From NCBI RefSeq assembly GCF_020509005.1, contig NC_063020.1:1488001-1552000 (forward strand): 64,000 bases of DNA, given 5' to 3'. The notes under the pieces were generated by a model, which worked only from the letters and a program-made list of their open reading frames with translations, had not been told where the DNA came from and made no database searches. Position numbers and translations under genes: made by a program. This document shows positions 1 through 64,000 of the stretch, piece after piece (position 1 is the first letter of the stretch; the number at the start of each line of letters is the position of its first letter). The stretch is from Fulvia fulva (lineage: Eukaryota; Ascomycota; Dothideomycetes; Mycosphaerellales; Mycosphaerellaceae).

Positions 1-2591
1 AGGCACGCTAGGACGACATAAGAGGCTTCCTAATAGCGAACCTACTATAGCATAGAGAACTCGAGACGACAGCTCAGCTAGATCAAGCAGCGGAACAGAT
101 TACCTCGGTTATATAGTAAGTAGCGGAACAATACACGCCGTTACTCCGGCCCTTAACGTAGTAGAAGGCCTTCTAGACCCCTGAATGCTCTACGAAGGTA
201 AGGGAGGCTAGAAGGGCAAGGCGACAGTAGACGAAGGAGCACACCTAAGAGACGTAGGAGCAATACTGCTACGCGACATAAGAGAAGAAGGCCTAGATAA
301 GACGCGATAAGCTATAGGACTAGGGAGCGACGATCGGGCTCGTTATAGAAAACCCGGAACAGATGTAGAGACTTGCTAAATAGGCACGACTACCTAAAGA
401 GCAACAAGCCCCTCACTTCCCCCTAATCGTAGACCGCGAAGGGATTGCCTAGGCTACGCCCCGGGGCAAGGCAAAAGCGTTAGCCGACCATTTCTTTTCG
501 ACGTAAGTAGAGGCAGACCTTACGGACATCGACCCGAGCACATACCCGGAACCCCTAGACATAGATTGGGCGGTTAGCTCTAACATAGTAATAGGAGTCA
601 TAAGTAAGCTAAAGGGACGAAAAGCCCTAGGCCTAGACAGGATACTAAACGTACTGCTAAAAGAGTGTAGAGAAGAGATCGCGCCGAGCCTTACAAACCT
701 ATTTACCGCGTGCCTACGGCTAGGGTATCACCCGAAGCCGTATAGAGAGTCTATGACAGTAGTGCTACGTAAGCCACAGAAGGAAGACTATACTCAGCCC
801 AAGTCGTACAGACCAATAGCACTTCTAAATACGATAGGGAAGGTCCTAGAAAAGATAGTAGCCTAGAGACTTACGTAGCTTGCCGAGGACAACCACGTAC
901 TCCCAGTAACACAGATGGGGGGAAGAAGCCAGCGATCGACACTAATAGCAATAGAGCTAATTACGGAGCAAATTCAGACCCTCTAGCACTACGGCAGGAA
1001 CCGAGCGGCGTCCTTACTATCCCTCGACATCGCAGGGGCCTTCGACAACGTCTCACACTAAAGGCTAATACATATCCTACAGCAGAAAGGCATCCCCTAG
1101 TAGGCAACGTCGTTCGTCTTCTCCTTTCTCTAGGAACGGACGACATACCTAGTCCTAGGAAGGTACACGTCCGACCCGGTGAAGGTAGAGACTGGAATAC
1201 CTTAGGGATCTACTCTCTCCCCTATCCTGTTTCTGATATTTATGTCGGATCTAATCCCCCTACTCACCTCTCCGCAAACCTTAGCATCGGGGTTCGTAGA
1301 CGATACAAACATCCTAGCCTAGTCAGACTCGATAGAAGAGAACTATCGCCTCCTTGAAGATAGGCACAAGAAATGCGAGGAGTGGGCAAAGAAGCATAGT
1401 GCCCGGTTCGCCCCTAAAAAGTACTAACTTATACACTTCAGTAAAGCGAGAACACACTATAATATAAAGGCGGCGGTAAGAATCCAAGGCTACGAGACCA
1501 AGCTATCAGCGGAGCTACGAGTACTAGGGATCTGGCTCGACCCGAAGCTAAGCTAGAATGTATAGATTAAGAAAGCCCAGAGTCGAGCGCAAGTCAATGA
1601 AGCCTCGATAAAGAGGCTTACGGCATCTATATAGGGAGCAACATTCGACAAGGCAAGAGTAATGTATAAGGCGATCGTCAGACTAGCTATGTTGTACGGG
1701 GCACAGATTTAGGGAACAGGAGGCGTAGGCAAGCCGATCCCGAAACGGATAGAGCAACCCCTAAACAGGACACAGGTAGGGAACCTACGTAGGGTACTAG
1801 GCGTATACAAGACAACGTCAACAAGCACGGTAGAAATGGAGACAGGAATACTACTAATCGGCCAGTACATCCGGGGAATGAGAATTCAATACGCGGCAAA
1901 GACGACAGGTTACCTAGCACAAACCACGATCCAGGAGGCAAAGAATAAGATAGAAAGCCGCTACCGGAGAGGGGCAGGATATAGGACAAGCCAAAAAGAG
2001 GATGACCTTACTACCTTTACGGCCGTATAGACAAGCACCGAATGGCTAGCACGAAAGGAGGAGGAGCGTAGGACTCGCCAGGCCGGCGGGAGCAAGGCCA
2101 AGACCCAAAACCTAGCGGAACAGATAGCGAGCTGCCTATGGGAGCAGGACTGGAAAAGGAAGCCCCCTAAGACAACAGGCCCGATAGCGCTCCGAGCCTT
2201 CCAGAGACACAATTACCAGCTATATAGGGACCTGACAAGGGCCGAAGCAAGCATAGCGATCCAAATCAGGTCCGAACACATTGGATTAAGGGCCTACCTG
2301 TTCAGAAGACGCGCACTAGACATCTATAGCCCAGCCTGCCAGTGTGGCTACCCATCGCAAAACCCAGAACATATGCTACTACGATGCCCGCAGTGGGCGA
2401 GAGGCAGGGGAAATTGGAGGCACCAAGCGGGAAGGAGAGACTACAAGTCAATTATTAGGGACAAAGGCAACATTCGCCGAATCTCTCGGTGGATACTACA
2501 GCAGGGATACCTCCAGCAGTTTAGCCTCGCGAGCGAGACGGAGGAGTGGATAGACAAGAGGCGGAAGCGAGGGGGGTTGCAGATAGGGTAG
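1..2591 (+). pseudogene. LINE1 copy 1 ORF2 (reverse transcriptase), RIP-broken
   Basis: This is the ORF2 polyprotein remnant, an endonuclease-RT protein that primes reverse transcription at nicked chromosomal DNA. The frame is continuous if TAG and TAA are read as mutated Gln/Trp codons. RT landmarks seen are a QMGGR-like segment near 912-930, SLDIAGAFDNV near 1019-1050, an IPQGST-like box near 1197-1215, and GFVDD near 1288-1305. From 1836 the frame is open for 64 codons (TAG at 2028-2030, a CAG to TAG change), and it stays open to the stop at 2589-2591. The C-terminus contains the zinc finger CQCGY...H...C. It lacks the N-terminus because the window starts inside the gene. It is not functional. 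Confidence 0.88.
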
Positions 2592-2680
2592 TCATCAGGG
2601 CAGGCCCATGACACTAGCGTACCCCTAACAAGGGAAATTTAAGACGACAACGAGGAGGAAAAGACAGGCGGGAAGGAGGA

Positions 2681-2710
2681 GGGGTTTTCACCAACACGGT
2701 TTCCCCTCTA
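2681..2710 (+). promoter_or_regulatory. LINE 3' UTR hairpin motif (probable RT recognition element)
   Basis: GGTTTTCACC-N5-GGTTTCC gives a short ACC/GGT stem. The same motif occurs in the 3' UTR of every LINE family here: 2811-2850 (-), 9351-9390 (-), 9109-9135, 20570-20600, 38009-38035, 44386-44420, 45400-45440 (-) and 50560-50595 (-). Conservation outside the ORF points to a signal read by the LINE reverse transcriptase, but that role is inferred. Confidence 0.5.
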
Positions 2711-2794
2711 TATATACAAAAAACAAGATAGCATAGCTGCATAGGCCAAAGGGCACTACAACAGCTTAATGAAATATCTATCTATCTATATATG

Positions 2795-5261
2795 TTGCTG
2801 CATAAGGTAGGAAACCTGTTCCTAGGTAAAAACCTCCTCTCCTTCTCTAATAGCTTCCTTGCCATGAGTTCTCAGTTTTCCTTCCATTAGGGTGCACTAG
2901 TGTCATGGTGGTTAGCCTCTGACTACCTTGTCTGCAACCCTGGAGTTGTCCCCCTCTTCCTGCTCTCCTCCTCCTTCTTTCTCTCCTCAATCCATCTCTC
3001 TGTTTCCCTAGTAAGAGAGAACTGCTCCAAAAATCCTTGGTGGATGATCCACCTTGTAATTCTCTGGAGGTCTCCCTTATTGCTGATCATGGCTTGGAAG
3101 TTTCTGTTCCTTGCCCTTGCCCTCCATTCACCTCTCCCTGTACTCCATTCTTTGCAAACCAGAAGTCTATGTTCGACATTCTGGGACAGGTAGCCGCATG
3201 GGCAACTCTTGTCTTCGATACCTAGGACTTTTCTCTGATGCAGGTATGCCCTGACTCCGATGTGTTCAGAGCGGATTTGTATTGCTATGCTTGCTTCTGA
3301 CCTGGTCAGGTCTGAGTACAGTAGGTAGTTGTGGCTACCAAACTGTTGGAGTGCCTTTGGGGTTCCTGGCCTCTATAGGGTTCTTGTCCATTCAGTCTTC
3401 CAGAGGAGTCCTGCCATCCTTTCAGCTAGAGACTGTTGCTTCTTCCCTTGGCTGGCTGCTGATTCTCTCCCCTGAGCCCCTCTGTCCTGTTCCTGCTGGG
3501 CTAGGTGCAGCTGTTCTGTTAGTTCTTTGAACTTCTGCAGGTCCTGCTGCTTCTGTGGGGCTGGATTGGGTCTTGCTTGTCTGTGCCTTCTTGTGCACTG
3601 GCTCCTGATTTTGTTGACTGCCTTCTGGATTACTAGCTAGGCTGGGTATGCAGACGTCTTTCCTGCATACTAGTATCTCAACCCTTGAAGGTAGAGCTTG
3701 GCTAGTGGGGAGCCAGACTCCATTTCGACCACCCTTGTTGGAGTTGACTTGTATGCTCTAAGCACCTTTTTCAGACAGGAGGCTTGGGCTCTGCTGATAG
3801 GATCTACAATTCTCTTTAGGATCTTGTCTTAGGCTGACCAGATCTGGGCTCCATATAGCATGGCTGGCTTCACAATGGCCTTGTACATAACCTTTGCTTT
3901 CGCAAATGTGGCTCCCTATGTGGAGGCTGTAAGCCTGTCAATTAATTGCCTGTTGTTGTCTGCTCTTGCCTATGCTTTCTTGACCTGTGGTCCCTAGCTA
4001 AGCTTTGGATCCAGCCATATTCCTAGCACCCTTAATTCACTTAAGGGTTCTGTTGTGTGTCCCTGAATAGTGATTGGGGCTTGCATATTGTGTCTGTTTC
4101 TGGCTCTACTGAAGTGGATGAGTTGATACTTCTCTGGGGCAAATCTGGCTCCATGTTTCCTGGCCCATTCCTCACATTCCTTGTGTTTCTTCTGCAAGAT
4201 TCTACAGTTCTCTTCTGTGCTGTCTGACCAGGCTAGGATGTTTGTGTCATCCACAAACCCTGAGGCTGATGTGTTTCTAGAGTTTAGCTTTGCTGGCAGG
4301 TCTGCCATAAAGAGGAGAAACAGGATTGGAGACATTGTTGATCCCTGTGGGATTCCTGTCTCTGTAGGCATGCTGTCAGATTTGTATCTGCCCAGTCTTA
4401 GTCTTGTGGTTCTGCCTCTGAGGAAGGACTGGATGAACTGGACTGTCCAGTTAGGGATAGCCTTCTGTTTCAGGATGTGGATCAGCCTCTGGTGTGAGAC
4501 ATTGTCAAAGGCTCCTAATATGTCCAGTGAGAGGAGTGTGGCTGCTTTGTTGTTCCCAAAGTGCCACAGGGTCTTGATCTGCTCTGTGATAAGTTCTACA
4601 GCTGTTAGTGTTGATCTTTGTTTCCTGCCTCCCATCTGTTCTTCAGGAAGGATTCTATGTTCTTCAGCTAGGGTTGTCAGCCTTTCTGCTATGATCTTTT
4701 CCAGGAGTTTGCCTAGTGTGTTGAGCAAGGCAATAGGTCTGTATGCCTTTAGCTTTGTGTAGTCCTCTTTCTATGGTTTTCTCAAGACCACAGTCAGTGA
4801 CTCCTTGAAGTGTTTAGGGCAATGTCCTTGGGCCATGCACTGTGAAAAGATGTTTGACAGTGCAGGGGAGATCTGGTCCTTGCATGTCTTGATGAACAAG
4901 TTTGGAATCCCATCTGGTCCTGGGGCCTTGTTTCCTGAGAGTCTCTTAATGATGCTCTTGATCTCTCCCTCTCCCACTATGCAGGATTGCTCTAGTGGTG
5001 TTGGATACACACTGCCCTCCAGATCCTGCAGGTCAGCTTCTACCTGTGTGCCAAAGAAATGTTTCCCCAATGCCTATGCCTTTCCTAGGAGAGTGTGTTG
5101 GATTACTCCTTCCTGGTCTTCAATGTTTGGAAACTGGGGCAGTATGTTTCTGTTCTGTGTGGGTTGTCTTGCCCACTTTGCTAGTTTCCACATCTTCTCA
5201 GGATTCTGGGTAATGGATCCAACTGTTGACCTCCACTCCAGCATCTTGTCCCTCTTGATCT
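2795..5261 (-). mobile_element. LINE2: Tad-like LINE part of a W-LINE chimera, lightly mutated
   Basis: This is a fourth Tad-like family, distinct at nucleotide level from LINE1/3/4 (about half the RT residues shared by eye). It is 5'-truncated inside ORF2, upstream of the RT core, where it is fused to W unit 1 at 5261/5262. Its 3' UTR (2795-2922) has the shared hairpin motif at 2811-2850. The (TATC)n run next to it reads in the LINE1 direction, so the LINE2 tail proper was probably lost or separated when LINE1 copy 1 inserted. RIP is light: only a few C-to-T stops interrupt long open stretches. Confidence 0.88.
2923..5261 (-). pseudogene. LINE2 ORF2: RT and C-terminal domain, nearly intact
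   Basis: This is a LINE reverse transcriptase. Reading on the minus strand, 5261-5071 is an open lead-in with one CAG to TAG stop. Bases 5070-4771 (99 codons) hold the RT N-terminal finger (NKAPGPDGI box). A single CAG to TAG stop lies near 4768. Bases 4728-3994 hold the palm: GRKQRST, SLDILGAFDNVSH, GIPQGST and the catalytic FVDD near 4240-4251. Downstream, several stops interrupt the C-terminal region up to the natural stop at 2923-2925, where the sequence resembles the LINE1 C-terminus. Endonuclease and ORF1 are absent because of the 5' truncation at the W junction. Almost every defect is a RIP-type transition, so this is a young but dead copy. Confidence 0.88.
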
Positions 5262-6341
5262 GGCAAGGAAGGAATCGTATTTAGCAAGCTAGCTACGAGA
5301 TAAGGTGACAAGTCTTAACCGCGCTTTGCCACTCATCTAGCACCACCGTGTAGCCTCGTTTCGAGAGGTTAGCCCGGAGCAAAAGCTTCCCTCTACGCCC
5401 TCCCTCCCTGTTTGCTCCTTAAGCCAATATCCACCTCTATAGGCCTAAGCCCTTTAGTGCTCTCTATTGACCGACATGCGCATCCGTCCTCTCGGGCTAT
5501 ATAGACAGTGTTAGCCGTCGCTGCTAGTGTACACTACGCCCTAGGTTTTGACGCCCTTCGCGTTACCGCAGCCTATCTCTAGAAAGCGGCCGTCTATGCC
5601 TCGCAGGTTTGCTCGGGGTACACACTACGCCGGGCAGCGTACTCCTTACGTTTCTACCTACTAACCAATATGAAGTTCCTTATTACCCTGCCCTCGATCC
5701 TCCCCGATTATAGAACTAATCCACTTGTATTATACGTCTTTTCCCCGTCCTAATAGCCGTCTTTTCCTTGCTTAGGCTATCGTCTTTTCCTCGTCGCAAT
5801 CTACTATATTAGACTAGGTACGTTATGTAGCGGGATAGGTAGTACCTTAGGCAAAACCCTCGTTCCTATACCGGGTGTTTAATAGGCCCTTATAGACTTC
5901 GTCGCGTGTCTACCTACCTACCGTATTGCCCGCTAGTAAACACTAGACTGTTTCGTAGTCCGCTCGACGCCGTCGTATAGTCCGCTTAGTTGTTATTCTA
6001 TAGTCCGCTCGTCTAATGTTCGTCGCTTAGCCCGCTCGGTTTACGGTCTCCGGAGGTGAAAATTCTATACTTATACTAGAGGTGTCCTATCGAGCGTATA
6101 GGCCACGGTTCCGCGCCCTTCTTATACGTAGAAAGAAGAGGGACTCGCTCCCGACACGAGTACACGCTCGTCGTATAGTTTTTATACCCGTTTTACTCGT
6201 AGTCCTCTATTCGCCGCGGCTTCGCCTACGTTACGCGCCCGTCGCGCCTACGACGCTCTAGCGTAAGAATACTTAGCTCTCTCGTAGTAAGACGAGAGGT
6301 TCGTAGCCGACACTACGTATAGGTGATTCTCGTCGTCGACT
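5262..6341 (-). repeat. W unit 1 (about 1080 bp non-coding unit fused to LINE2)
   Basis: This is a full-length W unit. Read in the LINE2 direction it starts GGTCGACGACG at 6341 and ends ...CCTTCCTTGCC at 5262, directly followed by LINE2 with no poly(A). No convincing ORF is present. It shares both exact ends with W2, W3, W4 and W6 but lies next to a different LINE family. RIP is intermediate. The right flank is Copia LTR sequence. The left TSD would lie left of LINE1 copy 1, outside the window. Confidence 0.85.
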
Positions 6342-6598
6342 AATAGTAGTTATATAGCTATATCTATTAAATAGGTACGAGTTACGTAGTAGTAGAAGAC
6401 GGCGGATTATACGAAAGACGAAGAAGGACCTAATAGAATAGCGTATATCTATATATAGTATCGCTAGTATTAGTATAGGTAGATACTAGGTGTCCGGATG
6501 TTTACTAGCCTATAGGCTAGTAAACCCTAGTTACGTAATCTAGTTATATAACACACCTATACCTATATACTTGACCTACGGCCTATATATTCTTAACA
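6342..6598 (-). repeat. 3' LTR (partial) of the Copia element
   Basis: On the minus strand the sequence starts TGTTAAGAATATATAGG at 6598, just after a purine-rich stretch (AAGTAGGAG, about 6599-6607) that would be the polypurine tract. It follows the end of the Copia pol frame. It contains a perfect 26-bp palindrome at 6500-6525. The LTR is cut at 6341/6342 by the W1-LINE2 insertion, so its other end is outside the window. The exact start is inferred from the TG and PPT context only. Confidence 0.6.
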
Positions 6599-6599
6599 C

Positions 6600-7893
6600 T
6601 CCTACTTAGGCTATATAGTCTCCTACAATCCCTTTACGTAAGCTAGAGCTACCTTATAAAGTTTTAGAACTACTAGCTATTAAGGGGCTTTATTAACCTA
6701 TTAGTTAGTAGCTATGTCCTTTATATAGTAGTAGTCTACTATAATCTTCTTCTGCTACTAGAGATGTCTAATATAGTTATATATAACATTAATATACTTT
6801 GACCTTTTATATATAGGCATCTTTAATAAGTATTAAAGCGGCTTAGTTGTTACCTATAAGCTTAACTAGCCTTAGCTCGTTAATAGTGCCCTTGCTTACC
6901 CTTATACTCGGCTAGAAAGAGCTCTTTCCTACTAGTTCTAGGCACCCCATTTCCCTAAGGACAGTAGTAAGAAATTATGACTACTTTACGGCTACATTTA
7001 TAGCTATAAACTTAGCTTCTATTATTAATGTTATAATAGACTTCTACTTCCTACTTATCTAGGACATAGGTGATCTATAAAGGAACTATACGTATCCTAG
7101 AATTGAGACTCTATCCACTTTGTCTATAGCGTAGTTAGAGTCCGAGTATCCCTAGAGATTGCCCCCTCCCTTTCTATATATAAGACCTAGGTCTAGGTAC
7201 GACCGTAGGTATCGGGAGAGCTTCTTTAAAGCCTTTATATACTACTACGAGGGATTAGTAATATATAAGCTAATTCTTCTAAGGAGGAATACAAAGTCTA
7301 GCCTTATTATTATTATTAGCTATATCTAGGTACTATTATAGCTCTAGTAATCCTATTTGTTACACCTCTTATCTATAGAAGCCGTAGGTACTAAATGCTC
7401 GTAGCTCTCTATAGGTAAGTAGGTTAGCGTAGCCTTCTCTCTTGCTATATTTATCTTAGCTAAGTTATTGTAGACATAGTGTCCTTAATTAAGCTTTAAA
7501 GTGCCGTAGGACCTGTCTCTTATAATCCTTATTCTAAGGATCTTCGTAGGTTTACTAAGATCTTTAATCTTAAACACTTTTCTAAGCTTAGCCTTAAACT
7601 ACTAAACATCTAATAGCTTCGAAGCTATAATAGGTATATTATCTATATAGGTAAGGACTATAAGGTCTCTATCCGTATAGATAAGTAGGTATAGATCTAC
7701 CTAGGACTAGGTAAATCTAATCTTCTCTAGCTTCGTAATATAGAGCTTGTTCTAGTCTCTAGCTACTTACTTAAGCCTATAAAGGCTTCGTAGGACCTTA
7801 AATATTATGTTTAGAGGTGCTTTAACTCCTAGGGGTAGGATTATATAGATGTCTTTAAGAAGGCTACTTTAGGTAAAAGTACTATTTATATCT
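6600..7893 (-). pseudogene. Ty1/Copia pol: RT C-terminal half and RNase H
   Basis: With RIP stops ignored, the minus-strand frame reads a Copia RT from a PLGVKAP segment (near 7820) through KVLRSLY, then VLTYIDNIPII near 7650-7680, the YVDD-type catalytic box with D changed to N by RIP. RNase H begins GYSDSNYA near 7150. The C-terminal part includes an SKYINV-type segment and the 'DxLTKPL'-like region near 6680, followed by the LTR. It joins the RT piece at 9213-9269 once LINE4 copy 1 and one TSD copy are removed: the frame is continuous across that join. Non-functional. Confidence 0.82.
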
Positions 7894-9212
7894 TGCTCTA
7901 GAAAAGTACAATCTAATATACTTTACGCGCCGGCTACGGTTCTATAATATATAAGCTTCTATCTAGATATAGGGGCATACGACTAACCCGGCCAATTAGC
8001 TTAGGATCCTCGGACTATAGGTGACCCGGCGCTACGGTAGAGGAAGTACGTATAGGTAATATTACGGAAAGCTAAACAGAATATAGTATTATACTAGAGG
8101 CTTACTACGTCTATATAGGGGGCGGACTTCCGGTAGTCACGACTTCTATATACGGCTATTATACGGCCAGTCCTTACCTATAGTAGCTAGGTATAGTCCT
8201 TAGGCGAGAGGGCCTACCTATCGAAGGGACTCGTCGCGTCGCTAGTAAAGATCTAAAACTAATACCTAAGGAAGGTCACCGGGGTATATAAGTCGATACT
8301 AATAAGGGTACTTAAGTACGAGACTGCTATACCGCCGATCGACCTATATATCTAGGGACTACGGACCTCCCACTTAGGCAAGTCGGTATAGTACCTAGTA
8401 TAGAATATTATCGCTAGTATAGTCGTAAGGGTCCGCGAATTAGTACTAGCGTATAAGGGTATTCGACCCGGAAACGAGCCAAACTACCGGGTAAGGGACG
8501 AATAGCTAGTAATACGATAGGAAGGTAAGAAATCGTTTATAGAGTAACTATAGAAAGAGAGGTAGAACAACTAGGGTATAGGGTATAGTAGACGCCCTTA
8601 GCTAGCGGGACAACCTAAGGAATAGTTAGCTATAAAATCCGCGGTTAAGTACCCCCCGAAGCTTATCTACTACCGCCTTACGAGGGCACAGAGTAGTATA
8701 GCAACCTAACTACGAAGCGAACACATCGGCCTCTAGGGGTACCTATTATAGAGGAAGGTTCTAGGACATACGAATACTAGCTACCCCTACGGCTATTACT
8801 CCTAGAACGTACGGTACGTACTCCTCGTCTATCCGAGGTAGTCGCTAGGAAGGGGGGAGTAGATAGTAAAGGCGAGGAACCGGACGATTAGGGCACTTCT
8901 TAATAACGTTAAGGACCTACGGTGTATTACGAACTAGATACTAGAGAAGGGCTAGCTAGAATAGTACCGCCTAGTAGGAGTAGTATAGGAAGAGAGGACA
9001 CGACGTAGCGCGACGAGACTAGCTAGGAGCGGGGGCTAACAGGGTAGTAATATAGACTACGTATGTTTAGAGGGAAAGCTAATCTAGATAAGGAGTAGTC
9101 GGGGGCGAGAAGGGTTTTCACCTATTCGGGTTTCCCTTTATATATAATAATAGATATATACCTATATAGGCCGGATAGGGTCCTAGAACAGGGGAATGAC
9201 AAATCTATCTAT
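7894..9212 (+). mobile_element. LINE4 copy 1, 5'-truncated
   Basis: This Tad-like LINE fragment matches the last 1.3 kb of LINE4 copies 2 and 3 (from 36790 and 43170). It begins just after the RT catalytic core, runs through the C-terminal domain (zinc-finger region near 8765-8830, Cys codons changed to Tyr) and the 3' UTR motif at 9109-9135, and ends with a short (ATCT)n tail. The TSD TATTTATATCT is at 7883-7893 and 9213-9223. There is no W unit at the 5' end: the breakpoint joins Copia sequence directly, sharing one or two T. It is heavily RIP-mutated. Confidence 0.9.
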
Positions 9213-9269
9213 TATTTATATCTACTAGGTATATCTCGAGATCTCTCTTATATACTACTACTATAAATA
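9213..9269 (-). pseudogene. Copia RT fragment between two insertions
   Basis: About 45 bp of Copia RT plus the TSD copies. The minus-strand frame (about VYKRDLEIY-VDIN) is continuous on the left with 7883 and on the right with 32065 when the insertions are removed. 9213-9223 is the right TSD of LINE4 copy 1; 9256-9269 (TACTACTATAAATA) is the left TSD of the LINE3 chimera. Confidence 0.8.
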
Positions 9270-10852
9270 GATAGATAGATAGATTATTTATTCGCCTATT
9301 TTAGTGTCCTATAGCCTATGTAGGTCTCTCGCTATTTAGGTCTATTTATGTAGGTAGGAAACCTAATTAACGGATAAAAACCTCCTCGTCTTTGCCCTCC
9401 TCGTTCTTTCCTATCTTGTCCTTTCGTTCTCCTTCCTTTAGGGTACGCTAGTGTTATAGTTATTACCCTATAACTACCTTGCCCGTAACCCTAGTAATGT
9501 CCTCCTCTCGATTCCCTTTCTCCCTTCTGTTTCCCCGGCTCTTCTCTCTCTCTCCCTCCTCTCTATCTACCTTTCCGTTTCTACTACTAGGGAGAATTGC
9601 TCTAGGTAGTCCTCGTTAAGGATCTATCTTATCACTCTCCTTATATCTTGTCTATTCTAGATAATAGCCTAGTATTGCCTATCTCTTGCCTTCGCCCTCT
9701 ACTAGCTTCTCCCTTTTACCTACTTAGTACAGTTTAGTACTATATGCTCCGGGTTTTAGGATAGGTAGCTATCGGGGCAACGTTTAGAATCGTATCCTAG
9801 GACTCTTCTTTAGTACAAGTATACTCTTAGCCTAATGTGCTTAGAGCGAATCTAGATAGCTATACTTGCTTCCGCCCTCTTTAGGTCTTTATAGATAAGG
9901 TAGTTATACCTCCCGAAGGTCCTAGCCGCTAGTAGGGCTCCTAGCCTTACCGGTTTTTAGTTCTAACGCGTTTCCTATAGGTGACCTACGATCCTTTCTA
10001 CTTAGCTTTGCTTCTTTTTCACTTTGTCCCCTATATTAGCTTGCTCCCTTAGAGCTTCTCTCTATTCAAGGGCTGCTAGGATTTCCTATAATGTTTTTAG
10101 GTCTGCTTCCTTCTATAGGATTATATATAGCCGGTTAGGTCTTCTCCTCCTCTCCTACTAGGTTCTTATCCTTTAAGTAGCTACTTAGATAGTTCCCTAG
10201 GCTAGGTATACTGATGTCTTCTCTACGTATTAACACCTTATACCCTAGAGGTACTCCCTAATAGGGGCTGTACCTAATTCCATTTCTATTGTCCTATAAC
10301 GGGTTGACTTATATACCCCTAGTACTCTCTTTAGGTAGGCTACCTACGCTCTATTAAGGGGGTCCTTAATTCTCTTCGGGATGTGTTTTTCCGCTACCTA
10401 AATTGCTACTCTATATAGCATTACGGGCTTAATAATAGCCTTGTATATAGTCTAGGCCTTTGTAAAGGTCGCCCCCTAGGTTAACGTAGTAAGTCTCTCG
10501 ATTAATTATCTATTAGTGTCCGCTCTCGCTTACGCCTTCTTTACTTATAGTCCCTAGCTAAGTTTCGGGTCTAGCTATATCCTAAGGACTCTAAGTTCCC
10601 TTATAGGATAGGTCTCGAACCTCTAGATTTTTACTAGTACTACTAAGTTATATTTTGTCTTTACCTTACTAAAATAGATAAGTTAGTACTTGTCCGGTAC
10701 GAATTTTGCCCTATACTCTCTTGCCTACTTTTCGTATTATCTATATCTCTCCTCTAGGAGTGCGTAGTTTTCCTCTATAGACCCCGACTACGCTAGGATA
10801 TTTATATTATCTACGAACCCCGACACTAAGGTATTTACTATTTCTAGGAGTA
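9270..10852 (-). mobile_element. LINE3 segment 1: tail, 3' UTR, C-terminal domain, RT catalytic box
   Basis: This is the 3' third of a Tad-like LINE (family 3). It has a (GATA)n tail at 9270-9283 (TATC in its own sense), the 3' UTR with the shared hairpin at 9351-9390, the C-terminal domain, and the RT catalytic box near 10797-10820 (FVDD read as FVDN after RIP). It stops at 10852 where the W2-LINE1 chimera inserted. The reading frame resumes exactly at 20687, through LTLLLEIVN then GFVDN. It is heavily RIP-mutated. Confidence 0.88.
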
Positions 10853-11932
10853 GGTCGACGACGAGAATTACCTATACGTAGTATCGGCTACGAACCTCTC
10901 GTCTAGCTACGAGAGAGCTAAGTATTCTTACGCTAGAGCGTCGTAGGCGCGACGGGCGCGTAACGTAGGCGAAGCCGCGGCGAATAGAGGACTACTAGTA
11001 AAACGGGTATAAAAACTATCCGACGAGCGTATACTCGTGTCGGGAGCGAGTCCCTCTTCTTTCTATATATAAGAAGGGCGCGGAACCGTAGCCTATACGC
11101 TCGATAGGACACCTCTAGTATAAGTATAGAATTTTCACCTCCGGAGACCGTAAACCGAGCGGGCTAAGCGACGAACATTAGACGAGCGGACTATAGAATA
11201 ACAACTAAGCGGACTATACGACGGCGTCGAGCGGACTACGAAACAATCTAGTGTTTGCTAGCGGGCAATACGGTAGGTAGGTAGACACGCGACGATGCCT
11301 ATAAGGGCCTATTAAACACCCGGTATAGGAACGAGGGTTTTACCTAAGGCACTACCTGTCCCGCTACATAACGTACCTAGTCTAATATAGTAGATTACGA
11401 CGAGGAAAAGACGATAGCCTAAGCAAGGAAAAGACGGCTATTAGGACGGGGAAAAGACGTATAATACAAGTAGATTAGTTCTATAATCGGGGAGGATCGA
11501 GGGTAGGGTGATAAGGAACTTTATATTAGTTAGTAGGTAGAAACGTAAGGAGTACGCTACCCGGCGTAGTATGTGCCCCGAGTAAACCTACGAGGTATAG
11601 ACGGCCGCTTTCTAGAAATAGGCTACGGTAACGCGAAGGGCGTCAAAACCTAGGGCGTAGTGTACACTAGTAGCGACGGCTAATACTGTCTATATAGCCC
11701 GAGAGGACGGATACGTATGTCGGTTAATAGAGAGCACTAAAGGGCTTAGGCCTATAGAGGTAGATATTAGCTTAAGGAGCAAATAGGGAGGGAGGGCGTA
11801 GAGGGAAGCTTTTACTCCGGGCTAACCTCTCGAAACGAGGCTATACGGTAGTACTAGATAAGTAGGAAAGCGCGGTTAAGACTTGTCACCTTATCTCGTA
11901 GCTAGCTTACTAAATACGATTCCTTCCTTACC
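10853..11932 (+). repeat. W unit 2, fused to LINE1 copy 2
   Basis: Full-length W (1080 bp) in sense orientation: it starts GGTCGACGACG right after the TSD (10838-10852) and ends CCTTCCTTACC at 11932, directly joined to LINE1 RT sequence. Heavily RIP-mutated, like its host. No ORF. Confidence 0.88.
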
Positions 11933-12778
11933 CTCGATATCGTAGGAGCCTTCGACAACGTCTTATACTAAAGGCTAATATATATTCTATAGTAGAAAGG
12001 CATCCCCTAGTAGGTAACGACGTTCGTCTACTCCTTTCTCTAGGAACGGACGACATACCTAGTCCTAGGAAGGTACACGTCCGACCCGGTAAAGGTAGAG
12101 ACTAGAATACCTTAGGGATCTACTCTCTCCCCTATCCTGTTTCTAATATTTATGTCTAATCTAATCCCCCTACTCATCTCTCCGTAAACCTTAGTATCGG
12201 GGTTCGTAGACGACATAAACATCCTAGCCTAGTTAGACTCGACAGAAGAGAACTGTCGCCTCCTCGAAGATAGGCACAAGAAATGCGAGGAGTGGGCAAA
12301 GAAGCATAGTACCTAGTTCGCCCCTAAAAAGTACTAACTTATATACTTTAGTAAAGCGAGAACATACTATAATATAAAGGCGGCGGTAAGAATCTAAGGC
12401 TACGAGACAAAGCTATTAGCGGAGCTACGAGTACTAGGGATCTGGCTCGATCCGAAGCTAAGCTAGAATATATAGGTTAAGAAAGCCTAGAGTCGAGCAC
12501 AAGTTAACAAAGCCTCGATAAAGAGACTTACGGTATCTATATAGGGAGCAACATTCGACAAGGTAAGAGTAATGTATAAGGCGATCGTTAGACTAGCTAT
12601 GCTATACGGGGTATAGATTTAGGGAACAGGAGGCGTAGGCAAGCCGATCCCGAAACGGATAGAGCAACCCCTAAACAGGACATAGGTAGGCAACCTACGT
12701 AGGGTACTAGGCGTATATAAGACAACGTTAATAAGTACGGTAGAAATAGAGACAGGAACACTACTAATCGGCTAGTAC
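11933..12778 (+). mobile_element. LINE1 copy 2, 5' segment (RT palm)
   Basis: It begins inside the RT at the LDIAGAFDNV box (11933-11965). The FVDD box is near 12199-12212. It is interrupted at 12778 by the intact Gypsy element and resumes at 19752. It matches LINE1 copy 1 from base 1023. It is densely RIP-mutated with many TAG stops, and no gene function is possible. 12774-12778 (AGTAC) is the target duplicated by Gypsy. Confidence 0.9.
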
Positions 12779-12874
12779 TGTTACGGATCGGACACGACCG
12801 AAGGAGCGTCAGCCAATCAATAGCCCGCACTAATGACAGGCGCGGCCCACAGCTAGGCGGGCACAGCCGCTGCA

Positions 12875-12952
12875 GAGTGCCTGGAGTGCCTGGAGTGCCT
12901 GGAGTGCCTACGGACTTAGGCACAGTAGGCACGATAGGCACGGTAGGCACAG
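12875..12952 (+). repeat. Two 4 x 9-bp tandem arrays in the LTR U3
   Basis: Array one is GAGTGCCTG x3 plus GAGTGCCTA (12875-12910). Array two is TAGGCACNN x4 (12917-12952). They have the same period but different units and are separated by 6 bp. Both are repeated in the 3' LTR at 19421-19456 and 19463-19498. Such repeats in U3 often act as transcription-factor sites; that is inference here. Confidence 0.85.
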
Positions 12953-12974
12953 GAAAGGAATGGAATTTCCTTTG

Positions 12975-13016
12975 TATTTAGGAACGCATCGTACCCTTAT
13001 GGTTCGAGGCGTTCAA
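12975..13016 (+). promoter_or_regulatory. Putative Gypsy promoter: TATA-like box and RNA start
   Basis: TATTTA at 12975-12980 lies about 30 bp upstream of GAGGCGTTCAA (13006-13016). The latter is complementary to the primer-binding site and therefore a likely 5' end of the RNA if the element self-primes as Tf1 does. A 7-bp stem with a 6-nt loop (12954-12973) sits just upstream. Confidence 0.4.
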
Positions 13017-13205
13017 CTCACTGTTCAATATCACTGTTTGGAATACACCACAACCCAACCTCTGCCTCACTGCTGCTTGGTCTTTACAAGACGAGACAGC
13101 TACTGCTTCATCACTCTCCCTCACCTTCCATCGGCCACGAGACAAAACCCGATTGAGCTTGGTCTTCTGATCTTGTGATATCATTAGGTTATACCAAACC
13201 TAACA

Positions 13206-13217
13206 GCTTTGAACGCC
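13206..13217 (+). other. Primer-binding site, self-priming type
   Basis: GCTTTGAACGCC directly follows the 5' LTR. Its last nine bases (13209-13217) are complementary to GGCGTTCAA inside the LTR (13008-13016). I recognise no tRNA 3' end complement. In Tf1-group elements the 5' end of the RNA folds back to prime minus-strand synthesis, and this arrangement fits. There are three unpaired bases between LTR and match. Confidence 0.55.
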
Positions 13218-13224
13218 CTCAACG

Positions 13225-15225
13225 ATGGGAGATCGACAGAGTGACCGGGGAACACCCGCCCCCAGTGAAGCAAGCAGAGCCCGACGACCTCAGACCGCGA
13301 ACGATGCTATCAATGCCTTGGCTACTCATACAGGCAACGAATCCCTCAAGGTTGGCAAGCCAGAGTTCTTCTATGGCGACCGAGACAAGTTCGACACTTG
13401 GGTCTCTCAGATGGATATGTACTTCTTGTTCAACTCCATGACTGAGAACCTCAAGCCTATCTTTGCCACCACCTTCTTGAGAGGACGAGCACAGCATTGG
13501 GTCAAACCATTCCTTAGGAAATACCTGGATAGCAACGGAGAAGACAATGCTGACGGAGTCTTCAAGTCTTACAACCATCTCAAGCATGCTATGAAGAGCG
13601 TCTTTGGTGTCTCGAACGAGATTGCCACTGCCGTTCGTGTTATTCAGCACTTGACTCAGAAGACTTCCACAGCCGAATATGCTGCCAAGTTCCAGGAATA
13701 CGCGCAACTCACCGATTGGGACGACGAAGCACTTCAAGTCATGTATCGAAGAGGACTGAAGGAGCATGTCAAAGACGAGTTGATGAGGGACGGTCGGAAG
13801 ATCGATGGCTTAGGCGACCTAGTCCAAGTCACGATCGATCTTGACGACAAGCTCTACGAGAGAGCTATGGAACGACGATACGACTCCAAGGTATCTGGAA
13901 AGGCCGGATACACGCCAGGCTACGACAACCGTAACAGAGGTTTCAACGACAACTACAACAAACCCAAGGACAAGCCGTACTACGGACCACAGCCAATGGA
14001 GCTCGACGTTACCGAGAAAGGTCGCAAGATCAGGAACAGCAAGGGGAACAGAAGACCCCCGAGTTCAAGAGAAACACGAACTTGCTATGGATGCGGCAAA
14101 CCTGGCCACATAGCAAGGGACTGCCGCGGTAAGAATATGGTGCGCCGCGAACAGTTCAACATGATGCAACGACGAACTAGTAAATCTGAGAGCAGTGTTG
14201 AGTCTCTGGGAGACATCGACTATACTCGGAGAGTGGAGGAGAGAGCTAGCAATGGAAGCACGGAGCCTCTCCTGGACCCCTCACAAGGACGAGGAGGATG
14301 CCATGGGCAGCAAATGGTGGTCATTCCATTCGAGCTGCAGAACCAGCCACGACAGTTCAACATGATGGCACGAAGAGTCGACTACGAAATCGAGTCCGAA
14401 TCTCGAAATGGTCACGGAAGCCTTCATTGGCGATTCTGTTACCAAGACTCGTGTCAGGTTCACTACTCCGCGAAATCAGGAGCAGGGTATTGGCCTCAGC
14501 AACCGCGAGGAACCCTGGGAGCAACACATAGGCAAGACGCCACGCTCCAAGAAGTGGACATCGACGAATCCTGCTTCGACGACGATGGAAGCGACAAAGA
14601 AAATCAGGACCCAGGATGGAACGGATCGTGGTCACCGGAACCACAGGAAGAAAGTCAAGAAACCACCGGGCTGGATACCATCGAGGAAGACCAGGACCCG
14701 GAAGAATCAAGCGAAGAAGATTCCTCCGAAGGAGAAGAGAGCGACACTGACGACGACAACGAACAAATGACCTTCACCGTAGACGCACCGAAGAAGCTCT
14801 ACGACATGATAATTCACCTGCAACGAAGGCATGAAGAATTCCTACCGAAAATAGGCGGACGACGAATGCTACACTCCATTGAGTTTGACAAGACACTCGA
14901 CACCCTACGAGGCATGGCCTGGGGATACCCACTCATGGAAACGACCGAAAACCTAGCAACTGCTGTCACAGAGCGACCGCCGATAGGAAGTAGAATGATA
15001 GGTACCGGATACCTCACACCGTCAGGAACATTCGTATCAAACGAATTGCGCAACATGGTGCAGCACGCACGCGCACTCTACTCAGAAACGCAGAAGATCC
15101 AGGAACGTCATCGAGTACAGATGTGGACACAGAAAGGCTCGCGCCAGGTTCAAGCGGAGGCCTCGAGACACGAAGCACGACGTTCCACATACGAACAGGG
15201 AAAAGGATCAACTCCCCAGGAATGA
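13225..15225 (+). CDS. Gag of the intact Gypsy element
   Basis: A 666-codon structural protein that would form the virus-like particle and bind the RNA. The start ATG lies 19 bp after the LTR. Residues about 45-230 form the retrotransposon Gag helical domain (FYGDRDKFDTWV...FNSM; FLRGRAQHWVKP). A CCHC zinc knuckle CX2CX4HX4C lies at residues 287-300 (14083 onward). It is followed by a long, strongly acidic Glu/Asp/Ser tract (about residues 440-515), then about 150 further residues. It is longer than many Gypsy Gags because of this C-terminal extension. The stop TGA (15223-15225) overlaps a possible pol ATG (15222) as ATGA, and a slippery heptamer lies 18 bases upstream. No RIP damage. Confidence 0.95.
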   Translation: MGDRQSDRGTPAPSEASRARRPQTANDAINALATHTGNESLKVGKPEFFYGDRDKFDTWVSQMDMYFLFNSMTENLKPIFATTFLRGRAQHWVKPFLRKYLDSNGEDNADGVFKSYNHLKHAMKSVFGVSNEIATAVRVIQHLTQKTSTAEYAAKFQEYAQLTDWDDEALQVMYRRGLKEHVKDELMRDGRKIDGLGDLVQVTIDLDDKLYERAMERRYDSKVSGKAGYTPGYDNRNRGFNDNYNKPKDKPYYGPQPMELDVTEKGRKIRNSKGNRRPPSSRETRTCYGCGKPGHIARDCRGKNMVRREQFNMMQRRTSKSESSVESLGDIDYTRRVEERASNGSTEPLLDPSQGRGGCHGQQMVVIPFELQNQPRQFNMMARRVDYEIESESRNGHGSLHWRFCYQDSCQVHYSAKSGAGYWPQQPRGTLGATHRQDATLQEVDIDESCFDDDGSDKENQDPGWNGSWSPEPQEESQETTGLDTIEEDQDPEESSEEDSSEGEESDTDDDNEQMTFTVDAPKKLYDMIIHLQRRHEEFLPKIGGRRMLHSIEFDKTLDTLRGMAWGYPLMETTENLATAVTERPPIGSRMIGTGYLTPSGTFVSNELRNMVQHARALYSETQKIQERHRVQMWTQKGSRQVQAEASRHEARRSTYEQGKGSTPQE

Positions 15226-18200
15226 GCGACCGAAGGGAGTTATGCAACACAGAAAAGGCTCAAGCATCACCAACGACAACAGTGTTTCGAACCAAGATTA
15301 TCGTCAACGGGCACAAGACAGATGCCATGATAGATTCCGGAGCGAGCGGGAATTTTGCCTCCGAATCATTTGTTACAAGAAACAGGATCGCTACCTGTAA
15401 GAAGAAAGAGGGTTATGAATTGATCGCGGTAGACGGATCATCCTTACCCAGCGTGGAGCGCGAGACGATACCGCTACCACTTGCTATCCAACGGCACCAC
15501 GAGGAGATTACCTTGGATGTTACTGATATGGCCAGTCATGACATCGTACTAGGTATGCCTTGGTTGAGAAAGCACAACCCAGTAATCGACTGGAGAAGAG
15601 GAGTACTCACATTTAGGGAATGCGAATGCGTTATCGACATTCAGCCTGCGCAGTGGCAGCGTTCACTGGCAGATGAGGCAAGGAAACAGCTCAACAGGAT
15701 ACAGCTTGCGCCGACTAGAAGGACAGAAGAACCACCTTCGACCGGGACAGACACTGGCGTGGGGCCGCCGGGTCACGAAGTCACTGGAAGTGATGGAAGT
15801 AACGCACCATCGAAGGATACCAACATCTCAGAGTTGAGTATTCCCAAGGAGTATCGCAAGTGGTCGCGACTCTTTGAAGAGGAAAGAGGCAAGGACGCCT
15901 TACCTAAGCACCAACCATGGGATCACAAGATAAACATTCAGCCAGGGAAAGAGCCTCCATGGGGACCCCTATATCAAATGTCTGAGAAAGAGCTACAGAC
16001 CCTACGAGAATGGCTGAAGGAGAAGCTAGCCAAAGGATGGATACGACGATCCACCTCAAGTGCAGGAACTCCATGCATGTTCGTTCCAAAAGCAAACGGG
16101 AAACTACGACTCGTACAAGACTACCGAAAGTTGAACGAGATCACGATCAAGAACCGATATCCGCTACCCAACATCGAAGAAGCACAAGACAGATTAACCG
16201 GATCAGACTGGTACACGAAGATTGACCTACGAGACGCCTTCTATGCTATCCGAATGGCAGAAGGAGAAGAATGGAAAACCGCTTTCAGGACAAGATACGG
16301 ACTCTACGAATTCTTGGTCATGCCAATGGGATTGACCAACGCACCCGCATCCTGCCAGGACCTTGTCAACGAAACACTTAGAGACCTACTCGACGTATGC
16401 GTCATTGCTTACATGGACGACATACTGGTCTACACAAAAGGATCCCTCCAGGAACATACCAAGCAAGTTCAAGATGTGTTCGAACGACTCACGAAGTCCG
16501 GATTCAAGACAGCACCCGAGAAATGCGAATTCCACAAGAAAGAAGTCAAGTTTTTAGGCTTTATCATCAGTACAACAGGGATAACGATCGACCCTGCAAA
16601 GACACAGTCAATCAGAGAATGGCCAGAACCGAAGACAGTCAAGGATGTACAGTCATTCCTTGGACTCGCCAACTACAACCGGAAATTCATTAAGGACTAT
16701 TCAAAGACAGCAGCACCAATGACGATGCTTACAAGAAAAGACGTCAACTGGAAATGGGGAAAAGAACAGACCGAAGCGTTCAAAAGACTCAAGGAACAGT
16801 GCGCTTCAGCCCCAACGCTTCGACTATTCGATGGTAGCAAGGAAGTCCACATCGAGACCGACGCGTCTGATATGGCAATAGGCGCATGTCTAACACAGAC
16901 ACACGATGGGAAAAGACACCCAGTGGCCTATTATTCCCGGAAAATGACCACAGCGGAACAGAACTACGACATCCATGACAAGGAGCTTCTAGCCATTGTT
17001 GCCGCCATGCAACATTGGAGAGTGTACGTCGAGGGCCCACCGAAGTTAACGATTCTTTCAGACCACAAGAATCTCACGTACTTCACGACGACGAAGGAAC
17101 TTACCCGAAGACAAGCCCGCTGGTCGGAGCTGCTTGGGCAGTACAAGTTCGAAATCAAATACACTCCAGGAACAGAGAACGGCCGCGCAGATGCGCTGAG
17201 CCGAAGAAGCGATTACATGGAAGGAAAAGAACCAGTGCAACACAAAATACTTAAGACAAACCCCGACGGAAGTCTTAGTGCCAACACGAGAGAGTTCAAC
17301 AACATTGTACGAATCCTAAGCGACAAGGAAGAACAGTTCCCTATATCGCAAGGAAAGTACCAAGTACCAAAGGATCGAGAAGAAGAATGCATACGACAAC
17401 ATCACGACGAGCCAACATACGGACATCCTGGAACTTCAAAGACAGTCGACCTAATACAGCGCAGCTTCTCATTCCCACAGATGAGACTTAAGGTGCTACG
17501 CTACATCAAGAAATGCGTACACTGCCAACAAAACAAAGCTGCACGGCACGCGAAATACGGTCACCTACAGTTCAGGACACCACCAACGAAACCATGGGAC
17601 GAGGTTACGATGGACTTCATTACGAAACTCCCGAGGTCAAAGGATCGAATCACAGGACAAGCCTATGACATGATACTAGTCATGGTCGACAGACTCACAA
17701 AATATGCACACTTCATTCCTGCATCAGAAATATACACTGCAGAGCAGCTCGGATACCTCGTACTGGACAGATTGATCCGATATCACGGATTCCCGGAAGT
17801 ATTCATTACAGACAGAGACAAGCTCTTCACATCAAACTACTGGAAGACGCTCATGGGAACGATTGGAATCAAGCACAAGTTGTCAACAGCATACCATCCA
17901 GAGACGGATGGGCAAACGGAAAGAACGAACCAGACACTCGAGCAATACCTACGGCACTACATCAACTACGCACAAGACAACTGGGTTTCATTACTGCCAA
18001 TGGCGCAGATCGCACTGAACAACCACAAATCAGAGACAACTTCGACGACGCCATTTTATGCGAACTTTGGCAAGGACCCTAACCTATCCGGAACACCTGG
18101 ATCCCACCCACAGGCCGAGAGAGCAATCGTGACGACGGAAACTCTCAAGGAAGTGCACAAAGAAGCACGCAAGGCGATCGAAGATGCACAACAAAGACTG

Positions 18201-18725
18201 TCTCAACGACGGCAAGACGAGAGAAAAATGGCACCTCTGCTAAAAGAGGGGGATAAGGTCTATCTCCTCACAAAAAACCTGAAGACAAGAAGACAGACCA
18301 AGAAACTGGATCACGTTAAGGTCGGACCATTTTTTATCGACAAAGTCGTAGGACCAGTCAACTACCGACTACGACTACCACCTGATGCGAAAATCCACCC
18401 GGTCTTCCATATCTCCAAGTTGGAACCAGCGGACGCCGAAACACCTTGCCAGGAGAGCTTCCATTTCGAGCCGGAAGCAGAAAACGAATTTGAAGTCGAA
18501 AAAATCCTAGACAAGAAGGGTCAGCGATACCTTGTCAAATGGAAAGGATACGACGAATCAGAAAATACCTGGGAACCAAGAATTAATCTGGCGAACTGCT
18601 ACCAGCTTCTGCGACAGTTCCAGAAGTGGCGCCAAGATTCCCGGAAACAAGAAGCTCAGGAACGGAGAGCAAGTCCGGATCAGACCAGAAGTCGTCCGAA
18701 ATACCCTCACGCAAGGACCAAGTAG
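15123..18725 (+). CDS. Pol of the intact Gypsy element: PR-RT-RH-INT-chromodomain
   Basis: Open frame of 1200 codons, -1 relative to gag. The ATG at 15123 lies in the overlap; the ATG at 15222 (residue 34) or a frameshift near 15198 may be the true entry. Aspartic protease DSGAS is at residues 71-75. RT has YMDD at 430-433 (16410-16421). RNase H ETDASD has Asp 580. Integrase has an HHCC zinc region (about 760-805), then D831, D897 and E933 (D-X35-E). A GPY/F-like region (VGPFFIDKVVGP) lies near 1060-1075. The C-terminal chromodomain (EFEVEKIL...YLVKWKGY...TWEP, about 1120-1165) probably guides insertion to methylated-histone chromatin. All catalytic residues are present and there are no stops, so this copy looks competent. 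Confidence 0.96.
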   Translation: MDTERLAPGSSGGLETRSTTFHIRTGKRINSPGMSDRRELCNTEKAQASPTTTVFRTKIIVNGHKTDAMIDSGASGNFASESFVTRNRIATCKKKEGYELIAVDGSSLPSVERETIPLPLAIQRHHEEITLDVTDMASHDIVLGMPWLRKHNPVIDWRRGVLTFRECECVIDIQPAQWQRSLADEARKQLNRIQLAPTRRTEEPPSTGTDTGVGPPGHEVTGSDGSNAPSKDTNISELSIPKEYRKWSRLFEEERGKDALPKHQPWDHKINIQPGKEPPWGPLYQMSEKELQTLREWLKEKLAKGWIRRSTSSAGTPCMFVPKANGKLRLVQDYRKLNEITIKNRYPLPNIEEAQDRLTGSDWYTKIDLRDAFYAIRMAEGEEWKTAFRTRYGLYEFLVMPMGLTNAPASCQDLVNETLRDLLDVCVIAYMDDILVYTKGSLQEHTKQVQDVFERLTKSGFKTAPEKCEFHKKEVKFLGFIISTTGITIDPAKTQSIREWPEPKTVKDVQSFLGLANYNRKFIKDYSKTAAPMTMLTRKDVNWKWGKEQTEAFKRLKEQCASAPTLRLFDGSKEVHIETDASDMAIGACLTQTHDGKRHPVAYYSRKMTTAEQNYDIHDKELLAIVAAMQHWRVYVEGPPKLTILSDHKNLTYFTTTKELTRRQARWSELLGQYKFEIKYTPGTENGRADALSRRSDYMEGKEPVQHKILKTNPDGSLSANTREFNNIVRILSDKEEQFPISQGKYQVPKDREEECIRQHHDEPTYGHPGTSKTVDLIQRSFSFPQMRLKVLRYIKKCVHCQQNKAARHAKYGHLQFRTPPTKPWDEVTMDFITKLPRSKDRITGQAYDMILVMVDRLTKYAHFIPASEIYTAEQLGYLVLDRLIRYHGFPEVFITDRDKLFTSNYWKTLMGTIGIKHKLSTAYHPETDGQTERTNQTLEQYLRHYINYAQDNWVSLLPMAQIALNNHKSETTSTTPFYANFGKDPNLSGTPGSHPQAERAIVTTETLKEVHKEARKAIEDAQQRLSQRRQDERKMAPLLKEGDKVYLLTKNLKTRRQTKKLDHVKVGPFFIDKVVGPVNYRLRLPPDAKIHPVFHISKLEPADAETPCQESFHFEPEAENEFEVEKILDKKGQRYLVKWKGYDESENTWEPRINLANCYQLLRQFQKWRQDSRKQEAQERRASPDQTRSRPKYPHARTK
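15198..15225 (+). promoter_or_regulatory. Candidate gag-pol recoding signals
   Basis: G_GGA_AAA (15198-15204) fits the X_XXY_YYZ slippery pattern in gag phase, and a -1 slip there enters the pol frame. ATGA at 15222-15225 overlaps the gag stop with an in-frame pol ATG, which would allow termination-reinitiation. Which one is used cannot be told from sequence. Confidence 0.45.
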
Positions 18726-19290
18726 GAGGGGAAAGAGACAGCGAGGGACCTGGGACCACGTCTTCGTCCGGAAGCTCCATGAGGGCAGCCTCCTCCACTG
18801 CGATCGCCTCGGTCTCTCGACGCTCTAGAAGCTCCAGCTCCCTTTGGAGACGGGCCTTCTTCTCCCAAGCGGCGGCCTCTTCCTCCTGTATCCTCCGGCG
18901 CACGACCTCTTCTTCCTGTATCCTTCGAAGCGAAGCCTCGTATGCTTCATTAAGCTCCCGCATCTTTCGACGATGCTCCGACATCTTTTTCTCGAGAGCC
19001 TCGCGCTGACGGCGCAGACGCGACCATTCCGCCTCTGTAACCTTGACATTACAGTCGCGACGATTTTCCTTTGTACAGACACCACACCGACCAGACCCGA
19101 CATGGACACGACAGACCGACTTCGTCTCGCGACAGTGGAGACAGGGACGAACCATGATTTCGCCCAGGGCTTCGATTTTCTCGGATTGACGAATGCGACG
19201 TTCGGTGCTGGAAGGTTTCAGCTTGGGCATGTTGAAGGAAAGAAGAGAGCCATGACGACCGCTCAAACCAAGGAGACCTCGATTATTCAT
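18583..19290 (-). CDS. Antisense ORF: Zn2Cys6-like cluster plus coiled coil, carried by the Gypsy element
   Basis: 235 codons antisense to the retrotransposon, between pol and the 3' LTR; its last 48 codons overlap the end of pol (18583-18725). Met1 is at 19290 and a second Met at residue 21 could also start. Cysteines at 50, 53, 60, 69, 72 and 80 give CX2CX6CX8CX2CX7C, exactly within the spacing rule of fungal Zn2Cys6 (GAL4-type) clusters, although the usual Lys-rich loop is weak. Residues about 86-165 are highly charged heptad-like sequence (Arg/Glu/Leu, with a repeated RRIQEEE), a likely coiled coil. The C-terminus is acidic with Ser/Pro. Antisense placement with no RIP damage suggests a selected gene rather than a shadow. 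Function unknown; DNA or RNA binding and regulation of the element are guesses. Confidence 0.7.
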   Translation of the reverse strand: MNNRGLLGLSGRHGSLLSFNMPKLKPSSTERRIRQSEKIEALGEIMVRPCLHCRETKSVCRVHVGSGRCGVCTKENRRDCNVKVTEAEWSRLRRQREALEKKMSEHRRKMRELNEAYEASLRRIQEEEVVRRRIQEEEAAAWEKKARLQRELELLERRETEAIAVEEAALMELPDEDVVPGPSLSLSPPTWSLREGISDDFWSDPDLLSVPELLVSGNLGATSGTVAEAGSSSPD

Positions 19291-19309
19291 AAGCTCGGGA
19301 CGAGCTAAG

Positions 19310-19324
19310 CTAGAGAGGGGATGG
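19310..19324 (+). other. Polypurine tract of the intact Gypsy
   Basis: Purine-rich AGAGAGGGGATGG directly upstream of the 3' LTR, the normal site for plus-strand priming. Confidence 0.75.
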
Positions 19325-19751
19325 TGTTACGGATCGGACACGACCGAAGGAGCGTCAGCCAATCAATAGCCCGCACTAATGACAGGCGCGGCCCACAGCT
19401 AGGCGGGCACAGCCGCTGCAGAGTGCCTGGAGTGCCTGGAGTGCCTGGAGTGCCTACGGACTTAGGCACAGTAGGCACGATAGGCACGGTAGGCACAGGA
19501 AAGGAATGGAATTTCCTTTGTATTTAGGAACGCATCGTACCCTTATGGTTCGAGGCGTTCAACTCACTGTTCAATATCACTGTTTGGAATACACCACAAC
19601 CCAACCTCTGCCTCACTGCTGCTTGGTCTTTACAAGACGAGACAGCTACTGCTTCATCACTCTCCCTCACCTTCCATCGGCCACGAGACAAAACCCGATT
19701 GAGCTTGGTCTTCTGATCTTGTGATATCATTAGGTTATACCAAACCTAACA
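19325..19751 (+). repeat. 3' LTR of the intact Gypsy
   Basis: 427 bp. By eye it is identical to the 5' LTR, including both 9-bp arrays (19421-19456, 19463-19498). It is followed by the TSD AGTAC (19752-19756), after which LINE1 sequence resumes in phase (ATCCGGGG). Confidence 0.95.
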
Positions 19752-20671
19752 AGTACATCCGGGGAATAAGAATTCAATACGCGGTAAGGACGACAGGTTA
19801 CCTAGTACAAACTACGATCTAGGAGGTAAGGAATAAGATAGAAAGCCACTACCGGAGAGGGGCCGGACATAGGACAAGCCAAAAAGAGGATGACCTTACT
19901 ACCTTTACGGCTATATAGATAAGCACCGAATGGCTAGCACGAAAAGAGGAGAAGCGTAGGACTCGCTAGGCCGGCGGGAGCAAGGCTAAGACCTAAAGCC
20001 TAGCGGAATAGATAGCGAGCTACCTATAGGAGTAGGACTAGAAAAAGAAGCCCCCTAAGACAATAGGCCCGATAGCGCTCCGAGCCTTCTAGAGACATAA
20101 TTACTAGCTATATAGGGACCTAATAAGGGCCGAGGCAAGCATAGCGATCCAAATTAGGTCCGAACATATTAGGTTAAGGGCCTACCTGTTTAGAAGACGC
20201 GTACTAGACATCTATAGCCTAGCCTACTAGTGTGGCTACCTATCGTAAAACCTAGAACATATACTACTACGATGCCCGTAGTAGGCGAGAGGTAGGGGAA
20301 ATTAGAGGCACTAAGCGGGAAGGAGAGACTACAAGTTAATTATTAGGGACAAAGGCAACATTCGCCGAATCTCTCGGTAGATACTATAGTAGGGATACCT
20401 CTAGTAGTTTAGCCTCGCTAGCGAGACGGAGGAGTAGATAGACAAGAGGCGGAAGCTAGGGGGTAGCAGATAGGGTAGTTATTCGGGTAGGCCTATAACA
20501 CTAGCGTACCCCTAATAAGGGAAAATTAAGACAATAACTAGGAGGAAAAGATAGGCGGGAAGGAGGAGGGGTTTTTACTAACACGGTTTCCCCTCTATAT
20601 ATACGAAAACAAGATAGCATAGCTATATAGGCCAAAGGGCACTATAATAGCTTAATAAAATATCTATCTAT
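19752..20671 (+). mobile_element. LINE1 copy 2, 3' segment
   Basis: Continuation of LINE1 from 12778: the C-terminal domain (RIP-broken, zinc-finger cysteines near 20222-20280 partly changed to Tyr), the 3' UTR motif at 20570-20600, and a (TATC)n tail near 20660-20673. It is followed by the right TSD CTATTTCTAGGAGTA (20672-20686), whose left copy precedes W2 at 10838-10852. This TSD shows that W2 plus LINE1 inserted as a single unit. Confidence 0.92.
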
Positions 20672-20686
20672 CTATTTCTAGGAGTA

Positions 20687-23172
20687 GGGTCAGGTCGGCT
20701 ATAAAGAGGAGGAACAGAATTAGGGAGAGTGTAGAGCCCTATAGGATGCCCGTGTTCGTAATTAGGGTCTACGGGGCTTTGAAGGACCCTAGGAGGATCT
20801 AGGTTGTTCTGTCCTTAAGGAATGACTATATAAAGTGTACTATCTAGGCTAGGATACTTTTTATTCTAAGGATATATAGGAGCCTTACGTAGGACACGTT
20901 GTCGAAAGCCCCTAATATGTCTAGTAAAAGTAGTAAGGCTACCTTGTTATTGCTATAGTACTAGATATGTCTAATTTGCTCTATAATCAGTTCGACTACT
21001 ATAAGGGTAGATCTCTTTTATCCCCCCCCTATTTACGTTACTAGGAGGAGGTTATATTCTTCTACTATTCCGGTAAGCCTTATAGCTACGACCTTCTCTA
21101 GGAGCTTCCCTAGTATATTTAGTAACGTAATTGGTCTATATAACTTCAACTTAGTATAGTCTTCCTTTTAGGGTTTCCTTAGGACGTAAGTTAGTAATTG
21201 CCTAAAGGCCTTTAGGTAATACCCCTACTTTATATACTAGGTAAAGATTGGCGTAAGTACTAGAGTAATAAGGCTACTACTAGCTTTTAGGTAATAGTTA
21301 GGGATCTTATCTAGGCCTAGGGCTTTATTGCCCTTTAGTTTCTTGATAATATTTCCGATCTCTATAGTAGACACTTACTAGTTAGCCTCCCTTAGCGGAG
21401 GAATGTATATTCCTAGGATGTTGCTTAGGTCTGCCTCTATCTAAGTCCCGAAGAAGTAGTCTACGAATACTTTCGCTTTCCCTATCGGAGTAGTTTACGT
21501 TTCCCCGTCTTGGTCCTATATTAAGCGAAACTAGGGCGGGGAGTTTCGTTCCTCGTCTAGTTTCCTAGCCTATTCTACTAGTCTCTAGATTTGTTCCGGG
21601 TGTTCTATAATTATCTCTATAGTTGACCTCTACTCCTACGTCTTATCTCTTCTAATCTACGCCTTCTTTGCTTTATACGCGTTATTATAGGCTTCCTAGT
21701 TTGCTTAGGTACGTCGTTACTCCTATCTCCTTCTTACTCTCCTTACCTCCTTGACTTTAGCTATATACTCTAGTATCTAGTATAGCTTCTAGTATAGCGA
21801 CTATCTCTTCTTAGGTATATAGGCCTAGGCTACCCTTTATATAGCTTCTATTAGCTACTCTACTACTTGGTCGATCCCCTCCGTTATATATATATCGTTA
21901 ATGTTCACCTGTTCTAGTTTGCCTTCTAGCCGCTACTATACTAGTGTCTACTCGGCCTACTTCTAGTAGAGCCTCCTCTTAGGTTCCCTCTCCTCCTTAA
22001 CTATAAGTTAGATGTCGGTTTGGATTAGATAGTAGTCTAATAAGGACTCTAGTTAGTTATTAACTATATAGCTTTCTACCCGTCGTATTAAGGCGTAGGA
22101 TATAAAGTATAGGTCTAGCGTGCTAGAACTGTTGTCTCTAGCCTAAGTTTCTGTTCCCTTCAGCGTAATCAAGTCCATTTAGGCTGTTTCTATCTAACTA
22201 ATAAGCCTCCCTACTAAGAAGTAGTATACTAGGGTGAAGTCCGATCCCTACTTTAGGTAGTAGAGGTTGAAATCTCCTATTACGATATTGTGGTTTTATT
22301 AGTCTATTACTTCCGGGAGCCTTCCTAGCGTGTATAGTTATGTGCTGCTTCTAGACTCTAGAGGTAGGTTATATACGCTATAGATAAGGACCTAGCCTTA
22401 AGTTGTTTTAAGCTATACTATAGTGATATCCCTATCGGTTCTCGGCTAGGCCTACTAGTCCTCTACTAGTACCTTCTTACTAACATAGATATATATTCGT
22501 AGGACTCCCTCGGTTCTGTTTATTACTACGTAGTATCTCGGGTCTCGTATAGTTAATAGAATCCTAGAGTATAGGTTGATCTATAGTTCCTATATTGCTA
22601 TAATATAGTGTTCCTCCGGGTCTAAGGCTTGTAGAAAGCTCCTTTAGACCTTGTCTTTGCTTCTGTTCATATTATACTGAATGATTAATAGTCTATTAGT
22701 ATAAGGCATTAGGATATGTTTATGTCTAGGTCCGTTTAGTCTTACTATTAGTCTTACTATTGGTTTTCCCGTCCCTTCTCCTATTCTTCCCTTTAGGGTT
22801 AGCTCCCTATTATTTAGTTAATTCTCATTTGTCTATTGCTCTACGCTACCTTATATAAGAACGTTAGTCTCCCTATTACTAGCACTATTTATAGCTCCTC
22901 TTATAGCCGGGGTCTCTTATTCGGGTAGGTAGTTCTTTCTAGTTGTTTCTGTTTACCTACTAGGAACCTAGTTAGTATTGTTACCCTTGCTTCCCGCGCT
23001 CTCTACTAGGCTAATAGTCTAACTAGGCATTAGTTTGACTATACCGGGTGTTTTCTCCTATATAATACGTATCTTATGTCCTCCTTCCGTTTTTGGCACT
23101 CTTAGGTCGCGTAATTACTAGTATAGTAGGAGTAGACTAGTATAGCTTTGCTATACTTTAAGGCAATATGTC
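20687..23172 (-). mobile_element. LINE3 segment 2: RT, endonuclease, start of ORF2, end of ORF1
   Basis: Minus-strand reading continues from 10852. The RT fingers and palm lie between about 20690 and 21500. The apurinic-type endonuclease lies between about 21900 and 22700 (GDFNLYYL box near 22262-22285). A second CCHC knuckle at the end of ORF1 is near 23105-23140. All frames carry RIP stops. The first CCHC is split by Gypsy-A at 23172/30395. 23168-23172 is the left Gypsy-A TSD ATGTC. Confidence 0.85.
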
Positions 23173-23356
23173 TATAAGGGCGCGCGTACTATAGGGTCCG
23201 AATGAGATAGTTGTTGTTCTACGAAGCTACGAAAGAGGAGCGCGAGGCGCGGCGAAGTTATAAAGCAAAGCTAAGCCGCGCTAACCCGATACAGAAGGTC
23301 CGCGGTTCAGCCGGGCCGACGTAGCTATAGTAAGGGGTCGCGGGCTGCCCGTAACA
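23173..23356 (-). repeat. Gypsy-A 3' LTR
   Basis: 184 bp, near-identical to 30211-30394 and to the Gypsy-C LTR (56718-56901). It is preceded in element sense by the G-rich polypurine tract. Confidence 0.93.
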
Positions 23357-23399
23357 GTACCCCCCCTCCCAAAACACGCCTTAGTCCTCTAAGCGTTAT

Positions 23400-26300
23400 T
23401 CACCTTATAAGGCTACTTGCCTATCGAGCTCTATAATCGCGCGAACGCCGAATCATCCTCTAGTGCCCTATCGTTATCCGATAACATCGTATTCGCTCTA
23501 TTAAGACTATCCTCGACCGGCTTCCTTCGAGAAACATGTTGCCTAGTTAGCTAGCTTGCCCTAGATCTAAGTCTGTCTTCGGCTCGTACTCGCGTATAAT
23601 CCTTATAACCAAAGTTAGGTATTATTATAGGCTCTATAGGCTCTACTCGAGTATCGAATATATACGGAGCAGATTCTATTAGAGGTAAGGCTCGAGGCGA
23701 CTTATTCGTGACGGTGTCTTTCGGAATGACCCTAATCGAGTTAAGCCCGAGTATCTTAGTAGCTAGTAGGGACTAGTTAGATAGAGCTACGAAGCCTATA
23801 GGCGTAGACAACTCCGGCCGGTTATAGTAAAAGTCTATAACAGCGGCGGCTACGTGTTTAAGTATGTCCTCTATAGGTTACTAGGTCTTACTATCCTCCT
23901 CGTTCTAATATCTAGCCCATTTCACCTTATACTATGTATCTACTTTGCGCTTATACCCCTTCTTCACCTTGCCTACCCGCTTACGGGTATATATATTAAG
24001 GATCTTTTCCACCTCGTATATATACGTAGGTGCTGCCACTATATCGGCTACTACATTAGCCTCGGTAGTGTTAGGTTCGATAGTTATCGGTAGTAGCGGC
24101 GCTAGATACTGCCCTTTAAGTAGTAGGAAATCGGGGTGGTCGGCTCGTTATAGTAGTGAGGTGTAGAAGCAGTTATTAAGTCCTACTAGAGCGTCTAATA
24201 GTTTCAGTCGATAAGAGAGTCTAGCCGGTATAACTTCCGTGATCTAGTAAGGGCCGGCATATCTCCTATCTAGCTTCTTAGATAGTCGAGTCGTACGGAT
24301 GTTCTTAGTACTAAGATATACCTAATCACCTACCTTATAGTCTAGAGGAATGCTTCGGTGGCGGTTTACTACCTCTACTTAGAGAGCTTATGACATTCGT
24401 ATATTCTCTTAAAGGTGTTTATGAAGCTCGTAAATTCGACGCATAAAGGTTTCTACTAATCGCGCGTCTAGTCGCTAGAGAGTGGTCAGTCCTCCCTCCT
24501 TTCTAGCGTTTAGGTCAACTCGCTCTATAAACTTAGGGTTATATCCTAAGGTAGCGTAGAACGGCGACATACTAGTAGTCTTAGATAGGTAATTGTTGAT
24601 CGCGAACTGAGTAAGGCATAGCCATTCTGCCTAGTCATCCTATGCCTCGTTAGTAAACATACGGAGATACTATTCTATCGCCTAGTTAGTACGTTCTGAC
24701 TGTCTATCAGTTTCTAGGTGATACGAAGAACTTAGCTTACGATTTGTACGGAGCATCTTACAGAGTTTCTTCTAGAAGGTAGCAACCTACTACTTGCTAC
24801 GGTCTAATATAATAGTGTTAGGAAACCCGCGCCGACAGAATATATGTTTAAGGAAAAGCCTTGCCGTATTCTGTGCTATTATTACGCTAATAGGGATCAG
24901 CTCGACTTCCTTAGTAAGCCTATTAGTAACGGTCATAATGTTGTTATAGACTATACCGTTAAGAGTACTATCTAGGAGTCCGATAACGAAGTCGACTATA
25001 ATGTATTTCTAAGGCCGATCTGGAATAGGAAGTAGCTATAGTAATCCTAGTAGCTAGGAGTATAGAGATTTTGTTATACGGTAGGTGCGGTAATTCGCGG
25101 TATATCTACGTACGGATCTCGCTAATCTAGGCTAGTAGAATTCACGTACTACGAGTTCATAAGTGCGAGCTCGTCCTAGATAGCCTACTACTAGAGCGTT
25201 ATAGTTTATCTTGATTATCCTAGTCTATAAAGCTTAGTCATTTAGTACCTATAAGCTCTAGCCGTCGTATTAGTTTCGAACATATAGTAGGTCGCTATCT
25301 ACTTTATAGTATACTAGGTAAATCTTCGCTCTCTATAGCAGTGTAGGAGTACGGTCTTTCTATAGGTCCTTAATCGCGGTCTTAAGCTCGTTATCGGTTA
25401 CGTACGCCGTCGACATTCGATACTCGAGTTCGGCTTCCCGCTAACTTTTACGCGTCGCCGGTTATTTAGTAGGCGTATCTCGTTCTATAGGTATAAACTC
25501 TTTAGCTTTAGGGTTTAGCGGTACTAGTTCCTCTTCTTCCGGCGCATCTTCTACTATTACCTATAGTAAGGCGATCTTAAGGAATCGCTTAGGAGGCAGC
25601 AATATCTAATACTAATGCTAGTTCCGAGGGTCGTCTACCCCCTACGGAAGGTCCTAGCTACGTCTCGTTAGGCTGTCTAGCTTTGTACCTTAAAGTCCTA
25701 GACGGTATATTATCTTAAAGTTGAACTATAACAAGAACTTAGCCTAACGCGCTTGTCGCTAATTTAGCTACTTTGTCGTTATAAAGTATTCTAGGTTCTT
25801 GTGGTCGGTATAAATCTTAACTAGCTATAAGTCCTTATTATCTACCTCGTAGGCGAGCTCGGGTCTCTATTCCTTAAAAGCCTTAATAATAGCTAACAGT
25901 TCCTTATTATAGATTTTATAATTGCACTCCTATAGACTCAACTTCTTCGAGTAGAAGGCTATAGGATATAGTACACTATTCTCGTTATACTACGAAAGTA
26001 CGCCGGCGTTTACAAAATCTAAAGAATCTGTCTCTATTACTGTTTCCCTACCTAGCACGTAATGTACGAGTATACCGGCTTTACTAAACGTAGCTTTCAA
26101 ATTGTCAAAGGCTCGTTAGCAATCTAGTGACTATTAAATCCTTCTGTTCTTGTGATTGCTTAGTCCGTCCGACTTGGTCAGGTTTGTAAGAGGAGTAGCT
26201 ATACGCGAAAATGCTTCGATGAATCGCCTATAGAAGTTAGCAAATCCAAGGAAGGCCTAGACATCCTTTAGGTTCTTAGGAGCTTCCTATGTCTAAATAC

Positions 26301-27990
26301 ATTCGAGTTTCTCGGGGTCTATCTCGATGCCGTTAGGGGTTATGATTAGCCTAAGATACTTCACCTTCTATTAGTAGAATTCGCTTTTATCGATGTCTAC
26401 TGTAAGTCCTATATCGCGTAGCTTAGTAAGAACCTTCCGTACGTGTTCAATGTGCTCCTCTAAGGTGTTACTAAAGATAAGTACGTTATCTAGGTAGGCC
26501 GATACAAAGTCGTCTAGGTGTTCTTATAAGACCTTGTTAATGTATAATTAGAACGATACTAGTCCGTTATATAAGCCGAATAGTAACACTAGACACTCGT
26601 AGATACCGTATCGTGTCGTAAACGCTATTAACTACTCGTGCCCTTTAGCTATCCGTAATTTGTTAAAGGCTACTATAATGTCTAGCTTTATAAAGTACTT
26701 CTTGCCGTGTATACGGTTAAGCGTCTCTTATATCAAGGGAATCGGATACCGGTTCTTAATAGTGATCGTATTCAATCCTCTATAGTCGATATAAACACGT
26801 AGCCTACCTCTAGGCTTACGTACTACTAGTACTAGTGTAGGAGACTAGTTCGTCTTTTGCCCTACTTTCCGTACCTTCCCTTTAGATGTTTACTCGTCTA
26901 GCCATTTCTTAACTGCCTCGTTCTCCTTCTTAGCTAGGCCGTAGGGCTTGCGGTATAGTGGCTCTTATAGACCATTAGGCTTAATGTGAATCTTATGATC
27001 TACGCCTAGTCGGTAAGGTAGGAGTCCTTTATAATCCTTAGCTAAGAAAGCGTCCGTAATATCGTAGTATATTAGCGGCAACTTCTCCTTCGGGTTATAA
27101 TTGAACTACTTGTTTAAGAATTGGTCTAGATTATTAGTAGCTATTACACTTAGCTTAAGCTCTCCGCCGTCGCTCTCACGCCTAGTAGGCATGATATAGA
27201 AGCACTTAGCCCTAGGCCGGTGCGCGTATATCCCCTACGCGCGTTAAGAAACGCCCTAGTAGTCTACTTCTTCATCGTCTATGTCTTCTAGGTTATATAA
27301 TAAGACATTTAGCTCTGCCCCTCCTACTATAAAGCTCGCTATATCTCTAGTGAAGGGCTCTAGTCCGTACCGTACTAGTGCCTACTTCTTCTTCTCGCGG
27401 TAGTTTAGGGATTGTACTGTTATCGGTGTCTTATTCTATAGATAGTGACTAAAGCAGTAATCCGACCTAAATGCCACCTCGCCTATCTCCTAGAAGATGT
27501 TTAGGTTGTGCGCTATAAGCTACGGTAGGCTAAAGACGATGTCGTATTCGAGGTCGGTGACGTAGTATAACATTTGCTCGTAATAATCGCCTATAACTAC
27601 GTCTATAGGGGCCGCGTGTATAATCTGCCGCGTAGTGGCCGTTCTATCTCCTAGTGTTAGTCGTCGGCTTTACGTCAAAGGGATTAGGGGTATTATATAT
27701 TTACGTATAAATTTCTAGTTAAGAAAGAGAGAGGTAGAAGCAGAATCTATAAGGCCTCGAGCCTTTCTCTATTATATCATTACGGGTAACACTATATAAG
27801 GGTATATAGCTAGCTATTGCTTATCCAGTACGTATGCCGATATCTTAAGCTCCTTACTATAGTCTATTACCGTCTCTTACGTTCCGTATCTCTTAATCTT
27901 ATACTCTTTCTGTCCTAGGAAGTTCGGGTGACCGCTATCTACTACGCTTAGGTAGCGGTCGTGCCATTTCCCTACCGCGGATCGGCGGCT
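23400..27990 (-). pseudogene. Gypsy-A pol, RIP-broken
   Basis: On the minus strand, ignoring RIP stops: the protease/linker region with MLYYVTDLEYDIV near 27530-27580; RT with INSPTL-type and YRGLN boxes near 26780-26870 and the catalytic box YLDNVLIF near 26470-26500 (Asp to Asn by RIP); RNase H near 25550-25950; integrase core and zinc region near 24250-25300; and a divergent chromodomain (YEVEKIL, then YKVK-ARYQNEEDSKT) near 23900-24030. The frame after the chromodomain continues with a Ser/Pro/Thr-rich tail to about 23400. Dense TAG/TAA at former Gln/Trp codons shows it is dead. Confidence 0.85.
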
Positions 27991-27999
27991 AGGGAACTG

Positions 28000-30074
28000 A
28001 GGTTCGCGTTCGGATTCGGCGTAGTATTACGTAGACGCGGTAGGCGATAGTCGCTATCGTACCTATATATTAGGCATTTAGGGTTAGTCGATACGTAAGA
28101 ACCTATACGGTAGCGGTAGTACTTACCCTACTTCTTAAGGTCTTCGCGCTACTTACGGTTAAGCGTAGGTAGGTTCTATAGATGTGTCGGCAGATCCTCC
28201 TTCTTCTTAGTACTAGCGTACTATAGTAGGCGCTATACTAAGGCACCTACTATACCGGTAGCGGTACTAGTAACTACGTTACCGTTATTCTAGTTATTCT
28301 AGCCGCCATTACTGTTCGAGTTACTATTACCCCGGGGGCGCTCCTTCTACGGGTATAGTCGATCTGTCTCGTAGAAACTCTCGTCTAGTACGGTATACTC
28401 CTCGATAACGTCTTATATACTATCTAGGCGGCGGTCGACTTCGCGGTCGCCGAAGGTCTTAATAAAGTACTTACGGTTTAGTCGGTTACGGAACAGTATA
28501 AGCTCGGTCTTATCGGTCTATAATATCTAGGCGCGCAACTTCGAGTAGCGGGTATAGAAGGCTATAAAGGTTTCGCCTTGTTCTTACTTATAGGTAGCAA
28601 TGTTAACTATAGCCTTAGTTCCCTTATTACGTATACTATATTAGCGTGTCATCTAGTCTAATAACTCTTCTCTAGTCTTAAACTCGTTAAAGGACTACTG
28701 TCTAGGCATAGGGATCCTCGGCTTAATACTTTGCTAAGGATCACCTTATGTCTACCTATATACGAAGCGTAGACTATCTACCTTAGTACGGAAGGTTACT
28801 ACAGTTAGCTTTAGGAGAACACTACTATACTAGCTATCGAAATTAGGGTCGTTATCGTTCTTAAAGTGCTTAGGGTCGGGCATACCCTTACCGATCTCTA
28901 TGCCGCGAGTAAGGGTACGGTCAATAGTAAAGAGACGTTCTAGAAGGTCAACTAGTAGTGTCTAGGTACGGGTATTACGTATTCTCGAGTCACGACTATT
29001 GTTAGGTCCTAGTCGCGGACGGTCGTTATTACGTCCTCGGCTATTATCGCTACGGTTATCGTCGTCTCTATCGTTATCGTTATTACTACTACCGCTACCG
29101 CCCCCTCCACTAGTAGCTTCGCGATACCTACGTAATAGCTACTCGAGTAAGGTCTCGCGTAGGCGGGAACGAGAGGGTCGGCGGCCTAAGCGGCCCCTAC
29201 CTCCGTTCTATATAGTGTCTCCTACCTTAAGCCGAGCCTTTAGGTTATCGACTTCTTGTTATAGGGCCTAGTTCTTCGCCTTAGCATCTTGTGCCTTCTT
29301 CTTCTCCTTCTCGTAGATCTCGCTAAACTGCTTATATAGGTTATTAGCTTCCTTATATTTCTTCCCTAGCTCTTATAACTTAGCTAGGTCGTAATCCTTC
29401 TTACTCTTAAGATCTGCTACTATTTTCTATATAACAAGCTCTTCACTTCGTAGTATCTTGTAGATGCGGTCGTATTCGGTATATAGCGTAGTATACTAGG
29501 TGTTCTAGAGGTAGTTAGCTCGCTCTATTATATCGAGTTGTCTGCCCTTAGTAATTACCGTATTGACTACTTATAGTACGAAGTCGTAGGTAGTCTTCGG
29601 GTGTTAGGATGTAAGGGTCGTAAGGTTGTCTAGGGTAATATTCTAGTATTCGGATGCGAGAATGTGTTCTACCTCGTCGAGTAATAGATATACCTCGTCT
29701 AGGTCGCCGCCTAGGTTCTCTTCGAGCTTAAACTCGAACAGTTCTATAAAGTCAATCTTATTACCTTCTTCTCGCTCGAAGGCCTTCTAGTAAGCTTTAT
29801 TAATCTCTTGTTATAGCGCGACACCGGTGTCTACTATGACCCGCCGGTTATCGTCCTGTGTCTAACTCTAAGGAAAAGAGGAGAGGTCGGGGAAAAGAGA
29901 TATACGCTACTTACTTTTGCCCTTAGGCTTAGGTAGCGGTAGTATGCCGCCGTTCGCTATTTATAAAGTTATATTGTCTAGGTTCGGGGGAGGCGTAACG
30001 GTGCCTATATCTTGACTGTCTACGAGCGCGCGACTACCTACTAATAGTGTCGCCGCGTTACGTTCTCTAGGCAT
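28000..30074 (-). pseudogene. Gypsy-A gag, RIP-broken
   Basis: The start ATG is at 30072-30074 (MPRERNAATLL). The N-terminal half has coiled-coil-like charged sequence (about 29250-29450). The capsid-like part lies at about 28450-28800. A CCHC-like knuckle near 28085-28125 has its cysteines changed to Tyr by RIP. The C-terminal boundary with pol is not certain. In Gypsy-C the equivalent start codon has become ATA. Confidence 0.7.
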
Positions 30075-30199
30075 CTACGCGCTATACGCCTTACCGTGTT
30101 CTGTGTTCTAATACGGCTCTACGCGTTCTCGAGTTCTACGGTTCTGTCTATTCCTATTATTACGCGTCCCTTACCTAGATCCGCGATCTAGGTAGTAAG

Positions 30200-30210
30200 G
30201 TAGAACAAAC
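30200..30210 (-). other. Gypsy-A primer-binding site, self-priming type
   Basis: In element sense GTTTGTTCTAC follows the 5' LTR. TTGTTCTAC (30200-30208) is complementary to GTAGAACAA within the LTR (30252-30260). The offset from the LTR end is two bases. The same arrangement exists in Gypsy-C (63852-63860 against 63904-63912). Confidence 0.55.
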
Positions 30211-30394
30211 TATAAGGGCGCGCGTACTATAGGGTCCGAATGAGATAGTTATTGTTCTACGAAGCTACGAAAGAGGAGCGCGAGGCGCGGCGAAGTTATA
30301 AAGCAAAGCCAAGCCGCGCTAACCCGATATAGAAGGTCCGCGGTTTAGCCGGGCCGACGTAGCTATAGTAAGGGGTCGCGGGCTACCCGTAACA
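30211..30394 (-). repeat. Gypsy-A 5' LTR
   Basis: 184 bp, starting TGTTACGGG in element sense at 30394, with the TSD ATGTC at 30395-30399. It differs from the other LTR by a few RIP-type transitions. Confidence 0.93.
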
Positions 30395-30989
30395 ATGTCC
30401 GTACTATTAACAGTTAAAACATTAAAGGATTCTATAGTTGCTCTAATAGATTTCTATATCTAGCCTCTTAAAGTCCTAGTATAACCCTTAGTCTAAGACC
30501 TTGTTCGCTTACTCTAGTATTGTAACCTATAAGATTAGCGAGGAGGCCCTCTTACCCTCCTCTATCTTCTTCTTGACCTACGCTACCTTTATAATCTATA
30601 GTCCTAGTACTGTTACCTAGTTTTGCCTCTAGAGCTTTAGTATATCCCTTTATATATCAAAGGTTCGTAGGACCCTATACGTAATTACTATATACTATTA
30701 ATAGGAGACTTTCGCTATACTCCCGATCTTTAGTATCTACTCCTTATTTATTTCGAGGGCCTTCTTATCCTATACGTATACTATAAACAGCTTAACCCCT
30801 TTATTATCTACCCTTGCCCCTACTATTCCCTTTACTCCGATCTTCTCGACTATCTCCCTCCCGGTCATCTTTCCTATCTCTTCCTTCTCTTTCTAGTCCG
30901 TAATATAGACTCGTAGTACTATACTTTAAGGGGGGGGGGTAGGTTAGCTCGCGATTATTACCTAGGTCGTTAGGCCCTAGGTCTATCTC
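30395..30989 (-). pseudogene. LINE3 segment 3: ORF1 (Gag-like) piece
   Basis: The minus-strand frame, with RIP stops ignored, gives a Tad-type ORF1: a KEEIGKMTGREIVEKIG stretch near 30830-30890, an RTFDI segment near 30640-30670, and the first knuckle CFNCxxYGH (30395-30425) where Gypsy-A inserted. The ORF1 N-terminus is missing because the LINE is fused to W3 at 30989/30990. A C8-10 homopolymer lies near 30929-30938 on the minus strand. Confidence 0.82.
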
Positions 30990-32064
30990 GGTAAGGAAGG
31001 AATCGTATTTAGTAAGCTAGCTACGAGATAAGGTAACAAGTCTTAACCGCGCTTTCCTACTTATCTAGTACTACCGTATAGCCTCGTTTCGAGAGATTAG
31101 CCCGGAGCAAAAGCTTCCCTCTACGCCCTCCCTCCCTATTTACTCCTTAAGCTAATATCTACCTCTATAGGACTAAGCCCTTTAGTACTCTCTATTGACC
31201 GATATACGTATCCGTGCTCTCGGGCTATATAGATAGTATTAGCCGTCGCTACTAGTATATACTACGCCCTAGGTTTTAACGCCCTTCGCGTTACCGTAGC
31301 CTATCTCTAGAAAGCGGCCGTCTATACCTCGTAGGTTTACTCGGGGCACACACTATACCGGGTAGCGTACTCCTTACGTTTCTACCTACTAACTAATATA
31401 AAGTTCCTTATTACCCTACCCTCGATCCTCCCCGATTATAGAACTAATCCACTTGTATTATACGTCTTTTCCCCGTCCTAATAGCCGTCTTTTCCTTGCT
31501 TAGGCTATCGTCTTTTCCTCGTCGCAATCTACTATATTAGACTAGGTACGTTATATAGCGGGACAGGTAGTGCCTTAGGTAAAACCCTCGTTCCTATACC
31601 GGGTGTTTAATAGGCCCTTATAGGCATCGTCGCGTGTCTACCTACCTACCGTATTGCCCGCTAGCAAACACTAGATTGTTTCGTAGTCCGCTCGACGCCG
31701 TTATATAGTCCGCTTAGTTGTTGTTCTATAGTCCGCTCGTCTAATATTCGTCGCTCGCTCGGTTTACGGTCTCCGGAGGTGAAAATTCTATACTTATACT
31801 AGAGGTGTCCTATCGAGCGTATAGGCCACGGTTCCGCGCCCTTCTTATACGTAGAAAGAAGAGGGACTCGCTCCCGACACGAGTACACGCTCGTCGTATA
31901 GTTTTTATACCCGTTTTACTCGTAGTCCTCTATTCGCCGCGGCTTCGCCTACGTTACGCGCCCGTCGTACCTACGACGCTCTAGCGTAAGAATACTTAGC
32001 TCTCTCGTAGCAAGACGAGAGGTTCGTAGCCGACACTACGTATAGGTGATTCTCGTCGTCGACC
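30990..32064 (-). repeat. W unit 3, fused to LINE3
   Basis: W of 1075 bp with both standard ends; a 5-bp deletion removes part of one decamer repeat (near 31747). In LINE3 sense it begins at 32064 and ends at 30990, directly joined to LINE3 ORF1. The right TSD TACTACTATAAATA (32065-32078) matches 9256-9269, so W3 plus LINE3 moved as one insertion. RIP is intermediate. Confidence 0.88.
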
Positions 32065-32331
32065 TACTACTATAAATACTCGGAGAGTATTATATCTAAT
32101 AGTAGGTATAAAGGTCTCTTCGAAGTTAACCCTATATTTCTATAAAAACCCTCTTATAACTAGTCTTGCCTTAAACTTCTTAATAGCTCTACTAATCATT
32201 CTTTTTATATTAAAGACCTACCTAGAAGTGATTAGATTCGTACCCTTTAGCGGTATAACTACTTTCTAGGTATTGTTACTTACTAAGGTAATAAGTTCGT
32301 TCTCTATTACCTCTTTCTATATATATCCCTA
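32065..32331 (-). pseudogene. Copia RT N-terminal fragment
   Basis: Minus-strand frame: KFKARLVIRGFL-like residues near 32140-32180, then ETFIPTIRYNTLRVFI-like sequence leading to 32065. This is the start of a Copia RT (compare KARLVxxG and DTFAPVxRxxTxR). It continues at 9269 to the left and 38134 to the right after insertions are removed. 32320-32331 is the left TSD of the W4-LINE4 chimera. Confidence 0.85.
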
Positions 32332-33411
32332 GGTCGACGACGAGAATCACCTATACGTAGTATCGGCTACGAACCTCTCGTCTAGCTACGAGAGAGCCAA
32401 GTATTCTTACGCTAGAGCGTCGTAGGCGCGACGGGCGCGTAGCGTAGGCGAAGCCGCGGCGAATAGAGGACTACTAGCAAAACGGGTATAAAAACCATCC
32501 GACGAGCGTGTACTCGTGTCGGGAGCGAGTCCCTCTTCTTTCTACGTGTAAGAAGGGCGCGGAACCGTGGCCTATACGCTCGATAGGACACCTCTAGTAT
32601 AAGTACAGAATTTTTACCTCCGGAGACCGTAAACCGAGCGGGCTAAGCGACGAACATTAGACGAGCGGACTATAGAACAACAACTAAGCGGACTATATAA
32701 CGGCGTCGAGCGGACTACGAAACAATCTAGTGTTTGCTAGCGGGCAATACGGTAGGTAGGTAGACACGCGACAAAGCCTATAAGGGCCTATTAAACACCC
32801 GGTATAGGAACGAGGGTTTTGCCTAAGGCACTACCTATCCCGCTACATAACGCACCTAGTCTAATATAGTAGATTACGACGAGGAAAAGACGATAGCCTA
32901 AGTAAGGAAAAGACGGCTATTAGGACGGGGAAAAGACGTATAATACAAGTGGATTAGTTCTATAATCGGGGAGGATCGAGGGTAGGGTAATAAGGAACTT
33001 TATATTAGTTAGTAGGTAGAAACGTAAGGAGTACGCTACCCGGCATAGTGTGTGCCCCGAGCAAACCTACGAGGTATAGACGGCCGCTTTCTAGAGATAG
33101 GCTACGGTAACGCGAAGGGCGTCAAAACCTAGGGCGTAGTATACACTAGTAGCGACGGCTAATACTATCTATATAGCCCGAGAGGACGGATACGTATGTC
33201 GGTCAATAGAGAGCACTAAAGGGCTTAGGCCTATAGAGGTAAATATTGGCTTAAGGAGTAAATAGGGAGGGAGGGCGTAGAGGGAAGCTTTTGCTCTAGG
33301 CTAACCTCTCGAAACGAGGCTATACGGTAGTGCTAGATAAGTAGGAAAGCGCGGTTAAGACTTATTACCTTATCTCGTAGCTAGCTTACTAAATACGATT
33401 CCTTCCTTACC
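32332..33411 (+). repeat. W unit 4, fused to LINE4 copy 2
   Basis: Full-length W (1080 bp), GGTCGAC at 32332 to CCTTACC at 33411, joined to LINE4 ORF1. W3 and W4 lie as inverted copies separated only by 267 bp of Copia, but each belongs to its own insertion with its own TSD, so this is not a single foldback element. Confidence 0.9.
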
Positions 33412-33413
33412 CC

Positions 33414-34600
33414 CTAAGACAACTAGTAGCAACTTATAGAGGACGTAAAAAGTATAGAAACTAACGATCAGCTCCCTTACCGGTCTCTATAGGTAATGAT
33501 CACTTAGCTACGCACGGCGCTTATACTGTCGTATTACCGAGGGCAATAAGAAATAAGGACGACGTCCTAGGCGATTAGTAAGGCCACCCGGAATTAACAC
33601 CCCTATAGCTAGGCATCGGTCGCGGTATCGATACTAGGCTCCCGCCTAACGTACGATATAGTTACGATCCGTATTGTAGTAAAGGAAGACTAGGCCGAAG
33701 TTACGAAGCTATCGAATAAGGAGCTCGCCTAACGAATTAACTAACTAGGGGTGGTCGTAGTGAACTAATAGTCTAATAGTACTCTATAGATCTATACTAG
33801 CTCTACTACTACTAGGAGGTACCTAGAGGCATAGCTATAGTAGGTATCTAAGGTTACGGCATTAGCGAAGGTCTTAACGAAACAATTTACGATCCTAGTC
33901 CACGACATACCTAAGGAGTTTGACCTAACTAACTAGGGTCACCTACGCGCTCTCTAAGAGGACAACCCGGTCACTCTTAACTCTCTAATCTAGAAGGCGA
34001 CTTGGCTCTATAGGAAATAGCTAGAAGGCAAGAAGGCCTCGGCGCTAATAGTATAGCTATAAGACGCGAAAGCGGCGGATCTAGCGATAGAATAAGGCCT
34101 AGTCTAGTAATATAGCCTTAAGATAGTAGAAAAGCACTCCTTATCCTTTCGTGTCCTCTAATGCTTTAAATGCCAATAGTATAGACACCAAACCTACACG
34201 TATACAAATAAGTAGGCCTACTCGAACTATATAGGAGACTATATATCTAGGGACTATATATCGACTACGAGACGGTACGCGAACTGTCCGGGGCACTACC
34301 TATCGTATAGTACGGAATGCCTATAGCGGAAACTAGCGAAAAACAAGGCAATCACAAACAGAACCGTCGCCCTAAGATTCTACGGCGACCGTAAGGCTAG
34401 CCTATACCGGAACTAACTAGCGGCGGTCGGGTATAAGCGCCCTAGGGCCGAGAACGATATAAAGGATACGTAACCTAGGGCGTACGGGAGGCCACGTGCT
34501 CTACTAGCTACGGCGAGGGAATCTAACTAGGCCCGGCTCCCCTTTAGTATATAGCCGATAGGCGTAGACTAGGACGTATAGGGTAGTAGGATATAGGACG
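33414..34600 (+). pseudogene. LINE4 copy 2 ORF1 (Gag-like), RIP-broken
   Basis: The frame starts within ORF1 (NWQQLIEDAK-like). A conserved Tad Gag region follows (LSNKELA-QINQLGV near 33705-33760; ILVHDIPKEFDL near 33893-33928). The first CCHC knuckle CFKC...H is near 34161-34200, with later cysteines lost, and a second knuckle near 34290-34330 (CPGHYLS). Nearly all stops are TAG at former Gln/Trp codons. The protein would coat LINE RNA. Confidence 0.78.
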
Positions 34601-34609
34601 ATATAGAGG

Positions 34610-37600
34610 AAATGATTGTCGATACCGATGACTAGCCTCGACACGCTTAGTATCATCTAGTATAACGTTAACTATAGCAAGGATATAGTCTAGAACCATT
34701 TCCTATACGAGGCGGACCCGCGCGTCTACTACGTCCTTATAATCTAGGAGCTATAGATTAACCCGTACTATAAGAGACTAACGACCTACAAGTCACTAGG
34801 CTATACGACATGCCTACGAGGCGACGGTAGACCCCGTACGTACTTCTATATTAGTAAGGACATACTAGAATCCGACTAGGAGGTAGTATACTACGTAGAC
34901 GAAGAAGGCGGGGGCGATATTACCTCCCTCTACGTAGGTAGTACCTAGATACATAACCTATATATACAACCGCTAGCCTCGAGGTCTAGCCGCGACCTAG
35001 GGGTCTATAGACACCTAGACAGTGCGCTTAAGAGACAAGGGTGCCACATCGTAGTAGGAGACTTTAATATATACTACCCTTCCTAGGAAAGCCTTATATA
35101 GGCGTACCCTATAGCCGACGAAGTACTCGACTTGATAGCGAGCAACGTAATTGCCCTTAATACCCCGAAGGACCTAGGCACCTAGAAGAGAGGGGGACTC
35201 TAAGGCACGATCGACCTCTCCTAGATCTTAGATAGCTACTACTATACGGTAACCTACTATAGGATCGAACATAAACTCGAGGCGTCGTCAGACTATATAC
35301 TAGTTAGGACCTCTATTACGATATAGATATAACGTATACTAGCGGGAACCCCTAAGCTAAACTAGGGAAAGGCCTACTAGGCCAATATCTAGGCGTACCT
35401 CGATAACTCTAAGAGGCTAGTCTAGATCGCGTAGTAGCAATATAACAGTAAAGACGAGATAGACGAAGTAGTCTAGGGGTTGATAGACGAAATAAGAAAA
35501 GCGACCTTACTTCACGTTCCGCTTACCTAACTAACGATATAGTCTAAACTATACTAGACGCCGGAGTACACTACGGTAGTAAGAGAAGTAAGGAGAGCCC
35601 GCCGGGTATAGACGAGCAGCTATAGCGAGGAGGCCTAGAACGTATATAGGGAGGTATACTAACAGAAGAAAGCTATAATACGAAGGGAGAAAGTAGTCGG
35701 CTAGAGGGCTATAGTAGAAGAAATCGCCGGCAAGCTAGAGAGGATGTAGAAGCTAGCGAAATGGGCCCGACAGGACCCTATATAGGGCCCCTCCTTCTCT
35801 ATCCTAGCGCTATAATCGCCTAGTAGCCCGGTTAGCGACCCCGAGGCTAAGGCGCGTCTACTAGCTAGTAAGTTCTTCCCGCCCCTAGTCGAGGCTAATC
35901 TAAGCGACATAAACAGCTCTACTCCCCTAGCCCCTAGTATCGCGGTCGAATAGGAGGTGTCCGAGGGAGAAGTTGCCGCTATACTAAGGAAGTTGCCGGC
36001 GAAGAAAGCCCCGGGGCCGGATAGGATCCTAAACGAGCTACTAAGGAAGTGTAGAGATCAACTAGCCCTAGTAGTTATAGCGATCTTTAACGCCTACCTA
36101 TAGACCGGATACTACCCGATAGCTTTTAAACAATCGACGACAGTAGTCCTACGTAAGCCGTAGAAGGAAGACTATACGTAGGTGAAGTCGTACCGCCTAA
36201 TTACGCTCCTTAACACTCTTAGGAAGGCGCTTAAGAAGCTAGTTATAACGAGACTCTCCGAGGCGGTAGAGGAACACTCCCTACTCCCGGACACCTAGAT
36301 AGGTGCGCGCCTATAGCGATCGACGCTATCCGCGATAGAACTTATCACCTCTTAGGTAAAGGCTATCTAGTATAAGAATAGGGACAAGGTGGCTTCCTTA
36401 CTTAGCCTAGACATATCGGGAGCCTTCGACTACGTATTATACCCGCGGCTACTCTACATCCTAAGGTCGAAGGGACTCCCTAAGTAGCTTGTTAACTTCG
36501 TACGGTCCTACCTCTAAAACCGTAGTACGTCGATCCTAGTCGGCTAGTACAGAAGCCTATTTTAAGCAGTCTATACTAGAATCCCGTAAGGCTTAACGCT
36601 AGTACCTATTCTGTTCCTCTTCTTTATAGCGACGCTACTCCTAGCCCTAGAATCCTAGAACACCGCTACGAGCGGCTTCGTAGACGACATAAACATCCTA
36701 GCGTAGTCTTCCTCGACTAAGGAGAACTATAGGCTACTAGAAGAGAAGCATAAGATCTACGAGGACTAGGCTAGGAGGTACGGGGCTCGGTTTGCCCTAG
36801 AAAAGTACAATCTGATACACTTTACGCGCCGGCCACGGTTCTATAATATATAAGCTTCTATCTAGATATAGGGGCACACGACTAACCCGGCAAATTAGCT
36901 TAGGATCCTCGGACTATAGATAGACCCGGCGCTACGGTAGAGGAAGTACGTATAGGCAATATTACGGAAAGCTAAACAGAATATAGTATTATACTAGAGG
37001 CTCACTACGTCTATATAGGGGGCGGACTTCCGGTAGTTACGACTTCTATATACGGCTATTATACGGCTAGTCCTTACCTATAGTAGCTAAGTATAGTCCT
37101 TAGGCGAGAGGGCCTGCCTATCGAAGGGACTCGTCGCGCCGCTAGCGAAGATCTAAAACTAATGCCTAAGGAAGGTCACCGGGGTATATAAGTCGATACT
37201 AATAAGGATGCTTAAGTACGAGACCGCTATACCGCCGATCGACCTATATATCTAGGGACTACGGACCTCCTACTCTAGCAAGTCGGCATAGTACCTAGTA
37301 TAGAAGGTCATCGCTAGTATAGTCGTAAGGGCCCGCGAATTAGTACTAGCGTATAGGGGCATTCGACCCGGAAACGAGCCGAACTACCGGGCAAGGGACG
37401 AATAGCTAGTAATATAATAGGAAGGTAAGAAATCGTTTATAGAGCAACTATAGAAAGAGAGGTAGAACAACTAGGTTATAGGGCATAGTAGACGCCCTTA
37501 GCTAGCGGGACAACCTAAGGAATAGTTAGCTATAAAATCCGCGGTCAAGCACCCCCCGAAGCTTATCTACTACCGCCTTACGAGGGCATAGAGTAGTATA

Positions 37601-37990
37601 GCAACCTAACTACGAAGCGAATACATCGGCCTCTAGGGGTACCTATTATAGAGGAAGGTTCTAGGATACACGAATACTAGCTACCCCTACGGCTATCGCT
37701 CCTAGAACGTACGGTACGCACTCCTCGTCTATCCGAGGTAGTCGCTAGGAAGGGGGGAGTGGATAGTAAAGGCGAGGAACCGGACGATTAGGGCACTTCT
37801 TAACAACGCTAAGGACCTACGGCGTATTACGAACTAGATACTAGAGAAGGGCTGGCTAGAACAGTACCGCCTAGTAGGAATAGTATAGGAAGAGAGGACA
37901 CGACGTAGCGCGACGAGGCCGGCTAGGAGCGGGGGCTAACGGGGTAGTGATATAGACTACGTACGTTTAGAGGGAAAGCTAAACTAGATA
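34610..37990 (+). pseudogene. LINE4 copy 2 ORF2: endonuclease, RT, C-terminal zinc finger
   Basis: The endonuclease has GDFNIYYPS at 35055-35085 and a 'GTIDLSW'-like box near 35205-35225. The RT has NKAPGPD-type sequence (KKAPGPDRI) near 36004-36030, SLDISGAFDYV near 36402-36435 and FVDD at 36677-36688. The C-terminal zinc finger near 37660-37730 has Cys changed to Tyr. Continuous frame apart from RIP stops. The start of ORF2 is approximate. Confidence 0.85.
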
Positions 37991-38133
37991 AGGAGTAGTC
38001 GGGGGCGGGAAGGGTTTTCACCTATTCGGGTTTCCCTTTGTATATAACAATAGATATATACCTATATAGGCCGGATAGGGTCCTAGAACAGGGCAATGAC
38101 AAATCTATCTCTCTATCTATCTATATATCCCTA

Positions 38134-39590
38134 TTCGGGGTCTCCTACGGCTACCTTATAGGACTTTAGGATTAGTACTTCCTACTAATAGGCTATAGCC
38201 TACCTAATAGTAGCAAATATATATTCTTCTACGTCGTTTAGAATCTCCTCTACCTAGCTTATTATAGGGTCTAGATAGAACATCTAGGCAATAAGAGCCT
38301 TATAGTGTTTAGCCTTATACTCTTTAGAGTTATTATCTCCGTCCCCCCTTGACCTCTTATTGCCTAAAACCTAAGGTGGCGCTAGGTATTCGGATAGGTC
38401 GAACTGAACGACATCTTCTTTTTCTTTTATTAGAGTACCCTAATCTCTAAACTTCTAGTATTCCCTAATGTCCTTTAGGGGAGGGGGAAGTTATATAAAT
38501 AGCGGTTGTTATAGTGTTAATAACTTAGATAGGTTCTGTATAGATCCACCGTTATACGCCTTCAATAGTATTAAAACCGCCTTAATATTTTCTCCTAGCC
38601 TTCGTAACGGTGTCTCTAATAATCTCCTATCGATAAATTTCGCCCTAAAGAGCTTCCTCCTAATAGGATTACGCTATAGCGCTCGACTCGGCTAGTTAGT
38701 AAAGGTGATACTAAGATCTATATCTCCCCCCTTCTTATTCTTAAACTAGTCGATATGACTATACGCTTTTATAGCTTTTATGTCGGGATCCTAGAACAGC
38801 TATTGTTTTATAGTGTTTTCTAAGTAGCCTATAAACACGGCTTCTTTTCCTCGGTTTATTAACTTGTCTCTCCTTAAGCCTTAAGGTTAGGCTCTTAGGT
38901 CTATATAGACTATAGCTTTATATCCCTAGACGCGGAATAGGTCGACTAACGGTACTTAGCTAGTAAAGGCTTCTTCTAGTAAAAGAGTAATACTATTAAT
39001 GATCGGACTATTAGGTAGTCTGTTTCTAACTATAGTCTATACTTATAAAGCTTCTAGCTAGAACTTAACTAGTATACTAGAGTCTTTAAGTATAGCCCGG
39101 ACTATATTCTTAGAGGCTTAAATTGACCTTTCTATAGGTCCATTTTAAAGAGAGTTATAGGCATTAGTTATGCCTATCTGAGTACTAAACTCCTTCTCCT
39201 ACTCTTTTAGTAAGGCGAGAATTTCCCTAATACTATTACTACGGATCGTAGATAGAAAGTACCTTAACTACTGTTCTACCTAGACCTTCTAATCCCGTAG
39301 GGCTATAGGAGCGTCGCTCCTAGCCTTTAAAGGGATTGCCCACTTCTTCCTAGAGGAGTTGTCTATAATCTTAAGCTAATATTTATATCCTAGCCTAGAG
39401 ACTACGCCCTAAAAAGGCCTATAGATATTAATAGAGACAAGGGCTAGCCTTTCTCCTTTTCTCTCTATAGTAGGTCCCTTAAACTTCCTTATATTAGTAA
39501 GGGAGCATACCTTATAACTTAGGTATTTAGAAGGAATATCGATCTCTACGCTAAGAAAAGACATATTCGAAAGCTCTTATCAAGGCCATT
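38134..39590 (-). pseudogene. Copia integrase and linker, RIP-broken
   Basis: The minus-strand frame shows the end of the zinc region (SYKVCSLTN near 39505-39530), the integrase core with the 'WAIPLKARSDA' segment near 39300-39345, and the NGPIERSI box (39125-39150) carrying the catalytic Glu. The C-terminal 'GYKAIVYI', 'GYLENTIK' and 'DPDIKAI' boxes run near 38740-38930. 38134-38700 is the linker to RT. Gag and protease are not found to the right, so the Copia copy is truncated near 39590 or displaced. This establishes Copia (INT before RT) gene order. Confidence 0.83.
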
Positions 39591-39787
39591 CTAACGATAT
39601 ATAAAGCAGGCCACTGCCCCTAGGACTAAGGGAGTTCTACCTCATTTAATCTAGATAGCTTAAAGCTCTCTTCACCCTATTTCTTCAGCTCTAAACGCCG
39701 CGGAGGTGCCTAGCTACATTAGGCAACTCCTAGGCAATAGTAGCCTAGGCTACGGTACTAACGGCGCCTACGGCCCTATAGGCGAAG
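39591..39787 (+). other. Short un-RIPed island, identity unclear
   Basis: About 190 bp with CpA/TpG retained, unlike both flanks. Read in the LINE4 ORF1 frame it is open for about 40 codons upstream of 39788, apart from TAG/TAA that could be mutated Gln. It may therefore be the N-terminal part of LINE4 ORF1 present once in the window. It could equally be single-copy host DNA. No gene call is made. Confidence 0.35.
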
Positions 39788-42700
39788 CCCCCCTAAGACA
39801 ACTGGCAGCAACTTATAGAGGACGCAAAAAGTATAAAAACTAACGATTAGCTCCCTTACCGGTCTCTATAGGTAATGATCACTTAGCTACGTACGGCGCT
39901 AATACTGTCGTATTACCGAGGGCAATAAGAAATGAGGACGACGTCCTAGGCGATTAGTAAGGCCACCCGGAATCAACACCCCTATAGCTAGGCATCGGTC
40001 GCGGCATCGATACTAGGCCCCCGCCTAACGTACGATGTAGTTACGATCCGTATTATAGCAAAGGAAGACTAGGCCGAAGTTACGAAACTATCGAATAAGG
40101 AGCTCGCCTAACAAATTAACTAAGTAGGGGTAGTCGTAGTGAACTAATAGTCTAACGGCACTCTATAGATCTATACTAGCTCTACTACTACTAGGAGGCA
40201 CCTAGAGGCATAGCTATAGTAGGCATCTAAGGTTACGGTATTAGCGAAGGTCTTAACGAAACAATTTACGATCCTAGTCTACGATATACCTAAGGAGTTT
40301 AACCTAACTAACTAGGGTCACCTACGCGCTCTCTAAGAGGACAACCCGGTCACTCTTAACTCTCTAATCTAGAAGGCGACTTGGCTCTATAGGAAATGGC
40401 TAGAAGGCAAGAAGGCCTCGGCGCTAATAGTATAGCTATAAGACGCGAAAGCGGCGGATCTAGCGATAGAATAAGGCCTAGTCTAGTAATATAGCCTTAA
40501 GATAGTAGAAAAGCACTCCTTATCCTTTCGTGTCCTCTAATGCTTTAAATGCCAATAGTATAGACACCAAACCTACACGTATACAAATAAGTAGGCCTGC
40601 TCGAACTATATAGGAGACTATATATCTAGGGACTATATATCGACTACGAGACGGTACGCGAACTGTCCGGGGCACTACCTATCGTATAGTACGGAATGCC
40701 TATAGCGGAAACTAGCGAAAAACAAGGCAATCACAAACAGAACCGTCGCCCTAAGATTCTACGGCGACCGTAAGGCTAGCCTATACCGGAACTAACTAGC
40801 GGCGGTCGGGTATAAGCGCCCTAGGGCCGAGAACGATATAAAGGATACGTAACCTAGGGCGTACGGGAGGCCACGTGCTCTACTAGCTACGGCGAGGGAA
40901 TCTAACTAGGCCCGGCTCCCCTTTAGTATATAGCCGATAGGCGTAGACTAGGACGTATAGGGTAGTAGGATATAGGACGATATAGAGGAAATGATTGTCG
41001 ATGCCGATGACTAGCCTCGACACGCTTAGTATTATCTAGTATAACGTTAACTATAGCAAGGATATAGTCTAGAACCATTTCCTATACGAGGCGGACCCGC
41101 GCGTCTACTACGTCCTTATAATCTAGGAGCTATAGATTAACCCGTACTATAAGAGACTAACGACCTACAAGTCACTAGGCTATACGACATGCCTACGAGG
41201 CGACGGTAGACCCCGTACGTACTTCTATATCAGTAAGGACATACTAGAATCCGACTAGGAGGTAGTATACTACGTAGACGAAGAAGGCGGGGGCGATATT
41301 ACCTCCCTCTACGTAGGTAGCACCTAGATACATAACCTATATATACAACCGCTAGCCTCGAGGTCTAGCCGCGACCTAGGGGTCTATAGACACCTAGACA
41401 GTGCGCTTAAGAGACAAGGGTGCCATATCGTAGTAGGAGACTTTAATATACACTACCCTTCCTAGGAAAGCCTTATATAGCCGTACCCTATAGCCGACGA
41501 AGTACTCGACTTAATAGCGAGCAACGTAATTGCCCTTAATACCCCGAAGGACCTAGGCACCTAGAAGAGAGGGGGACTCTAAGGCACGATCGACCTCTCC
41601 TAGATCTTAGATAGCTACTACTATACGGTAACCTACTATAGGATCGAATATAAACTCGAGGCGTCGTTAGACTATATACTAGCTAGGACCTCTATTACGA
41701 TATAGATATAACGTATACTAGCGGGAACCCCTAAGCTAAACTAGGGAAAGGCCTACTAGGCCAATATCTAGGCGTACCTCGATGACTCTAAGAGGCTAGT
41801 CCAGATCGCGTAGTAGCAATATAACAGTAAAGACGAGATAGACGAAGTAGTCTAGGGGTTGATAGACGAAATAAGAAAAGCGACCTTACTTCACGTTCCG
41901 CTTACCTAACTAACGACATAGTCTAAACTATACTAGACGCCGGAGTACACTACGGTAGTAAGAGAAGTAAGGAGAGCCCGCCGGGTGTAGACGAGCAGCT
42001 ATAGCGAGGAGGCCTAGAACGTATATAGGGAGGTATACTAATAGAAGAAAGCTATAATACGGAGGGAGAAAGTAGTCGGCTAGAGGGCTATAGTAGAAGA
42101 AATCGCCGGTAAGCTAGCGAGGATATAGAAGCTAGCAAAATGGGCCCGATAGGACCCTATATAGGGCCCCTCCTTCTCTATCCTAGCGCTATAATCGCCT
42201 AGTAGCCCGGTTAGCGACCCCGAGGCTAAGGCGCGTCTACTAGCTAGCAAGTTCTTCCCGCCCCTAGTCGAGGCTAATCTAAGCGACATAAATAGCTCTA
42301 CTCCCCTAGCCCCTAGCATCGCGGTCGAATAGGAGGTGTCCGAGGGAGAAGTTGCCGCTATACTAAGGAAGTTACCGGCGAAGAAAGCCCCGGGGTCGGA
42401 TAGGATCCTAAACGAGCTACTAAAGAAGTGTAGAGATCAACTAGCCCTAGTAGTTATAGCGATCTTTAACGCCTGCCTATAGACCGGGTACCACCCGATA
42501 GCTTTTAAACAATCGACGACAGTGGTCCTACGTAAGCCGTAGAAGGAAGACTATACGTAGGTAAAGTCGTACCGCCTAATTACGCTCCTTAACACTCTTA
42601 GGAAGGCGCTTAAGAAGCTAGTTATAACGAGACTCTCCGAGGCGGTAGAGGAACACTCCCTACTCCCAGACACCTAGATAGGTGCGCGCCTATAGCGATC

Positions 42701-44496
42701 GACGCTATCCGCGATAGAACTTATCACCTCTTAGGTAAAGGCCATCTAGTATAAGAATAGGGATAAGGTGGCTTCCTTACTTAGCCTAGACATATCGGGA
42801 GCCTTCGACTACGTATTATACCCGCGGCTACTCTACATCCTAAGGTCGAAGGGACTCCCTAAGTAGCTTGTTAACTTCGTACGGTCCTACCTCTAAAAGC
42901 GTAGTACGTCGATCCTAGTCGGCTAGTATAGAAGCCTATTTTAAGTAGTCTATACTAGAATCCCGTAAGGCTTAACGCTAGTACCTATTCTGTTCCTCTT
43001 CTTTATAGCGACGCTACTCCTAGCCCTAGAATCCTAGAACACCGCTACGAGCGGCTTCGTAGACGACATAAACATCCTAGCGTAGTCTTCCTCGACTAAG
43101 GAGAACTATAGGCTACTAGAAGAGAAGCATAAGATCTACGAGGACTAGGCTAGGAGGCACGGGGCTCGGTTTGCCCTAGAAAAGTACAATCTAATACACT
43201 TTACGCGCCGGCCACGGTTCTATAATATATAAGCTTCTATCTAGATATAGGGGCACACGACTAACCCGGCAAATTAGCTTAGGATCCTCGGACTATAGGT
43301 AGACCCGGCGCTACGGTAGAGGAAGCACGTATAGGCAATATTACGGAAAGCTAAACAGAATATAGCATCATGCTAGAGGCTTACTACGTCTATATAGGGG
43401 GCGGACTTCCGGTAGTCACGACTTCTATATACGGCTATTATACGGCCAGTCCTTACCTATAGTAGCTAAGTGTAGTCCTTAGGCGAGAGGGCCTACCTAT
43501 CGAAGGGACTCGTCGCGCCGCTAGCGAAGATCTAAAACTAATGCCTAAGGAAGGTCACCGGGGTATATAAGTCGATACTAATAAGGATGCTTAAGTACGA
43601 GACCGCTATACCGCCGATCGACCTATATATCTAGGGACTACGGACCTCCTACTCTAGTAAGTCGGTATAGTACCTAGTATAGAAGGTCATCGCTAGTATA
43701 GTCGTAAGGGCCCGCGAATTAGTACTAGCGTATAGGGGCATTCGACCCGGAAACGAGCCGAACTACCGGGTAAGGGACGAATAGCTAGTAATATAATAGG
43801 AAGGTAAGAAATCGTTTATAGAGCAACTATAGAAAGAGAGGTGGAACAACTAGGTTGTAGCGCATAGTAGACGCCCTTAGCTAGCGGGACAACCTAAGGA
43901 ATAGTTAGCTATAAAATCCGCGGTTAAGCACCCCCCGAAGCTTATCTACTACCGCCTTACGAGGGTATAGAGTAGTATAGTAACCTAACTACGAAGCGAA
44001 CATATCGGCCTCTAGGGGTACCTATTATAGAGGAAGGTTCTAGGATACACGAATACTAGCTACCCCTACGGCTATCGCTCCTAGAACGTACGGTACGCAC
44101 TCCTCGTCTATCCGAGGTAGTCGCTAGGAAGGGGGGAGTGGATAGTAAAGGCGAGGAACCGGACGATTAGGGCACTTCTTAACAACGCTAAGGACCTACG
44201 GCGTATTACGAACTAGATACTAGAGAAGGGCTAGCTAGAACAGTACCCCCTAGTAGGAATAGTATAGGAAGAGAGGACACGACGTAGCGCGACGAGACCG
44301 GCTAGGAGCGGGGGCTAACGGGGTAGTAACATAGACTACGTACGTTTAGAGGGAAAGCTAAACTAGACAAGGAGTAGTCGGGGGCGGGAAGGGTTTTCAC
44401 CTATTCGGGTTTCCCTTTATACATAATAATAGATATATACCTATATAGGCCGGATAGGGTCCTAGAATAGGGGAATGACAAATCTATCTATCTATT
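39788..44496 (+). mobile_element. LINE4 copy 3
   Basis: Homology to LINE4 copy 2 begins exactly at the base where copy 2 joins W4 and continues to the tail (44480-44496). It may extend left into 39591-39787. There is no W unit and no clear TSD (right flank TTAATAGGAAG). RIP density equals that of copy 2, and many mutated sites are shared. Confidence 0.88.
39790..44370 (+). pseudogene. LINE4 copy 3 ORF1 and ORF2, RIP-broken
   Basis: ORF1 knuckle CFKC...H is near 40536-40575. Endonuclease GDFNIHYPS is near 41434-41465 (His is kept here where copy 2 has Tyr). RT FVDD is at 43056-43067. The C-terminal zinc-finger region is near 44035-44105. Same frames and same kinds of stops as copy 2, with some codons less damaged (for example TGG kept near 40397-40399, also kept in copy 2). 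Confidence 0.82.
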
Positions 44497-45327
44497 AATA
44501 GGAAGTAGATAGTTAAGGTAGTAAAGTCGGTAAAGGTCTCTTACTAGTAGTTTACGGGACCGTCGTCGTCGCTATTTTGAGTAGTAGATCGAGAAACATA
44601 ATAATAAACGAAGGGGCGATAGCGTCGTAAAAGTAAAGAGCGCCCTTAAAGGGCGGCGAACGAAGGGAGACGCGCGGAGCGACGACGCGCCCGGGAGAAA
44701 CGGAATACGGAGACTATCTACTATAACGACTATAATAACTATAAGCTACTAACTAGAAGAACTAGTATATAAAACACGGTATAGATACGGTAGAATATAC
44801 CGCGATTATATACGAAATTATAGCTACCCTCGCGAGCGCTAATCTACCCTACGAACGCGCGATCCGTAGCCTCCTCGAGAGCTTAGCTAAAGCAATCTAG
44901 GAGCTACTACGGGCGACGAAGGCGCTAGCCCTAGTAAAGGAAGTAATAAACGCGGACCTCCTACGGGAGATCTAGGCGCTAGGAAGAGCTAGGCCGGCAA
45001 TATATACCTAAGCGGCTATAGTAGCCGTAGAGTAACTAACGTACCGCGTTAGGCTAGTTTAGCGCGAGGTTACGATATATATAGACAACCCTAAAGAAAG
45101 AGAGCGGGTAGCGGTACTATCGTACTAACGCCTCGTAGAGTAGGCGCGCTAGGCTAGTGAATAAGACATTATTATAGCCTAGAAGCTAAAGAGTAGAGAC
45201 GTACGCTATACGCTCGTAACTATAGCGGGGAGACCGACGCTACTATAGAGCGTAGCCTAGGCGGTCGAGGTACTAAACGCGAAGAGCGTAGCGCCGGTTA
45301 CGCTAGTATACTAGGCCCTTATATATA
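44497..45327 (+). pseudogene. LINE5: orphan 5' end and ORF1 piece of another Tad-like LINE
   Basis: From about 44815 a long frame is open except for RIP stops. It shows Tad ORF1 features: ANLPYERAIRSLLESLAKAI, then VTIYIDNPKERERVAVL near 45065-45120 and a KLKSRDVRYTL segment near 45185-45220, matching the region before the HGVP box. It ends at 45315-45327 where LINE1 copy 3 begins. 44497-44815 is GC-rich in parts and may be the 5' UTR. It is different from the ORF1 of LINE1, 3 and 4. The rest of this element is not in the window. Confidence 0.65.
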
Positions 45328-48300
45328 GGTAGATAGATATTTCATTAAGCTGTTGTAGTGCCCTTTAGCCTTTATAGCTATACTATCTTGTTTTTGTATA
45401 TATAGAGGGGAAACCGTATTAGTAAAAACCCCTCCTCCTTCTCGCCTATCTTTTCCTCCTAGTTATCGTCTTAAATTTCCCTTATTAGGAGTACGCTAGT
45501 ATTATAGGCCTGCCCTAATAACTACCCTATCTACAACCCCCCTCGCTTCCGCCTCTTATCTATCTACTCCTCCGTCTCGCTCGCGAGGCTAAACTACTAG
45601 AGGTATCCCTACTATAGTATCTACCGAGAGATTCGGCGAATATTACCTTTGTCCCTAATAATTGACTTATAGTCTCTCCTTCCCGCTTAGTACCTCCAAT
45701 TTCCCCTACCTCTCGCCTACTACGGGCATCGTAGTAGTATATATTCTAGGTTTTACGATAGGTAGCTATACTAGTAGGCTAGGCTATAGATGTCTAGTAT
45801 ACGTCTCCTAAATAAGTAGGCCCTTAATCTAATATGTTCGGTCCTAATTTGGATCGCTATACTTGCTTCGGCCCTTATTAGGTCCCTATATAGCTAGTAA
45901 TTGTGTCTCTAGAAGGCTCGGAGCGCTATCGGGCCTATTGTCTTAGGGGGCTTCCTTTTCTAGTCCTACTCCTATAGGTAGCTCGCTATCTATTCCGCTA
46001 GGCTTTAGGTCTTAGCCTTACTCCCGCCGGCCTAGCGAATCCTACGCTCCTCCTCTTTTCGTGCTAGCTATTCGGTGCTTATCTATACGGCCGTAAAGGT
46101 AGTAAGGTCATCCTCTTTTTAGCTTGTCCTATATCCGGCCCCTCTCCGGTAGCGGCTTTCTATCTTATTCTTTACCTCCTAGATCGTAGTTTATACTCGG
46201 TAACCTATCGTCTTTGCCGCGTATTAAATTCTTATTCCCCGGATGTACTAGCCGATTAGTAGTGTTCCTATCTCTATTTCTACCGTGCTTATTAACGTTG
46301 TCTTATATACGCCTAGTACCCTACGTAGGTTACCTACCTATATCCTATTTAGGGGTTGCTCTATCCGTTTCGGGATCGGCTTGCCTACGCCTCCTGTTCC
46401 CTAAATCTATGCCCCGTATAATATAGCTAGTCTAACGATCGCCTTATATATTACTCTTGCCTTATCGAATATTGCTCCCTATATAGATACCGTAAGCCTC
46501 TTTATCGAGGCTTTATTAACTTGCGCTCGACTCTAGGCTTTCTTAATCTATATATTCTAGCTTAGCTTCGGGTCGAGCTAGATCCCTAGTACTCGTAGCT
46601 CCGCTAATAGCTTAGTCTCGTAGCCTTAGATTCTTACCGCCGCCTTTATATTATAGTATGTTCTCGCTTTACTAAAGTGTATAAGTTAGTACTTTTTAGG
46701 GGCGAACCGGGCACTATACTTCTTTGCCTACTCCTCGCATTTCTTATGCCTATCTTTAAGGAGGCGACAGTTCTCTTCTATCGAGTCTAACTAGGCTAGG
46801 ATGTTTATATCGTCTACGAACCCTAATACTAAGGTTTACGGAGAGGTAAGTAGGGGGATTAGATTAGACATAAATATTAGAAACAGGATAGGGGAGAGAG
46901 TAGATCCCTAAGGTATTCTAGTCTCTACCTTTACCGGGTCGGACGTATACCTTCCTAGGACTAGGTATATCGTCCGTTCCTAGAGAAAGGAGTAGACGAA
47001 CGTCGTTACCTACTAGGGGATGCCTTTCTACTATAGGATATATATTAGCCTTTAGTATAAGACGTTATTAAAGGCTTCTACGATGTCGAGGGATAGTAAG
47101 GACGCCGCTCGGTTCCTACCGTAGTACTAGAGGGTCTAAATTTACTCCGTAATTAGCTCTATTACTATTAGTGTCGATCGCTAGCTTCTTCCCCCTATCT
47201 ATATTACTAGGAGTACGTAGTTGTCCTCGGCTAGCTACGTAAGTCTCTAGGCTACTATCTTTTCTAGGACCTTCCCTATCGTATTTAGAAGTGCGATTAG
47301 TCTATACGACTTAGGCTAAGTATAGTCCTCCTTCTATAGCTTACGTAGTACTACTGTTATAGACTCTCTATACGGCTTCGGATAATACCCTAGCCGTAGG
47401 TACGCGGTAAATAGGTTTATAAGGCTCGGCGCGATCTCTTCTCTATACTCTTTTAGTAGTATATTTAGTATCCTATCTAGGCCTAGGGCTTTTCGTCCTT
47501 TTAGCTTACTTATAACTCCTATTACTATATTAGAGCTAACCGCCTAATCTATATCTAGGGGTTCCGGGTATATACTCGGGTCGATGTCCGTAAGGTCTAC
47601 CTCTACTTACGTCGAAAAGAAATAGTCGGCTAATACTTTTGCCTTACTCCGGGGCGTAGCCTAGGCAATCCCTTTACGGTCTACGATTAGAGGGAAGTAA
47701 GGGGTTTGTTACTCTTTAGGTAGTCGTACCTATTTAGTAAGTCTCTATATCTATTCCGGGTTTTCTATAACGAGCCCGATCGTCGCTCTCTAGTCCTATA
47801 GCTTATCGCGTCTTATCTAGGCCTTCTCCTCTTATATCGCGCGACAGTATTGCTCCTACGTCTCTTAGGTATGCTCCTTCGTCCACTATCGCCTTGCCCT
47901 TCTAGCCTCCCTTACCTTCGTAGAGCATTTAGGGGTCTAGAAGGCCTTCTACTACGTTAAGGGCCGGAGTAACGGCGTGTATTGTTCCGCTACTTACTAT
48001 ATAACCGAGGTAATCTATTCCGCTACTTGATCTAGCTAAGCTATCGTCTCGAGTTCTCTATACTATAGTAGGTTCGCTAATAGGAAGCCTCTTATATCGT
48101 CCTAGCGTGCCTTCTTCTACTTACGGCGTAGTTCGTTTACTAGCTCCTCTATCGCCTTTACCCCTAGCGTCGTTTAGATAGAGATATAGTCTATAGAGGC
48201 TTCTAGCGCGTAGTTCGGTCGGTATTAGACTAGTCTCTCTTTAAGTTCTCGTAATAGAAAGTATAGGTCGATCGTACTTATACTAGTACGGGCCTTCTAC

Positions 48301-50445
48301 GTCTCTATTCCCTTTAGTATTACTAAGGCCATTCCGTAGCGTACGGTTATGTCTAGTAGCTTTCCCCCTAGAAACGCGTACGGGGGAGTAAATTCGAGTC
48401 CCTACTATAGGTAGTAGAGGTTGAAGTCGCCGAGGAGTACTTACTTTATATCTTAGCTTAGGGTCCGCTCTAGGTAGGCGAGGGTTCCTAGTTCCCTACT
48501 CGTCCGACCCCGCGGTAGCGGGTTATAAACGTTATAGATCTAGATAGGGCCTTATGTCGTGTCGATCTAGATTAATGTTATGTCTCCTAGGTTGCCCTAC
48601 TACGGTAGTATAACCTTCTACGACTTAAGGTCTATAGTCTTACTTACGTATATATATATCCTCGGGATAACGCCTCGTTAGCCCGCGATTACGGTATAGT
48701 ATCTCCGGTTATTATAAGTAGCTAGGAGTCCTACGTAGGGGTTGATCTATAGTTCCTATACCGTAATAACGTAGTACCGTAGCGGGTCTAGCTCTTATAG
48801 AAAGTGGCGCTAGACCTTGTCCCTACTTTTGTTTACGTTATACTATACGATAGTAATGTCGTCGTATAGTATTATTCGTTATCCGTAAGGTCTATTTCCG
48901 TGCTGACTTACTATATCTCCTAAGCCTATATCTCGCTATCCGGCTAGCCCTAGGACCGCTAGGGCGCCCTAAAGATTCGTATTTAGCCTAGTTCGTTAGC
49001 GGCCCGGTTAAGGTGTCGAGGCCTACCGGGAGGTAGATACGTTTACGGTTAGGTTCCCTTATTCGTCTCTTCTACCCTCTTCCTTTTACTCGGCTCGAAG
49101 CCCTTATATACGGTAGGTCCCTCCTACTATCGTTAGGGGTACCTAGCTAGTATAGAGATCCTTACTTGTCTCGCTCGTTCTTATACTACTATTCTAGCTA
49201 GGCATTAGCTTAAATACGCTAGGTACCTTCTACTATAGTATATATACCTACTCTCCTTTTTTAGGCATTCCCTTCCCTAGTATAGGCCTACGTAGTAAGG
49301 ACACCTTAGGGTCTTCTCTCCGTATTTTAGGGCTATATAACCGTGCTATTAGTATTAGAAGTATTATAGGACCCTATAGCTACTCTAATAGATCTCCGTG
49401 TCTATTCTCTCGTAGTTCTAGAATAGCCTATTGTCTAGTATCTAGTTAGCTTGTTCCGCTGTCTCTACCTAAATAATAAGCGATGAATGCGTCTTTTCTC
49501 GGTCTACTATCTTGTATAGCTATACCGCCTTTGTTAGTCGTACTCCTAGGGAGGTGTTCTAGTTCTATGCTTAGAGGTAGGGAAGGTCTTCGACCTTAAA
49601 TGTCCTAGGGACCCCGTAGGCGATAACGGTATACTATTAGTAGGAGACTCGTACCGACTTCGCGACTTTAGTAGTCCACTCCTTATAGGTCTCTAGCTTT
49701 CGTCTATTAGACTCTTATACGGTAAAGAGTCTCACTACGCCTATTACCTCTACCCTCGCCCTAACTACCTCCTTTTAGCCGATTCTGTCGACAATCTCCT
49801 TGCTTATTAGGGCTACGATTTCTTGTTTCTCCGCCGGATTAGTAATATATAGGCGTACCGCCTTACTTGCCTTTAGAGGGGGTTGATTCTTACCTACTAC
49901 TACTATTACCTATGTCCTTAGTCTCTAGGCTGCCTTCTGTGTTGCTTATTAGATTGTCTTCGGGATTTGGTATAATAGCGCTTTTAGCGCTCCTAGTAGC
50001 TATACTATAGTGTTCTTATATACCCGGGTTAGGTGTTCGTTATCCCCTAGTAAGTTTTCCGCCTCCGTATATAGGGTCGTCTACGCTATATTGTTTATCG
50101 TTAGCCTCTACTTTCTATATAGTAGGCCTTAGCTTATGTCCTAGGTTTTTTCTTAGTTTATTCCCCGGTTTGACTCTTAGTATAGAATGTTCGTAAGGCT
50201 ATAGCTCTCGTTAGTTACTATCCTTCGCTACTATTCGGGGTCGTACTTCCTAATTAGGTAGTTGTCCTCCGTAACTCCGTAATTCTAGGGTCTACCTTTA
50301 GGGGAAAGGGACCTTAGTTTTAGGGTTTTTTATACTACGATTACGCCGCCGCTAGCGTAGGCGGGTCGCTACTACCTAAGTCGATTGCTTGTCTTAATAA
50401 GGGCTATCGATTAAATAGTCCTCGTCGATAAATCGGAGTCCGGAC
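45328..50445 (-). mobile_element. LINE1 copy 3: longest LINE1 copy, RIP-mutated
   Basis: About 5.1 kb. In its own sense: a 5' part near 50440, ORF1, endonuclease, RT, C-terminal domain, 3' UTR motif at 45400-45440, and a GATA tail at 45326-45334. No W unit is attached. The 5' end is approximate (50430-50460). A possible imperfect TSD is CCCTTATATATA on the left against CCCTTAGATATAT on the right. Its left neighbour is LINE5 and its right neighbour is Gypsy-B, so its target history is unresolved. Confidence 0.85.
45530..50300 (-). pseudogene. LINE1 copy 3 ORF1 and ORF2, RIP-broken
   Basis: ORF1 (about 50300-49000) has a VRLYITNPAEKQEIVALI-like stretch near 49800-49860, then an AYGVPRTFKVEDL-like box near 49580-49625, and Cys-rich knuckles near 49260-49400 with several Cys to Tyr changes. 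ORF2 has endonuclease GDFNLYYL near 48410-48440, the RT PILFLIFMSDL box near 46860-46890, FVDD near 46808-46822, and the C-terminal zinc finger near 45715-45790. All frames carry TAG/TAA at former Gln/Trp codons. Confidence 0.82.
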
Positions 50446-50476
50446 CTCCCTTAGATATATCTAGTATCTTATATAG

Positions 50477-51690
50477 ATAGATAGATAGATAGATATTTCA
50501 TTAAGCTGTTGTAGTGCCCTTTGGCCTATGCAGCTATGCTATCTTGTTTTTGTATATATAGAGGGGAAACCGTGTTGGTGAAAACCCCTCCTCCTTCCCG
50601 CCTGTCTTTTCCTCCTCGTTGTCGTCTTAAATTTCCCTTGTTAGGGGTACGCTAGTGTCATGGGCCTGCCCTGATGACTACCCTATCTGCAACCCCCCTC
50701 GCTTCCGCCTCTTGTCTATCCACTCCTCCGTCTCGCTCGCGAGGCTAAACTGCTGGAGGTATCCCTGCTGTAGTATCCACCGAGAGATTCGGCGAATGTT
50801 GCCTTTGTCCCTAATAATTGACTTGTAGTCTCTCCTTCCCGCTTGGTGCCTCCAATTTCCCCTGCCTCTCGCCCACTGCGGGCATCGTAGTAGCATATGT
50901 TCTGGGTTTTGCGATGGGTAGCCACACTGGCAGGCTGGGCTATAGATGTCTAGTGCGCGTCTTCTGAACAGGTAGGCCCTTAATCCAATGTGTTCGGACC
51001 TGATTTGGATCGCTATGCTTGCTTCGGCCCTTGTCAGGTCCCTATATAGCTGGTAATTGTGTCTCTGGAAGGCTCGGAGCGCTATCGGGCCTGTTGTCTT
51101 AGGGGGCTTCCTTTTCCAGTCCTGCTCCCATAGGCAGCTCGCTATCTGTTCCGCTAGGTTTTGGGTCTTAGCCTTGCTCCCGCCGGCCTGGCGAGTCCTA
51201 CGCTCCTCCTCCTTTCGTGCTAGCCATTCGGTGCTTGTCTGTACGGCCGTAAAGGTCGTAAGGTCATCCTCTTTTTGGCTTGTCCTATATCCTGCCCCTC
51301 TCCGGTAGCGGCTTTCTATCTTATTCTTTGCCTCCTGGATCGTGGTTTGTGCTAGGTAACCTGTCGTCTTTGCCGCGTATTGAATTCTCATTCCCCGGAT
51401 GTACTGGCCGATTGGTGGTATTCCTGTCTCCATTTCTACCGTGCTTGTTGACGTTGTCTTGTATGCGCCTAGTACCCTACGTAGGTTGCCTGCCTGTGTC
51501 CTGTTTAGGGGTTGCTCTATCCGTTTCGGGATCGGCTTGCCTGCGCCTCCTGTTCCCCAAATCTGTGCCCCGTACAACATAGCTGGTCTGACGATCGCCT
51601 TATACATTACTCTTGCCTTGTCGAATGTTGCTCCCCATGTAGATGCCGTAAGCCTCTTTATCGAGGCTTCATTGACTTGCGCTCGACTCT
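50477..51690 (-). mobile_element. LINE1 copy 4: young, un-mutated 3' fragment in a W-W-LINE chimera
   Basis: The last 1.2 kb of LINE1, almost free of RIP, with (TAGA)n tail, 3' UTR and an intact C-terminal frame. It joins W5 at 51690/51691. The TSD AGTATCTTATATAG at 50463-50476 and 53682-53695 encloses LINE1 copy 4, W5 and W6 together. Target: Gypsy-B integrase region. Confidence 0.93.
50678..51607 (-). CDS. LINE1 ORF2 C-terminal fragment (309 codons open)
   Basis: Open from a Met at 51607 to TAG at 50678-50680; the frame is open up to the W junction. It encodes the region after the RT palm: the thumb (MYKAIVRPAMLYGAQIWG), a basic linker, and a zinc finger of CxC...H...C type (CQCGY, PEHMLLRCPQW, about residues 228-247), which in related elements aids RNA or DNA binding. 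It lacks the RT core and endonuclease because of the 5' truncation, so it cannot work alone. It is the least damaged LINE1 coding sequence here. Confidence 0.8.
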   Translation of the reverse strand: MYKAIVRPAMLYGAQIWGTGGAGKPIPKRIEQPLNRTQAGNLRRVLGAYKTTSTSTVEMETGIPPIGQYIRGMRIQYAAKTTGYLAQTTIQEAKNKIESRYRRGAGYRTSQKEDDLTTFTAVQTSTEWLARKEEERRTRQAGGSKAKTQNLAEQIASCLWEQDWKRKPPKTTGPIALRAFQRHNYQLYRDLTRAEASIAIQIRSEHIGLRAYLFRRRALDIYSPACQCGYPSQNPEHMLLRCPQWARGRGNWRHQAGRRDYKSIIRDKGNIRRISRWILQQGYLQQFSLASETEEWIDKRRKRGGLQIG

Positions 51691-52601
51691 GGCAAGGAAG
51701 GAATCGTATTTAGCAAGCTAGCTACGAGATAAGGTGACAAGTCTTAACCGCGCTTTCCCACTCATCTAGCACCACCGTGTAGCCTCGTTTCGAGAGGTTA
51801 GCCCGGAGCAAAAGCTTCCCTCTACGCCCTCCCTCCCTGTTTGCTCCTTAAGCCAATATCCACCTCCATAGGCCTGAGCCCTTTAGTGCTCTCTATTGAC
51901 CGACATGCGCATCCGTCCTCTCGGGCTGTACAGACAGTGTCAGCCGTCGCTGCCAGTGTACACCACGCCCCAGGTTTTGACGCCCTTCGCGTTACCGCAG
52001 CCTATCTCTAGAAAGCGGCCGTCCATGCCTCGCAGGTCTGCTCGGGGCACACACCACGCCGGGCAGCGTACTCCTTGCGTTTCCACCTACTAACCAATAT
52101 GAAGTTCCTTATCACCCTGCCCTCGATCCTCCCCGATCACAGAACTAATCCACTTGCATTGTACGTCTTTTCCCCGTCCTAACAGCCGTCTTTTCCTTGC
52201 TCAGGCTATCGTCTTTTCCTCGTCGCAATCTACCATGTCAGACTAGGTGCGTTGTGTAGCGGGACAGGCAGTGCCTCAGGCAAAACCCTCGTTCCCATAC
52301 CGGGTGTTCAACAGGCCCTTACAGGCTTCGTCGCGTGTCCACCTACCCACCGCATTGCCCGCTGGCAAACACCAGATTGTTTCGTAGTCCGCTCGACGCC
52401 GTTGCATAGTCCGCTCAGTTGTTGTTCTGTAGTCCGCTCGTCCAATGTTCGTCGCTTAGCCCGCTCGGTTTGCGGTCTCCGGAGGTGAAAATTCTGCACT
52501 CATACCAGAGGTGTCCTGTCGAGCGTATAGGCCACGGTTCCGCGCCCTTCTTACACGTAGAAAGAAGAGGGACTCGCTCCCGACACGAGTACACGCTCGT
52601 C
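51691..52601 (-). repeat. W unit 5, partial (911 bp)
   Basis: It lacks the first about 169 bp of W in LINE sense: it starts at GACGAGCGTG and ends at the standard CCTTGCC before LINE1. Un-mutated and nearly identical to W6. It is the middle part of the W-W-LINE chain. Confidence 0.92.
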
Positions 52602-53681
52602 GGCAAGGAAGGAATCGTATTTAGCAAGCTAGCTACGAGATAAGGTGACAAGTCTTAACCGCGCTTTCCCACTCATCTAGCACCACCGTGTAGCCTCGTT
52701 TCGAGAGGTTAGCCCGGAGCAAAAGCTTCCCTCTACGCCCTCCCTCCCTGTTTGCTCCTTAAGCCAATATCCACCTCCATAGGCCTAAGCCCTTTAGTGC
52801 TCTCTATTGACCGACATGCGCATCCGTCCTCTCGGGCTGTACAGACAGTGTCAGCCGTCGCTGCCAGTGTACACCACGCCCCAGGTTTTGACGCCCTTCG
52901 CGTTACCGCAGCCTATCTCTAGAAAGCGGCCGTCCATGCCTCGCAGGTTTGCTCGGGGCACACACCACGCCGGGCAGCGTACTCCTTGCGTTTCCACCTA
53001 CTAACCAATATGAAGTTCCTTATCACCCTGCCCTCGATCCTCCCCGATCACAGAACTAATCCACTTGCATTGTACGTCTTTTCCCCGTCCTAACAGCCGT
53101 CTTTTCCTTGCTTAGGCTATCGTCTTTTCCTCGTCGCAATCTACCATGTCAGACTAGGTGCGTTGTGTAGCGGGACAGGCAGTGCCTCAGGCAAAACCCT
53201 CGTTCCCATACCGGGTGTTCAACAGGCCCTTACAGGCTTCGTCGCGTGTCCACCTACCCACCGCATTGCCCGCTGGCAAACACCAGATTGTTTCGTAGTC
53301 CGCTCGACGCCGTTGCATAGTCCGCTCAGTTGTTGTTCTGTAGTCCGCTCGTCCAATGTTCGTCGCTTAGCCCGCTCGGTTTGCGGTCTCCGGAGGTGAA
53401 AATTCTGCACTCATACCAGAGGTGTCCTGTCGAGCGTATAGGCCACGGTTCCGCGCCCTTCTTACACGTAGAAAGAAGAGGGACTCGCTCCCGACACGAG
53501 TACACGCTCGTCGGATGGTTTTCATACCCGTTTTGCTGGTAGTCCTCTGTCCGCCGCGGCTCCGCCTACGCTACGCGCCCGTCGCGCCCACGACGCTCCA
53601 GCGTGAGAATACTTGGCTCTCTCGTAGCTAGACGAGAGGTTCGTAGCCGACACCACGTACAGGTGATTCTCGTCGTCGACC
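52602..53681 (-). repeat. W unit 6, full length (1080 bp), least mutated copy
   Basis: The best reference for W. Ends are GGTCGACGACG (53681 leftward) and CCTTCCTTGCC (52602). Features on the plus strand: CGTCTTTTCC three times at 53075, 53098 and 53121 (exactly 23 bp apart); TAGTCCGCTC at 53296, 53318 and 53341 with a fourth near-copy at 53368; and a perfect 7-bp hairpin with a 6-nt loop at 53619-53638. Only short frames (78 codons or less) exist, on both strands, with no recognisable protein. Likely derived from a non-coding RNA or a non-coding element. Confidence 0.92.
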
Positions 53682-56600
53682 AGTATCTTATATAGCTACT
53701 TCTAGAAAGTTACGATGAACTATTTCCCTCTATTAGAGGTGATCGTGTCCGGGAGCCTACGTCGACTAAATACGTACTTTAAGAACAGGCGCGCTATATT
53801 CTTCGCCATTATAGCTCTAATAGGAATAAGTTCTACTTCTTTTATTAGGCGGTCCGTAACGGTTATAATATTATTATAAGTCATACCGTCGAGTTCGCTA
53901 TCTAGTAAGTTTACTATAAAGTCGACTAATATATAGCGCTAAGGTCGTTCTAGTATAGAAAGTGGATATAATAATCTAGGTGGCTAGGTATATAGAGATT
54001 TCGTTATACGGTATACTCGGTAATTTACGGTATATCTACGTACTAATCTTACTAAGCTAGGCTAGTAAAATTTACGTACTACGAGCTTATATACACGGGC
54101 TCTACTAGGATAGCCTACTACTAGTACGTCATAGTTTATCTTTACTATTCGAGTCCGTAGCTTCTAGTTATCCGGTACCTATAAGCTCTAGTCGCCGTAC
54201 TAATTACGGACGTAGAGTATATCTCCTTCTACCTCGTAGTGTACTAGGTATACCTTCGCCTTTTAAAGAAGTAGCGGGATTACGTTACCTTTCTATAGCA
54301 TCTTAATTACTGCCTTAAGCTCCTAGTCTACGGCGTACGCTATTACTATTCGATACTCGAGTTTAGCCTCGTAATTAGCCTCTATCGTAGGCTTCGATAT
54401 AGTAGTAGCTTCTACCGGTATAGCGGCTTCGGCTAATATAAATTCTATTGCTTCTAGGTTTAGCGGAGTTTCCGTCTCTTTAGTAATATCTTCTACGGTT
54501 ACGCGTATAAAGTCAATCTTAAGGAATCGCTTAGGCGGTAGTAACGTCTAGTACTAATACTAATTACGCGGATCGTCCACCCCCTACGGAAGGTCCTAGC
54601 TACGTCTCGTTAGACTGTCTAGCTTTATGCCTTAAACACCGGGCCTATAGACGATACGGAAGTTGAACTAAGAGAGGAACTTAGCCTACCTCGCCTAACG
54701 TCGATTAAGCTACTTCGTCGTTATTAAGTACTCTAGGTTCTTATAATCTATAAACACTTTAACCGGTTCGATAGTATTATTATCTACTTCGTAGGCCAAT
54801 TTAGGCCTCTACTCTTCAAACGCCTTAATAATAGCTAATAGCTCCTTATCGTAGATCTTATAGTTATACTCTTATAGACTTAACTTCTTAGAGTAAAACG
54901 CTACCGGGTATAGGACGCCTTCTTCGTTATATTAGGAGAGGACGCCGGTATTAACGAAATCCGAGGAGTCCGTCTTAACGACTATCTACCTCCCCGGTAC
55001 GTAATGTACTAACATGCCCGCTTTACTAAATACTACCTTTAATACGTTAAACGCCTTCTAGCACCCTAGTGTCTAATCGATTCTTCTGTTCTTATAGTTA
55101 CTAGGGCTATCGGACTTGGTCAAGTTAGTTAGCGGCGATACGAGTCGCGAGAACGCTTCGATAAACCGTCTATAGAAGTTAGCGAAGCCTAGGAACGCTT
55201 ATCTATCCTTTAGGTTAGTTAGAGCCTCCTAGCTTTAGATATATTCTAGCTTGTCGGGGTCTATTTCAATGCCTTCTAGCGTAATAATTAGGCCTAGGTA
55301 TTTGACTCTCTACTAATAGAATTCGTATTTATTAATATCTACGGTTAACCCGGTATCGCGTAGTTTTATTAAAACCTTCGTTACGTACTCGATATACTCT
55401 TCGAGTATATCGCTAAAAATTAGTATATTATCTAGGTATACCGATACGAAGTCGTTAAGGTGTTCCTATAATATACTATTAATATACGACTGAAACGATG
55501 CCGGGCCGTTATATAGACTAAACGGTAAGACTAGACATTCGTATACTCCGTACCGCGTAGCGAACGCTATTAGCTATTTATACCCTTTAGTAATACGAAG
55601 CTTATTAAAGGCTACGACGATGTCTAGCTTTATAAAGTACCTCTTACTATACATCCTATTAAGGGTTTCCTAGATCAAAGGTATAGGGTACCTGTTCTTA
55701 ATAGTTATTATATTTAGCCCTCGATAGTTAATATATACTCGGAGCCCTCCTCCTAGCTTACGTACTACTAGAATAGGAGCTAGGGACTAGCTTGTCTTCT
55801 AACTAGCCTTACGGACTTTCCCTTCGCTCTCCTACTTAGTGACCTATTTCTTAACTACTTCATTCTCTTACGGTGTAAGCCTATAGGGTTTACGGTAAGG
55901 AGGCTCTTATAGGCCGTCGGGCTTAATATAGATTTTATAGTTAATGCCCGGCTAATAAGGCGGGAGCCCTTTATAGTCTTTAGCTAAGAACGCGTCCGTA
56001 ATATAATAGTACTCGGGCGGAAGCTTCTCCTTCGGTTTATAGTTAAATTACTTGTTTAGGAACTAATTAAGATCGTTAGCTAACATTGCGCTTAGCTTTA
56101 ACTCGCCGTTACTATCCGTTTCGCTAGACTCGTTACTAGTAGGTAGAATATAGAAGTACTCGGCCCTAGGCCGGTACGTATATATCTCCTAAGCGTAACG
56201 ACTAACGCCTTTATAGTCCACTTTCTTATCGTCGTCTATATATAAGGACGAGACATTTAACTCCGCCCCTCCTACCGTAAATCCTAGCGACTCCCCGGTA
56301 AAGGGCTCTAGTCCGTATTTCGTACGTTACCGGTATTAGTAGTTTAGGGACTAAACTATTATCGAAGTCTTCCTACGAAGATAGTAACTAAAGTAGTAGT
56401 CTAATCTAAGGGCCACTTCGCCGGTTTCCTAGAAGATATTAGGGTTGTACTAGCTTAACTAAGGTAGGCCGAGGACGATCTCGTATTCGAGGTCGGTTAC
56501 GTAGTATATTATTTACTCGTAATAATAACCGCTAATAACAACGTTAACTAAGGCTACGTATATAATACGTCTAGTACTCGCCTTCCTATTACCTAGTATT

Positions 56601-56717
56601 AAGTTCTTACTCTAAACTAGGGGTATTAGAGGGATATTATGTTTACGTATATATTTCTAATCGAGAAAGAGAGAGGTTGAAGTAAAATCTAGTAGGCCTC
56701 GTACCTTTCTATTTTGT
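53682..56717 (-). pseudogene. Gypsy-B: pol fragment (integrase to protease), RIP-broken
   Basis: Same family as Gypsy-A and C. It corresponds to Gypsy-C 58432-61440 and Gypsy-A 24755-27780. RT catalytic box YLDNILIF is near 55425-55445 and RNase H near 54560-54900. The protease and linker region runs near 56150-56700. The left (3') part with chromodomain and LTR is missing or displaced by LINE1 insertions; a few bases left of 50463 may belong to it. The right part is interrupted at 56717 by Gypsy-C. Confidence 0.85.
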
Positions 56718-56901
56718 TATAAGGGCGCGCGTACTATAGAGTCTAATTAAGATAGTTGTTGTTCTACGAAGCTACGAAAGAGGAGCGCGAGGCGCGGCGG
56801 GCTTATAAGGAAGCGCTAAGCCGCGCTAACCCGATACGGAAGGTCCGCGGTTTAGCCGGGCCGACGCTTCGGTAGTAAAGTAGCGCGGGTCGCCCGTAAT
56901 A
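56718..56901 (-). repeat. Gypsy-C 3' LTR
   Basis: 184 bp, same length and ends as the Gypsy-A LTRs with RIP-type differences; the first bases in element sense read TATTACGGG (TGTTACGGG mutated). Confidence 0.92.
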
Positions 56902-56939
56902 GTACCCCCCCTCCTAAAATACGCCTTAGTCCTCTAAGC

Positions 56940-59900
56940 GTTATCTATCTTATAAGGCCACTTACCTATACTACTCTATAGTCTCGCTAAAGCCTAATCA
57001 TCCTCTAGAGCCTTGTCCTTATCTAGTAACACCTCTGTCTCTAAATCTACCTTTAGTTCATCCTTTAGCCTATCTACGACCGGCTTCCTTCGAGAAACAT
57101 ATTACCTAGTTAGCTAGCTTACCCTAGACCTAAGTCTGTCTTCGGCTAGTACTCGCGTATAATCCTTATAGCTAAGGTTAGGTATTATTATAGGCTCTAT
57201 AGGTCTTACTAGAGTATCGGTATAACTACTAGTACTATCGTAGAGCTAAGGGCGGTAGATAAGACCGGTAACCCTAGTTACGACCGTAGGCTTTTCCGTA
57301 ATCTAGCTAGTATAGCGGTACGTAGTAAATATATACGGAGTAGATTCTATTAAAGGTATAGTTCGAGGCGACTTATTCGTGACGGTGTCGTTCTACTAAG
57401 TAACCCTAATCGTATTGAGCCTAAGCACCTTAGTAGCTAGTAGAGACTAGTCGGATAGAGCTACGAAACCTATAGGCGTAGACAACTCCGGCCGGTTATA
57501 GTAAAAGTCTATAATAGCGGCGGCTACGTATTTAAACATGTCCTTAGCCGGTTACTAGGTCTTACTATCCTCCTTATTCTAATATCCTAGCCATTTCACC
57601 TTATACTAAGTGTCTACCTTACGCTTCTATCCCTTCTTTACCTTGCCTACTCGCTTACGAGTATATATGTCTAGAATCTTCTCTACTTCGTATATCGGGG
57701 AAGTAGGTATAGCTACTACGTCGGCGATTGTATTAGCTTCGGTCGTGTCGGGCTCGATAACTACCGGCGGCGGCGGTACGAGGTGCTAGTCTTCGAGTAG
57801 AGGCAAGTTTAGGTCGTCGGCTTTTTATAGAAGGGAGGTATAGAAGTAGTTATCGAGCCCTACTATCGTATCTAATAAGTCTGGCTTATACGAGAGTCTA
57901 GTAGGTATCACCTTAGTAATTCTATAGGGACTAGCGTATCGTCTATCGAGCTTCTTAGACGGCCGTGTCGTACGGATGTTCTTTATACTAAGGTACACTA
58001 TGTCGCCCACTTTATAATCTAGTAGGATACTTCGATAGCGATTCGTAGCCTTAGCTTATAGCGCTTACGACATTCTTATATTCTCTTATAGATTCTTATA
58101 TAGGCTATATAGTCGCTTAATAAACGTCTCGGTAGATTTGCTATCTAATTGCTATAGTGTCGTTATCTATCGGTCTTTGCCTACCTATACGTCGATACGC
58201 TCCGTGAATTCTAGATTATAGCTAAGCGTAGTATAGAGAGGAGATACGCCGGTAGTCTCTAAGATATAGTTATTAATTACGAATTACGCTAGATAAAGCT
58301 AGTCTACCTAATCACTTTGTACCTCGTTAACGAATATACGTAGGTACTGTTCTATAGCCTAGTTCGTACGCTTAGACTGTCCGTTAGTCTTAGGGTAGTA
58401 GGAAGAACTTAGCTTACGATTAATACGTAATATCTTATAGAGCTTCTTCTAGAAAGTCGCGATCTACTACTGCCCTCTATCCGAGGTAATAGTGTTCGGT
58501 AGGCCTCGACGGCAAAAGACGTGTTTAAGGAAAAGTCTTGCCGCGTTTTATACTGTTATAGCTCCGATAGGAATCAACTCGACTTCTTTAGTCAGTCGGT
58601 CCGTAACGGTTATAATGTTGTTATAAGTCATACCGTTAACGGTGCTATCTAGAAGTTCGACGACGAAGTCGACTACGATATGTCTCTAAGGTCGGTCCGG
58701 AATAGAAAGTGGGTACAATAATCCTAGTAGCTAGGTATATAGAGATTTCGATATACGGTAGGTACGGTAATTCGCGGTATATCTACGTACGGATCTTACT
58801 AGCCTAGGCTAGTAGAATTCACGTGCTACGAGTTCGTATATGCGTACCCGCCCTAGATGTCCTACTACTAGAGTATCGTGGTTCATCTTAATCAATCGAG
58901 TCTATAGAGCTTAGTCATTTAGTACCTATAGGCTCTAACCTTTGTACTAATTACGGATATATAATATGTCGCTATCTACCTTATAATACGTAGGGTGTAT
59001 CTTCGCCTTCTATAATAAAGGAGGGATAGTGCTACTATCCTTCTATAGTAGCTTAATAGCTACTTTAAGCTCGCTATCTAAAGCGTAAGCGGTCGTTATA
59101 CGGTATTCGAGTTCGGCTTTAATCTAGACTTTATACGTAGGCTATACTAACTACGGTACTAGCTTAGGTTCTAGAATAAACTCTACGGCTTTAGGGTTTA
59201 GTAGAGTCGTGTCTTCCTCCTCGGGCGTATCTTCGACGGTAGCTTATATAGAGTCGATCTTAAGGAATCGCTCCGGCGGAAGCAATGTCTAATGCTAGTA
59301 CTAATTTCTCGGATCGTCTACCCCCTACGGAAGGTCCTAGCTACGTCTCGTTAGGCTATCTAGCTTAGTTCCTTATACCCCGGGGCGATATATAATCTAG
59401 AAGTTAAATTACGATAGGAACTCTACCTACCGTATTTCCGACGATTTAGCTACTTCGTCGTTATAAAGTATTCTAAGTTCTTATAGTCCGTAAATACCTT
59501 GACTAGCTCGCTACTATTATCTGCTTTATAGGCTAGCTCCGGTCGCTATTCCTCGAAGGCCTTAATAATTACGAGGAGCTCCTTGTCGTAAATCTCGTAA
59601 TTACACTCCTACGGACTAAGCTTCTTCGAATAGAAGGCTACCGGGTACAAAACGCCTTCGTTATTATACTATAATAACACTCCTACGTTTATAAAGTCTA
59701 AGGAATCCGTCTCTACTACGGTCTGTCTACCCGGAACGTAATACGCGAGTATGCCCGCTTTACTAAACGTAGCTTTTAATACGTCGAAGGCGCGCTAACA
59801 ATCTACTATCTAGTCGATTCTCCGATTCTTATGATTACTAGGTCCTTCGCTTCTTGTCAGATTGATTAAAGGTGCGGCTAGTCGTAAGAAGGCCTTAATA

Positions 59901-61700
59901 AAGCGGCGGTAGAAGTTAGCGAAGCCTAGGAAGGCCTATACATCTTTTAGGTTTGTTAGTACTTCCTATATCTATATACATTCGAGCTTCTCTAGATCTA
60001 TCTCAATTCCGTCAGGCGTAATAATTAGTCCTAGGTACTTGACTCGCTACTAATAGAATTCGTACTTATCGATATCTACCGTTAGCCCTACGTCTCTAAG
60101 CTTAATAAGGACTTTACGTATATACTCGATATATTCTTCTAGTATATCGCTAAAGATTAGTACGTTATCTAGGTATACGGAGACGAAGTTATCTAAATGT
60201 TCCTATAACACCTTATTAATATAAGACTAGAACGAGGCTAGGCCGTTATATAGTCCGAAGGGTAATACGAGGCATTCGTATAAACCGTACCGTATCGTAA
60301 ACGCCGTTAACCATTTATGCCCCTCTATAATACGTAACTTGTTAAAGGCTACTATAATGTCTAGCTTCGTAAAGTACTTCTTACCGTATATACGGTTAAG
60401 CGTCTCCTATATTAGGGGAATCGGATATCTGTTCTTAATCGTAATAGCGTTAAGGCCGCGGTAGTCGATATATACTCGTAGCCCTCTACCTAGTTTCCTT
60501 ATAACTAGGACCGGCGTAGGCGATTAACTTGTCTTTTAGCCTACTTTACGTATTTTGCCTTCTTCGGATTACTCTAGTATCTACTTCTTCACAGCTTCAT
60601 TTTCCTTCTTAGCTAAGCCGTAGGGTTTGTAATATAGTAGCTCCTAGGGCCCGTCCGGTTTGATATAAATCTCGTGATCTATCCCGGGTCGATAAGGTAG
60701 GAGTCCCTTATAATCTTTCGCCGAGAAGGCGTCCGCGATATTATAATATATCTGTAGGAGCTTCTCCTTCGGATTGTGGTTAAATTGCTTGTTTAGGAAC
60801 TGATCTAGGTTATTAGCCGCTATAGCACTTAGCTTTAGGTCGCCGCCCTCGTCCTTACGTCCCGTAGGTAAGATATAGAAGCACTTAGCTCTAGGCCGGT
60901 ACGCGTACATCTCCTATACGCGTTAAGAAACGCCCTAGTAGTCTACCTCTTCTTCGTCGCCTATACTAAACGATGAGATATTTAACTCTACCCCTCCTAC
61001 TATAAATCTACCGGAGGTTCTAGTAAAGGGCTCTAGTCCGTATCGTACTTATACCTACCTTCTAAGGTAGTTTAGGGACTATACTATTATCGATGTCCGG
61101 TTAGGTAGATAATAACTAAAGTAGTAGTCGGATCTAAAAGCCACCTCACCTATAGCCTAGAAGATGTCGGGGTTATACTAGCTTAACTATGGTAGTCTAA
61201 GGACGATGTTATACTCGAGGTCGGTTACGTAGTATATCATTTGCTCGTAATAACTACCGATAACTACGTCGATTAAGGCTACGTAGGTAATACGCCGTGC
61301 ACTTACCTTTCTATCTCCTAGCGTAAGCCTCTTACTTTTTAGTAGCTCGAAGAGGGGTATTATATGTTTACGTATAAATTTCTAGTTAAGAAAGAGAGAT
61401 GTGCTCGTAGAATCTAATAGGCCTCGAGCCTTTTTATATTATATTATTACTAGTAGTACTATATAAGGATATATATCTAGTTATTGTCCTTTTAGTACGT
61501 AAGCTAACAATCTTAGCTCGCCCTTACTATAGTCCGCCTCTTACATTCTATATCTCTCAATCTTATACTCTTTCTGACCTAGGAAGTTCGGTTAACCGCT
61601 ATCTACTACGCTTAGGTAGCGGTCGTACCATTTCCCTATTACTATAGGTCTATAGTAAGGGAGCTAAGGTTCGGGTTAGCGTTCGCGTTGTTTCGTAGTC
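56940..61700 (-). pseudogene. Gypsy-C pol, RIP-broken
   Basis: Minus-strand order: protease and linker (61000-61450), a 88-codon open remnant at 60644-60910 just before RT, RT with YLDNVLIF near 60160-60190, RNase H (59200-59650), integrase (58100-58900), the GPY/F-like piece in an open remnant at 57825-58010 (YASPYRITKVI), and the chromodomain YEVEKIL...YKVKWLGY near 57580-57700. The chromodomain Trp is kept here but lost in Gypsy-A. Stops throughout are RIP-type. Confidence 0.86.
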
Positions 61701-61709
61701 GCGGTAGGC

Positions 61710-63744
61710 GATAGTCGCTATCGTAACCGTATATCGGGCACTTAGGGTTAGTCGATATATACGAGCCTATACGGTAGCGGTAGTACTTACCTTACTTCTT
61801 AAGTTCTTCGCGCTACTTACGGTTAAGCTATAGTAGATTCTATAATTGAACGGGTAGATCTTCCTTCTTCTTAGTACCGGCGTATTACGGAGGACGCTAG
61901 ACTACGGCACCTACTACGCCTATAGCGGTACTAGTAGCTACTAAGCTATTCTAGTTATTCTAGCCGCCGTTACCGTCACTACGAGGACGCTCCTTCTACG
62001 GGTATAGGCGGTCTGTTTCGTAGAAGCTCTCGTCTAGGGTAGTACACCCTTCGATAACGTCCTATATATTATATAGTCGACGGTCGACTTCGCGGTTACC
62101 GAAGGTCTTAATAAAGTACTTACGGTTTAGTTAGTTACGGAATAGTATAAGCTCGGTCTTATCGCTCTATTCTATCTAGGCACGTAGCTTTGAATAGCGA
62201 GCGTAGAAGGCTACGAAGGTCTCGCCCTACTCTTACTTATAGGTAGCGATGTTAACTATAGCCTTAGTTCCTTCGTTACGGGTGCTATACTAGCGTATTA
62301 TCTAATCTAATAGTTCTTCGCCCGTCTTAAACTTATTAAAGGACTATTGCCCTAGTATAGGGATCCTTAGCTTAATACTTCGCTAGGGATCTCCTTAGGT
62401 CTATCCGTATACGAAGCGTAGACTATCTACTTCTATACGGAAAGTAGCTATAGTTAACTTTAGGAGTACGCTACTATACTAGCTATCGAAATTCGGATCG
62501 TTATCGTTCTTAAAGTGTCTAGGATCTAGCACGCCTTTCCTAATCTCTATACCGCGAGTTAGGGTGCGGTCGATAGTAAACAGGCGTTTAGAGAGGTCCG
62601 TAAGTAGTGTCTATATACGACTAGAACGTAGTCTCGAGTCGCGGTTATCTAGGCGTAGGCGATTATCGCGGCGGTTATTACGTCTTCCGCTATTACTATT
62701 ATTATCGTCATCTCTACTACTACTACCCCCGTCTCTACTAGTAGCTTTACGGTACTTACGTATTAGCTGCTCGAGTAAAGTCTTACGTAGGCGGGAACGA
62801 GAGGGTCGGCGACTAGATCGGCCTCGATTGCCTCCTTCGTTCTATATAGTGCCTATAGCTTCGAGTCGAGCCTTTAAGTCATCGATCTCCTTCTATAGGG
62901 CTAGGTTTTTTGCTTTAGCGTCCTACTTCTTTACCTCGGCATCCTATGCCTTCTTCTTCTCTTTCTCGTAGATCTTACTAAACTGCTTATACAAGTTATT
63001 AGCTTCCTTATACTTCTTCTCTACCTCTTACAACTTGGCTAGGTCGTAATCCTTCTTACTCTTAAGGTCCGCGGCCATTCTCTACGTTATAGCCTCTTCG
63101 CTTTATAGCATCTTATAGATACGGTCGTACTCGGTATATAGCGTAGTGTACTAGTCGTTCTAGACGGTATTAGCTCGCTCTATTATATCGAGTTGCTAGC
63201 CTTTAGTAATTATAGTATTGACTGCCTATAGCACTAGATCGTAGGTAGTCTTAAGGTATTAGGAAGCGAGGTTCGCGAGTTTATCTAGATCGACATTCTA
63301 GTATTCGGATACGAGGATATACTCTACCTCGTCGAGTAATAGATACACCTCGTCTAGTTCGTCGGGGTCGTTAGGGTTCTCTTCGAGCTTAAACTCGAAC
63401 AGTTCTATAAAGTTAATCTCGCTAGCTACTACTCGGTCGATAGCCTTCTAGTATACTTCGTTAATCTCTTACTATAACGCGATACTAGTATTAACTATAA
63501 CACGCCGGTTATCGTCCTATATCTAACTCTAAGGAAAAGAGGAGAGGTCGGGGAAAAGAGAGGTACGTTACTACTTGCCTTTACCCTTCTAATTAGGCTT
63601 CTAGGGTAGCGGTATACCGCTATCTATCTATAAGGTCATATTGTCTAGGTTGTTCGGGGGAGGCGTAACGATGCCTATATCCTAACTATTTACTAACGCG
63701 CGACCACCTACTAATAATGTCGCCGCGTTACGCTCTCTAGGTAT
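61710..63744 (-). pseudogene. Gypsy-C gag, RIP-broken, start codon lost
   Basis: Aligns with Gypsy-A gag. The start codon equivalent (63742-63744) reads ATA instead of ATG in element sense, a single RIP-type change. The coiled-coil-like segment is near 62900-63050 and the CCHC-like region near 61745-61790 (Cys to Tyr). Not functional. Confidence 0.72.
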
Positions 63745-63862
63745 CTACGCGTAATACGCCTTACCGTGTTCTAGGGTGTCGCGCTCTCGCGATTCGAGTT
63801 CTATCCTATTATTACGCGTCCCTTACCTAAATCCGTAATCTAGGTAGGGTAGTAGAACAAAC

Positions 63863-64000
63863 TATAAGGGCGCGCGTACTATAGAGTCTAATTGAGATAG
63901 TTGTTGTTCTACGAAGCTACGAAAGAGGAGCGCGAGGCGCGGCGGGCTTATAAGGAAGCGCTAAGCCGCGCTAACCTAATACGGAAGGTCCGCGGTTTAG
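63863..64000 (-). repeat. Gypsy-C 5' LTR, cut by the window edge
   Basis: First 138 bp (plus-strand order) of the 184-bp LTR, with TTGTTCTAC at 63904-63912, the self-priming partner of the PBS. Confidence 0.9.

Follow-up and report, generated by a model that had tools for sequence, protein, structure and literature searches.

Introduction

The closest described counterparts of the locus analysed here are the MINE elements of Magnaporthe, in which a sequence named WEIRD is joined to the LINE MGL (Gogvadze 2007, PMC2104539, which cites Fudal 2005). Excerpts of that paper describe 31 MINEs on MGL, together with Mg-SINE chimeras and the occurrence of a second LINE, Enigma, in chimeras, and they report that a free source gene of WEIRD had not been found in 2007. 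Within the literature outside subscription journals and supplementary files, fungal WEIRD-like chimeras appeared only in excerpts of PMC2104539 and of a later stress study (PMC3978060). In vertebrates, U6 has been described as a single acceptor RNA for several LINE clades (PMC4476161, in excerpt).

Results

The unit W was compared across the window, that is, the whole 64-kb stretch of DNA under study, in which an earlier note had described a fixed, noncoding 1.08-kb unit at the 5' ends of LINEs from four families. W was present at each of the proposed places, with copies 90-100% alike; the stretch 51691-53681 proved to contain two joined copies, one of them incomplete. Six copies in five insertions are each set 5' of a LINE piece, and the 3' end of W adjoins the 5' breakpoint of a LINE in the same orientation in all five, as the note had claimed. 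The sense strand of W is the complement of 52602-53681, and its constant 3' end lies at 5262, 11932, 30990, 33411, 51691 and 52602. The insertions are made up of the following features:

2785..5261, minus strand: LINE D piece (LINE2 of the earlier note), joined to W1; 98% identical to family D over 2479 nt
5262..6340, minus strand: W1, 5' end at 6340/6341; junction to LINE family D at 5262, donor AAGAAGGC|CCAGATC; 93.5% identical to W6
10839..10852 (5' copy) and 20673-20686 (3' copy), plus strand: target duplication of W2-LINE A; identical
10853..11932, plus strand: W2, joined at 11932/11933 to LINE A
11933..20672, plus strand: LINE A piece (LINE1 of the note), joined to W2; parts 11933-12778 and 19752-20672 by self-comparison
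9270..30989, minus strand: LINE C (LINE3 of the note), in pieces 30989-30395, 23172 to about 20691, and about 10838-9270
30990..32064, minus strand: W3, joined at 30990/30989 to LINE C; donor found in L117
32065..32078 (5' copy) and 9256-9269 (3' copy), minus strand: target duplication of W3-LINE C; identical
32318..32331 (5' copy) and 38120-38133 (3' copy), plus strand: target duplication of W4-LINE B; 13/14 alike
32332..33411, plus strand: W4, joined to LINE B
33412..38119, plus strand: LINE B piece (LINE4 of the note), joined to W4
45321..50426, minus strand: W-less LINE A, near full-length, RIP-mutated; alignment stops no more than about 25 nt short of the family 5' end
50477..51690, minus strand: LINE A piece joined to W5
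51691..52603, minus strand: W5, initial 167 nt of W missing; joined to the W6 3' end
52602..53681, minus strand: W6, full length; opens the W-W-LINE insertion
53682..53695 (5' copy) and 50463-50476 (3' copy), minus strand: target duplication of W6-W5-LINE A; identical

Several of these insertions have been broken up by others. The LINE D piece, whose reverse transcriptase (RT) domain lies within 3997-4770 (RVT_1, E 3.9e-37), is disrupted close to its 3' end by a copy of LINE A that spans 1 to about 2790; the LINE A piece joined to W2 is split by an LTR element (12779-19751); and LINE C is interrupted by two nested insertions, a repeat-flanked element (23173-30394) and the W2-LINE A insertion. 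The near full-length LINE A at 45321..50426, which lacks W, serves as an internal control. The four single duplications that the note had proposed around W plus LINE were all recovered, each 14 bp long, with 14/14 letters alike in three and 13/14 in the fourth. Among the testable full W copies, a single duplication encloses W and LINE in 21/23 (4/4 in the window, 16/18 in L009-L028, plus L008), the count leaving out W1, whose 3' flank lies beyond the window, and L002-L007 and L027_6995, for which the sequence examined does not reach the 3' flank. The duplication search was negative for the other two (L018 and L028), both of which are RIP-mutated.

The part of W common to all junctions stops at nt 1078 (...TTCCTTG). 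The two letters that follow are those of the LINE donor, or are off by a RIP-type C/T, in 106/107 junctions, the exception (L070) having no usable donor, and W is therefore 1078 nt long rather than 1080; the unit is noncoding, the longest open reading frame touching W being 78 aa. In mutated copies, nearly all differences from W6 are C>T/G>A changes, most of them at CpA/TpG as in RIP; behind the 90-94% identity in the window there is thus a single, nearly constant W. No Rfam model matched at gathering score anywhere in the window, and W itself gave only a chance-level lncRNA match (E 2.2), by which a known RNA family (snRNA, snoRNA, ribozyme, group I/II intron) was ruled out. Folding was no better than that of shuffles, with z of +1.2 for the first 200 nt and +2.3 for the last 980 nt. 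W was also rejected as a SINE, given that it ends in TTCCTTG at internal LINE sites and that the (TCTA)n end is found only on the LINE part. An exact W 30-mer was absent from viral_contigs and genome_contigs, and W had no match in plasmids, collections of which none holds fungal genomes as such.

Across the 67-Mb genome, a 45-mer of W was counted at 425 places. The 3' junctions were tabulated for the 100 exact copies listed of these 425: 98 join a LINE and two join another W. The partners among these 100 belong to families A-D, which bears out the four families of the earlier note, and to a fifth family in one copy. The copies read were not mostly flanked by unrelated DNA, nor was W in them a 5' untranslated region of full-length LINEs of one family. 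Among them there was no complete free W, and a source locus of W was not found; a duplicated W fragment (L016_1560) is not followed by a LINE. W is complete at its 5' end (W nt 1-2) in 31/34 free 5' ends. Exact W lies upstream and in the same sense at 58/203 exact LINE 3' ends, other arrangements accounting for 8/203, and on contigs C1-C3 W is carried by 28/58 LINE A insertions whose 3' marker is unmutated.

The 107 junctions fall on 68 distinct sites, of which 67 are usable, RIP variants of one site being merged. W runs through nt 1078 in 107/107 junctions with donor, and the LINE part that follows starts at RY|C in 56/67 distinct sites and 89/106 junctions, against a background of about 6%. 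The RY of this motif is left out of the chimera. The first four LINE letters equal those of the donor exactly in 95/107 junctions and are one RIP-type C/T off in 11, and no letters are inserted at the junctions (106/107), L070 being without a usable donor in both counts. Breakpoints range from the 5' end of the element to a point some 0.5 kb short of its 3' end. Departures from RYC occur at 11/67 sites, including a family D hotspot with six junctions. The RY|C site rule is new here, and no such rule was reported in the literature outside subscription journals and supplementary files. CC at most junctions had hinted at microhomology between the LINE and the last letters of W, but those letters are the donor's, and G at donor -1, which would lengthen the pairing with the W end, occurs at 0/67 sites; the idea was therefore dropped. 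Hairpins at the break were likewise rejected: in families A, B and D, RYC sites that carry a junction and those that do not had mean fold energies within one standard deviation of each other. Pairing of W with the break regions of family A was slightly stronger than random (-33.6 vs -30.6, sd 5.0).

Discussion

The arrangement found here is MINE-like, as the earlier note had proposed: a 1.1-kb noncoding, full-length 5' part, a 5'-truncated LINE 3' part in the same orientation, duplications of 10-20 bp, shared breakpoints, a three-part element and no solo copy found are the features in common with MINEs as excerpted from PMC2104539. By that comparison, the W-LINE system works like MINE but is larger in scale and involves more LINE families: what sets it apart are the 425 W 45-mer places, the five LINE families, the W-W-LINE elements and the share of W among LINE A insertions on the three contigs. 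The breakpoint motif is published for MINE as GCC*A/U (PMC2104539, in excerpt), and the W junctions are not in that register; with the boundary moved by one nucleotide, however, the MINE table excerpted from that paper gives RY|C at 10/13, compared with 56/67 here. The sequence comparison with WEIRD that the note had suggested gave no support for homology, W matching the three published 20-nt MINE primers (two of them in WEIRD), which were the only sequence compared, no better than shuffled W did. The use of W by several LINE families was said to extend the MINE model. The families are confirmed, but the extension is less new than supposed, as U6 has been published as an acceptor RNA used by several LINE families (PMC4476161, in excerpt) and the Magnaporthe chimeras include a second LINE, Enigma (PMC2104539, in excerpt).

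Chimeras of U6 with LINE-1, and of snRNAs with LINEs, as excerpted from PMC4476161 and PMC13174262, resemble those described here in that a full-length RNA stands at the LINE 5' end in the same sense, with target duplications and several LINE clades. However, U6 is a known short RNA, whereas W is 1.08 kb long, has no Rfam family and no gene found, and the excerpts of the two papers name no RY|C-like rule for U6 chimeras. Template jumps in vitro likewise give a continuous cDNA across two separate templates with little pairing, but they work best with a 1-2 nt overhang complementary to the acceptor 3' end, whereas the W junctions have no inserted letters and show a donor-site motif.

We consider it probable, at roughly 80%, that W is the DNA copy of a noncoding RNA of about 1078 nt whose 3' end became joined to LINE 5' ends during LINE retrotransposition; the transcription of W, the 3' end of its RNA and its copying are what we infer from the DNA. 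The LINE endonuclease and RT would begin the usual target-primed copying from the (TCTA)n end of the LINE RNA, and this copying would end at an RY|C site, through either an RT stop or a cut template. The cDNA would then pass by an end-to-end jump onto the 3' end of a W RNA close by and reach the W 5' end, whereupon the insertion would be completed. We give about even odds that the joining step is an RT jump, as the earlier note had supposed. The MINE-like structure and the single insertion events of the note's reading are supported; for the joining itself, ligation of the RNAs ahead of reverse transcription is about as good a fit, and the donor motif has two uncopied bases.

According to this latter explanation, which we regard as a serious though less probable candidate, a host endonuclease cuts the LINE RNA at RY|C, an RNA ligase adds the 3' end of W RNA, and the chimera is copied in a single LINE event. 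Because RY is left uncopied, cutting and ligation explains the site at least as well as an RT jump: the motif spans both sides of the break. The absence of inserted letters also favors ligation, as does the lack of G at donor -1, which is contrary to an annealing-driven switch. In addition, one LINE B without W but with a target duplication (L010) has the same first nucleotide as two copies capped by W, and RNA ligation has been considered alongside template switching for human U6/LINE-1 (PMC13174262, in excerpt). However, no nuclease of such specificity was identified here, RT stops may also depend on template bases just ahead, and W-less truncated LINEs with a duplication (in L018 and at window position 7893) start at sites that are not RYC. 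It is rather unlikely that the chimeras are themselves mobile families in which each breakpoint arose once and then multiplied. Such families would account for 107 junctions on only 68 sites, for the nine occurrences of the A1158 junction in the genome and for the rare W variant common to its copies L084 and L090; the B1751 pair shows no W difference. Yet both beta and non-beta W are joined at three shared breakpoints (A1158, A1468 and A-2, the last in L111 and L042), copies at A1626 and A541 differ at W site 569, and L009 and L023 carry private differences. Identical LINE nucleotides are thus joined to different W haplotypes in separate copies, and each of three haplotypes is found on two or three families (alpha and beta in A and B; gamma in A, B and C), which indicates that W-LINE joining recurs.

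That W should be the 5' untranslated region of one LINE family, the other chimeras being recombinants or internal deletions, is very improbable. W does lie on the 5' side of LINEs, and its partner in L070 is a full-length LINE D, met at or close to the 5' end. However, full-length LINE A copies (L012, L112 and L113) have their own 5' end and no W, exact W is found on 0/14 full-length LINE A insertions on contigs C1-C3, two LINE D copies (L114 and L115) begin without W, and the same W haplotypes are present in families whose RT proteins are 47-66% identical. Even less credible is that independent insertions or DNA recombination set W beside the LINEs; the locus is indeed a nest of insertions, but the single duplications enclose W and LINE together, and the junctions are exact and in one orientation.

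The recurrent joining of W to LINEs may have a further meaning, which we put forward tentatively and consider doubtful as a whole. W could be a selfish RNA without a free gene that spreads solely by capping the 5' ends of inserted copies of other elements, its RNA coming from W-LINE chimeras and reaching several LINE families by site-specific RY|C joining, a rule common to this genome and Magnaporthe; the "random" template switching of fungi would then be a sequence-specific joining of RNAs, possibly by cutting and ligation.

New beyond the earlier note are the RY|C rule, repeated joining at single nucleotides, the haplotypes common to several families and the share of W among LINE insertions. 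On three contigs, one and the same foreign RNA sits on about half of the LINE A insertions whose 3' marker is unmutated; with this share and hundreds of junctions in one genome, the joining step is open to statistics and to culture work. With a site rule to which published Magnaporthe junctions also conform, the old idea of pausing at hot spots becomes a test of RT jump versus RNA ligation, and the 14-contig assembly allows a search for the missing source gene of the acceptor RNA.

The LINE partners of W encode RVT_1; in family A there is an Exo_endo_phos domain as well. The named relatives of the LINE A RT among the best matches listed are from Stemphylium, Passalora fulva and Podosphaera.

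W copies and their insertions

When W was compared with the window, every copy proposed in the earlier note was borne out. The sense strand of W is the complement of 52602-53681, the reference copy W6, and here W contains several short internal repeats, GAGCGGACTA-like, as well as three GGAAAAGACG-like units, all seen by eye. The other copies differ from W6 almost only by C>T/G>A changes, mostly at CpA/TpG, with 0-6 transversions in 34 ungapped rows (a set that includes W6 and a copy that appears twice), a pattern which points to a single, nearly constant W that is used and is afterwards mutated by RIP. The claim that a single target duplication encloses W plus LINE was confirmed in four window insertions (W2-A, W3-C, W4-B and W6-W5-A), with a duplication of 14 bp that in two of them spans later nested insertions; the 3' flank of W1 lies outside the window, and W1 is hence not among the four.

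Partners of W in the genome

In the 67-Mb assembly of 14 contigs that contains the window, a 45-mer of W was found at 425 places (at most 3 mismatches) and 45-mers of the LINE 3' regions at 271 (A), 555 (B), 286 (D) and 182 (C) places, rough counts that vary with the RIP load of each 45-mer. The 3' junction was read at all 100 exact W places listed, which lie on contigs C1-C4 (five in loci L003-L007, 20 in L009-L028 and 75 in L029-L103). Eleven further junctions brought the total to 111, a sample biased towards young copies on four contigs; the window contributed six of the eleven, L002 and L008 one each, and older copies within L016 and L027 the other three. Searching the genome for the 3' partners of W, as the earlier note had suggested, gave A 37, B 34, D 17, C 9, a fifth family 1 and W 2 at the 100 listed places. 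Over the 111 junctions the partners as assigned were A 41, B 37, D 18, C 11 (L049 included), W 3 and none 1. The W-W junctions are those of the window, L021 and L077, the second W of L077 being read short of its end. The partnerless W (L016_1560) is one of two tandem W-fragment copies and is outside the 100 listed places; L016:210-2232 has two copies of a 3' piece of W (nt 408-1080) at a distance of 1350 bp, each with an identical upstream flank, and LINE A follows the first of them only.

L049, assigned to C, represents the fifth LINE family, since its adjoining stretch encodes an RT 41-49% identical to those of the four families; this family, seen in L049 and L119 (C2:1.63 Mb), is likewise joined to W. 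Three of the rows assigned to C (L037-L039) appear to be a single insertion that was duplicated. At C1:8.826-8.836 Mb, these copies stand in a row about 4.6-4.7 kb apart with an identical W-C junction, and one LINE C segment is repeated in a row at the same spacing, about 4.6-4.7 kb, in C7:168480-178393. In both rows, an inserted element looks to have been duplicated in tandem.

LINE A, about 5.1 kb long, has an ORF1 whose zinc-knuckle match is weak and below threshold, and an ORF2 that encodes endonuclease and RT domains. No W was found at the 5' end of full-length LINE A in the three copies read (L012, L112 and L113). Among 58 exact A 3' ends on C1-C3, 14 had a full-length 5' end, 28 an exact W and 16 neither, and none had both; the 16 may be W-less truncations or carry a mutated W. 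An exact W lay upstream in the same sense at 15/68 (B), 5/16 (C) and 10/61 (D) exact 3' ends, and all other W/LINE arrangements within 6.5 kb made up 8 of 203 exact 3' ends in the four families.

A sequence rule at the LINE breakpoints

The end of W was set at nt 1078 (TTCCTTG, or TTCCTTA by RIP). A donor LINE or W for comparison was available for 107 of the 111 junctions (none for L016_1560, L027_6995, L049 and L078), which represent 68 different sites when sorted by family and position. The donor of L070 cannot be aligned, and without this junction there are 67 sites and 106 junctions. At the 67 sites the donor had a purine at −2 in 61, a pyrimidine at −1 in 67, C at +1, where the LINE part begins, in 60, and a pyrimidine at +2 in 59. 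The resulting RY|C motif was present at 56/67 distinct sites (89/106 by junction) and at 33 of the 37 sites with donors identical to the LINE part of the junction, against a background of 5.7-6.3% in the four LINE references; with the boundary shifted one to three letters, RYC remained in 0-4 of 71 rows.

RYC alone is not sufficient, because 36 family A junctions are concentrated on 17 sites, compared with about 33 expected under equal use of the 203 reference RYC sites. In A (9 junctions), B (5) and D (6), families whose DNA is about 65-69% alike, 20 of the 107 junctions lie 3-6 nt upstream of one shared GAC codon within an LDI(A/S)GAFD stretch, as translated by hand; the D site here, CTC|TC, is not RYC. 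Six candidate W-less truncated LINEs were found, three with a target duplication. A target-duplicated, W-less LINE B on the minus strand of L010 starts at B 3344, a breakpoint also used in the W-capped L025 and L061, and the start sites of target-duplicated, W-less L018 and window 7893 are not RYC.

Recurrence and mechanism of joining

Three W haplotypes are defined by variable sites among 18 young copies in which W is nearly complete: alpha (569A; in A and B), beta (733G, 895C; in A and B) and gamma (109C, 111A, 314G; in A, B and C). Eleven copies at shared breakpoints were compared over 171 W letters. At LINE A site 1158, L009, L023, L084 and L090 carry a beta W, L029 and L088 a non-beta W; at site 1468, L003 is non-beta and L103 beta; at site −2, L111 is beta and L042 non-beta. 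Because different W haplotypes occur at identical LINE sites, most of the testable breakpoint sharing reflects recurrent joining rather than copying of one chimera. L084 and L090 have a rare W variant in common, the B 1751 pair (L012, L071) showed no W difference at the sites compared, the differences at A 1626 and 541 depend on site 569, where RIP may have acted, and at A 1124 the W of one of two copies was read.

There is good support for one LINE-driven insertion event in which two or three RNA sequences were joined end to end. Such joining is usually read as an RT jump (MINE, R2 in vitro), and the LINE RT would then stop at RY|C; alternatively, a nuclease might cut at RY|C, with a jump or ligation to follow. 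The rule fits an RT stop or a nuclease cut alike. Uncopied bases matter, there are no inserted letters and pairing with the end of W is not favoured. We give the RT jump a probability of about 0.5 as the joining step and consider RNA ligation a possible but less probable one.

The W-LINE arrangement is that of the Magnaporthe MINE chimeras. In the 13 distinct junctions of the representative Table 3 of PMC2104539, RYC appears in 10 once the boundary is moved one letter to the left of its printed position, a shift picked after the motif had been seen here, and in 0 with the printed boundary or with a move of two or three letters; the RY|C rule is likely to be present in Magnaporthe too. A second LINE is named for Magnaporthe in that paper, and several LINE families are known to use one RNA, U6 (PMC4476161). 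New beyond MINE are the scale, the number of LINE partners, the W-W-LINE elements, the W haplotypes common to several families, the repeated joining at one and the same nucleotide and the RY|C rule.

Other elements in the window

12779-19751, Gypsy-type LTR element inside the LINE A of W2, with identical 427-bp ends
23173-30394, 53778-56710 and 56718-64000, three stretches that are related and diverged (71-76% alike)

The LTR element has overlapping gag and pol frames of 666 and 1200 aa, with a chromodomain, and looks very recent. Two of the three related stretches are bounded by LTR-like direct repeats of about 140-185 bp, and one of those two cuts LINE C.
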